Assembly (NCBI RefSeq): GCF_014652235.1
Contig: NZ_BMYK01000001.1
Span: 124,001 to 188,000, forward strand
Direction: 5' to 3'
Origin: Pseudorhodoferax aquiterrae
GTDB taxonomy: Bacteria > Pseudomonadota > Gammaproteobacteria > Burkholderiales > Burkholderiaceae_C
Length of the DNA stretch: 64,000 bases
Shown: positions 1-64,000 of the stretch, piece after piece
Numbering within the stretch: position 1 is the first letter of the stretch
Layout of the letters: each line of letters starts with the position of its first letter
Position numbers and translations under genes: made by a program
The notes under the pieces: model-generated
What the model saw: the letters and a program-made list of their open reading frames with translations, nothing else
The model's database searches: none
Told to the model about the DNA's origin: nothing

Positions 1-519
1 CACGCCCAGCAGCGGCAGCAGCGCGAGGATGGGGATGGCCGCCACGTCCTGGAACAGCAGGATCGAGAAGCCCGCCTGGCCGCTGCGCGTACCGAGCAGG
101 TTGCGTTCGCCCAGTACCTGCAGCGCGATCGCCGTGGACGACAGCGCCAGGCCCAGGGCGGCGACCAGCGCGGTCTTCCAGGCGATGCCGCAGGCCAGCG
201 CCACGGCGTAGATGGCCAGCGCGCAGACCGCGACCTGGGCCGTGCCGCCGCCGAAGATGGGCCGGCGCAGGCTCCAGAGCCGGCGCGGCTCCAGCTCCAG
301 GCCGACCAGGAACAGCATGAGCACCACGCCGAACTCGGCGAAGTGCAGCACGTCCTGCACGTTGGGCACGAGGGCCAGGCCCCAGGGGCCGATGGCCATG
401 CCGGCGGCCAGGTAGCCGAGGATGGCGCCCAGGCCCAGCGCGCGCGAGATCGGCACGGCCAGCACGGCCGCGGCCAGGTAGATGAAGCTGTTGGACAGCC
501 AGGCGGGTGCGTGTTCCAT
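1..519 (-). CDS. Kef-type (CPA2) cation:proton antiporter, 3' end missing
   Basis: N-terminal 173 residues of a monovalent cation:proton antiporter-2 family membrane protein; the rest lies beyond base 1. The visible part is a run of hydrophobic helices starting MEHAPAWLSNSFIYLAAAV. It holds family-typical stretches: GAILGYLAAGMAIGP (about 29-43), a VLMLFLVGLELEP segment, and SILLFQDVAAIPILALLPLL near the window edge. Known members (KefB, KefC) exchange K+ for H+ in the inner membrane and are gated by a cytosolic NAD-binding domain, which would lie in the missing part. The gene starts 7 bases after the stop of an upstream KefF-like oxidoreductase, which supports a Kef system over a plain Na+/H+ exchanger. 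Ion specificity cannot be read from this fragment. Confidence 0.85.
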   Translation of the reverse strand, partial: MEHAPAWLSNSFIYLAAAVLAVPISRALGLGAILGYLAAGMAIGPWGLALVPNVQDVLHFAEFGVVLMLFLVGLELEPRRLWSLRRPIFGGGTAQVAVCALAIYAVALACGIAWKTALVAALGLALSSTAIALQVLGERNLLGTRSGQAGFSILLFQDVAAIPILALLPLLGV

Positions 520-526
520 GGTGGTG

Positions 527-1129
527 TCAGTGGCCGGTCTCGGCCCACCGCGGGTAGCTGCGCAGGCGTTCTGCGAAAGCCTCGGCGTGCGCGTCGATGT
601 CCTGCCGGCTCGCGCCGTGGGCGCCGTGCAGCACCAGCGGCGGCAGGAAGCGCATGCCGCACAGCGCGGCGGTCTGGCGGTAGGGCGGCAGGTAGGCCTC
701 GAAGGGATGGCCGTTGTAGCTCTCGGCGCTGTACGACTCGGCCGGGCCGCCTGTGGTGGTGACGAGCCAGCAGTCCTTGCCGCGCAGCGCGGTGCCGGGC
801 GTGCCTGCGGGCGCCTGCTCGTGCGAGCCGACCTCCGACGTGGCCGGGCCGAAGGCCCAGCCGTAGGTCAGCACCTCGTCGAACCAGAGCTTCTGCAGCG
901 CCGGCATGCTGTACCACTGGACCGGGTGCAGCAGCACGAGCAGCCGGGCGCGGTCGACGCGCGCCTGCTCGGCCGCGACATCGATGTGGTAGTCGGGGTA
1001 GCTGCCGTACAGGTCCTGGATGTCCAGCGGCAGCTCGCCGGCCAGCGCCTGTGCGGTGTCGAGCAGGCGGCGGTTCACGCGCGATTCGCGCCAGGCCGGA
1101 TGGGCGGCGATGAGGTAGATGCCTTGCAT
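527..1129 (-). CDS. KefF-like NAD(P)H oxidoreductase, flavodoxin fold
   Basis: A 200-residue flavodoxin-like NAD(P)H quinone oxidoreductase of the KefF/MdaB/YheR group. It opens with IYLIAAHPAWRESRVNRRLL, the usual first strand and FMN phosphate-binding loop. It continues with LLVLLHPVQWYSMPALQKLWFDEVL, the conserved P-x-W-x(3)-P region of the family, and WLVTTTGGPAESY. In enteric bacteria the partner KefF binds FMN and activates KefC. Here the antiporter gene follows 7 bases downstream on the same strand, so the same pairing is inferred. The start at 1129 was chosen because the fold begins there; the frame stays open further upstream, but that part lies antisense to the divergent parA-like gene. 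Confidence 0.85.
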   Translation of the reverse strand: MQGIYLIAAHPAWRESRVNRRLLDTAQALAGELPLDIQDLYGSYPDYHIDVAAEQARVDRARLLVLLHPVQWYSMPALQKLWFDEVLTYGWAFGPATSEVGSHEQAPAGTPGTALRGKDCWLVTTTGGPAESYSAESYNGHPFEAYLPPYRQTAALCGMRFLPPLVLHGAHGASRQDIDAHAEAFAERLRSYPRWAETGH

Positions 1130-1207
1130 GTTGTGGAAGGAGTGCGCAAGTCGGGCCGCTAACATACCCGAGCGGAGCCAGGTCCGCGGACACAACGAGG
1201 AGAGCGC

Positions 1208-1828
1208 ATGCCGGTCGTGGTCGTTGCCAACCCCAAGGGCGGTGTCGGGAAGTCGACGCTGGCCACCAACATCGCTGGCTATTTCGCGTCCCAGGGGCAT
1301 GCCGTGATGCTGGGCGATGCCGACCGCCAGCAGTCCTCGCGCCTGTGGCTGGGGCTGCGGCCCGAGGCGGCGCGGCCGATCAGCACCTGGGAGATGACCT
1401 CCGACATGATCGTGCGGCCGCCCAAGGGCACGACGCATGTGGTGCTGGACACACCGGGCGGCCTGCATGGCTGGCGCTTCAACGACGTCATGAAGATGGC
1501 CGACAAGCTGGTCGTGCCCTTGCAGCCCAGCGTGTTCGACATCTTCGCCACGCGCGATTTCCTGGACAAGGTGGCCGAGCACCGCCATGCCGGCAAGCTG
1601 GCGGTGGGCCTGGTCGGCATGCGCGTGGACGCGCGCACGCTGGCGGCCGACAAATTGCGCGCCTACATCGCCAGCCTGAACCTGCCGGTGCTGGGCGAGT
1701 TGCGCAACACGCAGAACTACGTGCACCTGGCAGCGCGCGGGCTCACGTTGTTCGACGTGGCACCGCAGCGTGTGGAGAAGGACCTGGAGCAGTGGCAGGA
1801 ACTGTGCCGCTGGCTGGACACCCCCTGA
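1208..1828 (+). CDS. ParA/MinD-family ATPase, orphan
   Basis: A 206-residue ParA-superfamily ATPase. The deviant Walker A motif NPKGGVGKST sits at residues 8-17, followed by TLATNIAGYFASQGH, the D-A-D-R switch at 'LGDADRQQSS' (about 36-45) and a Walker B-like VVLDTPGG (about 78-85). A good ribosome-binding site (gaggag) lies just upstream. No parB or parS is visible, so it is unlikely to be the chromosome-partition ParA. Stand-alone copies of this type are common in Burkholderiales, and their cargo is often unknown. It is transcribed divergently from the kefF-like gene and is followed after 29 bases by the MaoC-like gene, so they may share a transcript. Cargo and role are unassigned. Confidence 0.85.
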   Translation: MPVVVVANPKGGVGKSTLATNIAGYFASQGHAVMLGDADRQQSSRLWLGLRPEAARPISTWEMTSDMIVRPPKGTTHVVLDTPGGLHGWRFNDVMKMADKLVVPLQPSVFDIFATRDFLDKVAEHRHAGKLAVGLVGMRVDARTLAADKLRAYIASLNLPVLGELRNTQNYVHLAARGLTLFDVAPQRVEKDLEQWQELCRWLDTP

Positions 1829-1857
1829 ATTTCAACCACAGAGGAAGACAACAGAGC

Positions 1858-2313
1858 ATGAAGACCTTCAGCACCCTGGACGAACTGACGGCCCTGGTCG
1901 GGCAGGACATCGCCACCAGCGAATGGACCACGGTCACGCAAAAGCAGATCGACCTGTTCGCCGAAGCCACGGGCGACCACCAGTGGATCCACGTCGATCC
2001 GGAGCGCGCCAAGGCCGGCCCGTTCGGCGCCCCGATCGCGCATGGCTACCTGACGCTGTCGCTGCTGCCCTTGCTGTTCGCGAGTGCCGTGAAGGTCGAG
2101 GGCACGCGCATGGGGGTGAACTACGGGCTCAACAAGGTGCGCTTCATCACGCCGGTGCCGGCCGGCAGCCGCGTGCGCGGGCACCTGAAGCTGCTGAGCA
2201 GCGAGCCCGTGGCGGGCGGTGGCGTGCAGCAGGTCTGGGAGGTGACGGTGGAACTCGAAGGCGCGGCCAAGCCGGCCTGCGTGGCCGAGTCCATCGTGCG
2301 GCGCTACGCCTGA
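1858..2313 (+). CDS. MaoC-like (R)-hydratase / dehydratase
   Basis: A 151-residue hot-dog-fold protein of the MaoC dehydratase family. The hydratase 2 signature is clear: FAEATGDHQWIHVDPERA followed by GAPIAHGYLTLSLLP, with the catalytic Asp-41 and His-46 in the first segment. These enzymes hydrate trans-2-enoyl-CoA to (R)-3-hydroxyacyl-CoA, linking beta-oxidation with polyester or other acyl pathways. The length matches single-domain NodN/PhaJ-like members. The start is preceded by 'gaggaagacaacagagc'. Its last 10 bases overlap the 3' end of trmL on the opposite strand. The exact substrate is not readable. Confidence 0.9.
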   Translation: MKTFSTLDELTALVGQDIATSEWTTVTQKQIDLFAEATGDHQWIHVDPERAKAGPFGAPIAHGYLTLSLLPLLFASAVKVEGTRMGVNYGLNKVRFITPVPAGSRVRGHLKLLSSEPVAGGGVQQVWEVTVELEGAAKPACVAESIVRRYA

Positions 2314-2783
2314 TCGGCGGCGCCCGCGAAGTCGCACTGGCGCCAGGCCTCGAACACCGTCACCGCGACGGCGTTCGACAGGTTCAGGCTGCGCTGGCCG
2401 GCCCGCATCGGCAGGCGCAGGCGCTGGGTCAGCGGAAAGCTGTCGCGCAAGGCGGGCGGCAGGCCGCTGGTCTCCGAGCCGAACACGAACCAGTCGCCGG
2501 CCTGGAACGCCAGGCCATGCGCGCTGCGCGAGCCGCGCGTGGTCATCGCGAACATGCGCTCGGCGGGCGGCTGCTCGCGCGCGAGCAGGCAGGCCCAGTC
2601 CTTGTGCACGCGCAGTTCGGCGTACTCGTGGTAGTCCAGGCCCGCGCGGCGCATGTGCTTGTCGTCCATCGAGAAGCCCAGCGGCTCCACCAGGTGCAGC
2701 GTGCAGCCGGTGTTGGCCGCAAGTCGGATGACGTTGCCCGTGTTGGGCGGGATTTCGGGGGCGACCAGGACGATGTGGAACAT
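2304..2783 (-). CDS. trmL: tRNA (cytidine(34)-2'-O)-methyltransferase TrmL
   Basis: A 159-residue SPOUT-class RNA methyltransferase. It opens with MFHIVLVAPEIPPNTGNVIRL (the N-terminal motif with the conserved N-T-G-N) and carries the SAM-knot motifs WFVFGSETSGLP and LNLSNAVAVTVFEAWRQ. Length and motifs match TrmL (YibK), which methylates the wobble ribose of tRNA-Leu. The gene converges on the MaoC-like gene with a 10-base tail overlap. The upstream neighbour on the same strand is comF, 11 bases away, so the two are probably cotranscribed. Confidence 0.93.
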   Translation of the reverse strand: MFHIVLVAPEIPPNTGNVIRLAANTGCTLHLVEPLGFSMDDKHMRRAGLDYHEYAELRVHKDWACLLAREQPPAERMFAMTTRGSRSAHGLAFQAGDWFVFGSETSGLPPALRDSFPLTQRLRLPMRAGQRSLNLSNAVAVTVFEAWRQCDFAGAADQA

Positions 2784-2794
2784 GGCGCGGATTG

Positions 2795-3505
2795 TCAGTG
2801 CTCCAGCGGCGCGGGCGTGCGCGCAAGCACCAGCGCCGTGATGCGCGCGGCGCCGGCCTCGCGCAGCACTGCGGCGGCCGTGAACAGCGAGGCCCCGCTG
2901 GTCATCACGTCGTCCACGAGCACGGCGTCGGCGCCGCGCACGCGGCCGGCGTGCAGCGGCTCCAGCGCGAAGGCGCCACGCACGTTGCGCCGGCGCGCTG
3001 CCGCGCCCAGGTCCAGCTGCGGTGCCGTGTCGCGGATGCGCAGCAACAGGCGGGCGGCGGTCTTGTCGGGCGCGAGGCGGCGGGCCAGTTCCAGCGCCTG
3101 GTTGAAGCCGCGCTGGCGCAGGCGCGCGGCCGAAAGCGGCATGGGCAGCACGAGCGTGCAGCGTTCCAGTGCCGGCTCCACCCAGGGCGTGTGCCGCAGC
3201 AGCTCGGCGAAGGCACCCGCCCAGGCCGGCTGCGCGCGGAACTTGAAGCGGGCGATGCAATCGACCCAGGGGTAGGCGTAGTCCACCGCGCAGAGGCAGG
3301 CGTCCAGCGGCGGCGGCTGGCCCAGGCAGGCGCCGCATTGCAGAGCGCTCCCGGTCAGGGGCAGGGCGCAGGTCCGGCAGCGCGGTTGCGGCTGGGCGAA
3401 GCGCTGGATGCAGGCCTCGCACAGCGGCTGGTCCTGCCAGCTGCGGCAGACCGCGCACTGGCTCGGCAGGCGCGACAGCAGGGAGGCGAGCCCACGGCGC
3501 AGCAT
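2795..3505 (-). CDS. comF: ComF family phosphoribosyltransferase-like protein
   Basis: A 236-residue ComF/GntX family protein. The N-terminal half has zinc-ribbon cysteine pairs (CAVC, CEAC, CRTC, CGAC). The C-terminal half has a PRTase loop, AVLVDDVMTSGASL (about 197-210), with the diphosphate-binding D-D-V-x-T-S-G. ComF proteins act in DNA uptake in competent bacteria, but the biochemical role of proteobacterial copies is not settled. The start at 3505 precedes SRLPSQCAVCRSW, where the family alignment normally begins. It is divergent from the BioC-like methyltransferase gene with only 31 bases between starts, which echoes the bioH-gntX linkage of enterics. Confidence 0.88.
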   Translation of the reverse strand: MLRRGLASLLSRLPSQCAVCRSWQDQPLCEACIQRFAQPQPRCRTCALPLTGSALQCGACLGQPPPLDACLCAVDYAYPWVDCIARFKFRAQPAWAGAFAELLRHTPWVEPALERCTLVLPMPLSAARLRQRGFNQALELARRLAPDKTAARLLLRIRDTAPQLDLGAAARRRNVRGAFALEPLHAGRVRGADAVLVDDVMTSGASLFTAAAVLREAGAARITALVLARTPAPLEH

Positions 3506-3536
3506 GGTGCGGCTCAATATACTCGTCGCGCACCCC

Positions 3537-4442
3537 ATGAGCCAGCACCGTCCTCCCACCATCGCCCCCGTGGCTGCCGCGCGTTGGGCGCAGCAGCCGG
3601 TCCAGATCGCGCCCTGGCTGCACGACGAGGTGGCGCGCCGCATGGCCGAGCGCCTGCAGTGGATCAAGCGCAGCCCCGCGTCCTGGGCCAACTGGCAGGC
3701 GCTGCGCGGCGGCATGCAGGCCCATGCCGAACTGCGCAAGCGCTATCCCGGTGCCGAGACCTGGGTGGTGGAGGCTTCGCCGGCCCTGGCCCGGCAGGTG
3801 CTCGACGCGAGCACCGAGGCCTGGTGGAAGCCTGGCCGCTGGAGCGCCGCGGCCCAGCATGCCGGCATGCCGGCGTCCGGCGGCGTGCAGATGGTCTGGT
3901 CCAACATGCTCTTGCACCAGGTGGCCGATCCGCAGGCGCTGATCGCCGACTGGCACCGCGCGCTGGCCGTCGATGGCTTCCTGATGTTCTCCTGCCTGGG
4001 CCCCGATTCGCTGCTGGAGCTGCGCCGCGTCTATGCCGCGCTGGGCTGGCCGCCGCCCGGCCATGCCTTCACCGACATGCACGACTGGGGCGACATGCTC
4101 GTGCAGGCCGGCTTCGCCGAGCCGATCATGGACATGGAGCGCATCCGCCTGACCTATGCCACGCCCGACAAGCTGCTGGAAGATCTGCGCGGCCTGGGCC
4201 GCAACCTGCACCCCGGGCGCTTCGGCGCGCTGCGCGGCCGGCGATGGCATGCGCAGCTGCGCGCCGAACTCGCGCGCCAGCTGGCCGACCCGGTCGAGGA
4301 CGGTCGCCTGGCACTGACCTTCGAGATCGTCTACGGCCACGCATTCCGGCCCGCGGCGCGGGTGCCGGTGGCGGCGCAGAGCGCGGTTTCGCTGGACGAC
4401 ATGCGCGGGCTGTTGCGCCATGGCAAAGGCGGCCCGCCGTGA
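3537..4442 (+). CDS. BioC-like methyltransferase with a degenerate SAM site
   Basis: A 301-residue protein related to malonyl-ACP O-methyltransferase BioC. The C-terminal half is recognisable: a motif IV-like VQMVWSNMLLHQVADPQALIADWHRALAVDGFLMFSCLGPDSL and the BioC-type continuation AFTDMHDWGDMLVQAGFAEPIMD. The N-terminal part lacks the expected glycine-rich motif I (D-x-G-x-G-x-G); in its place is WANWQALRGGMQAHAELRKRYPGAETWVVEASP. It may bind SAM weakly or not at all. Biotin role is inferred only from family resemblance. It stands alone, with no bioA, bioF, bioD or bioB in the window. A TATACT box (3518-3523) lies just upstream. Confidence 0.75.
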   Translation: MSQHRPPTIAPVAAARWAQQPVQIAPWLHDEVARRMAERLQWIKRSPASWANWQALRGGMQAHAELRKRYPGAETWVVEASPALARQVLDASTEAWWKPGRWSAAAQHAGMPASGGVQMVWSNMLLHQVADPQALIADWHRALAVDGFLMFSCLGPDSLLELRRVYAALGWPPPGHAFTDMHDWGDMLVQAGFAEPIMDMERIRLTYATPDKLLEDLRGLGRNLHPGRFGALRGRRWHAQLRAELARQLADPVEDGRLALTFEIVYGHAFRPAARVPVAAQSAVSLDDMRGLLRHGKGGPP

Positions 4443-4464
4443 GCGGGTTTTGCCTGTCCGGCGC

Positions 4465-4496
4465 AAGACATTCGTGCAATATTCACGGGCTACAAT
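4465..4496 (+). promoter_or_regulatory. Candidate promoter ahead of the oxidase operon
   Basis: A TACAAT hexamer at 4491-4496 (5 of 6 to the sigma-70 -10 consensus) sits in the 155-base gap before the DUF2244 gene. The only -35-like element is 'aagaca' at 4465-4470 with a long 20-base spacer, so the match is weak. The rest of the gap, 4497-4597, would be an untranslated leader of about 100 bases in which no other clear signal was seen. Confidence 0.35.
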
Positions 4497-4597
4497 GAAG
4501 GGTTTTTAAACGGATTTCGGGCTTTTCCACGAGTGAACCAGGCGTTGTTCTGGCGGGTGTGACCACCCGCGGCGCGCGCCGCATTGATGTTTGAACG

Positions 4598-5080
4598 TTG
4601 TCTGTGTCGAAACTGGTCTATCGCTTCGCCACCGTCTCGGGCCAAGGCATCCACTGGCTGCTGAAGCGCAACTGTTCCATCACGCCGGCCCAGTTGGGCG
4701 GCCTGTATGCGTCGATCTGCGTGGTGTCGCTCGGGATCGGGACGTTCTTCTGGTTGCAAGGCGCCAAGCTGGTCCTGCCGTTCGCATGGCTGGAAGTGGT
4801 GCTGGTGGGCGTGGCCTTTCTGGCGTACTCCCGGCACGCGACCGATGGCGAGCGCATCTCGCTGCAGGACGGCCGCCTGGTCGTCGAACTGGAGAACGCG
4901 GGCCGCCTGGAGCGGGCCGAGTTCCGCAGGGAGTGGGTCCGTGTCGAGCCCAAGACCAGCGACCATTCGCTGATCGAGGTGTCCGGGCAGGGACGGTGCG
5001 TCGAGGTGGGGCGTTACGTGCGCCCGGATCTGCGGCCGGTGCTGGCGCGCGAGATCCGGATGGCGTTGCGCGGGGCCTGA
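4598..5080 (+). CDS. DUF2244 family membrane protein
   Basis: A 160-residue DUF2244 protein. It has a short soluble start, the family-typical LLKRNCSITPAQLGGLYASICVVSLGIGTFFW with a first membrane span, a second span around ALPFAWLEVVLVGVAFLAY, then a soluble C-terminal domain of about 75 residues. Function is unknown. In Burkholderiales this family very often lies directly upstream of the cytochrome oxidase subunit II gene, as here (40-base gap), so a role tied to the oxidase is inferred. The start is uncertain: TTG at 4598 and GTG at 4604 differ by two residues and neither has a strong ribosome-binding site. Confidence 0.82.
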   Translation: MSVSKLVYRFATVSGQGIHWLLKRNCSITPAQLGGLYASICVVSLGIGTFFWLQGAKLVLPFAWLEVVLVGVAFLAYSRHATDGERISLQDGRLVVELENAGRLERAEFRREWVRVEPKTSDHSLIEVSGQGRCVEVGRYVRPDLRPVLAREIRMALRGA

Positions 5081-5120
5081 GCAGGGTGGTTCATAAAAGG
5101 TTCAAGAAGTAGAGACGACG

Positions 5121-6308
5121 ATGAAAATGATCTGGAACAAGCTGACTTCCCTGCTATCACGCACCGTGCTCGTTTCGGGGGCCTGGCTCGCGACGGCGGC
5201 CCACGCGGTCAATGACCTTCCAGGCGGCCCGGCCGTTCGCCAGCTCAACCTCGCTCCCCCCGTCACCAAGATCGCCGAAGAGCAGCAGTGGCTGCACTGG
5301 TTCATGCTGATCCTGTGCACGGTGATCTTCATCGCCGTGTTCGCGGTGATGTTCTATTCCATCTGGAAGCACCGCAAGTCGGTCGGCCACAAGGCCGCCA
5401 ACTTCCATGAATCGGTCGTGGTCGAGGTCATCTGGACCATCGTGCCCTTCGTGATCGTGATCCTGATGGCGCTGCCGGCCACCAAGGTGGTGGTGGCTCT
5501 CAAGGACACCAGCAACGCCGACCTGACCATCAAGGCCACCGGCATGCAATGGAAGTGGGGCTACGACTACATCAAGGGCGAGGGCGAGGGCATCTCCTTC
5601 GTTTCCACGCTGGACAGTTCGCACCGCGCCATGTCCAACGCCGGCGGCCCGCCCAAGGGCCAGGCCGTGGACGACTACCTGCTCAAGGTCGACAACGCGC
5701 TGGTGGTGCCCGTCAACAAGAAGGTCCGCATCATCACCACGGCCAACGACGTGATCCACGCCTTCATGGTGCCGGCCTTCGGCATCAAGCAGGACGCGAT
5801 CCCGGGCTTCGTGCGCGACACCTGGTTCCGCGCCGAGAAGACCGGCGACTTCTACGGCCAGTGCGCCGAACTGTGCGGCAAGGAGCACGCCTACATGCCC
5901 ATCCACGTGAAGGTGGTGACGGCCGAGCAGTACGCCGCCTGGGTCGATGGCGAGCGCAAGAAGGCCGCCGCCAAGCTCGACGACCCGACCAAGGTCTGGA
6001 CGCTGGAAGACATCGTCAAGCGCGGCGAGCGCGTCTATGCCGCCAACTGCGCCGCCTGCCACCAGGCCAACGGCAAGGGCGCCGGCCCGATCAAGCCGCT
6101 GGACGGCTCGGCTATCGTGCTCGACACCGACCACACCAAGCAGCTGAACATCCTGCTCAACGGCGCAGGCAACGGTGCCATGCCCTCGTGGAAGCAGCTC
6201 AGCGACACCGACCTCGCCGCGGTGGCCAGCTACACCAAGAACAACTGGTCGAACAAGACCGGGCAACTCGTCCAGCCCTCCGAAGTCGTCGCGCTGCGCG
6301 CGAAGTAA
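5121..6308 (+). CDS. ctaC: Cytochrome c oxidase subunit II with fused cytochrome c domain
   Basis: A 395-residue subunit II of an aa3-type cytochrome c oxidase. Order: signal peptide (about 1-29, ending THAHA-like 'AAHA'), two membrane helices (about 58-80 and 98-120), and a cupredoxin domain with the CuA ligands His213, Cys248, Glu250, Cys252, His256 and Met259 (in CAELCGKEHAYM). A C-terminal cytochrome c domain follows with the heme site CAACH (310-314) and a likely axial Met in GAMPSW. Electrons pass from soluble cytochrome c through the extra heme to CuA and on to subunit I. The extra heme makes it a caa3-like subunit II, usual in this order. It is followed after 39 bases by ctaD. Confidence 0.96.
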   Translation: MKMIWNKLTSLLSRTVLVSGAWLATAAHAVNDLPGGPAVRQLNLAPPVTKIAEEQQWLHWFMLILCTVIFIAVFAVMFYSIWKHRKSVGHKAANFHESVVVEVIWTIVPFVIVILMALPATKVVVALKDTSNADLTIKATGMQWKWGYDYIKGEGEGISFVSTLDSSHRAMSNAGGPPKGQAVDDYLLKVDNALVVPVNKKVRIITTANDVIHAFMVPAFGIKQDAIPGFVRDTWFRAEKTGDFYGQCAELCGKEHAYMPIHVKVVTAEQYAAWVDGERKKAAAKLDDPTKVWTLEDIVKRGERVYAANCAACHQANGKGAGPIKPLDGSAIVLDTDHTKQLNILLNGAGNGAMPSWKQLSDTDLAAVASYTKNNWSNKTGQLVQPSEVVALRAK

Positions 6309-6347
6309 ACCGAACCACCGCGCATTCCCGCACAGAAGGAAACAGAG

Positions 6348-7973
6348 ATGAGCGCAGTCCTCCATCCCCACGGCGACCACGACCACGCCCACGACGAACA
6401 CCACCACGCGCCGACCGGCTGGCGCCGCTGGCTGTTCGCCACCAACCACAAGGACATCGGCACGCTGTACCTGCTGTTCAGCTTCACCATGCTGATGGTG
6501 GGCGGCGTGCTGGCCCTGTTGATCCGCGCCGAGCTGTTCCAGCCCGGCCTGCAGCTGGTGAACCCCGAGCTCTTCAACTCGCTGACCACCATGCACGGGC
6601 TGATCATGGTGTTCGGCGCCATCATGCCGGGCTTCGTGGGCTTCGCGAACTGGATGATCCCGCTGCAGATCGGCGCGTCCGACATGGCGTTCGCGCGCAT
6701 GAACAACTTCAGCTTCTGGCTGATGGTCCCGGCGGCCATCATGCTGGTCGGCTCGTTCTTCATGCCCGGCGGCGCACCGGCCGCGGGCTGGACGCTGTAC
6801 GCGCCGCTCACGCTGCAGATGGGCCCGTCCATGGACGCCGGCATCTTCGCGATGCACATCCTGGGTGCCTCGTCCATCATGGGCTCGATCAACATCATCG
6901 TGACCATCCTGAACATGCGTGCCCCCGGCATGACGCTCATGAAGATGCCGATGTTCTGCTGGACCTGGCTCATCACGGCCTACCTGCTGATCGCCGTGAT
7001 GCCCGTGCTGGCCGGTGCCATCACGATGACGCTGACCGACCGGCACTTCGGGACCAGCTTCTTCAACCCCGCCGGCGGCGGCGACCCGGTGATGTACCAG
7101 CACATCTTCTGGTTCTTCGGCCACCCCGAGGTCTACATCATGATCTTGCCGGCCTTCGGCATCGTGAGCCAGATCGTGCCGGCCTTCGCGCGCAAGAAGC
7201 TGTTCGGCTATGCCTCCATGGTGTATGCCACCTCGTCGATCGCGATCCTGTCGTTCATCGTCTGGGCGCACCACATGTTCACGACCGGCATGCCGGTCAC
7301 GGGCCAGCTGTTCTTCATGTACGCGACCATGCTCATCGCGGTGCCCACGGCCGTGAAGATCTTCAACTGGATCGCGACGATGTGGCAAGGCTCGATGACC
7401 TTCGAGACGCCCATGCTGTTCGCCGTCGGCTTCATCTTCGTGTTCACGATGGGCGGCTTCACGGGCCTGATCCTGGCCATGGCGCCGATCGACATCCAGC
7501 TGCAGGACACCTACTACGTGGTGGCCCACTTCCACTACGTGCTGGTGGCCGGCTCTCTGTACGCCATGTTCGCCGGCGTCTACTACTGGCTGCCCAAGTG
7601 GACCGGTGTCATGTACAACGAGACGCGCGGCAAGGTGCACTTCTGGTGGTCGCTGATCGCCTTCAACGTGACCTTCTTCCCGATGCACTTCCTGGGTCTG
7701 GCCGGCATGCCGCGCCGCTATGCGGATTACCCCATGCAGTTCGCCGATTTCAACGCGATCGCCACGGTGGGCGCGTTCTTCTTCGGCATCGCCCAGGTCT
7801 ACTTCTTCCTGTTCATCGTGCTGCCCTGCATGATGGGCAAGGGCCAGAAGGCGCCGCAAAAGCCCTGGGAAGCGGCCGAGGGCCTGGAGTGGGAAGTGCC
7901 CTCGCCGGCGCCGTTCCACACCTTCGAGAACCCGCCCAAGCTGGATGCCACCGCGACCCGCGTGGTCGGTTGA
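6348..7973 (+). CDS. ctaD: Cytochrome c oxidase subunit I
   Basis: A 541-residue heme-copper oxidase catalytic subunit with about 12 membrane helices. Diagnostic segments: [11 protein letters not shown] (low-spin heme a ligand), [17 protein letters not shown] (CuB histidine cross-linked to Tyr), [12 protein letters not shown] (two more CuB histidines) and [15 protein letters not shown] (heme ligands). It reduces O2 to water and pumps protons. The YIMILPAFG and K-channel region fit an A-family oxidase. The N-terminus is rich in His and Asp (8 His among residues 6-21), a soluble tail before the first helix that could bind metal. The ribosome-binding site 'gaaggaaa' precedes the ATG. Confidence 0.97.
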
Positions 7974-7984
7974 GGCGACGACCG

Positions 7985-8098
7985 ATGACGCCTGACAAGA
8001 AGAAGCAGAACCTGCGGACCGGACTGATCCTGCTGTCCGTGGCGCTGGCCTTCTTCATCGGCTTCATGGTCAAGATGGTCTTCCTGGGCCGTTCATGA
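7985..8098 (+). CDS. Cytochrome oxidase small assembly protein (37 aa)
   Basis: A 37-residue single-span protein: a basic start MTPDKKKQNLRTGL, a hydrophobic helix ILLSVALAFFIGFMVKMVFL and the tail GRS. It sits between ctaD and ctaG, where Burkholderiales carry a tiny membrane protein usually named cytochrome oxidase small assembly protein. Size, topology and position match. Its stop overlaps the ctaG start by ATGA (8095-8098), so translation is coupled. The molecular role is not established; help with CtaG-dependent CuB insertion is inferred from position. Confidence 0.85.
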   Translation: MTPDKKKQNLRTGLILLSVALAFFIGFMVKMVFLGRS

Positions 8099-8700
8099 GC
8101 ATCCGGCGCGCCAACGTCCGCATGGTGGGCAAGCTGGCCGTGGTGACGGCCGGCATGTTCGCGTTCGGTTATGCGCTGGTGCCGCTGTACAACGCGATCT
8201 GCGAGATGACGGGCATCAACATCCTGTCGCTGTCCGAGCGGCAGGTGCCCGGCGTGGTGTCCAAGCTCACGCCCGAGAACACGCAGGTCGACCGCAGCCG
8301 CACGATCACGGTGGAGTTCGACGCGAACTCGCGCGGCCCGTGGGAGTTCAAGCCGGCGATGCGCTCGATGCAGGTGCATCCGGGCGAGCTCGCCACCGTG
8401 ATGTACGAGTTCCAGAACGTGCAGAACCGGCGCATGGCGGCCCAGGCGATCCCGAGCTATGCGCCGCGCCAGGCCGCAGCGCACTTCAACAAACTGGAGT
8501 GCTTCTGCTTCACGCAGTACACGCTGGACGCGGGGGAGAAGAAGGAATGGCCGGTGGCCTTCATCATCGACCCCAAGCTGTCCAAGGACGTGACCACGAT
8601 CACGCTGTCGTACACCTTCTTCGAGGTGGGCGGCAAGACGCCGCCGGCACCCGCCAGTGCCGACGCGGCCGCACAAACCAATAAAGAAACCAGGAGCTGA
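8095..8700 (+). CDS. ctaG: Cytochrome c oxidase assembly protein CtaG (Cox11)
   Basis: A 201-residue Cox11-type copper chaperone that delivers Cu(I) to the CuB site of subunit I. It has an N-terminal membrane anchor (about 11-31, AVVTAGMFAFGYALVPLYNAICE) with the conserved L-V-P-L-Y-N-x-I-C, and a periplasmic immunoglobulin-like domain with the copper motif CFCF in LECFCFTQYTLDAGEKKEWP. Length matches the family. It is translationally coupled to the small protein upstream, and the ctaE ATG starts one base after its stop. Confidence 0.95.
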   Translation: MSIRRANVRMVGKLAVVTAGMFAFGYALVPLYNAICEMTGINILSLSERQVPGVVSKLTPENTQVDRSRTITVEFDANSRGPWEFKPAMRSMQVHPGELATVMYEFQNVQNRRMAAQAIPSYAPRQAAAHFNKLECFCFTQYTLDAGEKKEWPVAFIIDPKLSKDVTTITLSYTFFEVGGKTPPAPASADAAAQTNKETRS

Positions 8701-8701
8701 G

Positions 8702-9583
8702 ATGAGTGCCACGACCCACGGATCCACGCCGTACTACTTCGTCCCAGGGCCTTCGCGGCATCCGATCATGGCCGCCATCGGCCTGTTCTTCGTGATCCTC
8801 GGGGCGGGCCAGTGGATCAACGGGCATGACTGGGGCAAGTGGTCGCTGGCCTTCGGCCTCTTGTTCTGGTGGGTGGTGCTGTTCCAGTGGTTCCGCGATG
8901 CGGTGACCGAGAGCGAGGGCGGCCTGTACGGCCGCAAGATCGACCTGTCCTACCGCTGGAGCATGAGCTGGTTCATCTTCTCGGAGGTGATGTTCTTCGG
9001 CGCCTTCTTCACGGCCCTGTGGTGGATGCGCGTGCACTCCGTGCCGGTGCTGGGCAGCCTGGACAACGCGCTGCTGTGGCCCGACTTCAAGGCCGTGTGG
9101 CCCAGCATGGCCGCTGGCGTGACAGCGTCGCCGGCCAACATCGTCGAGCCCTTCCAGGCCATGACGCCGTTCTGGCTGCCCACCATCAACACCGCGTTGC
9201 TGCTGAGCTCGGGCGTGACGCTGACCATCGCCCACCATGCGTTGCAGCACGGCGAGCGTGCCAAGACCATCACCTGGATGTGGGCGACCGTCATCCTGGG
9301 GATCGTGTTCCTGTGCGTGCAGGGTTACGAGTACGTGCACGCCTACCGCGACCTGAACCTCAAGCTGAACTCCGGCCCCTACGGCTCCACCTTCTTCATG
9401 CTGACGGGCTTCCACGGCTTCCACGTGCTGGTGGGCATGCTGATGCTGCTGTTCATCACGCTGCGCCTCATGAAGGGCCACTTCACCAAGGAGCGCCATT
9501 TCGGTTTCGAAGGCGCGGCCTGGTACTGGCACTTCGTGGACGTGGTCTGGCTCGGCCTGTACGTGCTGGTGTATTGGCTTTGA
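8702..9583 (+). CDS. ctaE: Cytochrome c oxidase subunit III
   Basis: A 293-residue subunit III with seven predicted helices. Family landmarks: YYFVPGPSRHPIMAAIG at the start, YRWSMSWFIFSEVMFFGAFFTALWW with the conserved S-E-x-M-F-F, a long periplasmic insert before LPTINTALLLSSGVTLTIAHHAL, and the C-terminal GFHGFHVLVGMLML and AAWYWHFVDVVWLGLYVLVYW. The gene closes the structural operon, and a strong terminator follows 23 bases after the stop. The DUF2970 gene often found before subunit III in related genomes is absent here: ctaG and ctaE are one base apart. Confidence 0.96.
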   Translation: MSATTHGSTPYYFVPGPSRHPIMAAIGLFFVILGAGQWINGHDWGKWSLAFGLLFWWVVLFQWFRDAVTESEGGLYGRKIDLSYRWSMSWFIFSEVMFFGAFFTALWWMRVHSVPVLGSLDNALLWPDFKAVWPSMAAGVTASPANIVEPFQAMTPFWLPTINTALLLSSGVTLTIAHHALQHGERAKTITWMWATVILGIVFLCVQGYEYVHAYRDLNLKLNSGPYGSTFFMLTGFHGFHVLVGMLMLLFITLRLMKGHFTKERHFGFEGAAWYWHFVDVVWLGLYVLVYWL

Positions 9584-9606
9584 GGCGGGATCGCCTCGCA
9601 CACCAA

Positions 9607-9640
9607 GGGCCGCTCAGCGGCCCTTTTCCTTTTTCTTCTT
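9607..9640 (+). terminator. Rho-independent terminator after ctaE
   Basis: A perfect 7-bp stem GGGCCGC/GCGGCCC with a 3-base loop (9607-9623) is followed by a T-rich tract (ttttcctttttcttctt, 9624-9640). It fits an intrinsic terminator for the oxidase operon on the + strand. The opposite strand has no T tract on its exit side, so it should act in one direction. Confidence 0.88.
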
Positions 9641-9644
9641 CCCG

Positions 9645-9872
9645 TTATTTGCCGGCAGGAATGCCGGTCGGATGCAGATAGCCCAGCTTCCAGCCGATGA
9701 GGATGCACAGGAACAGCAGGATGGACAGTCCCACGCGCACTGCGAGCGCACGGGCCATGTGGTTGGGGCGGGTCTTGCCGTCGGCATCCTGGCCGCCGCG
9801 CAACATGAAGTACAGGGCGGCACCCAGGCTGCCGATGATGGCGATGAAGGCAACCAGTGCGAAGTAGCTCAT
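9645..9872 (-). CDS. Twin transmembrane protein (DUF2909)
   Basis: A 75-residue protein with two membrane helices: ALVAFIAIIGSLGAALYFML (about 5-24) and LAVRVGLSILLFLCILIGWKLGYL (about 43-66), joined by a short charged loop with GGQDADGKTRPNHM. It matches the twin-TM DUF2909 family that habitually sits between the oxidase structural genes and SURF1 in betaproteobacteria. Function is unknown, with oxidase biogenesis inferred from position. It is read against its neighbours, and its start overlaps the SURF1 start head to head by 16 bases. Confidence 0.85.
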   Translation of the reverse strand: MSYFALVAFIAIIGSLGAALYFMLRGGQDADGKTRPNHMARALAVRVGLSILLFLCILIGWKLGYLHPTGIPAGK

Positions 9873-10621
9873 CCCTGGATTATCCGGCGCGGCGCTTCGG
9901 CCTGCGCTTCTGGCTGGTCACGCTGGCGGCGCTGGTGGGCATTGCTGTCACGGCCTCGCTCGGGCGCTGGCAGCTGTCGCGCGCGGCCGAAAAGGAGGCC
10001 TTGCAGGCCGCCATCGACTCCCAGGGCCGGCTGCCCGCGCTCGACGCGCCGGCCATGTTGGGCGCGCCCGATCCGCAGGCCTTGCTGCACCGGCCCGTGC
10101 GCCTGCGTGGGCTGTGGCTGGCCGAGCGCACCGTGTTCCTGGACAACCGGCAGATGCGCGGCCAGCCGGGCTTCTACGTGCTGACGCCGCTCGCGCTGGA
10201 GAACAGTGCCACCGTGGTCATGGTGCAGCGCGGCTGGGTGCAGCGCAATTTCGTCGACCGCACGGCGCTGCCCAAGATCCCCACGCCGGCCGGCCTGGTG
10301 GACGTCCAGGGCCTGGTCGTCCCCGCGCCGTCCAGGCTTTACGAGTTCTCGGGCGAGGACAAGGGCACGATCCGGCAGAATCTGGACCTCGGCGCCTTCG
10401 CCCAGGAGACCGGCCTGCCCCTGTGGCAGCAGTCGGTGCAGCAGATGGGCGAGGACGGGGCAGGGCTGTTGCGTGAATGGCCGGTGCCCAAGACCGGCGT
10501 CGAGAAGCACTACGGTTATGCCTTCCAGTGGTTCGGGCTCTGCGCCTTGCTGACGGGTCTTTATGTCTGGTTCCAATTTGTCCGACGTCCCGCCGTTCGG
10601 CGCTTCGCGCGCCATGGCTGA
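9857..10621 (+). CDS. SURF1 family oxidase assembly protein
   Basis: A 254-residue SURF1/Shy1 protein needed for heme a insertion into subunit I in known systems. It has the usual two-helix architecture: helix 1 at about 17-35 (FWLVTLAALVGIAVTASLGRWQLSRAAEKE, with the conserved L-G-x-W-Q), a periplasmic domain with VFLDNRQMRGQPGFYVLTPL and VQRGWVQRN, and helix 2 at about 224-243 after HYGYAFQWFGLCALL. The start is uncertain. GTG 9857 gives the length shown but lies inside the divergent DUF2909 gene; a later non-ATG start near 9875 would remove the overlap. Confidence 0.9.
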   Translation: MRSSSSLDYPARRFGLRFWLVTLAALVGIAVTASLGRWQLSRAAEKEALQAAIDSQGRLPALDAPAMLGAPDPQALLHRPVRLRGLWLAERTVFLDNRQMRGQPGFYVLTPLALENSATVVMVQRGWVQRNFVDRTALPKIPTPAGLVDVQGLVVPAPSRLYEFSGEDKGTIRQNLDLGAFAQETGLPLWQQSVQQMGEDGAGLLREWPVPKTGVEKHYGYAFQWFGLCALLTGLYVWFQFVRRPAVRRFARHG

Positions 10622-11291
10622 GGTTGACCAGCCGCTGGGCCTGACGGTCCATTCGCTGCCGTCGCCGGCCGAGGCCGCGGGCGTGGCGGCGCAACGCACG
10701 CGCAGCGGGCGCCTGAAGATGCTGCTGGTGGTGCTGATCTGCGCCGCGCCCGTGATCGCCTCGTATTTCACCTACTACGTGATCCGGCCGGAGGGGCGCA
10801 GCGTCTTCGGTGAACTGATCGACCCGCAGCGGCCCCTGCCCGACCTGGCGGCCGTGGGTCCGGATGGCCGGACGCTGCGGCTGCCCAACCTCAAGGGCCA
10901 ATGGCTGCTGGTGAGCGTGGCGGGCGGCGACTGCGATGCCACTTGCGAACGCCACCTGTACCTCCAGCGCCAGCTGCGCGAGAGCCTGGGCAAGGAGAAG
11001 GAGCGCGTGGACTGGGTCTGGCTCGTCAACGACGGCGCGCCCGTGCGCGAGGCGCTGCGGCCGGCGCTGCAGAGTGCGACGGTGCTGCGGGTCGATCCGG
11101 CGGGCTTGGCGCAATGGTTGGCGCCGGCACCGGGCCAGGCGCTGTCGGACCATCTGTACATCGTCGATCCCATGGGTCACTGGATGATGCGGCTGCCGCC
11201 GGCGCTGGACGCGGCGGGTGCCGCCAAGGCCAAGCGCGACATCGAGCGCCTGCTGCGCGCCTCAAGCTCCTGGGACAACGCGGGCCGATGA
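10563..11291 (+). CDS. SCO-like membrane-anchored thioredoxin-fold protein
   Basis: A 242-residue single-span protein: cytosolic tail (about 1-52), membrane helix (about 53-73, [21 protein letters not shown]), then a periplasmic domain. The domain carries a C-x3-C pair (Cys124, Cys128 in [15 protein letters not shown]) and a later His197 in [12 protein letters not shown]. The spacing and the D-H-x(3)-V-D-P context mimic SCO copper chaperones (C-x3-C plus a distal His). It is usually annotated as hypothetical. A role in copper delivery or thiol reduction for the oxidase is inferred from this and from its place between SURF1 and ctaA. The ATG at 10614 is an alternative start that would leave only 8 bases of overlap with SURF1. 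Confidence 0.8.
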
Positions 11292-12457
11292 CGATGGACG
11301 TGGCGTCTTACGACTGGAGCCCGATCGCCCGCATGATGCTGATGGGCGTCGTGCTCGCGCTCGGTCCGCTGGCCTGGGTGGCCCTGCGCAACCGGGGTGC
11401 CTCGCCGGCCAAACGGCGGCGCGCGCTGACCCTGCTGACGCTGTTCCTGACCTTCGACCTGGTGCTGTTCGGCGCCTTCACGCGGCTGACCGATTCCGGC
11501 CTGGGCTGCCCGGACTGGCCTGGCTGCTACGGCAAGGCCAGCCCGGTCGGCGCACATGCGGAGATTTCCGCGGCGCAGGCCGCCATGCCGACCGGCCCGG
11601 TCACCCACACCAAGGCCTGGATCGAGATGGTGCACCGCTATCTCGCGACCGCGGTCGGCGTGCTGATCCTGACGCTGGCCGCCGTCAGTTGGGCAGCCTG
11701 GCGCCAGCGCCCGCGCGACCCGCACGCCATCCACCCGGGCTGGCCGACACTGACCCTGGTCTGGGTCTGCCTGCAGGGCGCCTTCGGTGCCTGGACCGTC
11801 ACGTTCAAGCTGTTCCCGGCCATCGTCGTGCTGCACCTGCTGGGCGGTCTCGCACTGCTGGCACTGCTGTGCGCGCAGGTCGTGCGCGATGCGCGTCGCA
11901 CCGGCGCGCTGCAGGCCGTGCGGCTCTCGCCGGGCCAGCGCGGCCTGCTGTGGGCCACGGCCGCACTGGTGCTGCTGCAGACCGCGCTGGGCGGCTGGGT
12001 CAGCACCAACTATGCGGTGCTGGCCTGCAGCGATTTCCCGACCTGCCAGGGCAGCTGGTGGCCAGTGATGGACTTCGCGCAGGCCTTCGAGGTCTGGCGA
12101 CCCCTGGGCCGCTTGGCCGACGGCAGCCACATCGCCTTCCCGGCGCTGACAGCCATCCACTACGTGCACCGCCTCGCGGCCTATGCCGTGCTAGCGGCCT
12201 TGGCCGTCCTGGCCTGGCGACTGTGGCATGTGCCCGGACTGCAGCGGCCTGTGCGCTGGCTCGCGGCACTGGCTGCCTGGCAGTTCGGGACCGGCCTGTC
12301 GAACGTGGTGCTGGACTGGCCGCTGGTGGCCGCCGTGTCGCACACGGGCGGGGCCGCCGGCCTCGTCGTGGTGCTGACCTGGCTGCTGTGCGCCACCGCG
12401 TCCGTGCGGACGGCCGCACCGGTTCCCCTGCAGCACAACTTGGAGGCGGCTCGATGA
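11288..12457 (+). CDS. ctaA: Heme A synthase (COX15/CtaA)
   Basis: A 389-residue, eight-helix heme A synthase, which oxidises the C8 methyl of heme O. Visible marks: [21 protein letters not shown] with the first extracytoplasmic cysteine pair, [12 protein letters not shown] and [12 protein letters not shown] with conserved heme-ligand histidines, the second-half cysteine pair in [10 protein letters not shown], then [10 protein letters not shown] and [10 protein letters not shown]. It shares an ATGA overlap with the gene upstream and with ctaB downstream, so heme O synthesis and its conversion to heme A are coupled. Confidence 0.95.
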
Positions 12458-13368
12458 GCGCCATCGACCCGCACACCACCGCCGTCGCACGCCCCAGCAT
12501 GTCGCGCTTCCAGCAGTTCTACGTCCTGACCAAGCCGCGCGTGGTGCAGCTGATCGTGTTCTGCGCGCTGATCGGCATGGTGCTGGCCGTGCCCGGCTTG
12601 CCGTCCTGGATGGAGCTGCGCCAGATGGCCCTGGCTTGCTTGGGCATCTGGCTCGTGGCCGGCGCGGCCGCGGCCTTCAACTGCCTGGTCGAGAAGGGCA
12701 TCGATGCGCGCATGAAGCGCACGGCCTGGCGGCCGACCGCCAAGAACGAACTCGGCGACGGCCAGACGCTGCTGTTCTCGACGCTGCTGTGCCTGGCTGG
12801 CTCGGTGCTGCTGTACTTCAGCGTCAACGCACTGACCATGTGGCTGACGTTGGCGACCTTCGTCGGCTACGCCGTCGTCTACACCGTGATCCTCAAGCCG
12901 CTGACGCCGCAGAACATCGTGATCGGCGGGGCCTCGGGTGCCATGCCGCCGGTGCTGGGCTGGTCTGCGATGACGGGCGACGTGGGGCCGGAGGCCATGA
13001 TCCTGTTCCTGATCATCTTCCTGTGGACGCCGCCGCACTTCTGGGCGCTGGCGCTGTACCGCGTGGAGGACTACCGCAAGTCCGGCCTGCCCATGCTGCC
13101 TGTGACCCACGGCAACGAGTTCACGCGCCTGCAGGTCTGGCTCTACACGCTGATCCTGTTCGCGGCCTGCCTGCTGCCCTTCGTCTACGGCATGAGTTCC
13201 TGGCTCTACCTGGCCGTGGCGGTGGTGCTCAGCATCGGCTTTTGCGCCTACGGCTTCCGACTGTGGCGCAACTACTCCGACGCGCTGGCGCGCAAGACCT
13301 TCCGCTTCTCGCTGGTTCACCTGGCCGCCCTGTTCGCAGCGCTGCTGCTGGACCACTACCTGCTGTGA
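12454..13368 (+). CDS. ctaB: Protoheme IX farnesyltransferase (heme O synthase)
   Basis: A 304-residue UbiA-superfamily prenyltransferase that attaches farnesyl to heme B. Two Asp/Asn-rich motifs are present: [20 protein letters not shown] (about 71-90, the first motif with Glu in place of one Asp and the conserved R-T-x2-R-P), and [21 protein letters not shown] (the second motif with D-Y-x-x-x-G-x-P-M-L-P). About nine membrane spans. It starts within the ctaA stop codon region (ATGA) and ends two bases before the SCO gene. Confidence 0.95.
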
Positions 13369-13370
13369 AC

Positions 13371-13961
13371 ATGCTCCACCGACGTTCCCTGATCGCGCTG
13401 GCCGCCGCCGGCTGCCTGGCCGCCTGCACCGACACCAAGCCCAGCTTCACGGCCGTGGACATCACCGGCGCGGACTACGCCAAGGACTTCCACCTGACCG
13501 ACCACAATGGCAAGGAGCGCAGCCTGCAGGACTTCCGCGGCAAGGTGGTCGTGGTGTTCTTCGGCTTTGCGCAATGCCCGGACGTCTGCCCGACCTCCAT
13601 GGCCGAGCTGGCCCAGGTCAAGCAGTCGCTGGGCGCGGACGGCGACAAGCTGCAGGCACTGTTCGTGACGGTGGACCCTGAGCGCGACACGCCCGAGGTG
13701 CTCAAGGCCTACATGGCGAACTTCGATCCGAGCTTCCTGGCCCTGCGCACCTCGCCCGAAGGCCTGGCCGCGCTGGCCAAGGACTTCAAGGTCTACTACA
13801 AAAAGGTCGAGGGCAAGACGCCGACCAGCTACACCATGGACCATTCCGCCGGCAGCTACGTGTACGACCCCCAGGGGCGGCTGCGGCTGTACGTGCGCTA
13901 CGGCTCGGGTGCCGATGCGTTGCTGGCCGACGTGCGGCAACTGCTCAAGCAGGCCGGCTGA
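13371..13961 (+). CDS. SCO family copper chaperone lipoprotein
   Basis: A 196-residue SCO1/SenC protein. A lipoprotein signal peptide ends in LAAC with the lipidated Cys19. The thioredoxin-like domain holds the copper site Cys69 and Cys73 (FAQCPDVCP) plus His158 (YTMDHSAG), and VTVDPERDTPEVLKAY is the family hallmark. It matures the CuA centre of subunit II. Only two bases separate it from ctaB, which completes the assembly operon. Paired with the SCO-like gene at 10563, the operon encodes two C-x3-C copper-type proteins. Confidence 0.95.
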   Translation: MLHRRSLIALAAAGCLAACTDTKPSFTAVDITGADYAKDFHLTDHNGKERSLQDFRGKVVVVFFGFAQCPDVCPTSMAELAQVKQSLGADGDKLQALFVTVDPERDTPEVLKAYMANFDPSFLALRTSPEGLAALAKDFKVYYKKVEGKTPTSYTMDHSAGSYVYDPQGRLRLYVRYGSGADALLADVRQLLKQAG

Positions 13962-13969
13962 GGTCCAGC

Positions 13970-15382
13970 GTGCGTGCACCAGCGGCAACCAAGAACAAGA
14001 CGACAGGGCGCTGGCTGCGCCTGTGCGCGGTGCTGGCCCTGTGTGCCGGTCTGGCCCTGGCGGCGCTAGGCTGGTGGGCGTACCAGCGCATCGGCCGCAC
14101 GCCGGGCGAGCTGATGGACTATGCGGAGCGCCGCCTGCAGGGCCACACCAAGCTGGAAACCGTGGCGCTGCCGGCGCTGGGGTTGGTGCGCGACTGGCTG
14201 GATGCGCCTTCGATCGCCGAACGGAGGCGCACGCCGTTCGTGATTCCGCCGGTCCCGGAAGGGACCGCTCCCGCTGTGACGGAACAGCCGACAGCGGGCA
14301 AGGTCTGGCGCGTCGGGCCGCAGGAGGCGCTGCTGTCGATCGCCGCGGCGGCCAAGCTCGCGCGCAGCGGGGACACCGTGGAAGTGCAGGCGGGCACGTA
14401 CCGCGGCGACGTGGCGGTCTGGTCACAGAAGCAACTGACGATTCGCGCCGTCGGCGGCCGCGTTCGGTTGGTCGCCGACGGCCGCAGCGCGCAGGGCAAG
14501 GCCATCTGGGTCATCCGCAACGGTGATTTCGACATTTCGGGCTTCGACTTCGTCGGCGCCAAGGTCGCGGACAAGAACGGCGCCGGCATCCGTTTCGAAG
14601 GCGGGCGCCTGCGGGTGGCGCACTGCCTGTTCTGGGGCAACCAGAACGGCATCCTGACCATCGGCAGCCAGCCCGACAGCCAGCTGGAAGTCGTGTCCAG
14701 CGAGTTCGGCTACAACGGCGACGGCGACGGCCAGAGCCACAACATCTACGTGGGCCGCATCGGCCGCTTCAGCATCACGGGCAGCTACCTGCACCACGCC
14801 GACACCGGGCACCTGCTCAAGAGCCGCGCTGCGGTGAACGAGGTGCTCTACAACCGGCTGACCGACGAGGAAGGTGGCCGGGCCAGCTACGAAATGGACT
14901 TTCCCAACGGCGGGGTGGTCCGCCTGGTGGGCAACCTGGTGCAGCAGGGGCGCAGGACGGAAAACTCCGTCATGGTGAGCTTCGGCGCCGAGGGCCTGGT
15001 CCACCCGCGCAACACGCTGGAGCTTGCCAGCAACACCCTGGTCAACGACCACCCGCATGGTGGCACCTTCGTGCGCGCGCCGCCCGGCACCGAACGGGTG
15101 CTGCTGGCCAACAACCTGCTGGCAGGGCGCGGCGGCCTGCAGATCCCGATGGAGCACACCGATTTCAACAGCCGCACGGCCGACTGGAGCGCCTTCGTCC
15201 AGCCTGCGCGCTACGACTACCGGCTCAGCGACCGTGGCATGGCCTTGGCCTACCAAAGCGGACCGGCCGAGGCGGCCGTCCCGTCCGCCCAGTATGTCCA
15301 TCCCTTGCAGGTCCGCCGCCTGAACGGCCCGCCTGCGGTCGTGGGCGCGCTCCAGCCGGACACGTTGCTGGCCCGGCCTTGA
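13970..15382 (+). CDS. Membrane-anchored right-handed beta-helix protein
   Basis: A 470-residue protein with a GTG start 9 bases after the SCO stop. An N-terminal signal-anchor (about 17-36, LCAVLALCAGLALAALGWWAY) is followed by a low-complexity Pro-rich stretch (about 80-110). Then comes a long parallel beta-helix domain with pectate-lyase-like turns (SGDTVEVQAGTYRGDVAVW, NGAGIRFEGGRLRVAHCLFWGNQNGILTI, HNIYVGRIGRFSITGSYLHH). Such domains bind or cleave polysaccharides at the cell surface, and no catalytic set can be named with confidence. It is an unusual passenger between the oxidase assembly genes and rpoH. A link to the exopolysaccharide locus 22 kb away is conceivable but unproven. Confidence 0.75.
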   Translation: MRAPAATKNKTTGRWLRLCAVLALCAGLALAALGWWAYQRIGRTPGELMDYAERRLQGHTKLETVALPALGLVRDWLDAPSIAERRRTPFVIPPVPEGTAPAVTEQPTAGKVWRVGPQEALLSIAAAAKLARSGDTVEVQAGTYRGDVAVWSQKQLTIRAVGGRVRLVADGRSAQGKAIWVIRNGDFDISGFDFVGAKVADKNGAGIRFEGGRLRVAHCLFWGNQNGILTIGSQPDSQLEVVSSEFGYNGDGDGQSHNIYVGRIGRFSITGSYLHHADTGHLLKSRAAVNEVLYNRLTDEEGGRASYEMDFPNGGVVRLVGNLVQQGRRTENSVMVSFGAEGLVHPRNTLELASNTLVNDHPHGGTFVRAPPGTERVLLANNLLAGRGGLQIPMEHTDFNSRTADWSAFVQPARYDYRLSDRGMALAYQSGPAEAAVPSAQYVHPLQVRRLNGPPAVVGALQPDTLLARP

Positions 15383-15415
15383 ATCCCTGCATCCGGTCTT
15401 GGCGGCCAGAAAGCA

Positions 15416-15441
15416 AAACGCCAGCGCAGGCGCTGGCGTTT
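15416..15441. terminator. Bidirectional intrinsic terminator between the beta-helix gene and rpoH
   Basis: A perfect 11-bp stem (aaacgccagcg / cgctggcgttt) with a 4-base loop lies 33 bases after the beta-helix gene stop and 18 bases after the rpoH stop on the other strand. The minus-strand exit reads into a T run (ttttgctttc), and the plus side ends in ttt, so it should mainly stop rpoH transcripts and may serve both genes. Confidence 0.85.
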
Positions 15442-15459
15442 CGCGAGAAGGCGGCAGGA

Positions 15460-16395
15460 TCAGGCGTAGTACGCCAGTGCCTTCTTCATCTTCTTCATGG
15501 CCGCCGATTCGATCTGGCGGATGCGCTCGGCGCTCACGCCGTAGTCGGCCGCCAGTTCGTGCAGCGTCATGCCGCCCGAGCCGTCGTCGTTGACCTTGAG
15601 CCAGCGCTCCTCGACGATGCGCCGGCTGCGCGGGTCGAGCTCGGCCAGGGCCGTGCTGATGCCGTCGCTGGCCATCCGGTCACGCTGGCGTGATTCGATC
15701 AGCGCGGTCGGCTCCTGCTTGGCATCGGCCAGGTAGGCGATGGGGCCATAGCTGTCCTCGCCGTCGTCGGACGGGCTCGGATCGAGCACCACATCGCCGC
15801 CCGAGAGCCGCGCTTCCATCTCGATCACGTCCTCGCGCTTCACGTTGAGCTGCTCGGCCATGGCCTCGATCTGGCCTTCGCTGAGCGTGTCGCGGTGGGT
15901 CTCACCCTCGGCCGCGTCCGCCTTGAAGCCCTGCTTCATCGAGCGCAGGTTGAAGAACAGCTTGCGCTGGGCCTTGGTGGTCGCCACCTTGACCATGCGC
16001 CAGTTCTTCAGGATGTACTCGTGCATCTCGGCCTTGATCCAGTGCAGCGCGTAGCTGACCAGGCGCACGCCCTGGTCCGGATCGAAGCGCTTGACGGCCT
16101 TCATGAGGCCCACATTGCCTTCCTGGATCAGGTCGCCGTGCGGCAGGCCGTAGCCCAGGTATTGGCGGGCCACGGACACCACCAGGCGCAGGTGCGACAG
16201 CACCAGCTTTCCGGCGGCTTCCAGATCGTTCTCGTTCTTGAGCTTGCGCGCGTACTCCTGCTCCTGCTCGGCGCTGAGCATGGGCATGCGGTTGACCGCG
16301 GAGATGTACGCGTCCAGATTGCCCAGCGGCGGGACCAGCGACCAGGGGTTCGCCGAGGCAAGCGCAACGGACGTGGTTCCAGTTTGAATATTCAT
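15460..16395 (-). CDS. rpoH: RNA polymerase sigma-32 factor RpoH
   Basis: A 311-residue group 3-like heat-shock sigma factor. Region 2 contains DLIQEGNVGLMKAVKRFDPDQGVRLVSYALHWIKAEMHEYIL. The RpoH box QRKLFFNLR, seen only in sigma-32 proteins, follows. Region 4 ends with the helix-turn-helix ELAADYGVSAERIRQIESAAMKKMK. It directs transcription of chaperone and protease genes. Ribosome-binding site 'aaggaaagga' precedes the ATG. A CIRCE element lies across the presumed promoter, so HrcA repression of rpoH itself is inferred. Confidence 0.97.
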   Translation of the reverse strand: MNIQTGTTSVALASANPWSLVPPLGNLDAYISAVNRMPMLSAEQEQEYARKLKNENDLEAAGKLVLSHLRLVVSVARQYLGYGLPHGDLIQEGNVGLMKAVKRFDPDQGVRLVSYALHWIKAEMHEYILKNWRMVKVATTKAQRKLFFNLRSMKQGFKADAAEGETHRDTLSEGQIEAMAEQLNVKREDVIEMEARLSGGDVVLDPSPSDDGEDSYGPIAYLADAKQEPTALIESRQRDRMASDGISTALAELDPRSRRIVEERWLKVNDDGSGGMTLHELAADYGVSAERIRQIESAAMKKMKKALAYYA

Positions 16396-16420
16396 ACCAG
16401 ATTCCTTTCCTTCAGGGGAA

Positions 16421-16450
16421 ATACTAGCACTCTCCGGGGAGGAGTGCTAA
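16421..16450 (-). promoter_or_regulatory. Candidate rpoH promoter
   Basis: On the minus strand a -35-like ttagca (16450-16445) and a -10-like tagtat (16426-16421) are separated by 18 bases. Each matches the sigma-70 consensus at 4 of 6 positions. Transcription would start near 16414 and leave a leader of about 19 bases with the 'aaggaaagga' site. The spacer is the inner part of the CIRCE operator, the geometry expected for steric repression. Weak hexamers keep the confidence moderate. Confidence 0.5.
16424..16450. promoter_or_regulatory. CIRCE operator (HrcA-binding) upstream of rpoH
   Basis: The inverted repeat ctagcactc-N9-gagtgctaa matches the CIRCE consensus TTAGCACTC-N9-GAGTGCTAA at 17 of 18 arm positions, the single difference being the first base, with the exact 9-base spacer. 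CIRCE is the binding site of the heat-shock repressor HrcA. Its position 29 to 55 bases upstream of the rpoH ATG, across the likely promoter, implies that HrcA controls the heat-shock sigma factor. hrcA itself is not in the window. Confidence 0.9.
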
Positions 16451-16548
16451 AGGCGCCGGTTGCGCCCTTGGTGGGGGTGTGGACAACCCCCTTCCCGATG
16501 GCGGTTGGAGTCCGGTGCGAGCGTCCGGGTTCCGCGCTTAAGCCCGGC

Positions 16549-17607
16549 CTAAGCCAGCGCGAACCGGTAGATCCCGTCCGCGCCCTGGCGGCGCAGCAGC
16601 AGGCCATCGAACCAGAGCTTGTGCAGGTGGGCCACGGCCTCGCCCATGGCGAAGGTGGTCTGGTGCAGGTCCAGCTTGCGCGTGAACAGCACGGGCAACA
16701 GGTCTGCGCCGGTGCGTGGTCCGTGTGTACGGCAGGCCTCCAGCACGCGCTCCAGGTGCTGGCGGTGATGGTCGTGCAACTGCTCGATGCGGGTGTGCAG
16801 GCCCTGGAACGGCTTGCCATGGGCCGGCAGCGTCAAGGTGTCTTGCGGCAAGGCGCGGAACTTGTCGATGGAGTCCAGGAGCAGCTGCAAGGCGTTGGCC
16901 TCGGGCTCGTTGTCGTAGACGCTGACGTTGGTCGAGATGCGCGGCAGCATCATGTCGCCGCCGACCAGCACCTGGGCTTCGTCGCAGTACAGCGCGATGT
17001 GCTCCGGCGCATGGCCGTAGCCGCTGATGCAGCGCCATTCGCGCCCGCCGATCGACAACTGCATGCCGTCCATCAGACGGATGTACTGGCGCGGCAGATC
17101 CGGCACCATGTTGGCGTAATAGTTCGTGCGGCCGCGCACTTGTTGCAGCGCCTCGGCGTCGGTCAGGCCATGGCTGCGGAAGAAGTCAGCGGCCGCTTCG
17201 CCGCCATTGCCGCTGGTGCCCTGGGTGTTCAGCCGGGCCACGTGGTAGTCCGTGGCGCTGATCCACAGCGGCGCGTTCCAGCGCGTGCAGAGCCAGTGCG
17301 CCAGGCCGATGTGGTCCGGGTGCATGTGCGTGACGATCACACGCAGGATGGGCAGGCCCTGCAACTGCGTGGCGAACACCTCCTCCCATTGCGCCTTGGC
17401 CTCGTCGCGCGCGATGCAGCAGTCCACCACGGTCCAGCCGGCCCGCCCGTCGATCTCGTCGCGCAGCAGCCAGAGGTTGATGTGGTCCAGTGCGAACGGC
17501 AGCGCCATGCGGATCCAGCGGATGCCGCTCGCCACCTCCAGGGTCTTGCCCGGCTCCGGCATCCGGTCGCCAAAAGGGTAGTGCAGCTGGCTTTCGAGTG
17601 CGTTCAT
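16549..17607 (-). CDS. MBL-fold metallo-hydrolase
   Basis: A 352-residue metallo-beta-lactamase-fold hydrolase. The zinc motif HMHPDH lies at residues 94-99 (THMHPDHIGLAHWL), with further ligands in GYGHAPEHIALYC and VLVGGDMMLPR, and LPAHGKPF near residue 270. A C-terminal winged-helix-like segment (ADLLPVLFTRKLDLHQTTFAMGEAVAHLHKL) resembles the LACTB2-type tail of acyl-CoA or RNA hydrolases. Substrate is unknown. It is read divergently from the MerR gene, and a TGACGT-AA-ACGTCA operator lies 27 bases upstream of its ATG, so control by that regulator is inferred. An in-frame upstream ATG would read through the operator and is not favoured. Confidence 0.88.
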   Translation of the reverse strand: MNALESQLHYPFGDRMPEPGKTLEVASGIRWIRMALPFALDHINLWLLRDEIDGRAGWTVVDCCIARDEAKAQWEEVFATQLQGLPILRVIVTHMHPDHIGLAHWLCTRWNAPLWISATDYHVARLNTQGTSGNGGEAAADFFRSHGLTDAEALQQVRGRTNYYANMVPDLPRQYIRLMDGMQLSIGGREWRCISGYGHAPEHIALYCDEAQVLVGGDMMLPRISTNVSVYDNEPEANALQLLLDSIDKFRALPQDTLTLPAHGKPFQGLHTRIEQLHDHHRQHLERVLEACRTHGPRTGADLLPVLFTRKLDLHQTTFAMGEAVAHLHKLWFDGLLLRRQGADGIYRFALA

Positions 17608-17633
17608 GGGATGTCTGCCGGTTGGGTTGACGT

Positions 17634-17647
17634 TGACGTAAACGTCA
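17634..17647. promoter_or_regulatory. Palindromic operator A, MBL hydrolase / MerR intergenic
   Basis: TGACGT-AA-ACGTCA is a perfect 6-2-6 inverted repeat in the 106-base divergent region between the MBL hydrolase gene and the MerR gene. An extra TGACGT-like half (ttgacg) lies immediately upstream. The same core recurs in operator B (18152-18177), which flanks the other side of the regulator gene. Use as the operator of the adjacent MerR-type protein is inferred; it resembles what has been described for the LiuR regulator of branched-chain amino acid breakdown. Confidence 0.75.
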
Positions 17648-17713
17648 TCTGTAATCGGCGGCATTCTAGGAATGCACCCGCCATTTCGCCTGTCACCTCC
17701 GTATTGCCCGCCG

Positions 17714-18142
17714 ATGACCGACGCCGCCCCCAGCTCTCCGCCGTCCGATGCGACCGACGCCGGCACCTACAGCATCGGCGACCTGGCCCGCGAGTTCGAC
17801 CTGACGACGCGCGCCATCCGTTTCTACGAGGACATGGGCTTGCTCCAGCCCCAGCGCAGCGGCCCGGGTGGCCGCGTGCGCGTCTATGGCGCCCGCGACC
17901 GCACGCGGCTCAAGCTCACGCTGCGCGCCAAGCGCCTGGGCCTGTCGCTGAACGAGGCGCGCGAGATCCTGGACATGTACGACAGCCCGCGCGACACCGG
18001 CCCGCAACTGCGCAAGTTCCTCGACGTGTTGGCCGCGCACCGCCGGGCGCTGGAGGCGCAGCTGACCGAGCTGCACGCCAACCTCGAGGAGGTCAAGGCG
18101 CACGAGCGCGAGGCAAGAGCCCTGCTGGCACGTTCCAGCTGA
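17714..18142 (+). CDS. MerR-family regulator, LiuR-like
   Basis: A 142-residue MerR-family transcription factor. After a flexible tail (1-17) comes the winged helix-turn-helix YSIGDLAREFDLTTRAIRFYEDMGLL (about 19-44) with the wing GGRVRVYGARDRTRLKLTLRAK. A dimerising coiled coil at about 95-135 (LAAHRRALEAQLTELHANLEEVKAHEREARALL) follows. The protein has no cysteine, so metal or thiol sensing is unlikely. Similar short MerR proteins (LiuR) control acyl-CoA and branched-chain amino acid degradation. That assignment rests on sequence style, the flanking palindromes and the neighbouring acyl-CoA genes. The start at 17714 follows the family N-terminus; ATG 17672 would add 14 residues. Confidence 0.85.
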   Translation: MTDAAPSSPPSDATDAGTYSIGDLAREFDLTTRAIRFYEDMGLLQPQRSGPGGRVRVYGARDRTRLKLTLRAKRLGLSLNEAREILDMYDSPRDTGPQLRKFLDVLAAHRRALEAQLTELHANLEEVKAHEREARALLARSS

Positions 18143-18151
18143 GCTGGCTAT

Positions 18152-18177
18152 GATTGACGTTTACGTAAACGTCAATC
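18152..18177. promoter_or_regulatory. Perfect 26-bp palindrome, operator B, ahead of the thioesterase
   Basis: A perfect 26-base palindrome centred between 18164 and 18165. Each arm reads gattgacgtttac. It begins 10 bases after the MerR stop and ends 24 bases before the thioesterase ATG. It contains the TGACGT and ACGTCA arms of operator A at the two ends and an ACGT at the centre, so it can be read as two overlapping MerR half-site pairs. The exactness over 26 bases at a gene start argues for a regulator-binding site. Confidence 0.85.
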
Positions 18178-18200
18178 GAAATCCTGTCTGGAGCGCGCCG

Positions 18201-18662
18201 ATGAGCACCCCCGTCTTCGAACCCCAGGTGGCCGACTGGTCGGCGCGCGTGCACGACAGTTTCGCCCGCCAGGGCGCGATGCAGACCCTGGGCGCGCGCT
18301 TGGCGCAGGTCGATCCGGGCCTGGTGGCGATCGAACTGGACTGGGCCCCGGGGCTCACGCAGCAGCATGGCTTCCTGCACGCCGGCATGGTGGCCACGGC
18401 GCTGGATTCGGCCTGCGGCTACGCCGGCTTCACGCTGATGCCAGCCGATGCGGCCGTGCTGACCGTGGAGTTCAAAGTCAACCTGCTGGCGCCGGCCAGG
18501 GGCCAGCGCTTTCGCATGGTGGGCCAGGTGCTCAAGCCCGGGCGGACCATCAGCGTCGTCGAAGGCCGGGCGCTGGCCTTCGACGGCGGGCGTGAAAAGC
18601 TGGTCGCCACGATGAACTGCACTCTCATGGCCGTGGTTGGCCGTGAGGGCATCGTGCATTGA
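18201..18662 (+). CDS. PaaI-like hot-dog thioesterase
   Basis: A 153-residue acyl-CoA thioesterase of the PaaI/YdiI group. The active-site strand and helix appear as LTQQHGFLHAGMVATALDSACGYAG, with His-Gly-x(3)-His-x-G and the catalytic acidic residue Asp in ALDSA. The VLTVEFKVNLLAPARGQRF segment is the second hallmark. It hydrolyses CoA thioesters and may relieve CoA trapping during acyl catabolism. It is the first gene after operator B and likely responds to the MerR regulator. Its ATG follows a 'ggag' at 18190-18193. Confidence 0.9.
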   Translation: MSTPVFEPQVADWSARVHDSFARQGAMQTLGARLAQVDPGLVAIELDWAPGLTQQHGFLHAGMVATALDSACGYAGFTLMPADAAVLTVEFKVNLLAPARGQRFRMVGQVLKPGRTISVVEGRALAFDGGREKLVATMNCTLMAVVGREGIVH

Positions 18663-18759
18663 ATCGGAGCGTGCAGCCGCGGAGGGCTGAAAATGAGGGG
18701 TTTGCTGCGGCGCAGCAGATCCATTCCAGATTCCACAGCTTTGCAAAGGGAACGACCAG

Positions 18760-19452
18760 ATGAGCAACTCTCTCGAGCACCTCCTCGCCAACAACCGCGA
18801 ATGGGCCGCCCGCGTCGAGCGGGAGCGTCCAGGCTTCTTCACCGGCCTCATGGCGCAGCAAAAGCCGCGCTACATGTGGATCGGCTGTGCCGACAGCCGC
18901 GTGCCGGCCAACGAGATCACGGGCCTGGACCCGGGCGAGGTGTTCGTGCACCGCAACGTGGCCAACGTGGTGGTGCACTCCGACCTCAACGCGCTGTCGA
19001 CCATCCAGTTCGCCGTCGAGCATCTGCGCGTGGAGCACATCATGGTCACCGGCCACTACGGCTGCGCCGGCGTGCGTGCCGCGCTGCTGGGCCAGCGCGT
19101 GGGCCTGGCGGACAACTGGCTGGCCCACATCGCCGACCTGCGGCTGCGCCACCGCAAGCGCATCGACTACCTGCCGACCGAGCAGGAACGGCACGATCGG
19201 CTGTGCGAGATCAACGTGATCGAGCAGGTCGGCAACGTGGCCCTGTCCACCGTCGTGCAGGACGCCTGGGCGCGCGGCCAGCAGCTGACCATCCATGGCT
19301 GGTGCTACGGTCTCAAGGACGGCCTGGTCAACGACCTCAAGGTCAGCATCGACCATCCCGACAAGGTGCTCGACACCTTCCGCACGGCGATCAAGCGCTA
19401 CCCGCGCCACGACAGCGGCCAGCCGCTGCAGCCCGAGGAAGACGACGAATAA
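18760..19452 (+). CDS. can: Beta-class carbonic anhydrase
   Basis: A 230-residue beta-carbonic anhydrase. Zinc ligands Cys43, His99 and Cys102 are visible in IGCADSRVPANE and VTGHYGCAGV, with the Asp45-Arg47 dyad in CADSR. It interconverts CO2 and bicarbonate; in an acyl-CoA block it would supply bicarbonate for biotin-dependent carboxylases, which is inference. The 97-base gap after the thioesterase gene could hold a separate promoter. The ATG follows 'aagggaacgaccag'. Confidence 0.95.
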   Translation: MSNSLEHLLANNREWAARVERERPGFFTGLMAQQKPRYMWIGCADSRVPANEITGLDPGEVFVHRNVANVVVHSDLNALSTIQFAVEHLRVEHIMVTGHYGCAGVRAALLGQRVGLADNWLAHIADLRLRHRKRIDYLPTEQERHDRLCEINVIEQVGNVALSTVVQDAWARGQQLTIHGWCYGLKDGLVNDLKVSIDHPDKVLDTFRTAIKRYPRHDSGQPLQPEEDDE

Positions 19453-19498
19453 GCCGCTCCGTTTTCTCAACCCCCACCCACCTTTGAAGGAGACCGCC

Positions 19499-20692
19499 AT
19501 GCCTGATGCACAACAAGATCCCATCGTCATCCTCGGCGCCGCGCGCACGCCCATGGGCGGCTTCCAGGGCGACTTCGCCGGCCTGGCCGCGCACGACCTG
19601 GGCGGCGTTGCGATCAAGGCCGCCGTCGAACGCGCCGGCATCAGCCCTGAACTGGTCGGCGAGGTCCTGTTCGGCAACTGCCTGATGGCCGGTCAGGGCC
19701 AGGCGCCCGCGCGCCAGGCCGCCTTCAAGGGCGGCCTGCCCAAGAGCGCGGGCGCGGTCACGCTGTCCAAGATGTGCGGCTCGGGCATGAAGGCGGCCAT
19801 GCTGGCGCACGACATGCTGCTGGCCGGCACGCACGAGGTCATGGTGGCCGGCGGCATGGAGAGCATGACCAACGCGCCGCACCTGCTGCCCAAGGGCCGC
19901 AGCGGCATCCGCATCGGCCACGACCGCGTGATGGACCACATGATGCTGGACGGCCTGGAAGACGCCTACGAGCCTGGTCGCTCCATGGGCACCTTCGGCG
20001 AGGACTGCGCCGCCAAGTACGGCTTCACGCGCGAGGAGCAGGACAAGTTCGCCGTGGCCAGCGTCTCGCGCGCCCAGGCCGCCACGCAGTCCGGCGCCTT
20101 TCAGGCCGAGATCGCCCCCGTGATGGTCAAGACCCGCGCCGGCGAGCAGCTGATCTCCGTGGACGAAGGCCCGGGCAAGATCAAGCTCGACAAGATCCCC
20201 ACGCTCAAGCCCGCGTTCAAGAAGGACGGCACGATCACGGCCGCCTCCAGCTCCTCGATCAACGACGGCGCCGCCGCCCTCGTGCTGGCGCGTGCCTCCA
20301 CGGCGCAGCGCCTGGGCGCCAAGCCGATCGCGCGCATCGTGGCCCACACCACGCACGCGCAGGAGCCGAACTGGTTCGCCACCGCGCCAGTCGGCGCCAC
20401 GCAGAAGCTGCTGGCCAAGACCGGCTGGAGCGTGGCCGATGTGGACCTCTGGGAGATCAACGAGGCCTTCGCCGTCGTGCCCATGGCGCTGATGACCGAG
20501 CTCGGCCTGTCGCACGACATCGTCAACGTCAACGGTGGCGCCTGCGCGCTGGGCCACCCGATCGGCGCCAGCGGCGCGCGCATCATGGTCACGCTGATCC
20601 ATGCGCTGCAGGCGCGCGGCAAGAAGCGCGGCGTGGCCACGCTGTGCATCGGCGGCGGCGAGGCGACCGCGCTGGCGCTCGAACTGCTCTGA
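19499..20692 (+). CDS. Acetyl-CoA C-acyltransferase (thiolase)
   Basis: A 397-residue thiolase. The nucleophile is Cys93 in LSKMCGSGMKA, and the C-terminal active-site segments are NEAFAVVPM, GGACALGHPIGASGAR (His) and TLCIGGGEATA (second Cys). Length and motifs fit degradative or acetoacetyl-CoA thiolases of the PhaA/AtoB/FadA group, and they cannot be told apart here. A clear 'gaaggaga' precedes the ATG. It leads a tight run (thiolase, SDR, PPOX protein, acyl-CoA dehydrogenase, YchJ) with start/stop overlaps. Confidence 0.93.
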   Translation: MPDAQQDPIVILGAARTPMGGFQGDFAGLAAHDLGGVAIKAAVERAGISPELVGEVLFGNCLMAGQGQAPARQAAFKGGLPKSAGAVTLSKMCGSGMKAAMLAHDMLLAGTHEVMVAGGMESMTNAPHLLPKGRSGIRIGHDRVMDHMMLDGLEDAYEPGRSMGTFGEDCAAKYGFTREEQDKFAVASVSRAQAATQSGAFQAEIAPVMVKTRAGEQLISVDEGPGKIKLDKIPTLKPAFKKDGTITAASSSSINDGAAALVLARASTAQRLGAKPIARIVAHTTHAQEPNWFATAPVGATQKLLAKTGWSVADVDLWEINEAFAVVPMALMTELGLSHDIVNVNGGACALGHPIGASGARIMVTLIHALQARGKKRGVATLCIGGGEATALALELL

Positions 20693-21363
20693 TGGCCACG
20701 GTCCTCGTCGTCGGCGCCTCGCGCGGCATCGGCCTGGAGTTCGTGCGCCAGTACCGCGCCGCCGGCGAGCGCGTGATCGCCACGGCGCGCGACGACGCGG
20801 GCCTGGCTCGCCTCAGAGATCTGGGCGCCACGGCGCTGCGCGTGGACGTGGCCCAGCCGGCCAGCGTGAGCGGGCTGGCCTGGCAGTTGGATGGCGAGAA
20901 GATCGACATCGCGCTCTACGTGGCCGGCGCCTGGGTCACGGCCGATGCGCGCACGCCGCCCACGCGCGAGGACTTCGACCGGCTCATGCACACCAATGTG
21001 CTGGGTGCCATGCAGGCGATCCCGCAGGTGGCGCCGCTGGTCGAGGCCGCGCCGCATGGGCGTTTCGCCTTCATCACGAGCGAAATGGGCCGCATCCGGG
21101 GCGTGGACGACAGCATGGCCTGGGTCTACCGCGCGAGCAAGGCGGCCTTGAACATGGCGGTGGCCGCCGCCCAGCACGACTATCCGCGGGCCATCCTGGT
21201 CGCGCTGTCGCCCGGCTGGGTGCAGACCAACATGGGCGGCGCGGCCGCGCCGTTGACCGTGGACCAGAGCGTGGCCGGCATGCGCGCCGCGCTCGACGGG
21301 CTCGGTCCGCAGCACAAGGGCGCGTTCCTCGATCACGACGGCACACCTTTCGAAGGCTGGTGA
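20692..21363 (+). CDS. Short-chain dehydrogenase/reductase
   Basis: A 223-residue classical SDR. The Rossmann glycine motif GASRGIG lies at residues 8-14, the NADP-favouring basic residues at RARDD-like 'ATARDD', and the catalytic Ser in FAFITSEMG with Tyr-x3-Lys in VYRASKAALN. The usual N-x-A-G before helix 4 is replaced by LYVAGAW. It starts inside the thiolase stop (TGATG). Substrate is unknown; a 3-hydroxyacyl or aldehyde reductase role is only suggested by the neighbours. Confidence 0.9.
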   Translation: MATVLVVGASRGIGLEFVRQYRAAGERVIATARDDAGLARLRDLGATALRVDVAQPASVSGLAWQLDGEKIDIALYVAGAWVTADARTPPTREDFDRLMHTNVLGAMQAIPQVAPLVEAAPHGRFAFITSEMGRIRGVDDSMAWVYRASKAALNMAVAAAQHDYPRAILVALSPGWVQTNMGGAAAPLTVDQSVAGMRAALDGLGPQHKGAFLDHDGTPFEGW

Positions 21364-21992
21364 TGATTCAGAACCTGGAACAACTGCGCGGCCTGTACGC
21401 CGCCCCCGGCGAGCGCGCGCTGCGCAAGCAGCTGGACCACATCGATGCGCACGCGGCGCGTTTCATCGCGCTGTCGCCGTTCTGCGTGGTCGCCACGGGC
21501 GGCGTGCACGGCGCGCTGCTGGACGCCTCGCCGCGCGGCGGCGCGCCCGGCTTCGTCAAGCCGGCCGGCGCGCGCACGCTGCTGCTGCCCGATTCGGGCG
21601 GCAACAACCGGCTCGACACGCTGGAGAACCTGCTCGCCGACCCGCGCCTGGCCCTGATCTTCCTGATCCCCAACGTGCAGGAGACGCTGCGCGTGAACGG
21701 CCGCGCGCGGCTGCGCGACGAGACCGAATTCACCGACCGCTTCGCCGAGGAGCGCCAGCGCCCCAAGCTCGTGATCGAGGTGCAGGTCGAGGAGGTCTAC
21801 CTGCACTGCGCCAAGGCCTTCATGCGCTCGCAACTCTGGCAGCCGGATACCTGGCCCGAGCGCTCCGCGCTGCCCACCATGAACCAGATGATCCACGACC
21901 AGATCGGCGCCGGCGCACCGACCGAGACGCAGGAGCAGATGCTGGCGCGCTACCGCGATCAGCTCGCCCAGGAAACGACTCCTTCCGCCTGA
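21363..21992 (+). CDS. Pyridoxamine 5'-phosphate oxidase-like FMN-binding protein
   Basis: A 209-residue split-barrel flavoprotein of the PPOX group. Landmarks: FIALSPFCVVATGG, a GGAPGFVKPAGARTLLLPDSGGNNRLDTLENLLADPRLALIFLIP core and ETLRVNGRARL. These match the MSMEG_1061/DR_2398-type family, whose members are FMN or F420 proteins of unclear substrate. It overlaps the SDR stop by TGATG and lies just ahead of the acyl-CoA dehydrogenase, so it may be an electron-handling accessory of that catabolic operon (inference). Confidence 0.85.
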   Translation: MIQNLEQLRGLYAAPGERALRKQLDHIDAHAARFIALSPFCVVATGGVHGALLDASPRGGAPGFVKPAGARTLLLPDSGGNNRLDTLENLLADPRLALIFLIPNVQETLRVNGRARLRDETEFTDRFAEERQRPKLVIEVQVEEVYLHCAKAFMRSQLWQPDTWPERSALPTMNQMIHDQIGAGAPTETQEQMLARYRDQLAQETTPSA

Positions 21993-22008
21993 GACAACGG
22001 AAACGACC

Positions 22009-23139
22009 ATGCTGCTGACCCCCGACCAGGAAGCCATCCGCGACGCCGTGCGCGATTTCGCCCAGGCCGAACTCTGGCCCCACGCCGCCCGCTGGGACCG
22101 CGAACACCACTTCCCCAAAGAGGCCCACCAGGGCCTGGCCGCGCTCGGCGCCTACGGCATCTGCGTGCCCGAGGACCATGGCGGTGCCGGCCTGGACTAC
22201 CTCACGCTGGCACTGGTGCTCGAAGAGATCGCCGCCGGCGACGGCGGCACCAGCACCGCCATCAGCGTGACCAACTGCCCCGTCAACGCCATCCTCATGC
22301 GCTACGGCAATGCCGCGCAGAAGAAGCGCTGGCTCGAACCGCTGGCCCAGGGCCGCATGCTGGGGGCCTTCTGCCTGACCGAGCCGCACGTGGGCAGCGA
22401 CGCCTCCGCGTTGCGCACGACGGCGCGCAAGGACGGAGACAGCTACGTGATCGACGGCGTCAAGCAGTTCATCACGAGCGGCAAGAACGGCCAGGTGGCC
22501 ATCGTCATCGCCGTGACCGACAAGGGCGCGGGCAAGAAGGGCATGAGCGCCTTCCTCGTGCCCACCGACACGCCGGGTTACCAAGTCGCGCGGCTGGAGG
22601 ACAAGCTGGGCCAGCACAGCAGCGACACGGCGCAGATCAACTTCGAGGGCTGCCGCATTCCGGCCGACCACCTGATCGGCGCCGAGGGCGAGGGCTACAA
22701 GATCGCGCTGGGCGCGCTCGAAGGCGGGCGCATCGGCATCGCCGCGCAGAGCGTGGGCATGGCGCGCAGCGCCTTCGAGGCCGCGCTGGTCTATGCCAAG
22801 GAGCGCGAGAGCTTTGGCGTGCCCATCTTCCAGCACCAGGCCGTGGGCTTCAGGCTGGCCGATTGCGCGACGCAGATCGAGGCCGCGCGCCAGCTGATCT
22901 GGCATGCCGCCAGCCTGCGCGACGCGGGCCGGCCCTGCCTCAAGGAAGCGGCCATGGCCAAGCTGTTCGCCAGTGAGATGGCCGAGCGCGTCTGCAGCGC
23001 GGCGATCCAGACGCTGGGCGGCTACGGCGTGGTGGGCGACTTTCCGGTGGAGCGCATCTACCGCGACGTGCGCGTGTGCCAGATCTACGAAGGCACGAGC
23101 GACGTGCAGAAGATCCTCATCACGCGCGCGCTGGCGTGA
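22009..23139 (+). CDS. Acyl-CoA dehydrogenase
   Basis: A 376-residue FAD-dependent acyl-CoA dehydrogenase. Visible features: LEEIAAGDGGTSTAISV, the FAD-binding AFCLTEPHVGSDASALRTTA and YVIDGVKQFITSG, and the C-terminal CQIYEGTSDVQKILITRALA with the catalytic base at Glu361. The position of that Glu fits the short/medium/branched-chain group rather than isovaleryl-CoA dehydrogenase, whose base sits elsewhere. It likely feeds the thiolase upstream. A GTGA overlap couples it to the YchJ-like gene. Confidence 0.93.
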   Translation: MLLTPDQEAIRDAVRDFAQAELWPHAARWDREHHFPKEAHQGLAALGAYGICVPEDHGGAGLDYLTLALVLEEIAAGDGGTSTAISVTNCPVNAILMRYGNAAQKKRWLEPLAQGRMLGAFCLTEPHVGSDASALRTTARKDGDSYVIDGVKQFITSGKNGQVAIVIAVTDKGAGKKGMSAFLVPTDTPGYQVARLEDKLGQHSSDTAQINFEGCRIPADHLIGAEGEGYKIALGALEGGRIGIAAQSVGMARSAFEAALVYAKERESFGVPIFQHQAVGFRLADCATQIEAARQLIWHAASLRDAGRPCLKEAAMAKLFASEMAERVCSAAIQTLGGYGVVGDFPVERIYRDVRVCQIYEGTSDVQKILITRALA

Positions 23140-23534
23140 CGGCCTGCCCCTGCGGCCGCCTGGACGCGCGCCAGCGCGTGCTGGACTACGCCGCTTGCTG
23201 CGGCCGCTACCTCGACGCTTTCGATGCCACGCCTGCGCCCGATGCCGAGTCGCTCATGCGCTCGCGCTATACGGCCTTCGTGCGCGAGCGCGCGGACTAC
23301 CTGCTGGCCACCTGGCATGCCGCCCACCGGCCCGCGCAGCTGGACTTCGACGCCGGCACACGCTGGTTGGGCCTGCAAGTGAAGGACCGCCGGCAGGTCG
23401 ACACCGAGCATGCGGAGGTCGAATTCGTCGCCCGCCAGCGCGACGCCAGCGGCCGCGCCCACCGGCTGCACGAGCGCAGCCGCTTTGTGCGCGAGGGCGG
23501 GCGCTGGTACTACCTGGACGGCACGCAGCGCTGA
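23136..23534 (+). CDS. YchJ-like SEC-C/zinc-binding family protein
   Basis: A 132-residue YchJ/UPF0225-type protein. It opens with a C-P-C-G motif (TACPCGRLDARQ), a second C-C pair (YAACCGRYLDA) and the typical LMRSRYTAFVRERADYLLATWHA, then ends with a SnoaL-like half with SRFVREGGRWYYLDG. The start is a GTG overlapping the dehydrogenase stop (GTGA at 23136-23139). Function is unknown; related domains bind zinc. Confidence 0.85.
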   Translation: MTACPCGRLDARQRVLDYAACCGRYLDAFDATPAPDAESLMRSRYTAFVRERADYLLATWHAAHRPAQLDFDAGTRWLGLQVKDRRQVDTEHAEVEFVARQRDASGRAHRLHERSRFVREGGRWYYLDGTQR

Positions 23535-23551
23535 CGTGCTCCAATCGCGGC

Positions 23552-24223
23552 ATGCGATTCGAAGCCATCTTGTTCGACTGCGACGGCGTGCTCGTCGATT
23601 CGGAACCCATCACCCACCGCGTGCTGGTCCAGGTCCTGGGCGAGCGCGGCTGGCAGATCACCCAGGAAGAATGCATGCGCATCTTCATCGGCAAGGCCGT
23701 CAAGGACGAGGCTGCGCTGATCGAGCAGCGCACCGGCCAGCCGGTCACGGCCGAGTGGCTGCAGGCCTTCTGGGCCCGGCGCAACGCGGCGCTGGAACGC
23801 GAGCTGCTGCCCATTGCCGGCGCCTTGGAGGCGGTGCCCGCGCTGCACGAAGCCACCGGCGGGCGCATCGCCTGCGCCTCGGGCGCGGACCGCGGCAAGG
23901 TCGAGATGCAGCTGCGCAAGGTCGGCCTGTACCCGCTGTTCGAAGGGCGCATCTTCAGCGGCCACGAGATGCCGCGCTCCAAGCCCTTCCCCGATGTGTA
24001 CCTCGCCGCGGCCGAGGCGCTGGGCGTGGATCCGCGCCGCTGCGCCGTGGTCGAGGACACGGTCACCGGCGTGATGGCGGGCGCCGCGGCGGGCGCCACG
24101 GTCTTCGGCTACAGCCCGGGAGGGCCGGGCCACAGCCCGGCCGACGCCTTGCGCGGCGCCGGAGCGGCCCATGTGTTCGAGGACATGGCCGCCCTGCCAG
24201 CCTTGCTGTCGTTCTGGGACTGA
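23552..24223 (+). CDS. HAD-superfamily phosphatase (beta-phosphoglucomutase/YieH-like)
   Basis: A 223-residue HAD hydrolase, subclass I cap. Motif I is FDCDGVLVDSEP (nucleophile Asp9), motif II Ser in IACASGADRGK, motif III Lys in RSKPFPDVYLAAAEALG, and motif IV VVEDTVTGVMAGAAAGATVFG. Length and motifs fit small sugar-phosphate phosphatases such as YieH. Substrate is not readable. It starts 17 bases after the YchJ-like gene. Confidence 0.9.
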   Translation: MRFEAILFDCDGVLVDSEPITHRVLVQVLGERGWQITQEECMRIFIGKAVKDEAALIEQRTGQPVTAEWLQAFWARRNAALERELLPIAGALEAVPALHEATGGRIACASGADRGKVEMQLRKVGLYPLFEGRIFSGHEMPRSKPFPDVYLAAAEALGVDPRRCAVVEDTVTGVMAGAAAGATVFGYSPGGPGHSPADALRGAGAAHVFEDMAALPALLSFWD

Positions 24224-24259
24224 AACCGGTCCGGCATCGCGCTTGCTTCGTCGTCCGCC

Positions 24260-25015
24260 ATGCGCCGCTTCTTCGTCCTGACCAGCCGCCATCGCGCCCC
24301 TTCGACCAACCTGGCGCTGGGCCTGTTGCTGGCCTTCAATGCCGGCGCCATCAATGCCGGCGGTTTCCTCGTGCTGCACCAGTACACCTCGCACATGACG
24401 GGCTTCACCTCGCAGCTGGCCGACGGGCTGGCGCTGGGCCAGGGCCGGCTGGTGCTCACGGCGCTGGGCGCGCTGCTGGCCTTCGTCGCGGGTGCGGCGG
24501 CCACGGCCATGCTGGTCAATTGGGGGCGCCAGCGCCGGCTCGACAGCATCTACGCACTGCCGCTGTTGTGCGAGGCACTGCTGATGTTCCCGTTCGGCCT
24601 CATGGGGGCGATCACGCTGGGCTGGCAGACGCCGTTCACGGTGCCGCTCACCGTGCTGCTGCTGTCCTTCATCATGGGCCTGCAGAACGCGGTGGGCTCC
24701 AAGACCTCTGGCGGCCGCGTGCGCACCACGCACATGACGGGCAACATTACCGACCTGGGCATGGAACTGGGCAAGGTGCTGTACTTCAACCACGCAGCGG
24801 CGCCGCGCCACGTGCGGCATGACCGCGCCAAGCTGCGGCTGACCGGCGGTCTGCTGGCCAGCTTTCTGTTCGGCGGCATGGCAGGCGCGCTGGGCTTCAC
24901 GCACCTGGGCTTCGTCTGCGTGGTGCCGCTGGCCGCGCTGCTGTTGGCGGTCTCGCTGCCGCCGCTGTGGCGCGACCTGCACAAGCTGCGGCCGCTGCGG
25001 GCGCGGCCGCGCTGA
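24260..25015 (+). CDS. DUF1275 (YoaK) family membrane protein
   Basis: A 251-residue membrane protein with about six helices. Family marks are LLLAFNAGAINAGGFLVLHQYTSHMTGF near the start and MGLQNAVGSKTSGGRVRTTHMTGNITDLG in the middle, the internally repeated 'H-M-T-G' signature of the family. Transport function is presumed and the substrate unknown. It converges on serA with no spacer: its stop ends at 25015 and serA ends at 25016 on the other strand. Confidence 0.88.
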   Translation: MRRFFVLTSRHRAPSTNLALGLLLAFNAGAINAGGFLVLHQYTSHMTGFTSQLADGLALGQGRLVLTALGALLAFVAGAAATAMLVNWGRQRRLDSIYALPLLCEALLMFPFGLMGAITLGWQTPFTVPLTVLLLSFIMGLQNAVGSKTSGGRVRTTHMTGNITDLGMELGKVLYFNHAAAPRHVRHDRAKLRLTGGLLASFLFGGMAGALGFTHLGFVCVVPLAALLLAVSLPPLWRDLHKLRPLRARPR

Positions 25016-26248
25016 TCAGAACAGCACGCGCGTGCGGATGGTGCCCGGCACCTGGGCCAGCTTTTCCTGGGCGCGCTCGGAGGAGCCGGCATCCAGGTCG
25101 ATCACCACGTAACCGATCTTCTCGTTGGTCTGCAGGTACTGGGCCGAGATGTTGATCTGGTTGTCCGAGAAGATGCGGTTGATCTCCGACAGCACGCCAG
25201 GCACGTTGTGGTGCACGTGCAGCAGCCGGTGCTTGCCCGGGTGCGAAGGCAGCGAGACCTCGGGGAAGTTCACCGACGAGGTGGTGGCGCCCGTGTCGCT
25301 GTAGCGCACCAGTTTTTCGGCCACCTCCAGGCCGATGTTGGCCTGGGCTTCCATGGTCGAGCCGCCGATGTGCGGCGTGAGGATCACGTTGTCCAGGCCG
25401 CGCAGCGGCGACTGGAACTCGTCCTTGTTGCTGCGCGGCTCCACCGGGAACACGTCGATCGCCGCGCCCAGGAGCTTGCCGGCCTTGAGCGCCTCGGCCA
25501 GTGGCTCGATCTCCACAACGGTGCCGCGCGAGGCATTGATCAGGATGGCCCCCGGTTTCATGGCGGCGATCTGCGCCGCGCCGATCATCCACTGCGTGGA
25601 CGGCGTCTCGGGCACGTGCAGCGTCACGATGTCGCTGCTGGCCAGCAGCTCGACCAGGCCGACCTGGCGGGCGTTGCCCAGCGGCAGCTTGGACACGATG
25701 TCGTGGAACTGCACATGCATGCCCAGCGCCTCGGCGAGCACCGACAGCTGCGTGCCGATGGCGCCGTAGCCCACCACGCCCAGCGTCTTGCCCCGGATCT
25801 CGTAGGCGTTCTCGGCCGTCTTGAGCCAGCCGCCGCGGTGCGCAGCCGCGTTCTTGGCCGGCACGCCGCGCAGCAGCAAGATGGCCTCGGCGATCACGAG
25901 CTCGGCCACCGAACGCGTGTTGGAGTAGGGCGCGTTGAACACCGCGATGCCGCGCTCGCGCGCAGCCGCCAGGTCGACCTGGTTGGTGCCGATGCAAAAG
26001 CAGCCCGCGGCCACCAGCTTGTGCGCATGGGCGAACACCTCGGCAGTGAGCTGGGTGCGCGAGCGGATGCCGATGAAGTGCACGTCGGCGATCTTGCGCT
26101 TGAGTTCCTCGTCGGGCAGTGCCGAGGGCAGGGACTCGATCTGGCTGTAGCCGGCAGCGCGCAGCACCTCCACGGCAGAGGGGTGGATGCCCTCGAGCAA
26201 CAGGAACTTGATCTTGGCCTTGTCCAGGGAGGTCGTCGGAAGCGTCAT
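25016..26248 (-). CDS. serA: D-3-phosphoglycerate dehydrogenase
   Basis: A 410-residue enzyme that oxidises 3-phosphoglycerate in the first step of serine synthesis. Visible: [32 protein letters not shown], the NAD-binding [24 protein letters not shown], Arg of the active site in [11 protein letters not shown] and the catalytic His in [15 protein letters not shown]-terminal ACT domain (about 335-410) suggests serine feedback. Length equals the Escherichia coli type. The ATG is set by homology to that enzyme. Confidence 0.95.
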
Positions 26249-26357
26249 GGGTGCAGTTGCGCCGTGCGGCTGGGACGGGAAAAAAGGGGGCGATCCTACT
26301 CCGCGGTCCGATGGCAACGTCGCGAACGGGGGCAAAACGCGGCCCCGCGGCAAGCCG

Positions 26358-26663
26358 CTACAGCCGCTTCTGGATCTTCACGCGGATGGCCGTCACCTCC
26401 CAGCCGCGGTTGCGCAGCGCCTGCTGCAGCAGCGGCGCCAGGTGGCGCAGCTTGGCGGCTGCGGCGCTGTTGTCCACCAGCAGGCACCAGCCGTTCTCGT
26501 CGATCGGCCCGGGCCGGATGGCGGTGCGCATGGCGGGCGGGATCAGCTGCTGCACCGCGGCCAGGCGCTCGGCCGACTCGCGCACCAGGGCCGACAGCCG
26601 GGCCAGCGGCTGGGAATCGGCAACGGCCTGTTGGAGGGTGAACGAGCGGCGCGGGGCAGGCAT
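26358..26663 (-). CDS. DciA/DUF721-family protein
   Basis: A 101-residue small basic protein of the DUF721 group. It has the segment [30 protein letters not shown] and a core with [40 protein letters not shown]. Family members such as DciA load the replicative helicase. The betaproteobacterial version is short and has only the conserved domain. It is divergent from secA with 181 bases between, the order expected in this class. Function as helicase loader is inferred from family. Confidence 0.82.
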
Positions 26664-26844
26664 GGCCGGGGGATTATCGGGGGCGCCAGCGCCACAGGGC
26701 GGCCGGCATAAAATCGCCGGTTTGGCACGCGCCGGGCTCCGGCCACGCGCGCACCTGCCGCATTTCCGGATTCCACCGACACCAAGGGATTTCGGTCGCC
26801 ATGCCACCGCGCCATGCCGGGCGGAAGCGGGCGATCTCGTATTC

Positions 26845-29607
<2,763 letters not shown>

Positions 29608-29629
29608 GACGTCGAACCGAGGAATCCCC

Positions 29630-30859
29630 ATGCCCGTCCATCTCTCCCCCCCGAACCCCGCCGACCTGCACGCCGTCGCCGGCGTGCGCATCGGTGTCGC
29701 CGAAGCCGGCGTGCGCAAGGCCAACCGCAAGGACCTCACGGTCGTGCTGCTGGACGAAGGCGCGGCCGTGGCCGGCGTGTTCACGCAGAACCGCTTCTGC
29801 GCCGCGCCGGTGCAGATCTGCCGCAAGCACCTGGAAGCCGGCCACGGCATCCGCGCGATCCTCGTGAACACGGGCAATGCCAACGCGGGCACGGGCGACG
29901 ACGGCCTGGCGCGCGCGCAGGCCACCTGCGTGGCGTTGGCCCAGCAGCTGGACGTGGCGCCCGAGCAGATCCTGCCGTTCTCCACCGGCGTGATCATGGA
30001 GCCGCTGCCCAGCGAGCGCATCATCGCGGGCCTGCCGGCGGCGCTGGCCGATGCGAAGCCCGACCACTGGGCGCGCGCTGCCGAAGGCATCATGACCACG
30101 GACACCGTGCCCAAGGCCTTCAGCACGCAGGTGAGCCTGTCGGGCGTGCCCGTGGCCATCACCGGCATCAGCAAGGGCGCGGGCATGATCCGGCCCAACA
30201 TGGCGACCATGCTGGGCTACCTCGCGACGGACGCCAAGATCGCGCCGGCGCTGATGCAGCAGTTGGCCAAGGACCTGGCCGACGCGTCCTTCAACCGCGT
30301 GACCATCGATGGCGATACCTCGACCAACGACTCCTTCGTCGTGATCGCGACGCAGAAGGCGGCGCACCCGGTCGTCGCATCCTGGGACACGCCGGACGGC
30401 CGCGCACTGCGGGCCGGTCTGCTCGAAGTGGCGCAGAAGCTGGCCCAGGCCATCGTGCGCGACGGCGAGGGCGCGACCAAGTTCATCACCATCCGCGTCG
30501 AAGGCGGCAAGACGGCCGAGGAATGCCGGCTGGCGGCCTACGCCATCGCGCACTCGCCGCTGGTCAAGACGGCCTTCTTCGCGAGCGACCCGAACCTGGG
30601 CCGCATCCTGGCGGCCGTCGGCTACGCCGGCATCGCGGACCTGGACCAGACCAGGATCGAACTGCACCTGGACGACGTGCACGTGGTCACGCGCGGTGGC
30701 CGCCGGCCCGAGTACCGCGAGGAAGACGGCCAGCGCGTCATGAAGCAGAGCGAGATCACGATCCGCGTCGGCCTGGGCCGCGGCGAGGCCGTCGACACGG
30801 TCTGGACCTGCGATCTTTCGCACGACTACGTGAGTATCAACGCCGACTACAGGTCATGA
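29630..30859 (+). CDS. argJ: Bifunctional ornithine acetyltransferase / N-acetylglutamate synthase
   Basis: A 409-residue ArgJ, which recycles the acetyl group in arginine synthesis and, in bifunctional forms, also makes N-acetylglutamate. The autocleavage site sits in [21 protein letters not shown], where the Thr after M-A becomes the N-terminal nucleophile of the beta chain. Other marks are [13 protein letters not shown] and [21 protein letters not shown]. It follows secA by 22 bases, a conserved betaproteobacterial pair. An ATGA overlap joins it to the DUF815 gene. Confidence 0.95.
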
Positions 30860-31731
30860 ACGAAGCGTTCGAACGCATGCTCGCGCGGGCCGAGCAGCTC
30901 ATGGCGCGCATCGAGCGCGTGCTGCCGGCGCCGCTGGCCGAACCCGACTGGCAGGCGTCCATCGCCTTCCGCTACCGCAAGCGCAGTTCCGGCCATGCGC
31001 TGCTCGAGCCGGTGCGCCACGTGGGCGTGATGCGCCTGGCGGACTTGCAGGAGATCGACGGCCAGAAAGAGAAGATCCAGCGCAACACGCTGCAGTTCGT
31101 CGAAGGCAAACCGGCCAACAACGTGCTGCTGACGGGCGCGCGCGGCACGGGCAAGTCTTCGCTGATCCGCGGCTGCCTGAACGAATACGCGCCGCGCGGC
31201 CTGCGCCTGATCGAGGTCGACAAGGCCGACCTCGTGGACCTGCCCGACATCGTCGAGGTCGTGGCCCAGCGGCCCGAGAGGTTCATCATCTTCGCCGACG
31301 ACTTGAGCTTCGAGGACGGCGAGCCCGGCTACAAGGCCCTCAAGTCCATCCTGGACGGCTCGGTCGCCGCGTCCACACCCAATGTGCTGATCTACGCGAC
31401 CAGCAACCGCCGCCACCTGCTGCCCGAGTACATGAAGGAAAACCTCACGTACAAGCACACCGAGGACGGCGAGCTGCACCCGGGCGAGGTGGTCGAGGAA
31501 AAGATCTCCTTGTCCGAGCGCTTCGGCTTGTGGGTCAGCTTCTACCCGTTCAGCCAGGACGAGTACCTGACCATCGTGGCCCAGTGGCTGCGCTCCTTCG
31601 GCCTCTCGGATGCGGTCGTCGAGGCAGCGCGGCCCGAAGCCCTGGTCTGGGCGCTCGAGCGTGCTTCGCGCAGCGGGCGCGTGGCCTACCAGTTCGCCCG
31701 GGATTACGCGGGCCGGCACGCAGCGGCATGA
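30856..31731 (+). CDS. DUF815 AAA+ ATPase
   Basis: A 291-residue P-loop ATPase of the DUF815 family. Walker A is [13 protein letters not shown] (about 95-107), Walker [13 protein letters not shown] (about 140-151), and sensor/arginine-finger-like segments include [14 protein letters not shown] and [15 protein letters not shown]. Cellular role is unknown. It is coupled by ATGA overlaps to argJ upstream and to the Nudix gene downstream, a conserved arrangement in betaproteobacteria. Confidence 0.9.
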
Positions 31732-32195
31732 GCGTAGCCTTGGTTGCCGATGGCGACCGGCCGCGCGAGGGCGGGCCGGACCGCAAGGCCGTCGACGTGG
31801 CCGTGGGCGTGCTGCTCGATGCCGAAGGCCGGTTCCTGCTGACCTCGCGGCCCGAGGGCAAGGTCTACGCGGGCTACTGGGAGTTTCCGGGTGGCAAGCT
31901 CGAAGCCGGCGAGACCGTGGAGCAGGCGCTGCGCCGCGAGCTGCAGGAAGAGATCGGCATCGTGATCGGCGCGGCCGAGCCCTGGCGCGTGGAACTCGTG
32001 GACTATCCGCACGCGCTGGTGCGGCTCAACTTCTGCAAGGTGCGTGCATGGACGGGCCCGCTGGAGATGCGTGAAGGCCAGCGCTTCGCCTGGGCCGGCC
32101 TGCCGGTGGCGCAGTCGCCGGTGCTGCCAGGCGCGTTGCCGGTGCTCGATTGGCTGGCCGCAGAGCGCGGCTTCTCGGGCGCGACCTGCGCCTGA
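31728..32195 (+). CDS. MutT-like Nudix hydrolase
   Basis: A 155-residue Nudix protein. The Nudix box is complete: GGKLEAGETVEQALRREL followed by QEEIGI. The context VAVGVLLDAEGRFLLTSRPEGKVYAGYWEFPGG and the length match MutT-type 8-oxo-dGTP diphosphatases, so a role in cleaning oxidised nucleotides is likely though not certain. It ends 4 bases from the stop of yacG on the opposite strand. Confidence 0.9.
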   Translation: MSVALVADGDRPREGGPDRKAVDVAVGVLLDAEGRFLLTSRPEGKVYAGYWEFPGGKLEAGETVEQALRRELQEEIGIVIGAAEPWRVELVDYPHALVRLNFCKVRAWTGPLEMREGQRFAWAGLPVAQSPVLPGALPVLDWLAAERGFSGATCA

Positions 32196-32199
32196 GCGG

Positions 32200-32403
32200 T
32201 TATTGAAGCCGGGGATCGCCGAAGGGCTGGTCGTCGGGCGGCGTCGGGTCGGGCACGGCGAAGCTTTCGCTGGCCCAGGCGCCGAAGTCCAGGTTCTTGC
32301 AGCGCTCGCTGCAGAACGGCCGGAACGCGTTGGTGGGCCCGTACAGGCTCTTGCCCTTGCAGGTCGGGCAGGTCACCCAGCGAGCCGATGGATCTGCTGC
32401 CAT
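32200..32403 (-). CDS. yacG: DNA gyrase inhibitor YacG
   Basis: A 67-residue zinc protein: VTCPTCKGKSLYG and RPFCSERCKNLDFGAWAS give the C-x2-C / C-x3-C zinc site and the family signature R-C-K-x-x-D-x-G-x-W. YacG binds GyrB and inhibits gyrase in Escherichia coli. The ATG at 32403 starts close to the domain. It is downstream of zapD and coaE, the classic coaE-zapD-yacG trio. Confidence 0.92.
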   Translation of the reverse strand: MAADPSARWVTCPTCKGKSLYGPTNAFRPFCSERCKNLDFGAWASESFAVPDPTPPDDQPFGDPRLQ

Positions 32404-32407
32404 GGTT

Positions 32408-33163
32408 TCAGGCGCAGAGCGCGACTTCGAAGGCCGCATCGTCGTTGGCCTGGTGCAACTTGGCGTCTTCGCCCTGGCGCATCAGGCGCACCGACACCAT
32501 GAGCCGGTTGCCGCTGATCTCGGGCACCAGGCCGAGCGACGGATCGATGCGCAGGCGCATCAGGTTGTAGGTGCGGCCCTGTGGCAGGTTCTGCTGGAAC
32601 TGCCCGGCCAGGGCCATGACCTTCTGCGGCGCGCCCGAGTCGCGCAGCATCTTGAGCAGGTGCTGGATGGATTCGGCCAGCGGCGCCAGCGTGGTGCTCC
32701 ACCCGGCGATGGCCTGGCGGCGCACCTCGGCGGGCTCGTGCTGCCAGGCGTAGTAGGCGGGCAGGTCGAAGCCACAGGTGCCGCCCGGGATGCTCACGCG
32801 GCTGCGCAGGCTCATGAGCCAGTCGTTCTCGGTCAGCGGTTGGCCGGCCTTGCCGGGCTGCTCGTGCAGGGCCGTGAAGCATTGCTCCAGCTGCCCGATC
32901 ACGTCTTCGAGCACACGCTGGTCGATGGCGGGGTTCTCGCGGTAGGCCGCGAGCTGGCTCTTGTGACGCTCCAGGTCCTTGAGCACGTCGGACTTGAGGT
33001 CGGCGCGGGCCGCCACGTCCATGATCTCGAACAGCGTGACGAGCGCGAAGTGGTGGTCCACAGGATGCTCGCGCGGCATCAGCTCGACCAGCCGGCGAAA
33101 CAGGTGCTCCAGGCGCAGGTACGTGCGGACGCGTTCGTTGAAAGGGTACTCGTAAAGGATCAC
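32408..33163 (-). CDS. zapD: Cell division protein ZapD
   Basis: A 251-residue ZapD (DUF1342), which crosslinks FtsZ filaments at the division ring. The start VILYEYPFNERVRTYLRLEHLFRR is family-typical, with HFALVTLFEIMDVAARADLKSDVLKDLER and the C-terminal SVRLMRQGEDA. The GTG at 33163 was chosen because the conserved N-terminus begins there; earlier in-frame codons would add a non-conserved arginine-rich tail. It lies between coaE (25 bases) and yacG (4 bases). Confidence 0.92.
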   Translation of the reverse strand: MILYEYPFNERVRTYLRLEHLFRRLVELMPREHPVDHHFALVTLFEIMDVAARADLKSDVLKDLERHKSQLAAYRENPAIDQRVLEDVIGQLEQCFTALHEQPGKAGQPLTENDWLMSLRSRVSIPGGTCGFDLPAYYAWQHEPAEVRRQAIAGWSTTLAPLAESIQHLLKMLRDSGAPQKVMALAGQFQQNLPQGRTYNLMRLRIDPSLGLVPEISGNRLMVSVRLMRQGEDAKLHQANDDAAFEVALCA

Positions 33164-33188
33164 GCTCTGGACTTCCGTTCGCGGCCGA

Positions 33189-33788
<600 letters not shown>

Positions 33789-33791
33789 CGC

Positions 33792-34754
33792 TCAGCCGAA
33801 TGGGAAGGCGAACGGTGCGATGTGCCGGACCTGGTCGGGCCCCAGCACCAGGCACAGCAGACCGGCGCCGGCCAGAAAGGGCCCGAACGCGATGGGCACG
33901 TCCTTGTGGGCGAGCCGGCCGCGCAACAGCAGGGCGCCGCCCAACAGCGCGCCGACGATGGACGACAGCAGCAGGATGGCCAGCAGGTGGTCTGCGCCCA
34001 GCCAGGCGCCCAGCGCCGCGAGCAGCTTGAAGTCACCGTAACCCATGCCTTCCCTGCCCGTGAGCAGGCGGTAGGCATGGAAGAAGCCCCACAGCACGAG
34101 GTAGCCGGCCGCAGCGCCCCAGACCGCGGCCGACAGCGGCACGGTCCAGCCCAGCGCGCTGGCCAGCAGACCGGCCCACAGCAGCAGGAAGTTCATCTGG
34201 TCGGGCAGCAGTTGCGTGTCCAGGTCGATCAGGAACTGGCACAGCAGCAGGGCGGCGAACAGCGCCCAGGCCGCCGCCACCGGGCCCAGGCCCCAGCGCC
34301 AGGCGCACAGCCCAAACAGCGCGCCGGTCGCCAGTTCGACGAGCGGATAGCGCCAGCCGATGCGCGTGCCGCAGGCCGAGCAGGCGCCACGCTGTGCGAG
34401 CCAGCTCAGCACGGGCAGGTTCTCGTACCAGCGGATCTGGTGACCACAGGCGCGGCAACGCGAGCGCGGCCGCACGAGGTCCAGCGGCGTCAGCGTGTCG
34501 AGTGCCTTGCCGGCAGCCTCGGCGCTGGCGTACAGATGGGCAGGCGGGGCGGTCTTGCCACCGAACACGAGGTCCCACAGCGAGGTGGGCACGCCCATCT
34601 GCGGGTCGGCGGCCATGAGGTTGTCGGCCGACTCGCGCAGCCAGCCGCGGTACATCATGGCGGGCACGCGGTACACCACCACGTTCAGGAAGCTGCCGAT
34701 GAGCAGTCCCAGGACGCCGCCGAGCGCGGCATCCAGCCAGGCGATGGCGGGCAT
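33792..34754 (-). CDS. pilD: Type IV prepilin leader peptidase / N-methyltransferase
   Basis: A 320-residue integral membrane aspartic protease that cleaves type IV prepilins and methylates the new N-terminus. It has GLLIGSFLNVVVYRVP near the N-terminus and a zinc cysteine loop CRACGHQIRWYENLPVLSW...CSACG. The catalytic aspartates are in LIDLDTQLLPD and GREGMGYGDFKLLAALGAW. A roughly 50-residue insert (AADPQMGVPTSLWDL...) precedes the cysteine loop. The start overlaps the pilC stop (TGATG). Confidence 0.95.
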   Translation of the reverse strand: MPAIAWLDAALGGVLGLLIGSFLNVVVYRVPAMMYRGWLRESADNLMAADPQMGVPTSLWDLVFGGKTAPPAHLYASAEAAGKALDTLTPLDLVRPRSRCRACGHQIRWYENLPVLSWLAQRGACSACGTRIGWRYPLVELATGALFGLCAWRWGLGPVAAAWALFAALLLCQFLIDLDTQLLPDQMNFLLLWAGLLASALGWTVPLSAAVWGAAAGYLVLWGFFHAYRLLTGREGMGYGDFKLLAALGAWLGADHLLAILLLSSIVGALLGGALLLRGRLAHKDVPIAFGPFLAGAGLLCLVLGPDQVRHIAPFAFPFG

Positions 34755-35971
34755 CAGACGACCTGGCCGAGCTTGAAGATCGGCAGGTACATCGCGATCA
34801 CGATGCCGCCGATCAGCCCGCCCAGGAACACGATGATGATGGGCTCCATGAGGCTGGACAAGCCGGCCACCATGTCGTCCACCTCCTCCTCGTAGAAGTC
34901 GGCGGCCTTGCCCAGCATGTGGTCGATGGAGCCCGACTCCTCGCCGATGGCGCACATCTGCAGCACCATGCTGGGGAAGACCTTGGCGTTGGTCATGGCG
35001 GCCGTGAGGCTGGTGCCGACCGAGACCTCCTGCTGAATCCTCTCGGTGGCATCCGCGTAGACCGAATTGCCGGAGGCGCCGCCGACGGAATCCAGCGCCT
35101 CGACCAGCGGCACGCCGGCCGCGAACATGGTGGCCAGCGTGCGCGTCCAGCGTGCGATGCAGGACTTTTCGATCAGCACGCCGAAGACGGGGGCCTTGAG
35201 CAGCAGGCGGTCCATGACCTGCTGCACGCGCTCGTTGCGCTTCCAGGCCTGCATGAAGAAGTACAGGCCCCCGCCGATGCCGCCGAAGATCAGCCACCAG
35301 TACGAGACGAAGAACTCGCTGATGGCGATCACCAGCAGCGTGGGAGCAGGCAGATCGGCGCCGAAGGAGGAGAACACCTCCTTGAAGGCCGGGATCACGA
35401 AGATCATGATGACCGAGACCACGATGAAGGCCACGACGATGACCGAGATCGGGTACATCAGCGCCGATTTGATCTTGGACTTGATCGCCTCGGTCTTCTC
35501 CATGTAGGTGGCCAGCCGGTCCAGCAGCGCCTCCAGGATGCCGGCGGCCTCGCCCGCTTCGACGAGGTTGCAGTACAGGCTGTCGAAGTGCAGCGGGAAC
35601 TTGCGGAAGGCTGCGCTCAGCGAGCTGCCGGTCTCCACGTCCATGCGCACGTCGTTGAGCAGCTTGGTCACGCTGGCGTTGGCATTGCCGCGGCCCACGA
35701 TGTCGAAGGCCTGCAGCAAGGGCACGCCGGCCTTCATCATGGTGGCCAGTTGGCGCGTGAAGATCGCGATGTCCTTGGGCTTGATGGACTTGCCGCCGCG
35801 CATGCGGCGCTTTTTGATCTTCGTGGGGAACACACCCTGGCGGCGCAGCGAGGCCTGGACCTGGTTCTCGCCGGCCGCGCGGGTCTCGCCGCGCACCTGC
35901 TTGCCATTGCGGTCCTTGCCTTCCCATTCGAAGACGAATTCCTTGACGCCCCTGGAGACTGCGGTGGCCAT
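34754..35971 (-). CDS. pilC: Type IV pilus inner-membrane platform protein PilC
   Basis: A 405-residue GspF/PilC-type platform protein that couples the assembly ATPase to the pilus. It has two repeated GspF domains, each with the Q-L-A-T-M and G-V-P-L-x-x-A-L pattern (FTRQLATMMKAGVPLLQAFDIV and WTRTLATMFAAGVPLVEALDSVGG), and three membrane spans (about 175-195, 220-242, 380-400). The ATG at 35971 precedes MATAVSRGVKEFVFEWEGKD. Confidence 0.95.
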   Translation of the reverse strand: MATAVSRGVKEFVFEWEGKDRNGKQVRGETRAAGENQVQASLRRQGVFPTKIKKRRMRGGKSIKPKDIAIFTRQLATMMKAGVPLLQAFDIVGRGNANASVTKLLNDVRMDVETGSSLSAAFRKFPLHFDSLYCNLVEAGEAAGILEALLDRLATYMEKTEAIKSKIKSALMYPISVIVVAFIVVSVIMIFVIPAFKEVFSSFGADLPAPTLLVIAISEFFVSYWWLIFGGIGGGLYFFMQAWKRNERVQQVMDRLLLKAPVFGVLIEKSCIARWTRTLATMFAAGVPLVEALDSVGGASGNSVYADATERIQQEVSVGTSLTAAMTNAKVFPSMVLQMCAIGEESGSIDHMLGKAADFYEEEVDDMVAGLSSLMEPIIIVFLGGLIGGIVIAMYLPIFKLGQVV

Positions 35972-35994
35972 AGATCCTCTCGGCGTCGGCCGTG

Positions 35995-37728
35995 CTATTC
36001 GTTGCTGACGGCCAGCACTTCCTCGAGCGAGGTGATGCCTTGCCGGACCTTCTGCAGTCCCGATTGCCGCAGCGAGCGCACGCCCTCGCGCTTGGCTTGC
36101 CGGTCGATGTCCAGCGCGCTGCCGTCGGCCAGGATGATCTGCTGGATCGCCTCGCTGATGGGCATGACCTGGTAGATGCCGACGCGGCCCTTGTAGCCGT
36201 TGTTGCACTGGTTGCAGCCCACCGGATGGTAGGGCTTCCAGCTGCCGTCCAGGTCGCTTTCCTCGTAGCCTGACTGCAGCAAGGTCTCGCGCGGGATCTC
36301 CACCGGCTGCTTGCAGTTGTTGCACAGCCGGCGCGCCAGCCGCTGCGCGGTGATCAGGATCACGCTGGAGGCGATGTTGAACGGCGCGATGCCCATGTTG
36401 CGCATGCGCGTGAGCGTGGTCGGCGCGTCGTTGGTGTGCAGCGTGGACAGCACGAGGTGACCGGTCTGCGCGGCCTTGATCGCGATGTCGGCGGTTTCCA
36501 GGTCGCGGATTTCGCCGACCATGATGATGTCCGGGTCCTGCCGCAGGAAGGATTTCAGTGCAGCGGCGAAGGTCAGGCCCGCTTTCTCGTTGACGTTGAC
36601 CTGGTTGACGCCCGGCAAGTTGATTTCCGAGGGGTCTTCGGCCGTGGCGATGTTGACGCCGGGCTTGTTCAGCAAATTCAGACAGGTGTACAGCGACACC
36701 GTCTTGCCCGAGCCGGTCGGGCCGGTGACCAGGATCATGCCGTAGGGGCGGCCGATGGCGTGCATGAGTCGCGCCTTCTCCTCGGCGTCGTAGCCCAGCG
36801 CGTCGATGCCCAGCTTGGCGCTGCTCGGGTCCAGGATCCGGATCACGATCTTCTCGCCGAACAGCGTGGGCAGCGTGCTGACGCGGAAGTCGATCACGCG
36901 GTCCGGGCCGATCTTGAGCTTCATGCGGCCGTCCTGCGGCACGCGCTTCTCGGAGATGTCCAGCCGCGAGATCACCTTGATGCGCGAGGCGAGCTTGTCC
37001 TTGATGGCCACCGGCGGAGAGGCGATCTCGCGCAACTCGCCGTCGATGCGAAAGCGCACGCGGTAGTTGTGCTCGTAGGGCTCGAAATGCAGGTCGGACG
37101 CGCGCATGCCGAAGGCATCGAGCAGCATCTTGTGCAGGAACTTGACGACCGGGGCGTCCTCGACCTCGGACTGCGCTGCCGTGTCGGCGGTTTCGGTCGC
37201 GGCGGCCACGCTGGCCTCGTCGAACTCGAAGTCGCCGCCGACCAGGCTCTGCATCGACGTGTCGACACGGCCGACGCCGGACTCCAGCATGCGCGAGATC
37301 TTGTCGTACTCGGCGATGACCCAGTCGACCACCAGCTGGGTGGCGAACTTGATCTTCTCGGCGGCTTCCTGGTCCGACGGGTCGGCGGTGGCCACGGCCA
37401 GGCGGTTGCCGCGCCTGGACAGGGGCACGACCCGGTAGGCGTGGCAGATCTTCGCGTCCAGCAAATCCTTGGGCAGGCGCTGCACGTCCAGCGCATCCAG
37501 GTCGAGCACCGGTGCGCCGAAGGCCGACGACATGGTGTGGGCCAGGTCGAAAGGCGACACCGCGCCGGAGCCAGTCAGCTCGGCGATGAAGCTGGTGCGC
37601 CCGGTTTGCGCCTTGCGGTAGATCTCCTCGGCAGCCTTCTGCCCCAGCTTCCCCGCGGCGATCAGCGCCCTGCCTAGTCCAGGCAGGGCCACAGCGGAAG
37701 GGTTTTTTGCCGAGTCGACTGCAGCCAT
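35995..37728 (-). CDS. pilB: Type IV pilus extension ATPase PilB
   Basis: A 577-residue hexameric ATPase that powers pilin polymerisation. It has an N-terminal MshEN/GspE-N region (20-170), Walker A GPTGSGKT (336-343), an Asp box EDPSEI, a Walker B-like IIMVGEIRDLETADIA and a zinc module CNNCKQP...CNQCNNGYKGR. The conserved E in EDPVEI is followed here by P-S rather than P-V, a mild change. ATG 37728 is preferred; ATG 37746 would add six residues. No pilA gene is nearby, which is common. Confidence 0.95.
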   Translation of the reverse strand: MAAVDSAKNPSAVALPGLGRALIAAGKLGQKAAEEIYRKAQTGRTSFIAELTGSGAVSPFDLAHTMSSAFGAPVLDLDALDVQRLPKDLLDAKICHAYRVVPLSRRGNRLAVATADPSDQEAAEKIKFATQLVVDWVIAEYDKISRMLESGVGRVDTSMQSLVGGDFEFDEASVAAATETADTAAQSEVEDAPVVKFLHKMLLDAFGMRASDLHFEPYEHNYRVRFRIDGELREIASPPVAIKDKLASRIKVISRLDISEKRVPQDGRMKLKIGPDRVIDFRVSTLPTLFGEKIVIRILDPSSAKLGIDALGYDAEEKARLMHAIGRPYGMILVTGPTGSGKTVSLYTCLNLLNKPGVNIATAEDPSEINLPGVNQVNVNEKAGLTFAAALKSFLRQDPDIIMVGEIRDLETADIAIKAAQTGHLVLSTLHTNDAPTTLTRMRNMGIAPFNIASSVILITAQRLARRLCNNCKQPVEIPRETLLQSGYEESDLDGSWKPYHPVGCNQCNNGYKGRVGIYQVMPISEAIQQIILADGSALDIDRQAKREGVRSLRQSGLQKVRQGITSLEEVLAVSNE

Positions 37729-37924
37729 ATCCTCAAAATGTAGCAAAAGCCCAACCGTTCAGATGCATCTTCGTCGTGAGGATTTGTGCTGTAGGCGAGC
37801 ACTGTTGCCGGCTAACCTCACCATTTTGTGAACGAGTCAATGGTTTTTGGCGGTCGTCGCGGTCCCAGGGGGTGAGGTGGTCGCTATGCTCGGCGTCTGC
37901 CGCCGCCCGCACCCGGAGACTTCG

Positions 37925-38671
37925 ATGTCCAGACTCAACCTCGCCGAGAACTTCAACCGCTTCTTCACCGTCGCACCGGCGCTGGCGGAGAAGGATAAGA
38001 ACGACGTCTTTTTCATCCGCCACGACGTCTATGCGCGCGAGCTGGGTTTCGAACCGGTTCGGCCGGACCAGCGCGAGACCGATGCCTACGACGTACGGTC
38101 CATGCACTGCCTGATGCGCACGGCCGAAAACTCCCCGCGCCTGGTGGGCTGCGCGCGCGTGATCCTGACCGATCCGGCCGCGCCGGACTCCCTGTTGCCG
38201 TTCGAGAAATCCTGTCGCGATTCCCTGTTCCGCGACAAGATCGATCCGTCGCGCCTGCCGCGCGACCGGATTGCCGAGGTCTCGCGGCTGGCCGTGCTGT
38301 CGGACTTCCGGCGCCGTCGTGGCGAGGACCACAAGGAGGTGGCGCTGGACGTGAGCGACTTCGGCGATGCGCAGCAGCCTCGCTTCCCGTACATCCCGGT
38401 CGGCCTGTACATGGCGTCCGTGCTGATCGCCCAACGCCACAACATCGAATACCTCTTCACCTTGACGGAGCCGCGGCTGGCCGAGCACTTCGCCAAGCTG
38501 GGCGTGCAGATCGTGCCGATCGGGGCGCCGGTGGAGCACCGGGGAACGCGCGTGCCGTCCTTGATCCATGCCGCCACCGTGGAGGCCGGGCTGCGCCTGA
38601 TGATCCGCCCTCTGTGGAAAGCCATCGAGGCACAACTGGACAGCGCCTATGCGCAAGGAGGTCAGGCGTGA
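37925..38671 (+). CDS. Exosortase-system acyltransferase (N-acyl amino acid synthase-like)
   Basis: A 248-residue GNAT-fold protein that looks like the PEP-CTERM/exosortase-associated acyltransferase family, relatives of acyl-homoserine-lactone synthases and N-acyl amino acid synthases. Family-like segments: LAENFNRFFTVAPAL, FFIRHDVYARELGFEP, VGCARVILTDP, and ISEVSRLAVLSDFRRR-like 'IAEVSRLAVLSDFRRR'. It opens the XrtA locus and is read divergently from pilB across 196 bases. A TATGCT box lies at 37892-37897 but has no clear -35. Acyl donor and acceptor are unknown. Confidence 0.8.
   Translation: MSRLNLAENFNRFFTVAPALAEKDKNDVFFIRHDVYARELGFEPVRPDQRETDAYDVRSMHCLMRTAENSPRLVGCARVILTDPAAPDSLLPFEKSCRDSLFRDKIDPSRLPRDRIAEVSRLAVLSDFRRRRGEDHKEVALDVSDFGDAQQPRFPYIPVGLYMASVLIAQRHNIEYLFTLTEPRLAEHFAKLGVQIVPIGAPVEHRGTRVPSLIHAATVEAGLRLMIRPLWKAIEAQLDSAYAQGGQA
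38655..38661 (+). promoter_or_regulatory. Strong ribosome-binding site fixing the epimerase GTG start
   Basis: AAGGAGG, a full Shine-Dalgarno match, ends 6 bases before GTG 38668. It lies in the last codons of the acyltransferase gene and decides the GTG start, which overlaps the acyltransferase stop (GTGA). Confidence 0.85.
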
Positions 38672-39675
38672 AGGTTCTGGTGACGGGGGCGGCGGGCTTC
38701 ATCGGCATGCACGTGACGCAGCGCCTGCTGGCGCGGGGCGACGAGGTCGTGGGTCTGGACAACCTGAACGACTACTACGACGTGTCGCTCAAGGAGAGCC
38801 GCCTCGAACTGTTGCAGCACCAGCCCGGTTTCCGCTTCGTACGCCTGGACGTGGCCGACCGCGAGGGCATCGCATCCCTCTTCGCGCAACACGGTTTCGA
38901 CATGGTCGTCCATCTGGCCGCGCAGGCCGGCGTGCGCTACTCGCTGCGCAACCCGCACGCGTACGTGGACAGCAACCTGGTCGGCTTCGTCAACATGCTG
39001 GAGGGCTGCCGCCACCACCAGGTGCGCCATCTGGTCTATGCCTCAAGTTCCAGCGTGTATGGCGGCAACACGAAGATGCCGTTCGCCGAGGGCGATGCGG
39101 TGGACCATCCCGTCAGCCTGTACGCCGCCACCAAGAAGGCCAACGAATTGATGGCCCATACCTACAGCCATCTCTATGGCTTGCCCACGACGGGCTTGCG
39201 CTTCTTCACCGTGTACGGGCCCTGGGGGCGGCCCGACATGGCGCTGTTCCTGTTCACCAAGGCCATCCTCGAACAGCGGCCCATCGAGGTCTACAACTTC
39301 GGGCAGATGCAACGCGACTTCACCTATGTCGACGATGTGGCCGATGGCGTGGTGCGGGTACTCGACCGGCCAGCCAGCCCGGATGCCACGTTCAATGCCG
39401 CGCGGCCGAATCCGGCTACCAGCCATGCGCCCTACCGGGTCTTCAATATCGGCAACCGCAATCCCGTGCCCTTGCTGGATTTCATCGGCTGCATCGAGCA
39501 GGCGCTGGGCAAGACGGCGGAGAAGCGCCTGCTGCCGCTGCAGGATGGCGATGTGCTCGCGACCTACGCCGACGTGCAGGCCCTGGGCGACTGGGTGGGG
39601 GCGGTGCCGGCAACGCCGCTGGAGCAGGGCATCGCCAGCTTCGTGGCCTGGTACCGCAGCTACTACCGCGTTTGA
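38668..39675 (+). CDS. NAD-dependent epimerase, UDP-glucuronate 4-epimerase type
   Basis: A 335-residue extended SDR. It has the Rossmann motif TGAAGFIG (6-13), the CapI/UDP-glucuronate epimerase hallmark GLDNLNDYYDVSLKESRL, catalytic Ser in YASSSSVYGGN with Tyr-x3-Lys in LYAATKKANELMAH, and TVYGPWGRPDMALFLF. It would make UDP-galacturonate from UDP-glucuronate, giving the polymer an acidic sugar. UDP-glucose dehydrogenase is not visible in the window. A 216-base gap follows before the export gene. Confidence 0.9.
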   Translation: MKVLVTGAAGFIGMHVTQRLLARGDEVVGLDNLNDYYDVSLKESRLELLQHQPGFRFVRLDVADREGIASLFAQHGFDMVVHLAAQAGVRYSLRNPHAYVDSNLVGFVNMLEGCRHHQVRHLVYASSSSVYGGNTKMPFAEGDAVDHPVSLYAATKKANELMAHTYSHLYGLPTTGLRFFTVYGPWGRPDMALFLFTKAILEQRPIEVYNFGQMQRDFTYVDDVADGVVRVLDRPASPDATFNAARPNPATSHAPYRVFNIGNRNPVPLLDFIGCIEQALGKTAEKRLLPLQDGDVLATYADVQALGDWVGAVPATPLEQGIASFVAWYRSYYRV

Positions 39676-39841
39676 GCCGTTCGGGCGGTGCACCCACCGA
39701 CCGGCACCACATTTCCTGGCACTTATGTGCATTTGTCGCGCCAATCGGGCGCGCGGCGCGTAGAGAATCGCAGGCTTCGCCGCTGGTCATGGCCCTTGGC
39801 CCGCTGGCCGGAACGTCGCAATCGTGCAGGGGGAAGTGCGC

Positions 39842-39847
39842 TATAGT
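39842..39847 (+). promoter_or_regulatory. Candidate -10 box upstream of the export operon
   Basis: TATAGT (5 of 6 to TATAAT) lies 44 bases before the TTG of the export gene, in the G+C-poorer end of the 216-base gap 39676-39891. No good -35 is seen at the right spacing. The long tight gene run that follows needs a promoter here. The rest of the gap shows no gene. Confidence 0.4.
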
Positions 39848-39891
39848 GCCCCGCTCGAAGAACTGTTGCCGAATACTGTAGGGGATTTGCC

Positions 39892-40521
39892 TTGAAAATT
39901 CATCACACTGCAATTCGAGGCTTGGTCAGCAAGCTTGGACTTTTCCTCGCGGCGATCATTCTCGTGGGATGTGCTTCCAATAAATATCCTGCGGCGCCAA
40001 CGATGGCAGCATCGGGCGACTATAACTACATTATTGGGCCGGGTGATTCGCTCAATATCATCGTCTGGCGCAATCCTGAATTGTCGATGAATGTGCCGGT
40101 GCGGCCCGATGGCAAGATTTCCACGCCTCTGGTCGATGAATTGGTGGCCCAAGGCAAGAATTCCACCGAAATTGCGCGCGAAATTGAGCAGCTGCTTGGC
40201 AAGTTTGTGCGCGATCCGGTAGTGACCGTGATTGTCACCGCGTTCGTCGGTCCCTACAGCGAGCAGATTCGCGTGGTCGGCGAGGCGGCCAAGCCGCAGT
40301 TCCTGCCTTACAAGCAGAAGATGACGCTGTTGGATGTCATGATTGCCGTCGGCGGCCTGACGGATTTTGCCGACGGCAATGCGGCGACGATCCTGCGCAC
40401 GTCCGAGGGTGGAAAGCAGTATTCCGTGCGTCTGCGTGATCTGGTCAAGCGTGGCGAGATTTCGAACAACGTCGAGATGAAGCCCGGCGATATTCTGGTG
40501 ATTCCGCAAAGCTGGTTCTGA
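39892..40521 (+). CDS. Exosortase-type polysaccharide export lipoprotein (Wza-like)
   Basis: A 209-residue outer-membrane polysaccharide export protein. It has a signal peptide with lipobox LVGCAS, then the Poly_export/SLBB core: YIIGPGDSLNIIVWRNPELSMNVPVRPDGKISTPLVDEL and QIRVVGEAAKPQFLPYKQKMTLLDVMIAVGG, then MKPGDILVIPQSW. Start is TTG with 'ggggatttgcc' upstream. It would form the channel through which the polymer leaves, working with the chain-length protein 3 bases downstream. Sample lines of the gene run 45-58% G+C against about 70% around it, a sign of separate ancestry. Confidence 0.9.
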   Translation: MKIHHTAIRGLVSKLGLFLAAIILVGCASNKYPAAPTMAASGDYNYIIGPGDSLNIIVWRNPELSMNVPVRPDGKISTPLVDELVAQGKNSTEIAREIEQLLGKFVRDPVVTVIVTAFVGPYSEQIRVVGEAAKPQFLPYKQKMTLLDVMIAVGGLTDFADGNAATILRTSEGGKQYSVRLRDLVKRGEISNNVEMKPGDILVIPQSWF

Positions 40522-40524
40522 TCG

Positions 40525-42090
40525 ATGGATGAATTAGTCAACCAGATTTCCACGTTCGCCAAGGGCGCGTGGAAACACCGGTGGTGGGGATTGCTGGCGG
40601 CATGGATCGTTGCCATCGTCGGCTCGGCCGTGGTGCTGCGGATTCCGGATAAATACGAAGCGTCTGCCCGGATATTCGTCGATACCCAATCGATTCTGAA
40701 GCCGCTCATGTCGGGGCTGGCGGTGCAGCCCAATGTGAACCAGCAGGTCGTCATGCTGAGCCGCACGCTGATCAACCGGCCCAACGTCGAGAAGCTGGTC
40801 CGCATGGCCGATCTGGATCTCAACATCGATTCGCCGGCCGCCCGTGAGCGGCTCATCGATACCTTGATGGGAACGCTGGAAATCAGGGGCGCGGGACGCG
40901 ACAACCTGTACACCATCACCTACCGCGACCCGGTGCCGCCCCGTGCGCAGAAAGTTGTGCAATCGCTGGTGTCGATCTTCGTGGAATCCAGTCTCGGTGA
41001 TTCGCGCAAGGACACTGCGGCTGCGCAGAAGTTCATTTCCGAACAGATCCGCATGTATGAGACGCGTCTGGAAGAAGCAGAGACGCGTTTGAAAGAATTC
41101 CGCCTGCGCAACATCGAATTGCAATCCGCAGCGGGGCCGGACGTCGCCTCCCGCATCGGCGAGTTGGGCGCCCAGTACAACAGCGCCAAGCTCGAACTGG
41201 TGGAAGCCGAGCGCGCCCGCGATTCCGCCAAGCGCCAGCTCGACGCAGAGCGCGCGCAGGTGGCCAAGGCCGCCAAGAGCGGGGATGCCGAGCGCCTGTT
41301 CCCGACGCCGGAGATCGATGGCCGGCTGACCGAACAGAAGCGCAACCTCGACAACCTGCTGCAGCGCTATACGGAACAGCACCCCGACGTCGTGGCCACG
41401 CGCCGCTCGATCAAGGAGCTCGAAGAGCAGAAGAGCAAGGAAGTCGAGGCGTTGCGCAAGGCGGCCGTGTCCGACCCGATCACGGGCAACAACAGCAGCT
41501 TGGCGGTCCAGGAATTGGGACGTCTGCTGGCCCAGGCCGAGGTGCGGGTGGCATCGTTGAGTGCACGCGTGGCGGAGTTCGGTGCGCGCTACGCACGGGC
41601 GCAGGAGCAGGCCAAGACTGCGCCGCAGATCGAGGCCGAGTACGCCCAGCTGAACCGCGACTACGCGGTCAACAAGAAGAATTACGAGGACCTGGTGGCG
41701 CGGCGCGAATCCGCCTCCATGACGGGCAACCTGGATTCCGTCGCCGGGGTGGCGGATTTCCGCCTGATCGATCCGCCGCGCGTCTCGCAGCGCCCCGTGG
41801 CGCCCAACCGGTCCTTGCTGCTGGTCGGGGTCTTGGTCGCCTCTTTGGTCGTCGGTGTGGCGGCCGCGCTGGGCCTGAGCCAGCTGCGTCCCGTGTTCCA
41901 CAACGCGCATGCATTGCGCAATGCTATCGCCTTGCCGCTTCTGGGCGTAGTCACGCTGGTCGTCAGCGACGAAGCCAGACGCAAGGAGCGCAGGAATCTT
42001 CTGAAGTTTGCGGCGGCTTCGGGCAGCTTGGTTGTGTGTTTCGCGCTGGGCATCGGCCTGATGGCCTTCATGGCCAGCAGGGCCGCGTGA
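40525..42090 (+). CDS. Wzz-like chain-length determinant of the XrtA system
   Basis: A 521-residue inner-membrane protein with a Wzz/GumC architecture. It has a first membrane helix (about 23-42), the conserved KYEASARIFVDTQSILKPLMSGL, a long periplasmic coiled coil (about 160-330), a VSQRPVAPNRSLLLVGVLVASLVVGVAA helix near 430-455 with the P-x2-P-x2-P pattern typical of Wzz, and a third hydrophobic tail (about 495-515). It sets polymer length and partners with the tyrosine kinase that follows. Confidence 0.9.
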   Translation: MDELVNQISTFAKGAWKHRWWGLLAAWIVAIVGSAVVLRIPDKYEASARIFVDTQSILKPLMSGLAVQPNVNQQVVMLSRTLINRPNVEKLVRMADLDLNIDSPAARERLIDTLMGTLEIRGAGRDNLYTITYRDPVPPRAQKVVQSLVSIFVESSLGDSRKDTAAAQKFISEQIRMYETRLEEAETRLKEFRLRNIELQSAAGPDVASRIGELGAQYNSAKLELVEAERARDSAKRQLDAERAQVAKAAKSGDAERLFPTPEIDGRLTEQKRNLDNLLQRYTEQHPDVVATRRSIKELEEQKSKEVEALRKAAVSDPITGNNSSLAVQELGRLLAQAEVRVASLSARVAEFGARYARAQEQAKTAPQIEAEYAQLNRDYAVNKKNYEDLVARRESASMTGNLDSVAGVADFRLIDPPRVSQRPVAPNRSLLLVGVLVASLVVGVAAALGLSQLRPVFHNAHALRNAIALPLLGVVTLVVSDEARRKERRNLLKFAAASGSLVVCFALGIGLMAFMASRAA

Positions 42091-42097
42091 GGATGGC

Positions 42098-43003
42098 ATG
42101 AGTAGTCTGATCGAACAAGCGTCGCGGCGCCTGGAGCAGTTGCGTCAGGCAGGCGTGGCGGTGCCGGAGATCGTTGCCAACACGCCGGCTGCTGCTGCCG
42201 CGCCGGTGGTGCCCGAGCCCGTGGCTCCACCCCCGGCCCGCCCTGCCGTCGTTTCGCGCCAGGTGGAACTGGATCTGGATGCGCTGACGGCGGCCGGCTT
42301 CGTGAGCCCCAATGCGCCGCGCTCCCAGATCGCCGACCAGTACCGGGTGATCAAGCGGCCGCTCATCGCCAACGCCATGGGCAAGGGCTCCACGCCGGTG
42401 GCGAACGGCAACCTGATCATGGTCACGAGCGCCGTGGCCGGAGAGGGCAAGAGCTTCAACGCCCTGAACCTCGCGTTGAGCATCGCGACCGAGTTGAACA
42501 ACACCGTCATGCTCGTGGACGCCGACGTGGCGCGCCCGTCGATCCTGCGCATGCTGGGCTTGCCGGCGAGCCGCGGCCTGCTCGACCTGCTGGTCGATGA
42601 CAAGGCCGATCTGTCCCAGGTGCTGCTGCGGACCAACATCGACAAGCTGACCTTGTTGCCCAGTGGTACGCCGCATCCGCGCGCGACCGAATTGCTGGCC
42701 AGTGACGCGATGAACACGTTGATCGGCGACATCGCGCGGCGGTACTCGGACCGCATCGTCATCTTCGATTCGCCGCCGCTGTTGTTGACGACGGAGTCGC
42801 GCGTGCTGGCGACGCACATGGGCCAGATCGTGGTGGTCGTCCATGCGGAGAAGACCTTGCGCAACGACGTGCAGCATGCCCTGGCGACCATCGAATCGTG
42901 CCCCGTGAAGATGATGGTGTTGAACCAGGCCAAGGCGGGTGCCGGCGAGGGCTATGGCTACGGCGGTTACGGCCAGGGCTATGGCTACGGCTATGGCAGC
43001 TGA
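42098..43003 (+). CDS. XrtA-associated tyrosine autokinase
   Basis: A 301-residue BY-kinase. It has an Ala/Pro-rich linker (27-50), Walker A-like SAVAGEGKSFNALNLA (111-126), Walker A' MLVDADVARPS (138-148), Walker B IVIFDSPPLL, and a C-terminal Tyr cluster with six tyrosines in the last 17 residues (G-Y repeats). Autophosphorylation of that tail would cycle its contact with the chain-length protein. It is the partner of the gene 7 bases upstream. Confidence 0.9.
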   Translation: MSSLIEQASRRLEQLRQAGVAVPEIVANTPAAAAAPVVPEPVAPPPARPAVVSRQVELDLDALTAAGFVSPNAPRSQIADQYRVIKRPLIANAMGKGSTPVANGNLIMVTSAVAGEGKSFNALNLALSIATELNNTVMLVDADVARPSILRMLGLPASRGLLDLLVDDKADLSQVLLRTNIDKLTLLPSGTPHPRATELLASDAMNTLIGDIARRYSDRIVIFDSPPLLLTTESRVLATHMGQIVVVVHAEKTLRNDVQHALATIESCPVKMMVLNQAKAGAGEGYGYGGYGQGYGYGYGS

Positions 43004-43015
43004 GGCTGGTCGTTG

Positions 43016-44668
43016 ATGCGGCAAGGCCTTTCCCTGATGCAGTTTCGTCGTCCACCTTTCACGCGGGAAAGTGGGCTGGTGCAGGCCCTGGTCATGGCAG
43101 GGCTGTTCGGTGCGGCGTCGGTCGCACATGGGCAAGCTGCCTCCAACGGGCTGTCGTCGGCGGCACCGGAGCCTTTGTCGGCGCGGCAGACACCGGCCGC
43201 CGCGGGTGATGGGCAGAACGACCGCCGGCAGATGTCGCTGGTCCCCCGCGTTTCTGTGGAAGGGACCTGGACCGACAACGTGCGCGCGCGTGGAGGCGTG
43301 GACAAGGTCGCGGACTTCGTGACCTCGGTGAGCCCGGGCCTGCGTTTCACGGCCGAGGGCGATCGCCTGAAAGCCAGTGTCGACTATTCGCTCACGCGGC
43401 AACTGCACGCACGCGAGCGGTCGCTGGACCGCAACCAGAATGCGCTGCGGGCGCTGGGCAGCATGGAGGTGGTGGACAACTTCGCCTTCGTCGATTTCAC
43501 CGGCAACATCTCGCAGCAGACGATCTCGGCCTTCGGCACGCGCTCTGACAGCAATGTCATCGACAACTCGAACCGGACAGAAGCGGCGCTGTACCGGGTG
43601 TCGCCTTACGTGCGCGGCCGGTTCGGCGACTGGTCCCAGTACGAGCTGCGCTACGGACGCACCGCTTCCCGGACCAAGTCGGATCTGGTGGCGGCCGACT
43701 ACGACCTCGACGATCTGTCCCTGCGCCTGGCGAGCACCAGCCAGCAGCGCGTCATCGGCTGGTCGCTCGATGCCAACCACCAGAAGCAGGTCTATTCCTC
43801 GGGCCGCTTGTACGAATCCGACCGGGTGCGCGCGTTCCTGACGCATCCGTTCACGCCGCAACTGTCGGTGTCGGTGATCCCGGGTTGGGAGTCAAACAAC
43901 TACGCCTCGCAGGACAAGGAAAGCCACGCCACGTTCGGTGGGCAGGTCCAGTGGGCATTGTCCGAGCGCACGCGATTGTCAGCCTTGGTGGAAAAGCGCT
44001 TCTTCGGCCGCGCCTACAACGTCAATTTCGAGCACCGCACGCAGCGCTCTGCCTGGCGCTTCTCCGATTCGCGCGATGCGAGTTCGACGCCGAGCCAAGC
44101 CGGCTCGTTCAGTGTCGGCACGCTGTACGACCTGTATTTCTTCCAGTTCACCTCGATCGAGCCCGATCCCGCGCGCCGTGCGCAGTTGGTCAATTCCTTT
44201 CTGCTCGCCAACGGGCTGGATGGCAATACCAGCATCGATCTCGGCTTCCTGAGTTCGTCCGTGACGCTGACGCGGCGCCGGGATGCATCGTTTACCTTGA
44301 TCGGCCTGCGTGACACCTTGAGTTTTTCGGTGTCGCAATCCGAGACCAGCCGCCTGCGGCAGGTCACTGCCGACACCGGCGAGGACCTCGGCAACTCGAA
44401 CTATGTGCGCCAACACGGCCTGAGCGTCGTCTACTCGCGCCGCCTGACACCGCAGTCCTCGCTGAGCGTCATCGGCTCGATGTCGCGGGCGGCCGGTGAG
44501 CAGGGCAGTGCGCAGACGCGCGACCTGCAGTCGCTCAACATCAGCCTGTCGACCAAGCTCGGGCCGCACACGACAGGGACGCTGGGCCTGCGCCGGACGG
44601 TCTCCACCGGCAGCCTGTCCTCCTACTCCGAATCCGCGCTGCGTGGCGGGATCAGCCTGCAGTTCTGA
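43016..44668 (+). CDS. XrtA-locus outer-membrane beta-barrel protein
   Basis: A 550-residue protein with a signal peptide (AGLFGAASVAHGQAAS, about 22-38) and many amphipathic strands ending SALRGGISLQF with a C-terminal Phe, as in barrel proteins. It resembles the conserved TIGR03016-type hypothetical outer-membrane protein of exosortase A loci. It may form the secretion pore beside the export protein, or a surface scaffold (inference). ATG 43016 is preferred over the TTG at 43013. Confidence 0.8.
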   Translation: MRQGLSLMQFRRPPFTRESGLVQALVMAGLFGAASVAHGQAASNGLSSAAPEPLSARQTPAAAGDGQNDRRQMSLVPRVSVEGTWTDNVRARGGVDKVADFVTSVSPGLRFTAEGDRLKASVDYSLTRQLHARERSLDRNQNALRALGSMEVVDNFAFVDFTGNISQQTISAFGTRSDSNVIDNSNRTEAALYRVSPYVRGRFGDWSQYELRYGRTASRTKSDLVAADYDLDDLSLRLASTSQQRVIGWSLDANHQKQVYSSGRLYESDRVRAFLTHPFTPQLSVSVIPGWESNNYASQDKESHATFGGQVQWALSERTRLSALVEKRFFGRAYNVNFEHRTQRSAWRFSDSRDASSTPSQAGSFSVGTLYDLYFFQFTSIEPDPARRAQLVNSFLLANGLDGNTSIDLGFLSSSVTLTRRRDASFTLIGLRDTLSFSVSQSETSRLRQVTADTGEDLGNSNYVRQHGLSVVYSRRLTPQSSLSVIGSMSRAAGEQGSAQTRDLQSLNISLSTKLGPHTTGTLGLRRTVSTGSLSSYSESALRGGISLQF

Positions 44669-44671
44669 CTG

Positions 44672-45754
44672 ATGTATGAAGCCTATTACGGCTTGAGCGG
44701 CAAACCGTTCCAGCTCAACCCCGACCCCAGTTTCTATTTCGCCAGCAAGCAGCACCGGCGCGCCAAGGCCTATCTGGACTACGGCGTGCTGCGCAACGAG
44801 GGCTTCATCGTCATCACCGGCGAGATCGGCGCCGGCAAGACCACCATCGTGCGCGGACTGCTGGACAGTCTGGACCCGAGCAAGGTCGTCGCCGGCAACG
44901 TGGTCAGCACCCAGCTGGAGGCCGAAGACACCTTGCGCATGGTGGCTGCGGCGTTCGGCGTGCGCACCAAGGACGCGAGCAAGGCCGATCTGCTGATGGC
45001 CCTGGAGGCCTTCCTGGTCGGCCAGACCGTGCAGGGCAAGCGCTGCCTGCTCATCGTGGACGAGGCGCAGAACCTCACGCAGTCCGCGGTGGAGGAGCTG
45101 CGCATGCTGTCGAACTTCCAGTTCGGCAACCAGGCGCTGCTGCAGAGCTTTCTGGTCGGCCAGCCGGAGTTCCGCGACATCCTGCAGCATCCGCAGATGC
45201 AGCAGCTGCGCCAGCGCGTGATCGCAGCCTGCCACATCGGCCCGCTGGACCAGGAAGAAACGCAGGGCTACATCGAGCACCGGCTCAAGTGCGCGGGCGG
45301 CACCGGGCGGCCGCATTTCGAGCCCGAGGCCTTCGTCGAGATCTTCAGCGCCAGCGGCGGCATTCCCCGGCGCATCAATGCGATCTGCGACCGCCTGCTG
45401 CTGCTGGGCTTCCTGAACGAAAAGGACACACTGAGCGCCGAAGATGTGAGCTCGGTGGCCAAGGAGATCCGCGAGGAATCCGGGCTGACCCAGTTGGGCG
45501 CGGCCCCGGCGGAGCGCAGCTGGTCGGTCGCACCGGTCGGCGACGAGGTCCTGGGTGGCCTGCAGTTCGATCCGGAGGCATTGGACGGCATGGAGACGCA
45601 GATCTCCAGCCTGGACCGCGAGCAGCAGGGCGACCGCCTGCAGCGCCTGGAACGCAGCTTGCTCCGCCTGGAGCGGATCAACCTGGAAGTGCTGGCGATG
45701 CTGAAGAAACTCGTCGTTGCCGCGCGCCGCGCAGGAGAGGACAAGACGCCATGA
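44672..45754 (+). CDS. XrtA-associated ExeA-like ATPase
   Basis: A 360-residue AAA ATPase of the type II secretion ExeA/GspA group. Opening MYEAYYGLSGKPFQLNPDPSFYF is the family signature. Walker A GEIGAGKTT is at about 50-58 and Walker B CLLIVDEAQNL at about 127-137. Its C-terminal 50 residues form a coiled coil without the peptidoglycan-binding domain of ExeA. The cellular role in exosortase loci is unknown. ATGA overlap with the deacetylase gene. Confidence 0.88.
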   Translation: MYEAYYGLSGKPFQLNPDPSFYFASKQHRRAKAYLDYGVLRNEGFIVITGEIGAGKTTIVRGLLDSLDPSKVVAGNVVSTQLEAEDTLRMVAAAFGVRTKDASKADLLMALEAFLVGQTVQGKRCLLIVDEAQNLTQSAVEELRMLSNFQFGNQALLQSFLVGQPEFRDILQHPQMQQLRQRVIAACHIGPLDQEETQGYIEHRLKCAGGTGRPHFEPEAFVEIFSASGGIPRRINAICDRLLLLGFLNEKDTLSAEDVSSVAKEIREESGLTQLGAAPAERSWSVAPVGDEVLGGLQFDPEALDGMETQISSLDREQQGDRLQRLERSLLRLERINLEVLAMLKKLVVAARRAGEDKTP

Positions 45755-46608
45755 ACGCCGCAACACCGATCACCAATGCGCTGACCATCGACGTGGAGGA
45801 CTACTTCCAGGTCTCCGCGTTCGCCCCCTACATCCGCCGCGACGAGTGGGAGACGCGCGAATGCCGCGTCGAGCGCAATGTGCACCGCATCCTGGACATG
45901 CTGTCCGGGCATGGCGCCAAGGCCACCTTCTTCACGTTGGGCTGGATTGCGGAACGCTATCCCCAGCTGGTGCGCCGCATCGTCGCCGAAGGCCACGAAC
46001 TGGCCAGCCACGGCTACGGCCACGAGCGTGCGAGCGACCAGAGCGAGCAGGACTTCCTGGCCGACATCCAGCGCGCCAAGCAGATCCTGGAAGACCTGGG
46101 CGGCGTGGCGGTGCGAGGCTACCGCGCTCCGAGCTTTTCGATCGGTACGCGCAACCTGTGGGCCTTCGATTGCCTGCAGGCGGCCGGCTACCAGTACAGC
46201 TCCAGCATCTACCCGATCCGGCACGACCACTACGGCATGCCGGATGCGCCGCGTTTCGCCCATTCCGTGCGCGAGGGCCTGCTCGAGATCCCGGTCACCA
46301 CCGTGCGCATGCTCGAGCGGAACCTGCCGTCCAGCGGCGGCGGCTACTTCCGCCTGCTGCCCTACGGCCTGTCGCGCTGGATGCTTCGCCGCGTCAACGC
46401 GCAGGACCGCGAAGCCGCGATCTTCTATTTCCATCCCTGGGAAATCGATCCGGAGCAGCCGCGCGTGGCTGGCATCGATGCCAAGGCGCGGTTCCGCCAT
46501 TACGTGAACATCGACCGCATGGAAGCGCGGCTGGACCGTCTGATGGGCGACTTCAAGTGGGGTCGCATGGACGAGATCTTCCTGCGTCCCGCGGCCACGC
46601 CAGCCTGA
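45751..46608 (+). CDS. XrtA-system polysaccharide deacetylase
   Basis: A 285-residue NodB-fold deacetylase. Metal and base motifs are visible: LTIDVEDYFQV (Asp-base region), ATFFTLGWIAERYP, SHGYGHE (His pair) and RGYRAPSFSIG. The PEP-CTERM-associated deacetylases carry the same 'IDVEDYFQVSAF' opening and a DUF3473-like tail with FYFHPWEIDPEQPR. It would deacetylate N-acetyl sugars of the polymer. Directly follows the ATPase gene. Confidence 0.9.
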   Translation: MNAATPITNALTIDVEDYFQVSAFAPYIRRDEWETRECRVERNVHRILDMLSGHGAKATFFTLGWIAERYPQLVRRIVAEGHELASHGYGHERASDQSEQDFLADIQRAKQILEDLGGVAVRGYRAPSFSIGTRNLWAFDCLQAAGYQYSSSIYPIRHDHYGMPDAPRFAHSVREGLLEIPVTTVRMLERNLPSSGGGYFRLLPYGLSRWMLRRVNAQDREAAIFYFHPWEIDPEQPRVAGIDAKARFRHYVNIDRMEARLDRLMGDFKWGRMDEIFLRPAATPA

Positions 46609-46616
46609 ACGTTCCC

Positions 46617-47654
46617 ATGCTGACCATCCACCGCTTGCAGCCCGGCGATGCCGAGGCATCCCGACGCTGGGACGCCTTCGTGCACCAGTGCCCCGAAGCC
46701 AGCTTCTTCCACCGTGCCGGCTGGCAGACCCTGCTGCGCGACATCTTTCGGCACGACAGCCATTTCCTCTACGCCGAAGACGACGGCGCCATTCGGGGCG
46801 TGCTGCCGCTGGGCCACGTCAAGAGCCGCTTGTTCGGCAATGCGCTGGTCAGCATGCCGTTCGGCGTCTATGGCGGTGTGGCGGCCAGCGATGCTGCGGC
46901 TGCAGAACTGCTGGAGCAGGAGGCGCAGAGCCTGGCCCGCAGGCTCGGTGTCGACCACCTGGAAATGCGCAACGTGCAGCGTCGGCACACCGATTGGCCG
47001 CTACAGGACCTCTATGTCACGTTCCGCAAGAGCATCGGCGCCGACGACGAAGCCAACATGCTGGCCATCCCGCGCAAGCAGCGCGCCATGGTGCGCAAGG
47101 GCATCAAGAACGGCCTGCAGAGCAGCATCGATCCCAACGTGGACCGCTTCTTCGCGCTCTATGCGGACAACGTGCACCGCCATGGCACGCCGGCCATGTC
47201 CAAGCGCTACTTCCAGGCGCTGCTGACCACCTTTGGCGAGGACTGCGAGGTGCTGACCGTCACCTCGCCCGAGGGCCGACCCCTCAGCAGTGTGCTGAGC
47301 TTCTACTTCCGTGACGAGGTGCTGCCCTATTACGCCGGCGACGACGAGGCCGCACGTGATCTGGCCGCCAACGACTTCAAGTACTGGGAGCTGATGCGCC
47401 ATGCCGCGGCGCGCGGTGCGCGCGTGTTCGACTACGGCCGCAGCAAGCAGGGCACGGGTTCCTTCGCGTTCAAGAAAAACTGGGGATTCGAGCCGCAGCC
47501 GCTGCACTACGAGTACCAGCTGTACAAGCGTGACGCGGTTCCCCAGAACAACCCGTCCAACGCCAAGTACCAGTTCGTGATCCGCACCTGGCGCCGCCTG
47601 CCGCGCGCGCTGGTCAACTTCGTCGGCCCGCACATCGTGCGCAACCTGGGCTGA
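46617..47654 (+). CDS. FemAB-like GNAT protein of the XrtA system
   Basis: A 345-residue double-GNAT protein of the FemAB-related group found in exosortase A loci. Marks: FFHRAGWQTLLRDIF, PRKQRAMVRKGIKNGLQSS, FKYWELMRHAAARGARVFDYGRSKQGTGSFAFKKNWGFEPQ. FemAB enzymes add amino acids from tRNA, while these relatives may acylate a sugar or peptide; activity is not known. Its stop is directly followed by the next gene's ATG. Confidence 0.88.
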   Translation: MLTIHRLQPGDAEASRRWDAFVHQCPEASFFHRAGWQTLLRDIFRHDSHFLYAEDDGAIRGVLPLGHVKSRLFGNALVSMPFGVYGGVAASDAAAAELLEQEAQSLARRLGVDHLEMRNVQRRHTDWPLQDLYVTFRKSIGADDEANMLAIPRKQRAMVRKGIKNGLQSSIDPNVDRFFALYADNVHRHGTPAMSKRYFQALLTTFGEDCEVLTVTSPEGRPLSSVLSFYFRDEVLPYYAGDDEAARDLAANDFKYWELMRHAAARGARVFDYGRSKQGTGSFAFKKNWGFEPQPLHYEYQLYKRDAVPQNNPSNAKYQFVIRTWRRLPRALVNFVGPHIVRNLG

Positions 47655-48887
47655 ATGCCGATGGCCACGCTGCTGTACCTGGTGCACCGCATGCCTTACC
47701 CGCCCAACAAGGGCGACAAGGTGCGCTCGTACCATCTGCTGCGGCACCTGCAGCGCTCGCACCGCGTGCTGCTGGGCACCTTCATCGACGATCCGCAGGA
47801 CGAAGCCCACCTGCCCGCGTTGCGCGCCATCTGCCCCGACCTGCATGTGGCGCTGCTGCAGCCGCGCCGGGCCAAGCTGCGCAGCCTGTCCGGCCTGCTG
47901 CGTGGCGAGGCGCTGACGCTGGCCTACTACCGCGATGCGGGCCTGGCGCGCTGGGTGCGCGAGACGCTGGCGGCCGAGACCGTGGACGCGACCGTGGTGT
48001 TCTCCTCGGCCATGGCGCAATACGCGCCGGAGAGCCTGCCGATGCTGGTGGATTTTGTCGATCTGGATTCGGCCAAGTGGACCCAGTACGCGGCTGCGCG
48101 CCCCTGGCCGATGTCCTGGCTGTACCGGCGCGAGGGCGAACGCCTGCTCGCGTTCGAGCGTGCCGTGGCCCAGCGTGCGCGGCGCGCGTTCTTCGTCACC
48201 CCACAGGAGACGGAGCTGTTCCGCAGCCAGGCGCAGGGCAGCGGCGCGAACGTCGAGCCGCTGTGCAATGGCGTGGACGCACAGTTCTTCTCGCCCGACC
48301 CGCAGTGCAGCTCGCCCTATGCGGCCGATGAGCTGCCGCTGGTGTTCACCGGCGCCATGGACTACTGGCCCAACATCGATGCCGTCACCTGGTTCTGCGC
48401 CGACATGCTGCCGGCACTGCGCCAGCGCTGGCCGCGCCTGCGCTTCTACATCGTCGGGCGCAACCCGGCGCCGGCCGTGAGCGCGTTGGCGTCCGAGGCC
48501 GTGACCGTGACCGGCACCGTGGACGACGTGCGCCCCTACCTGCAGCACGCCGCGCTGGTGGTGGCACCGCTGCGCGTGGCGCGCGGCATCCAGAACAAGA
48601 TCCTCGAAGCCATGGCCATGGCCAAGGCCGTGGTGGCGACCGCCGAGTGCGCCCAGGCCATCGGTGCGCGCGCTGGCGTCGAAATGTTCCCGGCCGCCGA
48701 TGCCTCTGCCTTCGTCGCCCAGGTCGAGACGCTGCTCGCCGATGCGCCGCAGGCGGCCGCCGCGGGCGCGGCGGCACGCGCCAAGGTGCTGGCCAGCTTC
48801 AGCTGGGACGCCCACCTCTCCGGCATCGACCGGCACCTACCCATCGCATCGGCCGCGACGGCCCCACCAGGACTGGTACCGACATGA
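47655..48887 (+). CDS. Glycosyltransferase of the XrtA stp1 type
   Basis: A 410-residue GT4-type glycosyltransferase. N-terminal LVHRMPYPPNKGDKVRSYHLLRHL is the stp1 family opening, and the C-terminal donor domain has MDYWPNIDAVTWF, FYIVGRNPAP, VTGTVDDVRPYL and APLRVARGIQNKILEAMAMAKAVVAT with the E-x7-E motif. Sugar specificity is unknown. It starts at the base after the FemAB-like stop and has an ATGA overlap with xrtA. Confidence 0.88.
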   Translation: MPMATLLYLVHRMPYPPNKGDKVRSYHLLRHLQRSHRVLLGTFIDDPQDEAHLPALRAICPDLHVALLQPRRAKLRSLSGLLRGEALTLAYYRDAGLARWVRETLAAETVDATVVFSSAMAQYAPESLPMLVDFVDLDSAKWTQYAAARPWPMSWLYRREGERLLAFERAVAQRARRAFFVTPQETELFRSQAQGSGANVEPLCNGVDAQFFSPDPQCSSPYAADELPLVFTGAMDYWPNIDAVTWFCADMLPALRQRWPRLRFYIVGRNPAPAVSALASEAVTVTGTVDDVRPYLQHAALVVAPLRVARGIQNKILEAMAMAKAVVATAECAQAIGARAGVEMFPAADASAFVAQVETLLADAPQAAAAGAAARAKVLASFSWDAHLSGIDRHLPIASAATAPPGLVPT

Positions 48888-50446
48888 GCGCCAGCATGGC
48901 TCCTTCTTCTTCTGCACCGGGCCTGCCCGCGCATTGGCGCCGGCCGTTGGCGCTGCTGATCCTGACGCTGCTGGCCCTGTTGCTGCTGTACCGCGAGACA
49001 GCCAGCGCCATGGTCGCCATCTGGCTGCGGTCGGACACCTATGCCCATGGCATTCTCGTGTTGCCCATCGTGCTGTGGCTGGTGTGGCGGCAACGGCACC
49101 GGCTGGCCGGCCTGGTGCCGGAGCCTAGCCCCATGGCCGTGGTGCTCATGCTGGGCGCGGCACTGCTGTGGTTGCTGGGCGACCTGGTGGCGGTCAACGC
49201 GGCGACGCAACTGGCGCTGACCATGCTCCTGGTGCTGGCCGTGCCGGCGGTGCTGGGCTGGCAGGTGGCCTGGGCCCTGCTGTTCCCGCTGTGCTTCATG
49301 TTCTTCGCCGTGCCCATCGGCGACTTCATGATGCCGCGCCTGATGGAGTGGACGGCCGATTTCACCGTGCTGGCCCTGCGCATGAGCGGCATCCCGGTGT
49401 ACCGCGAAGGCCAGCAGTTCGTGATCCCATCGGGGCACTGGTCGGTGGTCGAGGCCTGCAGCGGCATCCGCTACCTGATCGCCTCGGTCACCGTCGGCGC
49501 GCTGTTCGCCTACCTGAACTACCGCTCGGCGCGCCGGCGCGCACTGTTCGTCCTGGTATCCATCCTGGTGCCCATCGTGGCGAACTGGCTGCGCGCCTAC
49601 ATCATCGTGATGCTGGGCCACTACTCGGGCAACACCATCGCCACCGGTGTCGACCACCTGATCTACGGCTGGCTGTTCTTCGGCATCGTCATCATGCTCA
49701 TGTTCGCGATCGGCGCGCGCTGGGCCGAGCCTTCGCCCGACATGAAGCAGCCGCTGGTCGCCACCGGCGGCGCGGCCGGCCGGTTCCGCCCGGCCGTGCT
49801 GCTGGCATTGCTGCTGGTGGTGCTGGCGCCCCACGGTGTCGTCTGGGCGCTGGAGCACGCGCAGAACCACACACCGCCGCAGCTGGTGCTGCAGGGCGGG
49901 CTGCAAGGCGGCTGGCAGGCCGCGGAGCGTCCGTCGCCGGACTGGAAGCCCGCCTTCCAGAATCCTTCGGCCGAGCTGTTCCAGGGCGCCATCAAGGAGG
50001 GCCAGCCGGTCGGCCTGTACATCGGCTACTACCGCAGCCAGAACACCGAGCGCAAGCTGGTGTCCTCGTCGAACCAGCTCGTCACCTACTCCGACAAAGA
50101 CTGGGCGGAAGTCGGCGCGGGCACGGCCAGCGCGCCCTGGCCCGGCGGCGCCGTGCCGGTGCGGCAGGCTGAGTTGCGCTCCTCGCTCGTGGGCAGCGCG
50201 GGCGCGGTGCGCTTGCTGGCCTGGCAGGTCTATTGGGTCAACGACCGCCTGGTCGCCGGCGACGCCATGGCCAAGGTCCAGGGTGCGCTGTCGCGTTTGC
50301 TCGGGCGCGGCGATGATTCGGCCGTGGTCGTGGTGTACACGCCGATCGGCGAGGCCGGCACGCGGGCGCAGGACGCCCTGGCGGCCTTCGTCCAGGCCAA
50401 TGGCCAGGCCATCGAGGCCAGCCTGCAGCAGACGCGGCAGCGCTGA
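48884..50446 (+). CDS. xrtA: Exosortase A fused to EpsI domain
   Basis: A 520-residue membrane cysteine transpeptidase that sorts PEP-CTERM proteins. The exosortase domain with about eight helices (20-285) carries the catalytic Cys192 (VEACSGIRYLIAS), Arg237 (VANWLRAYIIV) and His258 (GVDHLIYGWLFF). An EpsI-like periplasmic domain (about 325-520) follows after one more membrane span (about 303-322). In many bacteria EpsI is a separate gene; the fused form is typical of XrtA. No PEP-CTERM substrate lies in the window. Confidence 0.95.
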   Translation: MSASMAPSSSAPGLPAHWRRPLALLILTLLALLLLYRETASAMVAIWLRSDTYAHGILVLPIVLWLVWRQRHRLAGLVPEPSPMAVVLMLGAALLWLLGDLVAVNAATQLALTMLLVLAVPAVLGWQVAWALLFPLCFMFFAVPIGDFMMPRLMEWTADFTVLALRMSGIPVYREGQQFVIPSGHWSVVEACSGIRYLIASVTVGALFAYLNYRSARRRALFVLVSILVPIVANWLRAYIIVMLGHYSGNTIATGVDHLIYGWLFFGIVIMLMFAIGARWAEPSPDMKQPLVATGGAAGRFRPAVLLALLLVVLAPHGVVWALEHAQNHTPPQLVLQGGLQGGWQAAERPSPDWKPAFQNPSAELFQGAIKEGQPVGLYIGYYRSQNTERKLVSSSNQLVTYSDKDWAEVGAGTASAPWPGGAVPVRQAELRSSLVGSAGAVRLLAWQVYWVNDRLVAGDAMAKVQGALSRLLGRGDDSAVVVVYTPIGEAGTRAQDALAAFVQANGQAIEASLQQTRQR

Positions 50447-50462
50447 AGCGAGGAGCAGCAGC

Positions 50463-52400
50463 ATGTGCGGAATCTCCGGCCTGTTCGACCTGCGCGGCAC
50501 GCGCGGGTTCTCGCCCGCGCTCATGTCGGCCATCAACGACATCCAGTCCCACCGCGGTCCGGACGAGGCCGATCTGCATCTGGAGCCGGGACTGGCCATG
50601 GGCCACCGCCGGCTGTCGGTGATCGACCTGGCGACCGGCATCCAGCCGCAATTCAACGAGGACGGCTCGGTCGTCATCGTCTTCAACGGCGAGATCTACA
50701 ACTACCGCGAACTGACCACCGAGCTCAAGGCGCTGGGCCATGTCTTCAAGACGCGCAGCGACACGGAGGTCATCGTGCACGCCTGGGAGGCCTGGGGCGA
50801 GGACTGCCTGCACCGGCTGCGCGGCATGTTCGCGTTCGGCCTGTGGGACCGCAACCAGCAGGTGCTGTTCCTCGCACGCGACCGCATGGGCGTCAAGCCC
50901 ATGCACTACGCGCTGCTGCCGGACGGCAGCTTCGTGTTCGGGTCCGAGCTCAAGGTCATCACGGCCCATCCCGCGTTCGTGCGCAAGATCGACCCGCTGG
51001 CCGTCGAGGAGTACTTCGCGCTGGGCTACGTGGCCGATCCGCGCTGCATCTACGAAGGCGCCTTCAAGCTGCCGCCCGGCCACAAGCTGCTGCTGCGCCG
51101 CGGCATGGCGCGCATTCCCGCGCCACAGCCCTACTGGGACGTGCGCTTCACGCTGGACAACACCATCGGCCTGCAGGAGGCCCAGGCCGAGCTGCTGCAG
51201 CGCATCGACGAATCGGTGCGGCTGCGCCTGGTGGCGGACGTGCCCCTGGGCGCTTTCCTCTCGGGCGGCGTGGATTCCAGCGCCGTGGTGGCCTCCATGG
51301 CCCAGGTGGACGGCAGCCGCATCAAGACCTGCGCCATCGGTTTCGACGATCCGCGCTTCAACGAGTCGCAGTTCGCCCAGATGGTGGCCGAGCGCTATGG
51401 CACCGACCACAGCCTGGACATCGTCGGCAGCGACGACTTCGACCTGATCGACACGCTGGCCTGGCTCTACGACGAGCCCTTCGCCGACAGTTCCGCCGTG
51501 CCGACCTACCGGGTCTGCCAGATGGCGCGCCAGCATGTCACGGTGGCGCTGTCCGGCGATGGCGGTGACGAGAGCTTCGGCGGATACCGGCGCTACCGCC
51601 TGCACCTGGCCGAGGAGAAGGCGCGGCGCGCTTTGCCGCTGGGCCTGCGCCGGCCGCTGTTCGGCGCGCTGGGCTCCCTGTATCCCAAGGCCGACTGGGC
51701 CCCGCGCGTGTTCCGCGCCAAGACCACCTTCCAGGCCCTGGCCTTCGACTCGGCCCAGGCCTATCTGCACAGCGTGTCGGTGCTGCGTGCGGACGAGCGC
51801 GAGCGGCTGTACTCGGCCGGTTTCAAGCGCCAGCTGGGCGGCTACAGCGCGCTGGACATGTTCCGCATGCATGCCGAACGTGCCGGTACCGACGACCCGC
51901 TGGCCCTGGTGCAGTACCTGGACTACAAGACCTGGCTGGTCGGCGACATCAACACCAAGGTCGACCGTGCCGGCATGGCGCATTCGCTGGAGGTGCGCGA
52001 GCCGCTCATGGACCACCAGTTGATCGAGTGGCTGGCCACGCTGCCCAGTGCGCTCAAAATCCAGGGCCAGGAAGGCAAGTACCTGCTCAAGAAGGCGTTC
52101 GAGCCGCGCTTGCCGAACGACGTGCTGTACCGGCCCAAGATGGGCTTTTCGGTGCCGCTGGCGAGCTGGCTGCGCGGCCCGCTGGCCGAGCGCACGCGCG
52201 AGGCGTTGCTGGGCCAGCGCATGGCCGATGCCGGCTACTTCGATCCCGACCAGCTGCGCAACATGGTGCGCCAGCACCAGAGCGGCCAGCGCGATTTCTC
52301 GGCACCGCTGTGGACGCTGCTGATGTTCGAGGCCTTTCTGCGGCAACAGGAGCGGCGCCCCGTGGCCGAACAGGCCGCTGCGATCGGGGTGGCAGCTTGA
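50463..52400 (+). CDS. XrtA-locus asparagine synthase-like amidotransferase
   Basis: A 645-residue class II glutamine amidotransferase fused to an asparagine-synthase domain. Nucleophile Cys2 (MCGISGLFD), SHRGPDE and FNGEIYNYREL lie in the N-terminal domain; the synthase domain has LGAFLSGGVDSSAVVA (PP-loop), ALSGDGGDESFGGY and REPLMDHQLIEW. The family replaces AsnB in exosortase loci and may amidate uronic acids in the polymer (inference; compare WbpS-like proteins). Opens 16 bases after xrtA. Confidence 0.92.
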   Translation: MCGISGLFDLRGTRGFSPALMSAINDIQSHRGPDEADLHLEPGLAMGHRRLSVIDLATGIQPQFNEDGSVVIVFNGEIYNYRELTTELKALGHVFKTRSDTEVIVHAWEAWGEDCLHRLRGMFAFGLWDRNQQVLFLARDRMGVKPMHYALLPDGSFVFGSELKVITAHPAFVRKIDPLAVEEYFALGYVADPRCIYEGAFKLPPGHKLLLRRGMARIPAPQPYWDVRFTLDNTIGLQEAQAELLQRIDESVRLRLVADVPLGAFLSGGVDSSAVVASMAQVDGSRIKTCAIGFDDPRFNESQFAQMVAERYGTDHSLDIVGSDDFDLIDTLAWLYDEPFADSSAVPTYRVCQMARQHVTVALSGDGGDESFGGYRRYRLHLAEEKARRALPLGLRRPLFGALGSLYPKADWAPRVFRAKTTFQALAFDSAQAYLHSVSVLRADERERLYSAGFKRQLGGYSALDMFRMHAERAGTDDPLALVQYLDYKTWLVGDINTKVDRAGMAHSLEVREPLMDHQLIEWLATLPSALKIQGQEGKYLLKKAFEPRLPNDVLYRPKMGFSVPLASWLRGPLAERTREALLGQRMADAGYFDPDQLRNMVRQHQSGQRDFSAPLWTLLMFEAFLRQQERRPVAEQAAAIGVAA

Positions 52401-53638
52401 GCGCTCTGCCGTCCGCAGATGCTGGGCAGGCGCCGCTGCGCATCCTGCTGTTCTCCAGCCTGTTTCCCAGCGCAGCCCGCCCGATCCATGGGATCTTCGT
52501 CGAGACGCGACTGCGCGAACTGCTCAAGACCGGTGCCGTGCAGGCCCGTGTGGTGGCGCCTGTTCCCTGGTTTCCGTCGCAGGGCCAGCGCTTCGGCGAC
52601 TACGCCAAGTTCGCAGCGACGCCCCGCGTGGAAGAGCGCAACGGCATCGAGGTGCACCATCCGCGCTACCTGCTGCTGCCCAAGGTCGGCATGAGCAGTG
52701 CGCCGTTCGCCATGGCGCTCGGGGCGCTGAGGACCATCCGCCGGCTGCAGCGCGAGGGCTTCGACTTTGACCTCATCGACGCCCACTACTACTACCCCGA
52801 TGGCGTCGCCGCCAGCCTGCTGGCGCGCTGGCTGGGCAAGCCCTTCGTCGTCACGGCACGCGGCACCGACCTGAACCTGATCCCCGACTATGCCGTGCCG
52901 CGCCGCCTGATCCAGGCCACGGAACGCGCCGCCAGCGCCTCCATCGGCGTCTGCCAGGCCTTGATGGACCGTCTGCAGGAACTCGGTGGGGACGCAAGCA
53001 AGCTGCACACCCTGCGCAACGGCGTGGATCTGCAGCGTTTCGTGCCCGAACCGCGCGCTGCCGCCCGCGCGCGCCTGCAGCTGCCGGCCGAGGGACGCAT
53101 GCTGCTGTGCGTCGGCCACCTGATCGAACGCAAGGGCCAGTACCTCGCGATCGACGCGTTGGCTGCGCTGCCGGCCGATGTGCGCCTGGTGCTGGCCGGC
53201 GAGGGCCCCGACCGTGCCGCCCTGCAGCGGCAGGCGGAGCGGCTGGGTGTGCGCGAGCGTGTGCACTTCGCCGGCGTGGTGCCGCAAACCGAACTCAAGT
53301 GGTGGTACAGCGCCGCGGACGCCTTGGCCCTGTGTTCCAGCCGCGAAGGCTGGGCCAACGTGCTGTTGGAGGCCATGGCCTGCGGCACGCCCGTGATCGC
53401 CACCGACATCTGGGGCACGCCCGAGGTTGTGAGCCAGCCTGCTGCCGGCGTGTTGATGCCTGAGCGCAGCGGTGCCGGGCTCGTGGCGGCCTGGAACCAG
53501 TTGTTCGCGCAGTTGCCCGACCGCGCCGACACACGCCGCCATGCCGAGACCTTTTCCTGGGACGCGACCACCCAGGGCCAGTTGCAGCTGTTCCGCCAGA
53601 TCCTGACTGCGCGAAAGGCGGGTGCACATGCCGCCTGA
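52397..53638 (+). CDS. GT4 glycosyltransferase
   Basis: A 413-residue GT4 family glycosyltransferase. It opens LRILLFSSLFPSAARPIHGIFVETRLREL, with FDLIDAHYYYPDGVAASLLAR, GVDLQRFVPEP and the donor-site CSSREGWANVLLEAMACGTPVIAT (E-x7-E). The start is a TTG overlapping the amidotransferase stop (TTGA). Specificity is unknown. Confidence 0.88.
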   Translation: MSALPSADAGQAPLRILLFSSLFPSAARPIHGIFVETRLRELLKTGAVQARVVAPVPWFPSQGQRFGDYAKFAATPRVEERNGIEVHHPRYLLLPKVGMSSAPFAMALGALRTIRRLQREGFDFDLIDAHYYYPDGVAASLLARWLGKPFVVTARGTDLNLIPDYAVPRRLIQATERAASASIGVCQALMDRLQELGGDASKLHTLRNGVDLQRFVPEPRAAARARLQLPAEGRMLLCVGHLIERKGQYLAIDALAALPADVRLVLAGEGPDRAALQRQAERLGVRERVHFAGVVPQTELKWWYSAADALALCSSREGWANVLLEAMACGTPVIATDIWGTPEVVSQPAAGVLMPERSGAGLVAAWNQLFAQLPDRADTRRHAETFSWDATTQGQLQLFRQILTARKAGAHAA

Positions 53639-54773
53639 GCGCGCTCCGCTGCACATCGTGCATTTCGTCTACCGCTTCAGCATCGGTGGGCTGGAGAACG
53701 TGATCGTGCAGCTGATCAACCGCCTGCCCGCTGAGCGCTACCGCCATACCGTGGTGTCGCTGACCACCATCGACGACTTCCGCCAGCGCGTGGAGCGGAC
53801 GGACGTGGACTTCATCGCATTGGACAAACCGGTCGGCCACGCAATCCCGCTGTACCGGCGCATCCACGCGCTGCTGCGCCGGCTGCGCCCCCATGTGCTG
53901 CACACCTGCAATCTGGCGGCGCTGGAGATCGTGCCGCTGGGCTGGCTGGCCCGCGTGCCGCTGCGCGTGCATGCCGAACACGGCTGGGACGCCCACGACC
54001 CGCACGGGCATAGCGTGCGCTACCGGCGCCTGCGCCGCGCTTACCGGCCGTTCGTGTCGCACTACGTCAGCGTGTCGCAGGACCTGGACGATTACCTGGC
54101 GCGCGCCATCGGCGTGCCCGCGCGGCGCCGTTCGCTGATTGCCAACGGCGTGGACACGGACCGCTTCGCCCCGGCCGCGGCGCCGGTGACCGCGGTGGCC
54201 GGCTGCCCCTTCGAGCCGGGCCGGCATTGGCTGATCGGCACCGTCGGCCGGCTGCAGACCGTGAAGAACCAGCCGGCCCTGGCCCGGGCCTTCGTGGCAC
54301 TGTTGCAGGCCCGGCCCGACCTGGCCGACCGGGCCCGCCTGGTGTTCGTCGGCGACGGTCCGCTGGCGACCGAGATCGATGCCATCCTGTCCCGGGCCGG
54401 CCTGCGCGATCTGGCCTGGCTGGCCGGTGCGCGCAGCGACGTGCCGCAGGTGCTGCGCATGCTGGACTGCTTCGTGCTGCCCTCGCTGACCGAAGGCACC
54501 TCATGCACGCTGCAGGAGGCCATGGCCTGCGGCCTGCCCATCGTCGCCACCGCGGTCGGTGGCAATCCCGAGGTCGTGGCCGACGGTGCGACGGGCAGCC
54601 TGGTGCCCTCAGAGGACGACGCAGCCATGGCCCGGGCGCTGGCCGCCTACGCCGACGATGCCGTGCTGGCCCAGCGGCACGGGCAGGCGGCGCGCGACCA
54701 GGCGCAGGCCCGCTACGGCCTGGAGGCCATGGTGCGGCGTTACGACACCTTGTTCTCGGGCGCCGGTGCCTGA
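53628..54773 (+). CDS. Glycosyltransferase of the XrtA stp2 type
   Basis: A 381-residue GT4 glycosyltransferase. The opening IVHFVYRFSIGGLENVIVQLINRLP is typical of the exosortase-linked stp2 family. Donor motif: LPSLTEGTSCTLQEAMACGLPIVAT. The ATG at 53628 overlaps the previous gene by 11 bases; a GTG at 53622 would add two residues. Linkage specificity is not readable. Confidence 0.88.
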   Translation: MPPERAPLHIVHFVYRFSIGGLENVIVQLINRLPAERYRHTVVSLTTIDDFRQRVERTDVDFIALDKPVGHAIPLYRRIHALLRRLRPHVLHTCNLAALEIVPLGWLARVPLRVHAEHGWDAHDPHGHSVRYRRLRRAYRPFVSHYVSVSQDLDDYLARAIGVPARRRSLIANGVDTDRFAPAAAPVTAVAGCPFEPGRHWLIGTVGRLQTVKNQPALARAFVALLQARPDLADRARLVFVGDGPLATEIDAILSRAGLRDLAWLAGARSDVPQVLRMLDCFVLPSLTEGTSCTLQEAMACGLPIVATAVGGNPEVVADGATGSLVPSEDDAAMARALAAYADDAVLAQRHGQAARDQAQARYGLEAMVRRYDTLFSGAGA

Positions 54774-54782
54774 GTTTTTTCC

Positions 54783-56000
54783 ATGCGCATCCTGCACATC
54801 TTCGACCACTCATTGCCGCTGCACAGCGGCTACACCTTCCGCTCCGCAGCGCTGCTGCGCGAGCAGCGCGCGCTGGGCTGGGAAACCTTCCACCTGACCT
54901 CGCCCAAGCAGGAGGGCGACGTGCATGCCGTGGAGGAGTCCGAAGGTTTCTCCTTTTTCCGTACGCCGCCGCAGCCCTCGGTGCTGGACCGCTTCCCGGT
55001 GGCGCGCGAGTGGGCGCTGATGCGCCAGCTCGAGACGCGCATCGACCAGGTGGTGCAGGAGGTCCAGCCCGACCTGATCCACGCCCATTCGCCGGTGCTC
55101 AACGTGCTGCCCGCGCTCAAGGTAGGGCGGCGGCGCGGCATCCCCGTCACCTACGAGATCCGCGCCTTCTGGGAGGACGCGTCCGTCGACCACGGCACCA
55201 CGCGCGAGGGCAGCCTGCGCTACCGGCTCACGCGTGCGCTGGAGACCCGCGCCGTGCGCCAGGCCGACCATGTCTTCACGATCTGCGAGGGTCTGCGTGC
55301 CGACATCGTGGCGCGCGGCATTCCCAGCGCCAAGGTCGGCGTCGTGCCCAATGCGGTGGATGTGGACTCGTTCCAGCTCTCCAGCCCGCCGGACGCAGCG
55401 TTGCAGCAGCGCCTGGGCCTGGTGCCGGGCGCGCCGGTGGTCGGCTTCATCGGTTCGTTCTATGCCTACGAGGGGCTGGACCTGCTGGTCGCTGCCATGC
55501 CGCGGCTGCTCGAAAAGGAGCCCGCACTGCGCATGCTGCTCGTGGGTGGTGGGCCGCAGGACGATAATCTGCGAGCCCAGGCCGCGCAGCTGGGGCTGGC
55601 AGACCGCATCCTGTTCACGGGCCGGGTCCCGCACAAGGATGTGAGCCGCTACTACGACCTGATCGACGTGCTGGTCTATCCGCGGCATTCGATGCGCCTG
55701 ACCGAACTCGTGACGCCGCTCAAGCCCTTGGAGGCCATGGCACAGGGGCGCCTGTTCGTGGCGTCCGACGTTGGCGGCCACAAGGAGCTGGTGGAGCATG
55801 ACCGCACCGGCGTGCTGTTCAAGGCGGACGATGCCGACGCGCTGGCCGGGGCCGTGCTGGGCCTGCTGCAACAGCGCGAGCGCTGGCCCGCGTTCAAGGC
55901 CGCCGGGCGCCGCCATGTCGAACAGGTGCGCAACTGGCGCAACAGCGTCGCGAACTACAAAGAGCCCTTCGAGCGGCTCACGCGAAAGGGGAGTCGGTGA
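54783..56000 (+). CDS. Glycosyltransferase, exosortase A-associated (Daro_2409 type)
   Basis: A 405-residue GT4 glycosyltransferase. The opening [26 protein letters not shown] and [21 protein letters not shown] are hallmarks of a family known from exosortase A loci. The donor site includes [21 protein letters not shown]. It is 9 bases after the previous gene and overlaps wecB by GTGA. Confidence 0.9.
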
Positions 56001-57136
56001 AAGTCTTGATCGTGTTCGGAACCCGCCCCGAGGCCATCAAGATGGCACCGGTGGTCAAGGGCTTGCAGGCTGCCGCCGACCGGCTGCAGACCGTGGTCTG
56101 CGTGACCGCCCAGCACCGCGAGATGCTCGATCAGGTGCTGCGCCTGTTCGAGATCGTGCCGCAGCACGACCTGAACGTGATGAAGCCCAACCAGGACCTG
56201 TACGACGTGACGGGCAACATCCTGGCGGGCCTCAAGGGCGTGCTGGCGGCCGAGAAACCCGACCTCGTGCTCGTGCACGGCGACACCACCACCACGCTGG
56301 CCACCAGCCTGGCGGCCTACTACGCGCGCGCTGCGGTCGGCCATGTGGAAGCGGGCTTGCGCACGGGCAACAAGTACGCGCCCTTCCCGGAAGAGATCAA
56401 CCGCAAGGTGACGGGTGCCGTGGCCGACCTGCACTTCGCCCCGACCGCGATGTCGCGCGACAACCTGCTGCGCGAGGGCGTGGAGGCCGCCAGCATCTTC
56501 GTCACGGGCAACACGGTGGTCGACGCGTTGCTGACCGTGGTGGACAAGCTGCGCACCGACGCGGCCCTCAAACAGCAGATGCAGGAGCGCTTCAGCTTCC
56601 TCGATCCTTCGCGCCGGCTGATCCTCGTGACCGGCCACCGCCGCGAGAACTTCGGCGAGGGCTTCGAGAACATCTGCCATGCGCTGGCCGACATCGCGGC
56701 CGGCCAGCCGGACGTGGAGGTCCTCTACCCGGTGCACATGAACCCGAACGTGCGCAAGCCGGTGCAGGAGATCCTGGCCGCGCGCGGCCTGTCCAACGTG
56801 CACCTGATCGAGCCGGTCGACTACCTGCCCTTCGTGCACCTGATGGACCGGGCCTACCTGATCATCACCGACTCCGGTGGCGTGCAGGAGGAAGCGCCTT
56901 CGCTGGGCAAGCCGGTGCTGGTCATGCGCGACATCACCGAGCGGCCGGAAGCCGTGCAGGCCGGCACCGTGCGACTGGTGGGCACCGCGCGAGAGGCCAT
57001 CGTGCGCGAAACCCTGCACCTGCTGAACGATGCCGAGGCCTACGCGCGCATGTCGCGGGCCCACAATCCCTACGGCGACGGCCAGGCCGTCGGCCGCATC
57101 CTTGAAGCTGTCCTGTCCTGGAAAGAGAGCCGCTGA
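55997..57136 (+). CDS. wecB: UDP-N-acetylglucosamine 2-epimerase
   Basis: A 379-residue non-hydrolysing epimerase (UDP-GlcNAc to UDP-ManNAc). Marks: [88 protein letters not shown]. Starts with GTG overlapping the preceding stop (GTGA). Coupled to wecC by a TGATG overlap, so the two make UDP-ManNAcA. Confidence 0.96.
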
Positions 57137-58356
57137 TGGCCCACGTACTGCAGAAAATCATCGTCATGGGCCTGGGCTACATCGGCCTGCCGACCGCCTC
57201 CATGCTGGCCACCAAGGGCCACAGCGTGCTGGGGGTGGACGTCAACAAGGCCGCGGTGGACACCATCAACTCCGGCCGCATTCACATCATCGAGCCCGAC
57301 CTGGACGTGCTGGTGCGCTCGGCCGTCAACAGCGGCAACCTCAAGGCCTCGCTGACGCCGGAGGAGGGCGACACTTTCATCATCGCCGTGCCCACGCCGT
57401 TCAAGGAAGAGAACGGCAATCCCAAGGCGCCGGACCTGTCGTATGTGGAAGCCGCGACCAAGGCCATCACGCCCTTCCTGCGCGAAGGCAACCTCGTGAT
57501 CTTGGAGTCCACCTCGCCGGTGGGAACGACCGAGTTCATCGAGAAGACCATCGTCGAGGCGCGTCCCGAATTGCAGGGCAAGGTGCATGCCGCGCACTGC
57601 CCCGAGCGCGTGCTGCCCGGCCACATCCTGCGCGAACTGGTCGACAACGACCGCATCATCGGTGGCACCAGCAAGGCGGCCGTGGCCAAGGCGCGGGAGC
57701 TCTACAAGACCTTCTGCAACGGCGCCATCCTGGAGACCGACAGCCGCACGGCCGAGCTGTCCAAGCTCGTGGAGAACTCCTTCCGCGACGTGAACATCGC
57801 CTTCGCCAACGAGCTCTCGCTGGTCTGCGACCACCTGGGCGTCAACGTATGGGAAACCATCGCGCTGGCCAACCGTCACCCGCGCGTGAACATCCTGCAG
57901 CCCGGCCCTGGTGTGGGCGGCCACTGCATCGCGGTCGACCCCTGGTTCATCGTCTCGAGCGCACCCGTGCAGTCGCGCTTGATCAAGACCGCGCGCGAGG
58001 TCAACGACGCCAAGCCACACTGGGTCATCGAGCGCGTCAAGGCCAAGGCCGAGCGCTTCAAGTCGCCCGTGATCGGCTGCCTGGGCCTGACCTTCAAGGC
58101 CAACATCGACGATTTGCGCGAGTCGCCCTCGCTGGACATCGTGCGCGACCTGATCGCCGAGAACGTGGGCCAGGTGCTGGCCTGCGATCCCAATGTCGCG
58201 GCCGACAAGATCGACATTCCGCTGCACGACCTCAAACACGTCATGAAGAATGCCGACATCCTGCTGCTGCTGGTCGACCACGAGGAATTCAAGTCGATCG
58301 ACAGGGAAGCGATCAAGGACAAGATCGTGATCGATACGCGCGGGATCTGGCGCTGA
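57136..58356 (+). CDS. wecC: UDP-N-acetyl-D-mannosamine dehydrogenase
   Basis: A 406-residue NAD-dependent UDP-sugar dehydrogenase. Rossmann motif IVMGLGYIGLPTASMLA, LVILESTSPVGTTEFI, and the catalytic Cys in LQPGPGVGGHCIAVDPWF with GLTFKANIDDLRESPSL. WecC-type oxidation gives UDP-ManNAcA; related WbpA or TuaD-like substrates cannot be excluded, but the coupled wecB favours ManNAc. It completes the nucleotide-sugar pair. Confidence 0.95.
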   Translation: MAHVLQKIIVMGLGYIGLPTASMLATKGHSVLGVDVNKAAVDTINSGRIHIIEPDLDVLVRSAVNSGNLKASLTPEEGDTFIIAVPTPFKEENGNPKAPDLSYVEAATKAITPFLREGNLVILESTSPVGTTEFIEKTIVEARPELQGKVHAAHCPERVLPGHILRELVDNDRIIGGTSKAAVAKARELYKTFCNGAILETDSRTAELSKLVENSFRDVNIAFANELSLVCDHLGVNVWETIALANRHPRVNILQPGPGVGGHCIAVDPWFIVSSAPVQSRLIKTAREVNDAKPHWVIERVKAKAERFKSPVIGCLGLTFKANIDDLRESPSLDIVRDLIAENVGQVLACDPNVAADKIDIPLHDLKHVMKNADILLLLVDHEEFKSIDREAIKDKIVIDTRGIWR

Positions 58357-58375
58357 GGGGCAGAGGGGCACCCGC

Positions 58376-58555
58376 ATGGAAGCCGCGCTGTTCACGCTGG
58401 ATGTCATCTTCCTGGTGCTGCTGATCCTGGCCGTCCGACGCGCGGACCGAAAGCCGGCGCAAGCGCGTGATCTGGGGGTGCTGTCCTACTTGAACGCCAA
58501 GACGGACGATATCCAACGCGGTCTGCGAGCGCGGAAGGGCGCCGACGATGCGTGA
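58376..58555 (+). CDS. 59-residue single-span membrane protein
   Basis: A 59-residue protein that begins MEAALFTLDVIFLVLLILAVRRADRK, a membrane helix at about 5-20 with a basic cytosolic side, then a charged tail (PAQARDLGVLSYLNAKTDDIQRGLRARKGADDA). It starts 19 bases after wecC with 'cagaggggc' ahead of its ATG, and its stop overlaps the O-ligase-like gene by 8 bases. Length and overlap suggest a real coupled gene. No family recognised. Possibly an accessory of the ligase. Confidence 0.65.
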   Translation: MEAALFTLDVIFLVLLILAVRRADRKPAQARDLGVLSYLNAKTDDIQRGLRARKGADDA

Positions 58556-59915
58556 CCTCATGATGCTGGGGATGATGATGGTCATCGTCCCCATCGCGTT
58601 GTCCAATGCCTTCGCGGCCTACCTGGTCTGGGGGTGGACCTCGGTCATTGCTGTCCCCTACTACATGTGGGGGTTCATGGGGTCGTTGCGCTACAACCTG
58701 TTCTTTGCGCTCGTCACGCTGCTCTTGCTGGTGGTGGGCAAGAGCGTCGACAAGAGTCCATTCCGACTCAACAGGACCTCCGTGCTGATTCTGCTGTTCG
58801 TGGCCCACGTCACGGTCAGCGCGGTGCTGGCGGATGCCAGCGCGCGCAACAATTTTTCGATCTATACGGACCTGCTGAAGTCCATCACGTACTGCCTCGT
58901 GATGTTCTTCTTCGTGAACTCGCGCCTGCGCCTGCACGCGATGCTGATCGCGATCGCACTGGGGCTGGGCTTCCATGGCTTGGCGGAAGGCCTGAAGACC
59001 CTGGTCACGGCGGGCGGCCACAAGGTCATCGGCTTGCCGGGCACCAAGATGAGCGACAACAACCATTTCGGTGTCGCCCTCGTGATGGCCTTGCCCATCC
59101 TGCTGTACCTGTACCAGTACTCCAAGGTCAGGATGGTGCGCTTGGGCTTTCTCGGTGTTCTGCTGGCCACTGTGCTTGCCGTCATCGGCTCCAGGTCGCG
59201 TGGAGCCTTTCTCGCCATGGCAATGCTGGCCTTCATGCTGATGCTGACCTCGCGGCGCAAAGGGATGGCGGCCCTCTTCGTGACGCTGGGTGTGGCACTG
59301 GTGCTCGTGCTGAGTCCCGCGTCCTGGTTCGAGCGCATCGAAACCATCGGCAGCGCAGACCAGGACGCTTCATTCATGGGACGGGTGGAGGCCTGGAACG
59401 TCGCGACGGCGCTGGCGCTACAGAATCCGGTCTTCGGAACGGGCTTCCACGCGATGCAGTCCGGCGATGTCTGGTTCGCAGTGCGGCCATCCGATGGATT
59501 GATGGGGGGGCTGCTTGGATCGGCCAATCTGTCGACCCACGCGCGTGCTGCGCACAGCATCTATTTCGAGGTCTTGGGAGACCACGGCTTTGTAGGGCTC
59601 TTGCTGTTCCTCGCCATCATGGGCAATGCCTTTGTCACGGCCTTGCAGATCCGTCGGATGACAGCTTTCCGGAGTGACCTGTTGTGGGCCCGGGACATGT
59701 CCGACACCTTGGCCTTGTCGTGCTTTGCGTTCACGGTGGGCGGCGCGGGTGTCAGCCTGGCCTATTTCGAGACGTACTATGTGGTCGTCTGCCTGCTCGA
59801 GGCGCTGCGCCAGTACGTGCTCGCGCAAGTGCGCCCAGCGTCAGGACAACTGCCTGCGCAGGTGCGCGCGGCGTCCGCATCGGCCCAGGCGAACAAGCGC
59901 CTTCAGGCGCCGTAG
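58548..59915 (+). CDS. O-antigen ligase-like (exosortase A-associated O-glycosylation ligase)
   Basis: A 455-residue membrane protein with about ten helices, of the Wzy/O-ligase superfamily and most like the probable O-glycosylation ligase of exosortase A loci. The long periplasmic loop has RVEAWNVATALALQNPVFGTGFHAMQ and HAAHSIYFEVLGDHGFVGLLLF with conserved Gly and His. It may polymerise or transfer the glycan. G+C is lower than neighbours (about 58% in one line). Confidence 0.85.
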   Translation: MRDLMMLGMMMVIVPIALSNAFAAYLVWGWTSVIAVPYYMWGFMGSLRYNLFFALVTLLLLVVGKSVDKSPFRLNRTSVLILLFVAHVTVSAVLADASARNNFSIYTDLLKSITYCLVMFFFVNSRLRLHAMLIAIALGLGFHGLAEGLKTLVTAGGHKVIGLPGTKMSDNNHFGVALVMALPILLYLYQYSKVRMVRLGFLGVLLATVLAVIGSRSRGAFLAMAMLAFMLMLTSRRKGMAALFVTLGVALVLVLSPASWFERIETIGSADQDASFMGRVEAWNVATALALQNPVFGTGFHAMQSGDVWFAVRPSDGLMGGLLGSANLSTHARAAHSIYFEVLGDHGFVGLLLFLAIMGNAFVTALQIRRMTAFRSDLLWARDMSDTLALSCFAFTVGGAGVSLAYFETYYVVVCLLEALRQYVLAQVRPASGQLPAQVRAASASAQANKRLQAP

Positions 59916-59937
59916 CAGCAACGACGGCGCGCACCGT

Positions 59938-62148
59938 CTACCGGGCGTCGAGCAGATGCTGGTGGACCCACGACGTGATGCGCGCGCAGCGTGCCCCCGA
60001 GAACTGCCGGTCAATCAGATCGCGCCCATGTTGCTGGGCGGCCGCGTCAGGTGCAGCTGCCCGTTCGATCGCCAGTTCCAGTTTGGCGGCAAGAGAGGCG
60101 GCGGAACCAGGCTTGAAGAGAAAACCGGTCGTCCCGTCTTCGGTCACTTCGCAGGCGGCCCCAAACGCCGGTCCAACGAACAGGCAGCCGTGCGCAAGCG
60201 CTTCCAGCATCACGAGGCCAAGCGGCTCCGGCGAAGTCGACGCCGATACACAGATGTCGATCTGCGGCAACAAGGCTTGCAGGTCGTTGCGGCGTCCCAA
60301 AAAACGGACCCGGTCCTGCAGCCCCAAGGCCTGTGCTTGCGCATGCAGCCCGCGCGCATAGCTCGCGTCGCCACGCTCCGGCGTGTCTCCGACAACCAGT
60401 GCGATGACGGGGGCCTGGGAAGAGGACTTGACGGCAGCGAGGGCGTTGAGAAAAAGGTCCTGCCCCTTCCACGCCACCAGCATGCCGACCATTGCGATAA
60501 GGATGGTGTTCTCGGGAAGTCCGAGTTCGGAGCGCAGATCGGGCGCTGCTCCCGACGTCGGGAGGACTTCGAGATCGATCCCGTCGTAGATTTGCCGTAT
60601 CCGTTCAGCCGGTACCCCGCTGCGCAGCAACTCGCCAGTCAGCCACCGCGACACCGGAATGAAGGTGGCTGGTCCGTTGCGCATCATCGGCATCGCCAGG
60701 CTGTCGCTCACCGACCCGCGTACGTGCTGGATGTAGGGAATGCCAAGCAACCTGGCCGCCATCATGGCTTCGCGGTTGGCGCTGGGATCGTTGTTGCCGT
60801 GAACGATCGCAGGCCGCACCTTCAGCAGGTGCGTGACAAGGCGCAGGAAGTACGGAAGCCGGTTGGTCAGGTCGTCGGCCCGCCCCAGTGCGAACAACAC
60901 TCCCTTGGCAAGCAGGCCCGAGCCCAGACGCGCCCTGACCCGGCGTGCCATGGCACGGTAGTCGACAGCGCGATCCGGGATCACCACCGATTGCTCTGCG
61001 GTTCCGGTGAAATCGCCGACCGGCATGTTGGTCACCACGTGGTAGCGGTATCCCGTCGCTCTGGAGTTGCTCAGCAGCGTCTGCAGAGCCACCACGGCGC
61101 CGCCGAATCCCGCCCCGTTCTCCACGAAGGCGACGAGCGGGCGGGTATCGCGGCCGCCCGGCTTTGTTGCACTCCGGGTCGGCAGTGCGCCCGGCGCCAC
61201 CATCACGCGACGTGACTTGGTCATTAGGTTGCGCGCCATCTGCACGCCCATCTGCACGTCCGACGGGCCCCAGGGAGTGAACCTCGGGATCTCGAACACG
61301 GACGTCTGCCGGTCGGCAGCACCCCCTTCGGTGGTGACCGCGTGGGTGTAACCGGCTGCCTGAACCATGCGCACATGCTCGGCCCGGAAATCCACGCCGG
61401 GACGGCCGTTGGGATAGGCGAACGCCTTGACCGGAGCATGCAGCAAGTGTTCGAGCACTTCGCGCGCCCCGCCGATTTCGCGCATGGCATCGTCGTCTTC
61501 GCAGAGGGAAAGAATGGGATGGCGTACCGTGTGGGCCCCCACGCCGAAGCCCTGTGCATGCAGATCGCGCAACTGCTCCACGGTCATGCGGCAAAGCTGG
61601 TCCTGCCGCGTCCCGGCTGCGGCTTCCAAAGCATCCAGCAGTTTGTCGCGCACGTTCAACGGCTGGTACTTGAGCAACTGCTCCACCATGCTCAAGGCCC
61701 GACGCCTTTCCTGGAGCTGACCCAGCGGCACCTGGGGCAGGCCGAAACCGGGCAGGTCGAGCACCGGGCCTGGATGGTTGGCCAATGCATGCGCCACGCG
61801 CTCATGCCACATGCGCTCGTTGTCGAACTGTCCTGTCGTGATGAAGAACGTGGCGTGCAGGTTGCGCCGGCGCAGCAGGGGCACGGCGCCGCTCAACCAA
61901 CTGTCATAGCCATCGTCGAACGTGATGCAGGCGGCTCTGCGAGGCAGTCGCCCCGCCTTCAGGGCCGTGGCGGCCTCATCCAGCGGCACGACGTTGAAGT
62001 GCTCGTCGACGTAGTCGATCACCCGTTCGAACGATGCAAGCGTCAGGTCATTGACCAGTTCCGTGGTCGAGCGCGGTACCGCATGAAACAGCAGGACCGA
62101 CAGTTTTTCCTGTGCAAGAATCTTGAGTGCCAAGTCGCCGAAATGCAT
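59938..62148 (-). CDS. Polysaccharide deacetylase-glycosyltransferase fusion
   Basis: A 736-residue two-domain protein. Residues 1-310 are a NodB-fold deacetylase: LSVLLFHAVP, CITFDDGYDSWL (76-85 region with the D-D metal/base pair), ATFFITTGQF, GAHTVRHPILS (His206, His210) and FAYPNGRP. A linker (311-335) leads to a GT4 glycosyltransferase (336-736) with VENGAGFGGAVVALQTLLS, HGNNDPSANREAMMAARLLGIPYIQHVRGS, GMLVAWKGQDLF and SPEPLGLVMLEALAHGCLFVG. One protein could both add and deacetylate a sugar. It is convergent with the O-ligase gene and divergent from the pyruvyl transferase gene. The ATG at 62148 begins the deacetylase domain. Confidence 0.88.
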   Translation of the reverse strand: MHFGDLALKILAQEKLSVLLFHAVPRSTTELVNDLTLASFERVIDYVDEHFNVVPLDEAATALKAGRLPRRAACITFDDGYDSWLSGAVPLLRRRNLHATFFITTGQFDNERMWHERVAHALANHPGPVLDLPGFGLPQVPLGQLQERRRALSMVEQLLKYQPLNVRDKLLDALEAAAGTRQDQLCRMTVEQLRDLHAQGFGVGAHTVRHPILSLCEDDDAMREIGGAREVLEHLLHAPVKAFAYPNGRPGVDFRAEHVRMVQAAGYTHAVTTEGGAADRQTSVFEIPRFTPWGPSDVQMGVQMARNLMTKSRRVMVAPGALPTRSATKPGGRDTRPLVAFVENGAGFGGAVVALQTLLSNSRATGYRYHVVTNMPVGDFTGTAEQSVVIPDRAVDYRAMARRVRARLGSGLLAKGVLFALGRADDLTNRLPYFLRLVTHLLKVRPAIVHGNNDPSANREAMMAARLLGIPYIQHVRGSVSDSLAMPMMRNGPATFIPVSRWLTGELLRSGVPAERIRQIYDGIDLEVLPTSGAAPDLRSELGLPENTILIAMVGMLVAWKGQDLFLNALAAVKSSSQAPVIALVVGDTPERGDASYARGLHAQAQALGLQDRVRFLGRRNDLQALLPQIDICVSASTSPEPLGLVMLEALAHGCLFVGPAFGAACEVTEDGTTGFLFKPGSAASLAAKLELAIERAAAPDAAAQQHGRDLIDRQFSGARCARITSWVHQHLLDAR

Positions 62149-62176
62149 TTTCTTCCCTTTGCCCGGGGCGAGGATA

Positions 62177-62200
62177 GCATGCGCAGCCGTGGCTGCATGC
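62177..62200. repeat. Inverted repeat in the divergent gap ahead of the pyruvyl transferase
   Basis: Arms gcatgcgcagcc and ggctgcatgc flank a central gt; they pair over 10 bases with a 2-base bulge. It sits in the 84-base gap between the divergent deacetylase-glycosyltransferase and pyruvyl transferase genes, 29 bases from the former's ATG. It could be an operator or a hairpin. No T tract follows, so it is not a terminator. Confidence 0.45.
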
Positions 62201-62232
62201 CGATGTTTCTTTTGACCATTTGCGAGGAATAA

Positions 62233-63144
62233 TTGCTGAAGCTGTTTTACTACCGGGATGGACGCGGTAATTTTGGCGACGATCTGAATCCATGGATCTG
62301 GTATTCCTTGTATCCCGGGATGTTCGATGATCAGGCGCCGGACCACATGCTTGGTATTGGAACGCTGATCAATGACCGAGCGCCGCGCAACGGCAGAATC
62401 TGGGTTTGCGGCTCAGGGGCTGGATACCATGGTGCTGCGCCCGTGAGCGAGAACTGGAATTTTGTGTTCGTGCGCGGCCCGAGAACCGCAGCCCGAATGC
62501 AGTTGCCGCTCGACAAGGCAATCACAGATCCCGCAATTCTCGTCGCCGATTTGCTCGACCGGCGACCGCGGCAGGCATCGTCGATCTGCTACATGCCGCA
62601 CCACGACAGCATTTGGCGCGCCGATTGGCGTGGAATATGCAAGAAGTTGGGCCTGGTTTATCTCGATCCGGCGGATGATATTCACGAAACCATTTTCAAG
62701 ATGTGCCGGAGCAAGTTTGTGATTGCAGAGGCCATGCATGCTGCCATCGTTGCCGATGCGTTGCGGGTGCCTTGGGTTCCGGTCAAGGCGTACTCCCACA
62801 TCCTCGATTTTAAGTGGCAGGATTGGGCGGAATCCCTGGCCCTGGATTACCAGCCGGAGACATTGCCGGAGGTTTGGGATGTCGAGCAGTTCCGCAGTCG
62901 GGGGGAAATCTTCAAGAGCAATGTGAAGAAACGGCTCATGCGGATGGGAATGGACGCGTCGAATTGGACGCCGCCGTTGCCGGACAACAATGCCAGCCGG
63001 GCCATGGGCCCTTTGCTCGAGCGTCTGGCGGATTGTCGCGACAGGGCTTCCGTCGTGCTGAGTTCTGACCACGCCCACCACGAAGCCAGGCGGCGCATTC
63101 TTGCAACGATGGATGCGTTTGCGGCGAGCCGTGATGCCGCCTGA
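62233..63144 (+). CDS. ExoV-like polysaccharide pyruvyl transferase
   Basis: A 303-residue protein of the polysaccharide pyruvyl transferase family, closest in style to ExoV: LFYYRDGRGNFGDDLNPWIWYSL at the start, IWVCGSGAGYHG, FVRGPRTAARMQLPLDKAITDPAIL, and FVIAEAMHAAIVADALRVPWVPVKA with the conserved E-A-M-H-A. It would add a pyruvate ketal to the polymer, making it more acidic. Start is TTG with a 'gaggaa' ribosome-binding site. Codon use is less G+C-rich (about 52% in one sampled line), pointing to a separate origin. Confidence 0.87.
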   Translation: MLKLFYYRDGRGNFGDDLNPWIWYSLYPGMFDDQAPDHMLGIGTLINDRAPRNGRIWVCGSGAGYHGAAPVSENWNFVFVRGPRTAARMQLPLDKAITDPAILVADLLDRRPRQASSICYMPHHDSIWRADWRGICKKLGLVYLDPADDIHETIFKMCRSKFVIAEAMHAAIVADALRVPWVPVKAYSHILDFKWQDWAESLALDYQPETLPEVWDVEQFRSRGEIFKSNVKKRLMRMGMDASNWTPPLPDNNASRAMGPLLERLADCRDRASVVLSSDHAHHEARRRILATMDAFAASRDAA

Positions 63145-63156
63145 ACGTGGCCGCCG

Positions 63157-64000
63157 ATGCAGGTTCGGCTAATGCCGCCCTCCGCCGCACCGGAACGGAT
63201 GGTGCCGCGACCCGGCGGGCCGCGACTGGAGGTTCTGGCCGATTTTTCCCAGATGCAGGCGTTCCTCGCGCTGGCCTCGCCGGAGGCGGGGCCGAATGCC
63301 GAGGTGTTCCAGACCGTCGAGTGGCTGCGGCATCTGGCGCAGCATGGTTTCGAGGCAGCGCCCCGCTGTTGGCTGGTCGGACTGGTGTTCGGCCCGCAGC
63401 AGCCCCGGTGTGCGTTGGCGCTGTCCTTGGCCGACGGCCGAGTGCGTGCGCTGAGCAACTACTACAGCAGCGTGTTCGGCCCGGTGGGCGAGAGCGAAGC
63501 GTCGGTCGCTTGGACCTTGCTGGCCGAAGCCCTGCACGGTCATTCCTCCGGCGCTGTCGTTGATCTCCAGCCGCTCGATGCCCAAGCGCCTTGGGTGGCG
63601 TCCATGGTGGCGGCGCTGCGCGTGGCGGGCTACCGGGTCGATCGCTATTTCTGCTTCGGCAACTGGTACCTGCCCGTGGTGCACGCCAGCTTCGCCGAGT
63701 ACCTGCGCGAGCGGCCGTCCCCCTTGCGCAACAGCATCGAGCGTGGCCGTCGGCGACTGCAGCGGGCGGGCCATGGAGTGCGCATTCAGGCCGATGCCGG
63801 ACCGGGACTGGAGGGGGAGATCGCTGCCTTCGAGAGCGTTTACCGGCGCAGCTGGAAAGCCCCCGAGCCGTGTCCCACGTTCATGCCGGGACTGATCCGC
63901 CTGGCAGCCGCGCAGGGCTGGCTGCGCCTCGGCGTGTTGCGGGTGCAGGGCGAGCCGGTCGCCGCCCAGCTCTGGCTGGTCCATGCCGGCAAGGCGAACA
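63157..64000 (+). CDS. BioF2/CelD-like GNAT acetyltransferase, 3' end missing
   Basis: The first 281 residues of a protein that runs off the window. It has the double-GNAT pattern of the CelD/BioF2-like family: FQTVEWLRHLAQHGFEAAPRCWLVGLV, a basic FAEYLRERPSPLRNSIERGRRRLQRAG, EGEIAAFESVYRRSWKAPEPCP and LRLGVLRVQGEPVAAQLWLVHAGKA. It may acylate or modify sugars of the polymer. ATG 63157 lies 13 bases after the pyruvyl transferase stop. Confidence 0.8.
   Translation, partial: MQVRLMPPSAAPERMVPRPGGPRLEVLADFSQMQAFLALASPEAGPNAEVFQTVEWLRHLAQHGFEAAPRCWLVGLVFGPQQPRCALALSLADGRVRALSNYYSSVFGPVGESEASVAWTLLAEALHGHSSGAVVDLQPLDAQAPWVASMVAALRVAGYRVDRYFCFGNWYLPVVHASFAEYLRERPSPLRNSIERGRRRLQRAGHGVRIQADAGPGLEGEIAAFESVYRRSWKAPEPCPTFMPGLIRLAAAQGWLRLGVLRVQGEPVAAQLWLVHAGKAN

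What the first reader, a model, noticed from the sequence alone, without database searches (positions are those of the whole stretch)
37925..64000. Exosortase A (XrtA) exopolysaccharide locus with three extra glycan-tailoring activities
The locus carries the expected XrtA core (export protein, Wzz, kinase, barrel, ATPase, deacetylase, FemAB-like, xrtA, amidotransferase, several glycosyltransferases, O-ligase) plus a pyruvyl transferase, a second deacetylase fused to a glycosyltransferase, and a second GNAT-like gene. Together they predict an acidic, pyruvylated and perhaps amidated polymer. Established: the XrtA core gene set in other bacteria. Inference: the chemistry of the product.
Basis: partly seen in the sequence, partly recalled or inferred. 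Interest (0 to 1): 0.75.

Follow-up and report, generated by a model that had tools for sequence, protein, structure and literature searches.

The report
Bacterial slime locus with aminoacyl-tailoring genes
This is a real gene cluster for making and exporting a surface slime linked to a protein-sorting enzyme; it is mostly of a known type, but its genes suggest that amine-bearing groups are fixed onto the slime's sugars, which may matter for how proteins are attached to it.

Summary
Confirmed: window 37925-64000 is an exosortase A (XrtA)/PEP-CTERM exopolysaccharide locus in a Pseudorhodoferax-type genome. Of 30 locus genes scanned, 18 pass XrtA-system NCBIfam cut-offs, four of them beyond 64000, where the locus goes on with hydrolases 1 and 2, carrier protein, ligase, PLP decarboxylase, flippase and a second pyruvyl transferase.

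"Three extra activities" holds only in part. A second deacetylase lies in 35 of 54 XrtA neighbourhoods, a homologue of the second GNAT in 19 (lower bound); only pyruvyl transferases are rare (6 of 54). Deacetylase-GT fusion occurs in 8 of 35.

New reading: the second "GNAT" folds like FemX-type aminoacyl transferases and sits beside the module genes in 10 of 16 XrtA loci and 3 of 5 places without XrtA. The decarboxylase is closest among solved structures to BtrK, which acts on carrier-bound glutamate. I infer that an amino acid is activated, carried, decarboxylated and put on a glycan amine. A 2020 paper (PMC7468200, passages) already suggested an amino-acid-modified sugar for exosortase systems; the carrier module is my addition. 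Chemistry is untested; the deacetylase link is mixed.

The parts
37925..38671 (+). PEP-CTERM/exosortase-associated acyltransferase (TIGR03694, GNAT fold); left edge of the locus
   Evidence: 232.7 bits against cut-off 111.95; found in 6 of 54 neighbourhoods, all in the genus
38668..39675 (+). SDR sugar epimerase or dehydratase, perhaps a UDP-uronate 4-epimerase (function inferred)
   Evidence: best PDB 5u4q (titled dTDP-glucose 4,6-dehydratase) 506 bits, then 6zl6/6zla (titled epimerase) 170 bits (that 6zla is a UDP-glucuronate 4-epimerase is recalled); no NCBIfam equivalog cut-off reached among the best 25 shown
39892..40521 (+). outer-membrane export protein TIGR03027
   Evidence: 235.5 bits
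40525..42090 (+). chain-length determinant TIGR03007
   Evidence: 532.9 bits
42098..43003 (+). tyrosine autokinase TIGR03018
   Evidence: 279.3 bits
43013..44668 (+). outer-membrane protein TIGR03016
   Evidence: 311.8 bits
44672..45754 (+). XrtA-associated ATPase TIGR03015
   Evidence: 417.1 bits
45751..46608 (+). first polysaccharide deacetylase TIGR03006
   Evidence: 468.2 bits
46617..47654 (+). FemAB-family protein TIGR03019
   Evidence: 523.7 bits; PF13480 and PF02388
47655..48887 (+). glycosyltransferase TIGR03087
   Evidence: 549.2 bits
48884..50446 (+). exosortase A (XrtA) with C-terminal EpsI domain; Cys192, Arg237, His258
   Evidence: TIGR03109 358.1 bits, TIGR02914 120 bits; motif positions
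50463..52400 (+). asparagine-synthase-like amidotransferase TIGR03108
   Evidence: 1028.1 bits
52436..53638 (+). GT4 glycosyltransferase
   Evidence: closest NCBIfam model TuaC, 190.6 bits, below its cut-off
53622..54773 (+). glycosyltransferase TIGR03088
   Evidence: 493.2 bits
54783..56000 (+). glycosyltransferase TIGR04063
   Evidence: 647.7 bits
55997..57136 (+). wecB, UDP-GlcNAc 2-epimerase
   Evidence: TIGR00236 520.9 bits; homologue of 60% identity or more in 9 of 54 neighbourhoods
57136..58356 (+). wecC, UDP-ManNAc dehydrogenase
   Evidence: NF008286 590.7 bits; homologue of 60% identity or more in 9 of 54
58548..59915 (+). O-ligase/polymerase-like protein TIGR03097
   Evidence: 335.9 bits; Wzy_C
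59938..62148 (-). NodB-type deacetylase (TFDD, HTVRH) fused to a GT4 glycosyltransferase; no sign of a signal peptide or membrane span
   Evidence: PF01522 and PF00534; motifs; homologous deacetylase in 35 of 54 neighbourhoods; hydropathy scan
62233..63144 (+). polysaccharide pyruvyl transferase 1 (PF04230, diverged subgroup)
63157..64000 (+). FemX-fold tandem-GNAT transferase (FemAB2), ends at 64275. Beyond the window, window-equivalent coordinates: hyd1 64286-65140(-), hyd2 65137-66000(-), carrier protein 65997-66254(-), ligase 66316-67908, PLP decarboxylase 67949-69154, flippase 69377-70876, GT 70879-72213, FrhB-like 72210-73592, second PF04230 protein 73589-74893
   Evidence: PF13480 93.6 bits; fold; downstream genes

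Best explanation
It is an XrtA/PEP-CTERM exopolysaccharide locus, probably working by a lipid-linked (Wzx/Wzy-like) route: sugars are added in the cytoplasm, flipped by the flippase at 69377, joined by the O-ligase/polymerase-like protein, and exported through the Wzz/kinase/TIGR03027 set. SHOWN by sequence: the core genes, one XrtA, 30 PEP-CTERM C-termini in the genome, and the starter transferase EpsB2 beside PrsK on another contig. INFERRED: the glycan contains ManNAcA (wecBC), may be amidated (amidotransferase) and pyruvylated (two PF04230 proteins); the fused enzyme adds and de-N-acetylates an amino sugar in the cytoplasm; and a carrier module (AMP-forming ligase, carrier protein, BtrK-like decarboxylase, a Cys alpha/beta-hydrolase with its catalytically degenerate partner, FemX-fold transferase) makes a decarboxylated aminoacyl group and fixes it on a glycan amine.
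For: Core families over cut-off; XrtA Cys/Arg/His; 30 PEP-CTERM matches; EpsB2 and PrsK in tandem. Core genes recur in 48-53 of 54 neighbourhoods at identity thresholds set gene by gene. TIGR03099 over cut-off goes with XrtA: 46 both, 5 XrtA only, 5 decarboxylase only, 144 neither, of 200 genomes. Decarboxylase: best PDB is BtrK, 249 bits against 161 for the best DAP decarboxylase, and it lacks the CE[ST]GD and NDL.RP stretches of three LysA; a separate LysA is in the genome. Ligase: the FD of the A4 region, aligned to NRPS adenylation domains, is kept in 19 of 20 ligase matches. Carrier: PF00550. hyd1 Cys in 16 of 16, hyd2 Arg at that place in 14 of 14. FemAB2: pLDDT 91, the first nine Foldseek hits are FemX and the streptothricin enzymes Sbb17/Sba18. 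FemAB2 within 6 kb of the module in 10 of 16 XrtA loci and 3 of 5 without XrtA. On S. meliloti pSymB ligase, decarboxylase, a carrier-like stretch, GT and deacetylase follow one another with no exosortase on that plasmid.
Against: No chemistry is known for this strain. The decarboxylase tree does not join BtrK to the XrtA decarboxylases: it puts BtrK with LysA, without support (0.366). The LgrA 249 bits are a sum over two domains, 112 and 126 bits each; the best single domain is 3wvn with 214. FemX uses aminoacyl-tRNA (recalled), so use of a carrier is a leap. FemAB2 is missing in 6 of 16 XrtA loci with a module gene in view. The five genomes with TIGR03099 but no XrtA show no homologue of the second deacetylase in the stretches read, and 5 O-ligase loci without it still have the decarboxylase, so deacetylation and the module are separable. 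Folding PPT1 gave no PDB match at E <= 0.001. The S. meliloti carrier match falls in two frames, so that gene's integrity is not shown.
Confidence: 0.6

Rival explanations
1. An ordinary XrtA locus with a lineage-specific tailoring slot: pyruvylation and ManNAcA vary from strain to strain, and the ligase-carrier-decarboxylase set makes a free small molecule (a signal or polyamine) that never touches the glycan.
For: Content between O-ligase and hyd1 differs within the six genomes of the genus; ligase and decarboxylase can stand without XrtA; TIGR03694 at 37925 resembles N-acyl amino acid synthases (PF21926).
Against: Both plasmid copies read lie among glycosyltransferases, a deacetylase and an O-antigen-ligase-family gene, and a FemX-fold transferase often travels with the module.
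Confidence: 0.25
2. FemAB2 and FemAB (TIGR03019) take amino acids from aminoacyl-tRNA and aminoacylate a sugar amine, as FemX does, and the carrier module serves another step.
For: The first nine fold hits are FemX and aminoacyl-tRNA-dependent peptide synthases (tRNA use of FemX recalled). In P. gingivalis VimA, which matches TIGR03019, sets the amino acid on the linking sugar, presumably after removal of an acetyl group (passages of PMC7468200).
Against: Physical linkage of FemAB2 to ligase, hyd1, hyd2 and carrier, also in places without XrtA.
Confidence: 0.3
3. One reading: three extra activities (pyruvyl transfer, a second deacetylation, a second N-acetylation) set this locus apart and give an acidic, pyruvylated, perhaps amidated polymer.
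For: The genes are there; wecBC homologues of 60% identity or more in only 9 of 54 and pyruvyl transferases in only 6 of 54 neighbourhoods.
Against: The second deacetylase is in 35 of 54, the GNAT-like gene in 19 of 54, and its fold is that of aminoacyl transferases. Many other loci hold sugar-dehydrogenase matches of about 26-35% to wecC, so acidic sugars need not be special either.
Confidence: 0.25
4. PPT1 is not a pyruvyl transferase but a diverged PF04230 protein with another donor or no activity.
For: Only 29.3 bits to PF04230 over profile positions 84-276; no NCBIfam match; no PDB fold match at E <= 0.001, best partial hits to glycosyltransferases and UDP-sugar 2-epimerases.
Against: 8 of 8 members match PF04230; profile comparison to two PF04230 proteins of the own genome 98.8%, E 1.4e-16, and to a set with E. 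coli WcaK 82.7%, E 9.5e-6; many invariant residues.
Confidence: 0.2

Closest known systems
XrtA/PEP-CTERM exopolysaccharide loci of floc-forming Betaproteobacteria (Aquincola tertiaricarbonis RN12, Zoogloea resiniphila MMB)
   Same: Same kind of system and same separate epsB2-prsK unit (passages of PMC9850573; here). G183, whose contig C2 has the 3,831,859 bases of RN12 chromosome 1 (the identification is my inference), carries the core, the second deacetylase and FemAB2.
   Different: G183 has no wecBC homologue of 60% identity, pyruvyl transferase or deacetylase-GT fusion in the 40 kb read. The Zoogloea locus itself was not read.
Type IX secretion linking sugar, Wbp/Vim pathway (PMC7468200, passages)
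   Same: AsnB-like amidotransferase, TIGR03019-like transferase, deacetylase and a sorting enzyme; that paper already suggests an amino-acid-modified sugar as exosortase acceptor and notes TIGR03108 in PEP-CTERM loci.
   Different: There a di-N-acetylated uronic acid of the Wbp pathway; here wecB and wecC, plus a carrier-protein decarboxylation module that the passages read do not mention.
Butirosin side-chain pathway (BtrI carrier, BtrK decarboxylase)
   Same: Carrier protein plus alanine-racemase-fold decarboxylase closest to BtrK among solved structures; BtrK turns BtrI-S-glutamate into BtrI-S-GABA (passages of PMC7857480).
   Different: The ligase here is an AMP-forming (ANL) enzyme; BtrJ is, from recall, an ATP-grasp enzyme. 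BtrK placement in the tree is unresolved.
FemX and the streptothricin peptide synthases Sbb17/Sba18
   Same: FemAB2 fold, TM-score 0.62-0.72 by target length over the first nine hits.
   Different: 14-16% identity; donor here unknown; no PDB match by sequence.
Colanic acid pyruvyl transferase WcaK and ExoV-like PF04230 proteins
   Same: PF04230 membership.
   Different: PPT1 is a short, diverged subgroup; the ExoV label is recalled, not tested.

Membership tests
XrtA/PEP-CTERM exopolysaccharide system | exosortase A over the TIGR03109 cut-off with Cys, Arg, His | tested here: met
   358 bits against 208; Cys192, Arg237, His258
XrtA/PEP-CTERM exopolysaccharide system | XrtA-associated export, kinase, ATPase, deacetylase, FemAB, amidotransferase families | tested here: met
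XrtA/PEP-CTERM exopolysaccharide system | PEP-CTERM proteins in the genome | tested here: met
   30 matches over cut-off; none inside the window
XrtA/PEP-CTERM exopolysaccharide system | PrsK regulator and EpsB2 starter transferase | tested here: met
   808 and 515 bits, adjacent on contig C5; PrsR and PrsT not tested
XrtA/PEP-CTERM exopolysaccharide system | sorting of PEP-CTERM proteins by XrtA | not testable with these tools
   needs genetics and mass spectrometry
Polysaccharide pyruvyl transferase (PF04230) | profile match over gathering score | tested here: met
   PPT1 29.3 against 25.3; PPT2 61.7
Polysaccharide pyruvyl transferase (PF04230) | fold like solved pyruvyl transferases | tested here: inconclusive
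   PPT1: no PDB match at E <= 0.001, and no pyruvyl transferase among the 50 rows shown; PPT2 not folded
BtrI/BtrK-type carrier-bound aminoacyl decarboxylation | decarboxylase closer to BtrK than to DAP decarboxylase | tested here: inconclusive
   similarity and motifs yes, tree no: BtrK falls with LysA, unsupported (0.366)
BtrI/BtrK-type carrier-bound aminoacyl decarboxylation | dedicated carrier protein beside it | tested here: met
   PF00550 34.9 bits, Ser39 in DSM
BtrI/BtrK-type carrier-bound aminoacyl decarboxylation | BtrJ-type ligase | tested here: not met
   ligase is AMP-forming TIGR03098; class of BtrJ recalled. Hence 'works like', not 'is'.
FemX-type aminoacyl transferase | tandem-GNAT FemX fold | tested here: met
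FemX-type aminoacyl transferase | aminoacyl-tRNA as donor | not testable with these tools
   needs an assay
T9SS-like amino-acid-modified linking sugar | amidotransferase, TIGR03019-like transferase and deacetylase together | tested here: met
T9SS-like amino-acid-modified linking sugar | sorted protein amide-bonded to the sugar's amino acid | not testable with these tools
   needs mass spectrometry of PEP-CTERM protein C-termini

The most novel reading that the evidence does not exclude
XrtA loci carry a carrier-protein route that activates an amino acid, decarboxylates it while bound to the carrier, and fixes the resulting amine-bearing acyl group on a de-N-acetylated, perhaps amidated, sugar of the exopolysaccharide. 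That amine is the acceptor to which exosortase A couples PEP-CTERM proteins. The 'exosortase A-associated' ligase, decarboxylase and hydrolases would then be the makers of the unknown exosortase acceptor.
Probability: 0.15. Interest if true: 0.9.

Novelty: new variant of a known kind. Interest (0 to 1): 0.5.

Why it matters
The compound to which exosortases attach their proteins is called unidentified in PMC7468200 (2020, passages), and NCBIfam lists TIGR03098/03099/03100/03101 as hypothetical equivalogs. Reading these genes as a carrier-bound aminoacylation module, with a FemX-fold transferase, gives a chemical prediction that mass spectrometry can test in floc-forming bacteria used in sewage treatment. 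It extends the 2020 proposal from FemAB, deacetylase and amidotransferase to the distal half of the locus.

Tried and rejected
Rejected: that the second deacetylase and second GNAT are special to this locus. Rejected: that the locus ends near 64000. Rejected: that the decarboxylase is the housekeeping LysA.

Led nowhere: PDB search by sequence with PPT1 (one meaningless hit) and with FemAB2 (none); Foldseek of PPT1 (nothing at E <= 0.001); papers with exosortase and pyruvyl (none); Pseudorhodoferax with exopolysaccharide (4 papers, listing only, none looked on topic); exosortase with decarboxylase and acyl carrier protein (one paper, listing only, not opened); 'exosortase A system-associated' with acyl-CoA ligase or exopolysaccharide (33 papers, 10 listed, that phrase in none of the 10). 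So 'not found in print', for pyruvyl transferases in exosortase loci and for the carrier-module reading, rests in one open-access library.

Limits: neighbourhoods were 40 kb, and 10 of 54 were cut to under 36 kb by contig ends, so absences downstream (FemAB2, hyd1, ligase) are lower bounds; G004, for one, has FemAB2 just outside its 40 kb. Genomes are related, so the Fisher values overstate independence. One sample genome (G199) matched at XrtA only, at 40% identity. The spread of the second deacetylase was judged by tblastn at 100 bits or more and 60% cover. Counts used identity thresholds that I set per gene. The 35/0/5/4 table fed to Fisher was put together by hand. For A4, 17 of the 22 homologous stretches were aligned with the own protein.

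Full report
WHAT IS THERE. The window is contig C1 positions 124001-188000 of a 7.11 Mb genome in 94 contigs. Relatives carrying a PPT1 of 89-90% identity are named Pseudorhodoferax (sp. Leaf265 and P. soli DSM 21634). Reading frames were chosen by codon-position GC and then checked by profile search. NCBIfam placed nine of the first ten genes over XrtA-system cut-offs, five of the next ten (XrtA itself, amidotransferase, two glycosyltransferases, O-ligase), with wecB and UDP-ManNAc dehydrogenase over their own cut-offs, and four of the last ten: 18 of 30. XrtA has the EpsI domain fused at its C-terminus. The genes before 37925 are pilB, a pilC-type gene, coaE and zapD.

BEYOND THE WINDOW. The second GNAT gene ends at 64275. 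It is followed by hyd1 (TIGR03100), hyd2 (TIGR03101) and a carrier protein on the minus strand, then ligase (TIGR03098) and decarboxylase (TIGR03099), all but the carrier over their cut-offs. Next come a flippase, a GT, an FrhB-like gene and a second PF04230 protein at 61.7 bits. After these lie an 894-residue protein with a PcRGLX-like domain (28.2 bits) and a MBOAT gene (112 bits) beside a GDSL-like gene below the cut-off (23.9 bits). The carrier has PF00550 (34.9 bits).

SYSTEM IN THE GENOME. One XrtA, 30 PEP-CTERM C-termini over cut-off, EpsB2 and PrsK adjacent on contig C5. PMC9850573 (passages) reports the same epsB2-prsK arrangement in Aquincola RN12, and floc-deficient mutants with insertions in these genes.

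IS THE COMBINATION UNUSUAL? Of 200 genomes drawn from the family, 51 have XrtA over the cut-off, and 6 of 6 in the genus do. I read up to 40 kb around XrtA in all 51 (own included) plus three more of the genus, 54 in all, of which 10 were cut below 36 kb. The core stands in much the same order: export protein 49, ATPase 51, first deacetylase 53, FemAB 51, amidotransferase 48 of 54. The second deacetylase is in 35 of 54, usually next to the O-ligase. FemAB2 is in 19, wecB and wecC (60% identity or more) in 9, the SDR in 8, TIGR03694 in 6, PPT1 in 4, and any pyruvyl transferase in 6 of 54 (own, G004, G075, G078, G200, G201); two pyruvyl transferases in one locus occur only in own and G201. Many loci without close wecBC hold weaker wecC matches, about 26-35%, so other acidic sugars may be made there. 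G075, another genus, has PPT1, the second deacetylase and FemAB2 together in its XrtA locus. In the wider sample, PF04230 occurs somewhere in 21 of 51 XrtA genomes and 29 of 149 others; 5 of 67 PF04230 rows lie within 30 kb of an XrtA and 17 near an exosortase below the XrtA cut-off (lower bounds). So pyruvyl transferases beside exosortases are not new as such.

THE FUSION. The deacetylase half keeps TFDD and HTVRH. Of 35 homologues, 8 run in frame into a GT domain: five with the same GT as here (own, G200, G201, G069, G195) and three with another (G114, G154, G028). One more, G011, has a long open tail without a GT match. None of the 35 shows a signal peptide or a clear membrane span by a simple hydropathy scan with starts that I guessed; the highest 19-residue mean is 1.80 against 2.3-2.8 in three membrane proteins of the locus. 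I infer cytoplasmic deacetylation coupled to sugar transfer. This is not shown.

PYRUVYL TRANSFERASE 1. The subgroup keeps NxGDDLN and EAMHxAI. 8 of 8 members match PF04230. Profile comparison gives E 1.4e-16 with two ExoV-like proteins of the own genome (the ExoV label is recalled) and E 9.5e-6 with a set of five holding E. coli WcaK. The model is good (pLDDT 84.6), but Foldseek found nothing at E <= 0.001.

THE CARRIER MODULE. TIGR03099 over cut-off and XrtA go together in 46 genomes, with 5 and 5 exceptions and 144 with neither; the family name already says so, and the count agrees. The decarboxylase is closest in the PDB to BtrK (249 bits; next a DAP decarboxylase with 161). Identity is 37% to BtrK and 28-32% to three LysA/DAP decarboxylases. 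Where the three LysA have CE[ST]GD, the eight XrtA-locus decarboxylases that cover the place, two plasmid ones and BtrK have CTPxD; 6knh shares this. In another stretch the LysA have NDL.RP, while these have GGx[HN]H[HQ]x[AS]; three XrtA-locus sequences did not reach either place. PMC7857480 (section 8 read) says that an aspartate next to the catalytic cysteine contacts the substrate's side-chain amine in DAP decarboxylase and others, and that this loop varies with substrate; in the LysA sequences here that residue is Glu. The tree puts BtrK with LysA and not with the XrtA enzymes, without support (0.366). The ligase aligns with NRPS adenylation domains (best single domain 3wvn, 214 bits) and keeps the FD of the A4 region in 19 of 20 matches, the exception being a 35% paralogue. 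That this Asp binds the amino group of the substrate is recalled. hyd1 has a Cys at the nucleophile elbow in 16 of 16 and hyd2 an Arg in 14 of 14, so hyd2 looks catalytically degenerate.

FEMAB2. With 18 aligned sequences the model has pLDDT 91.3. The first nine PDB hits are FemX of Weissella and the streptothricin peptide synthases Sbb17 and Sba18; MprF and aPGS structures and further FemX/FemA follow, and acetyl-CoA-type tandem GNATs come lower. FemAB2 lies within 6 kb of hyd1, hyd2, ligase or decarboxylase in 10 of 16 XrtA loci where one of these is in view, and in 3 of 5 genomes that have TIGR03099 but no XrtA over the cut-off.

OUTSIDE XRTA. On Sinorhizobium meliloti pSymB the ligase, decarboxylase, a carrier-like stretch (matched in two frames, E 3.5e-9, not in the gene table), a GT and a deacetylase follow each other; on an Aureimonas plasmid the carrier, ligase and decarboxylase lie in a polysaccharide locus with a deacetylase. 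The ligases and decarboxylases pass the TIGR03098 and TIGR03099 cut-offs. Neither plasmid has an exosortase by PF09721 (the rest of these genomes was not searched). So the module looks glycan-linked and not tied to an exosortase. Among 44 XrtA neighbourhoods with an O-ligase match, the second deacetylase and decarboxylase are both present in 35, decarboxylase alone in 5, neither in 4, deacetylase alone in 0 (p 0.0009; counts put together, relatedness ignored). Against this, none of the five XrtA-less genomes shows that deacetylase in the stretch read.

COMPARISON. PMC7468200 (passages) found that type IX cargo proteins are amide-bonded to an N-seryl glucuronamide or N-glycyl mannuronic acid. 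Deletion of an AsnB-like gene (wbpS) removed the amide; VimA, which matches TIGR03019, presumably transfers the amino acid after the putative deacetylase VimE. It suggests that exosortase systems may use a like sugar. The present locus has amidotransferase, TIGR03019, deacetylases and ManNAcA genes, and adds the carrier module and FemAB2. A further lead: an 'exosortase associated' amidotransferase was hit 12 times in a Sphingomonas colony-morphology screen (PMC11340318, passages).

VERDICT. A real XrtA locus of known kind with a lineage-specific slot (ManNAcA, deacetylase-GT fusion, pyruvyl transferases). The title's 'three extra activities' shrink to one. The larger interest lies in the aminoacylation reading of the distal genes, which is inference from similarity, motifs, fold and neighbourhood.

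Noticed in passing
family sample of 200 genomes: 17 of 67 PF04230 rows lie within 30 kb of an exosortase that scores below the XrtA cut-off, 15 of them within 10 kb; pyruvylation may be common in other exosortase loci (weaker exosortase rows left out).
   Followed up: partly
window-equivalent 74876-77560 (-), beyond the window: 894-residue protein with a PcRGLX-like RIFT barrel domain (28.2 bits) beside the second pyruvyl transferase; its C-terminal part is found in G200 and G201; perhaps a lyase for the polymer.
   Followed up: partly
window-equivalent 78576-81106 (-), beyond the window: MBOAT gene and a GDSL-like gene (below the Pfam cut-off) in tandem, the usual look of a polysaccharide O-acetylation pair.
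   Followed up: no
contig C5 of the own genome, 41492-44943 and 1-17267: EpsB2 and PrsK in tandem; the same contig holds another polysaccharide region with a PF04230 protein, weak flippase and export-protein matches and a sugar transferase.
   Followed up: partly
L003:9137-10000 (-): hyd2 (TIGR03101) has Arg in place of the catalytic nucleophile in 14 of 14 sequences: a likely pseudoenzyme named hydrolase.
   Followed up: partly
L159, S. meliloti pSymB 12394-17175: Genes annotated as 'exosortase A system-associated' on a plasmid without exosortase; 24 of the 25 best plasmid matches listed are Sinorhizobium or Rhizobium. A protein without Pfam match sits before the ligase in both plasmid loci.
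   Followed up: partly
G154 and G028: Two TIGR03099 decarboxylases over the cut-off in each of these two genomes of one genus.
   Followed up: no
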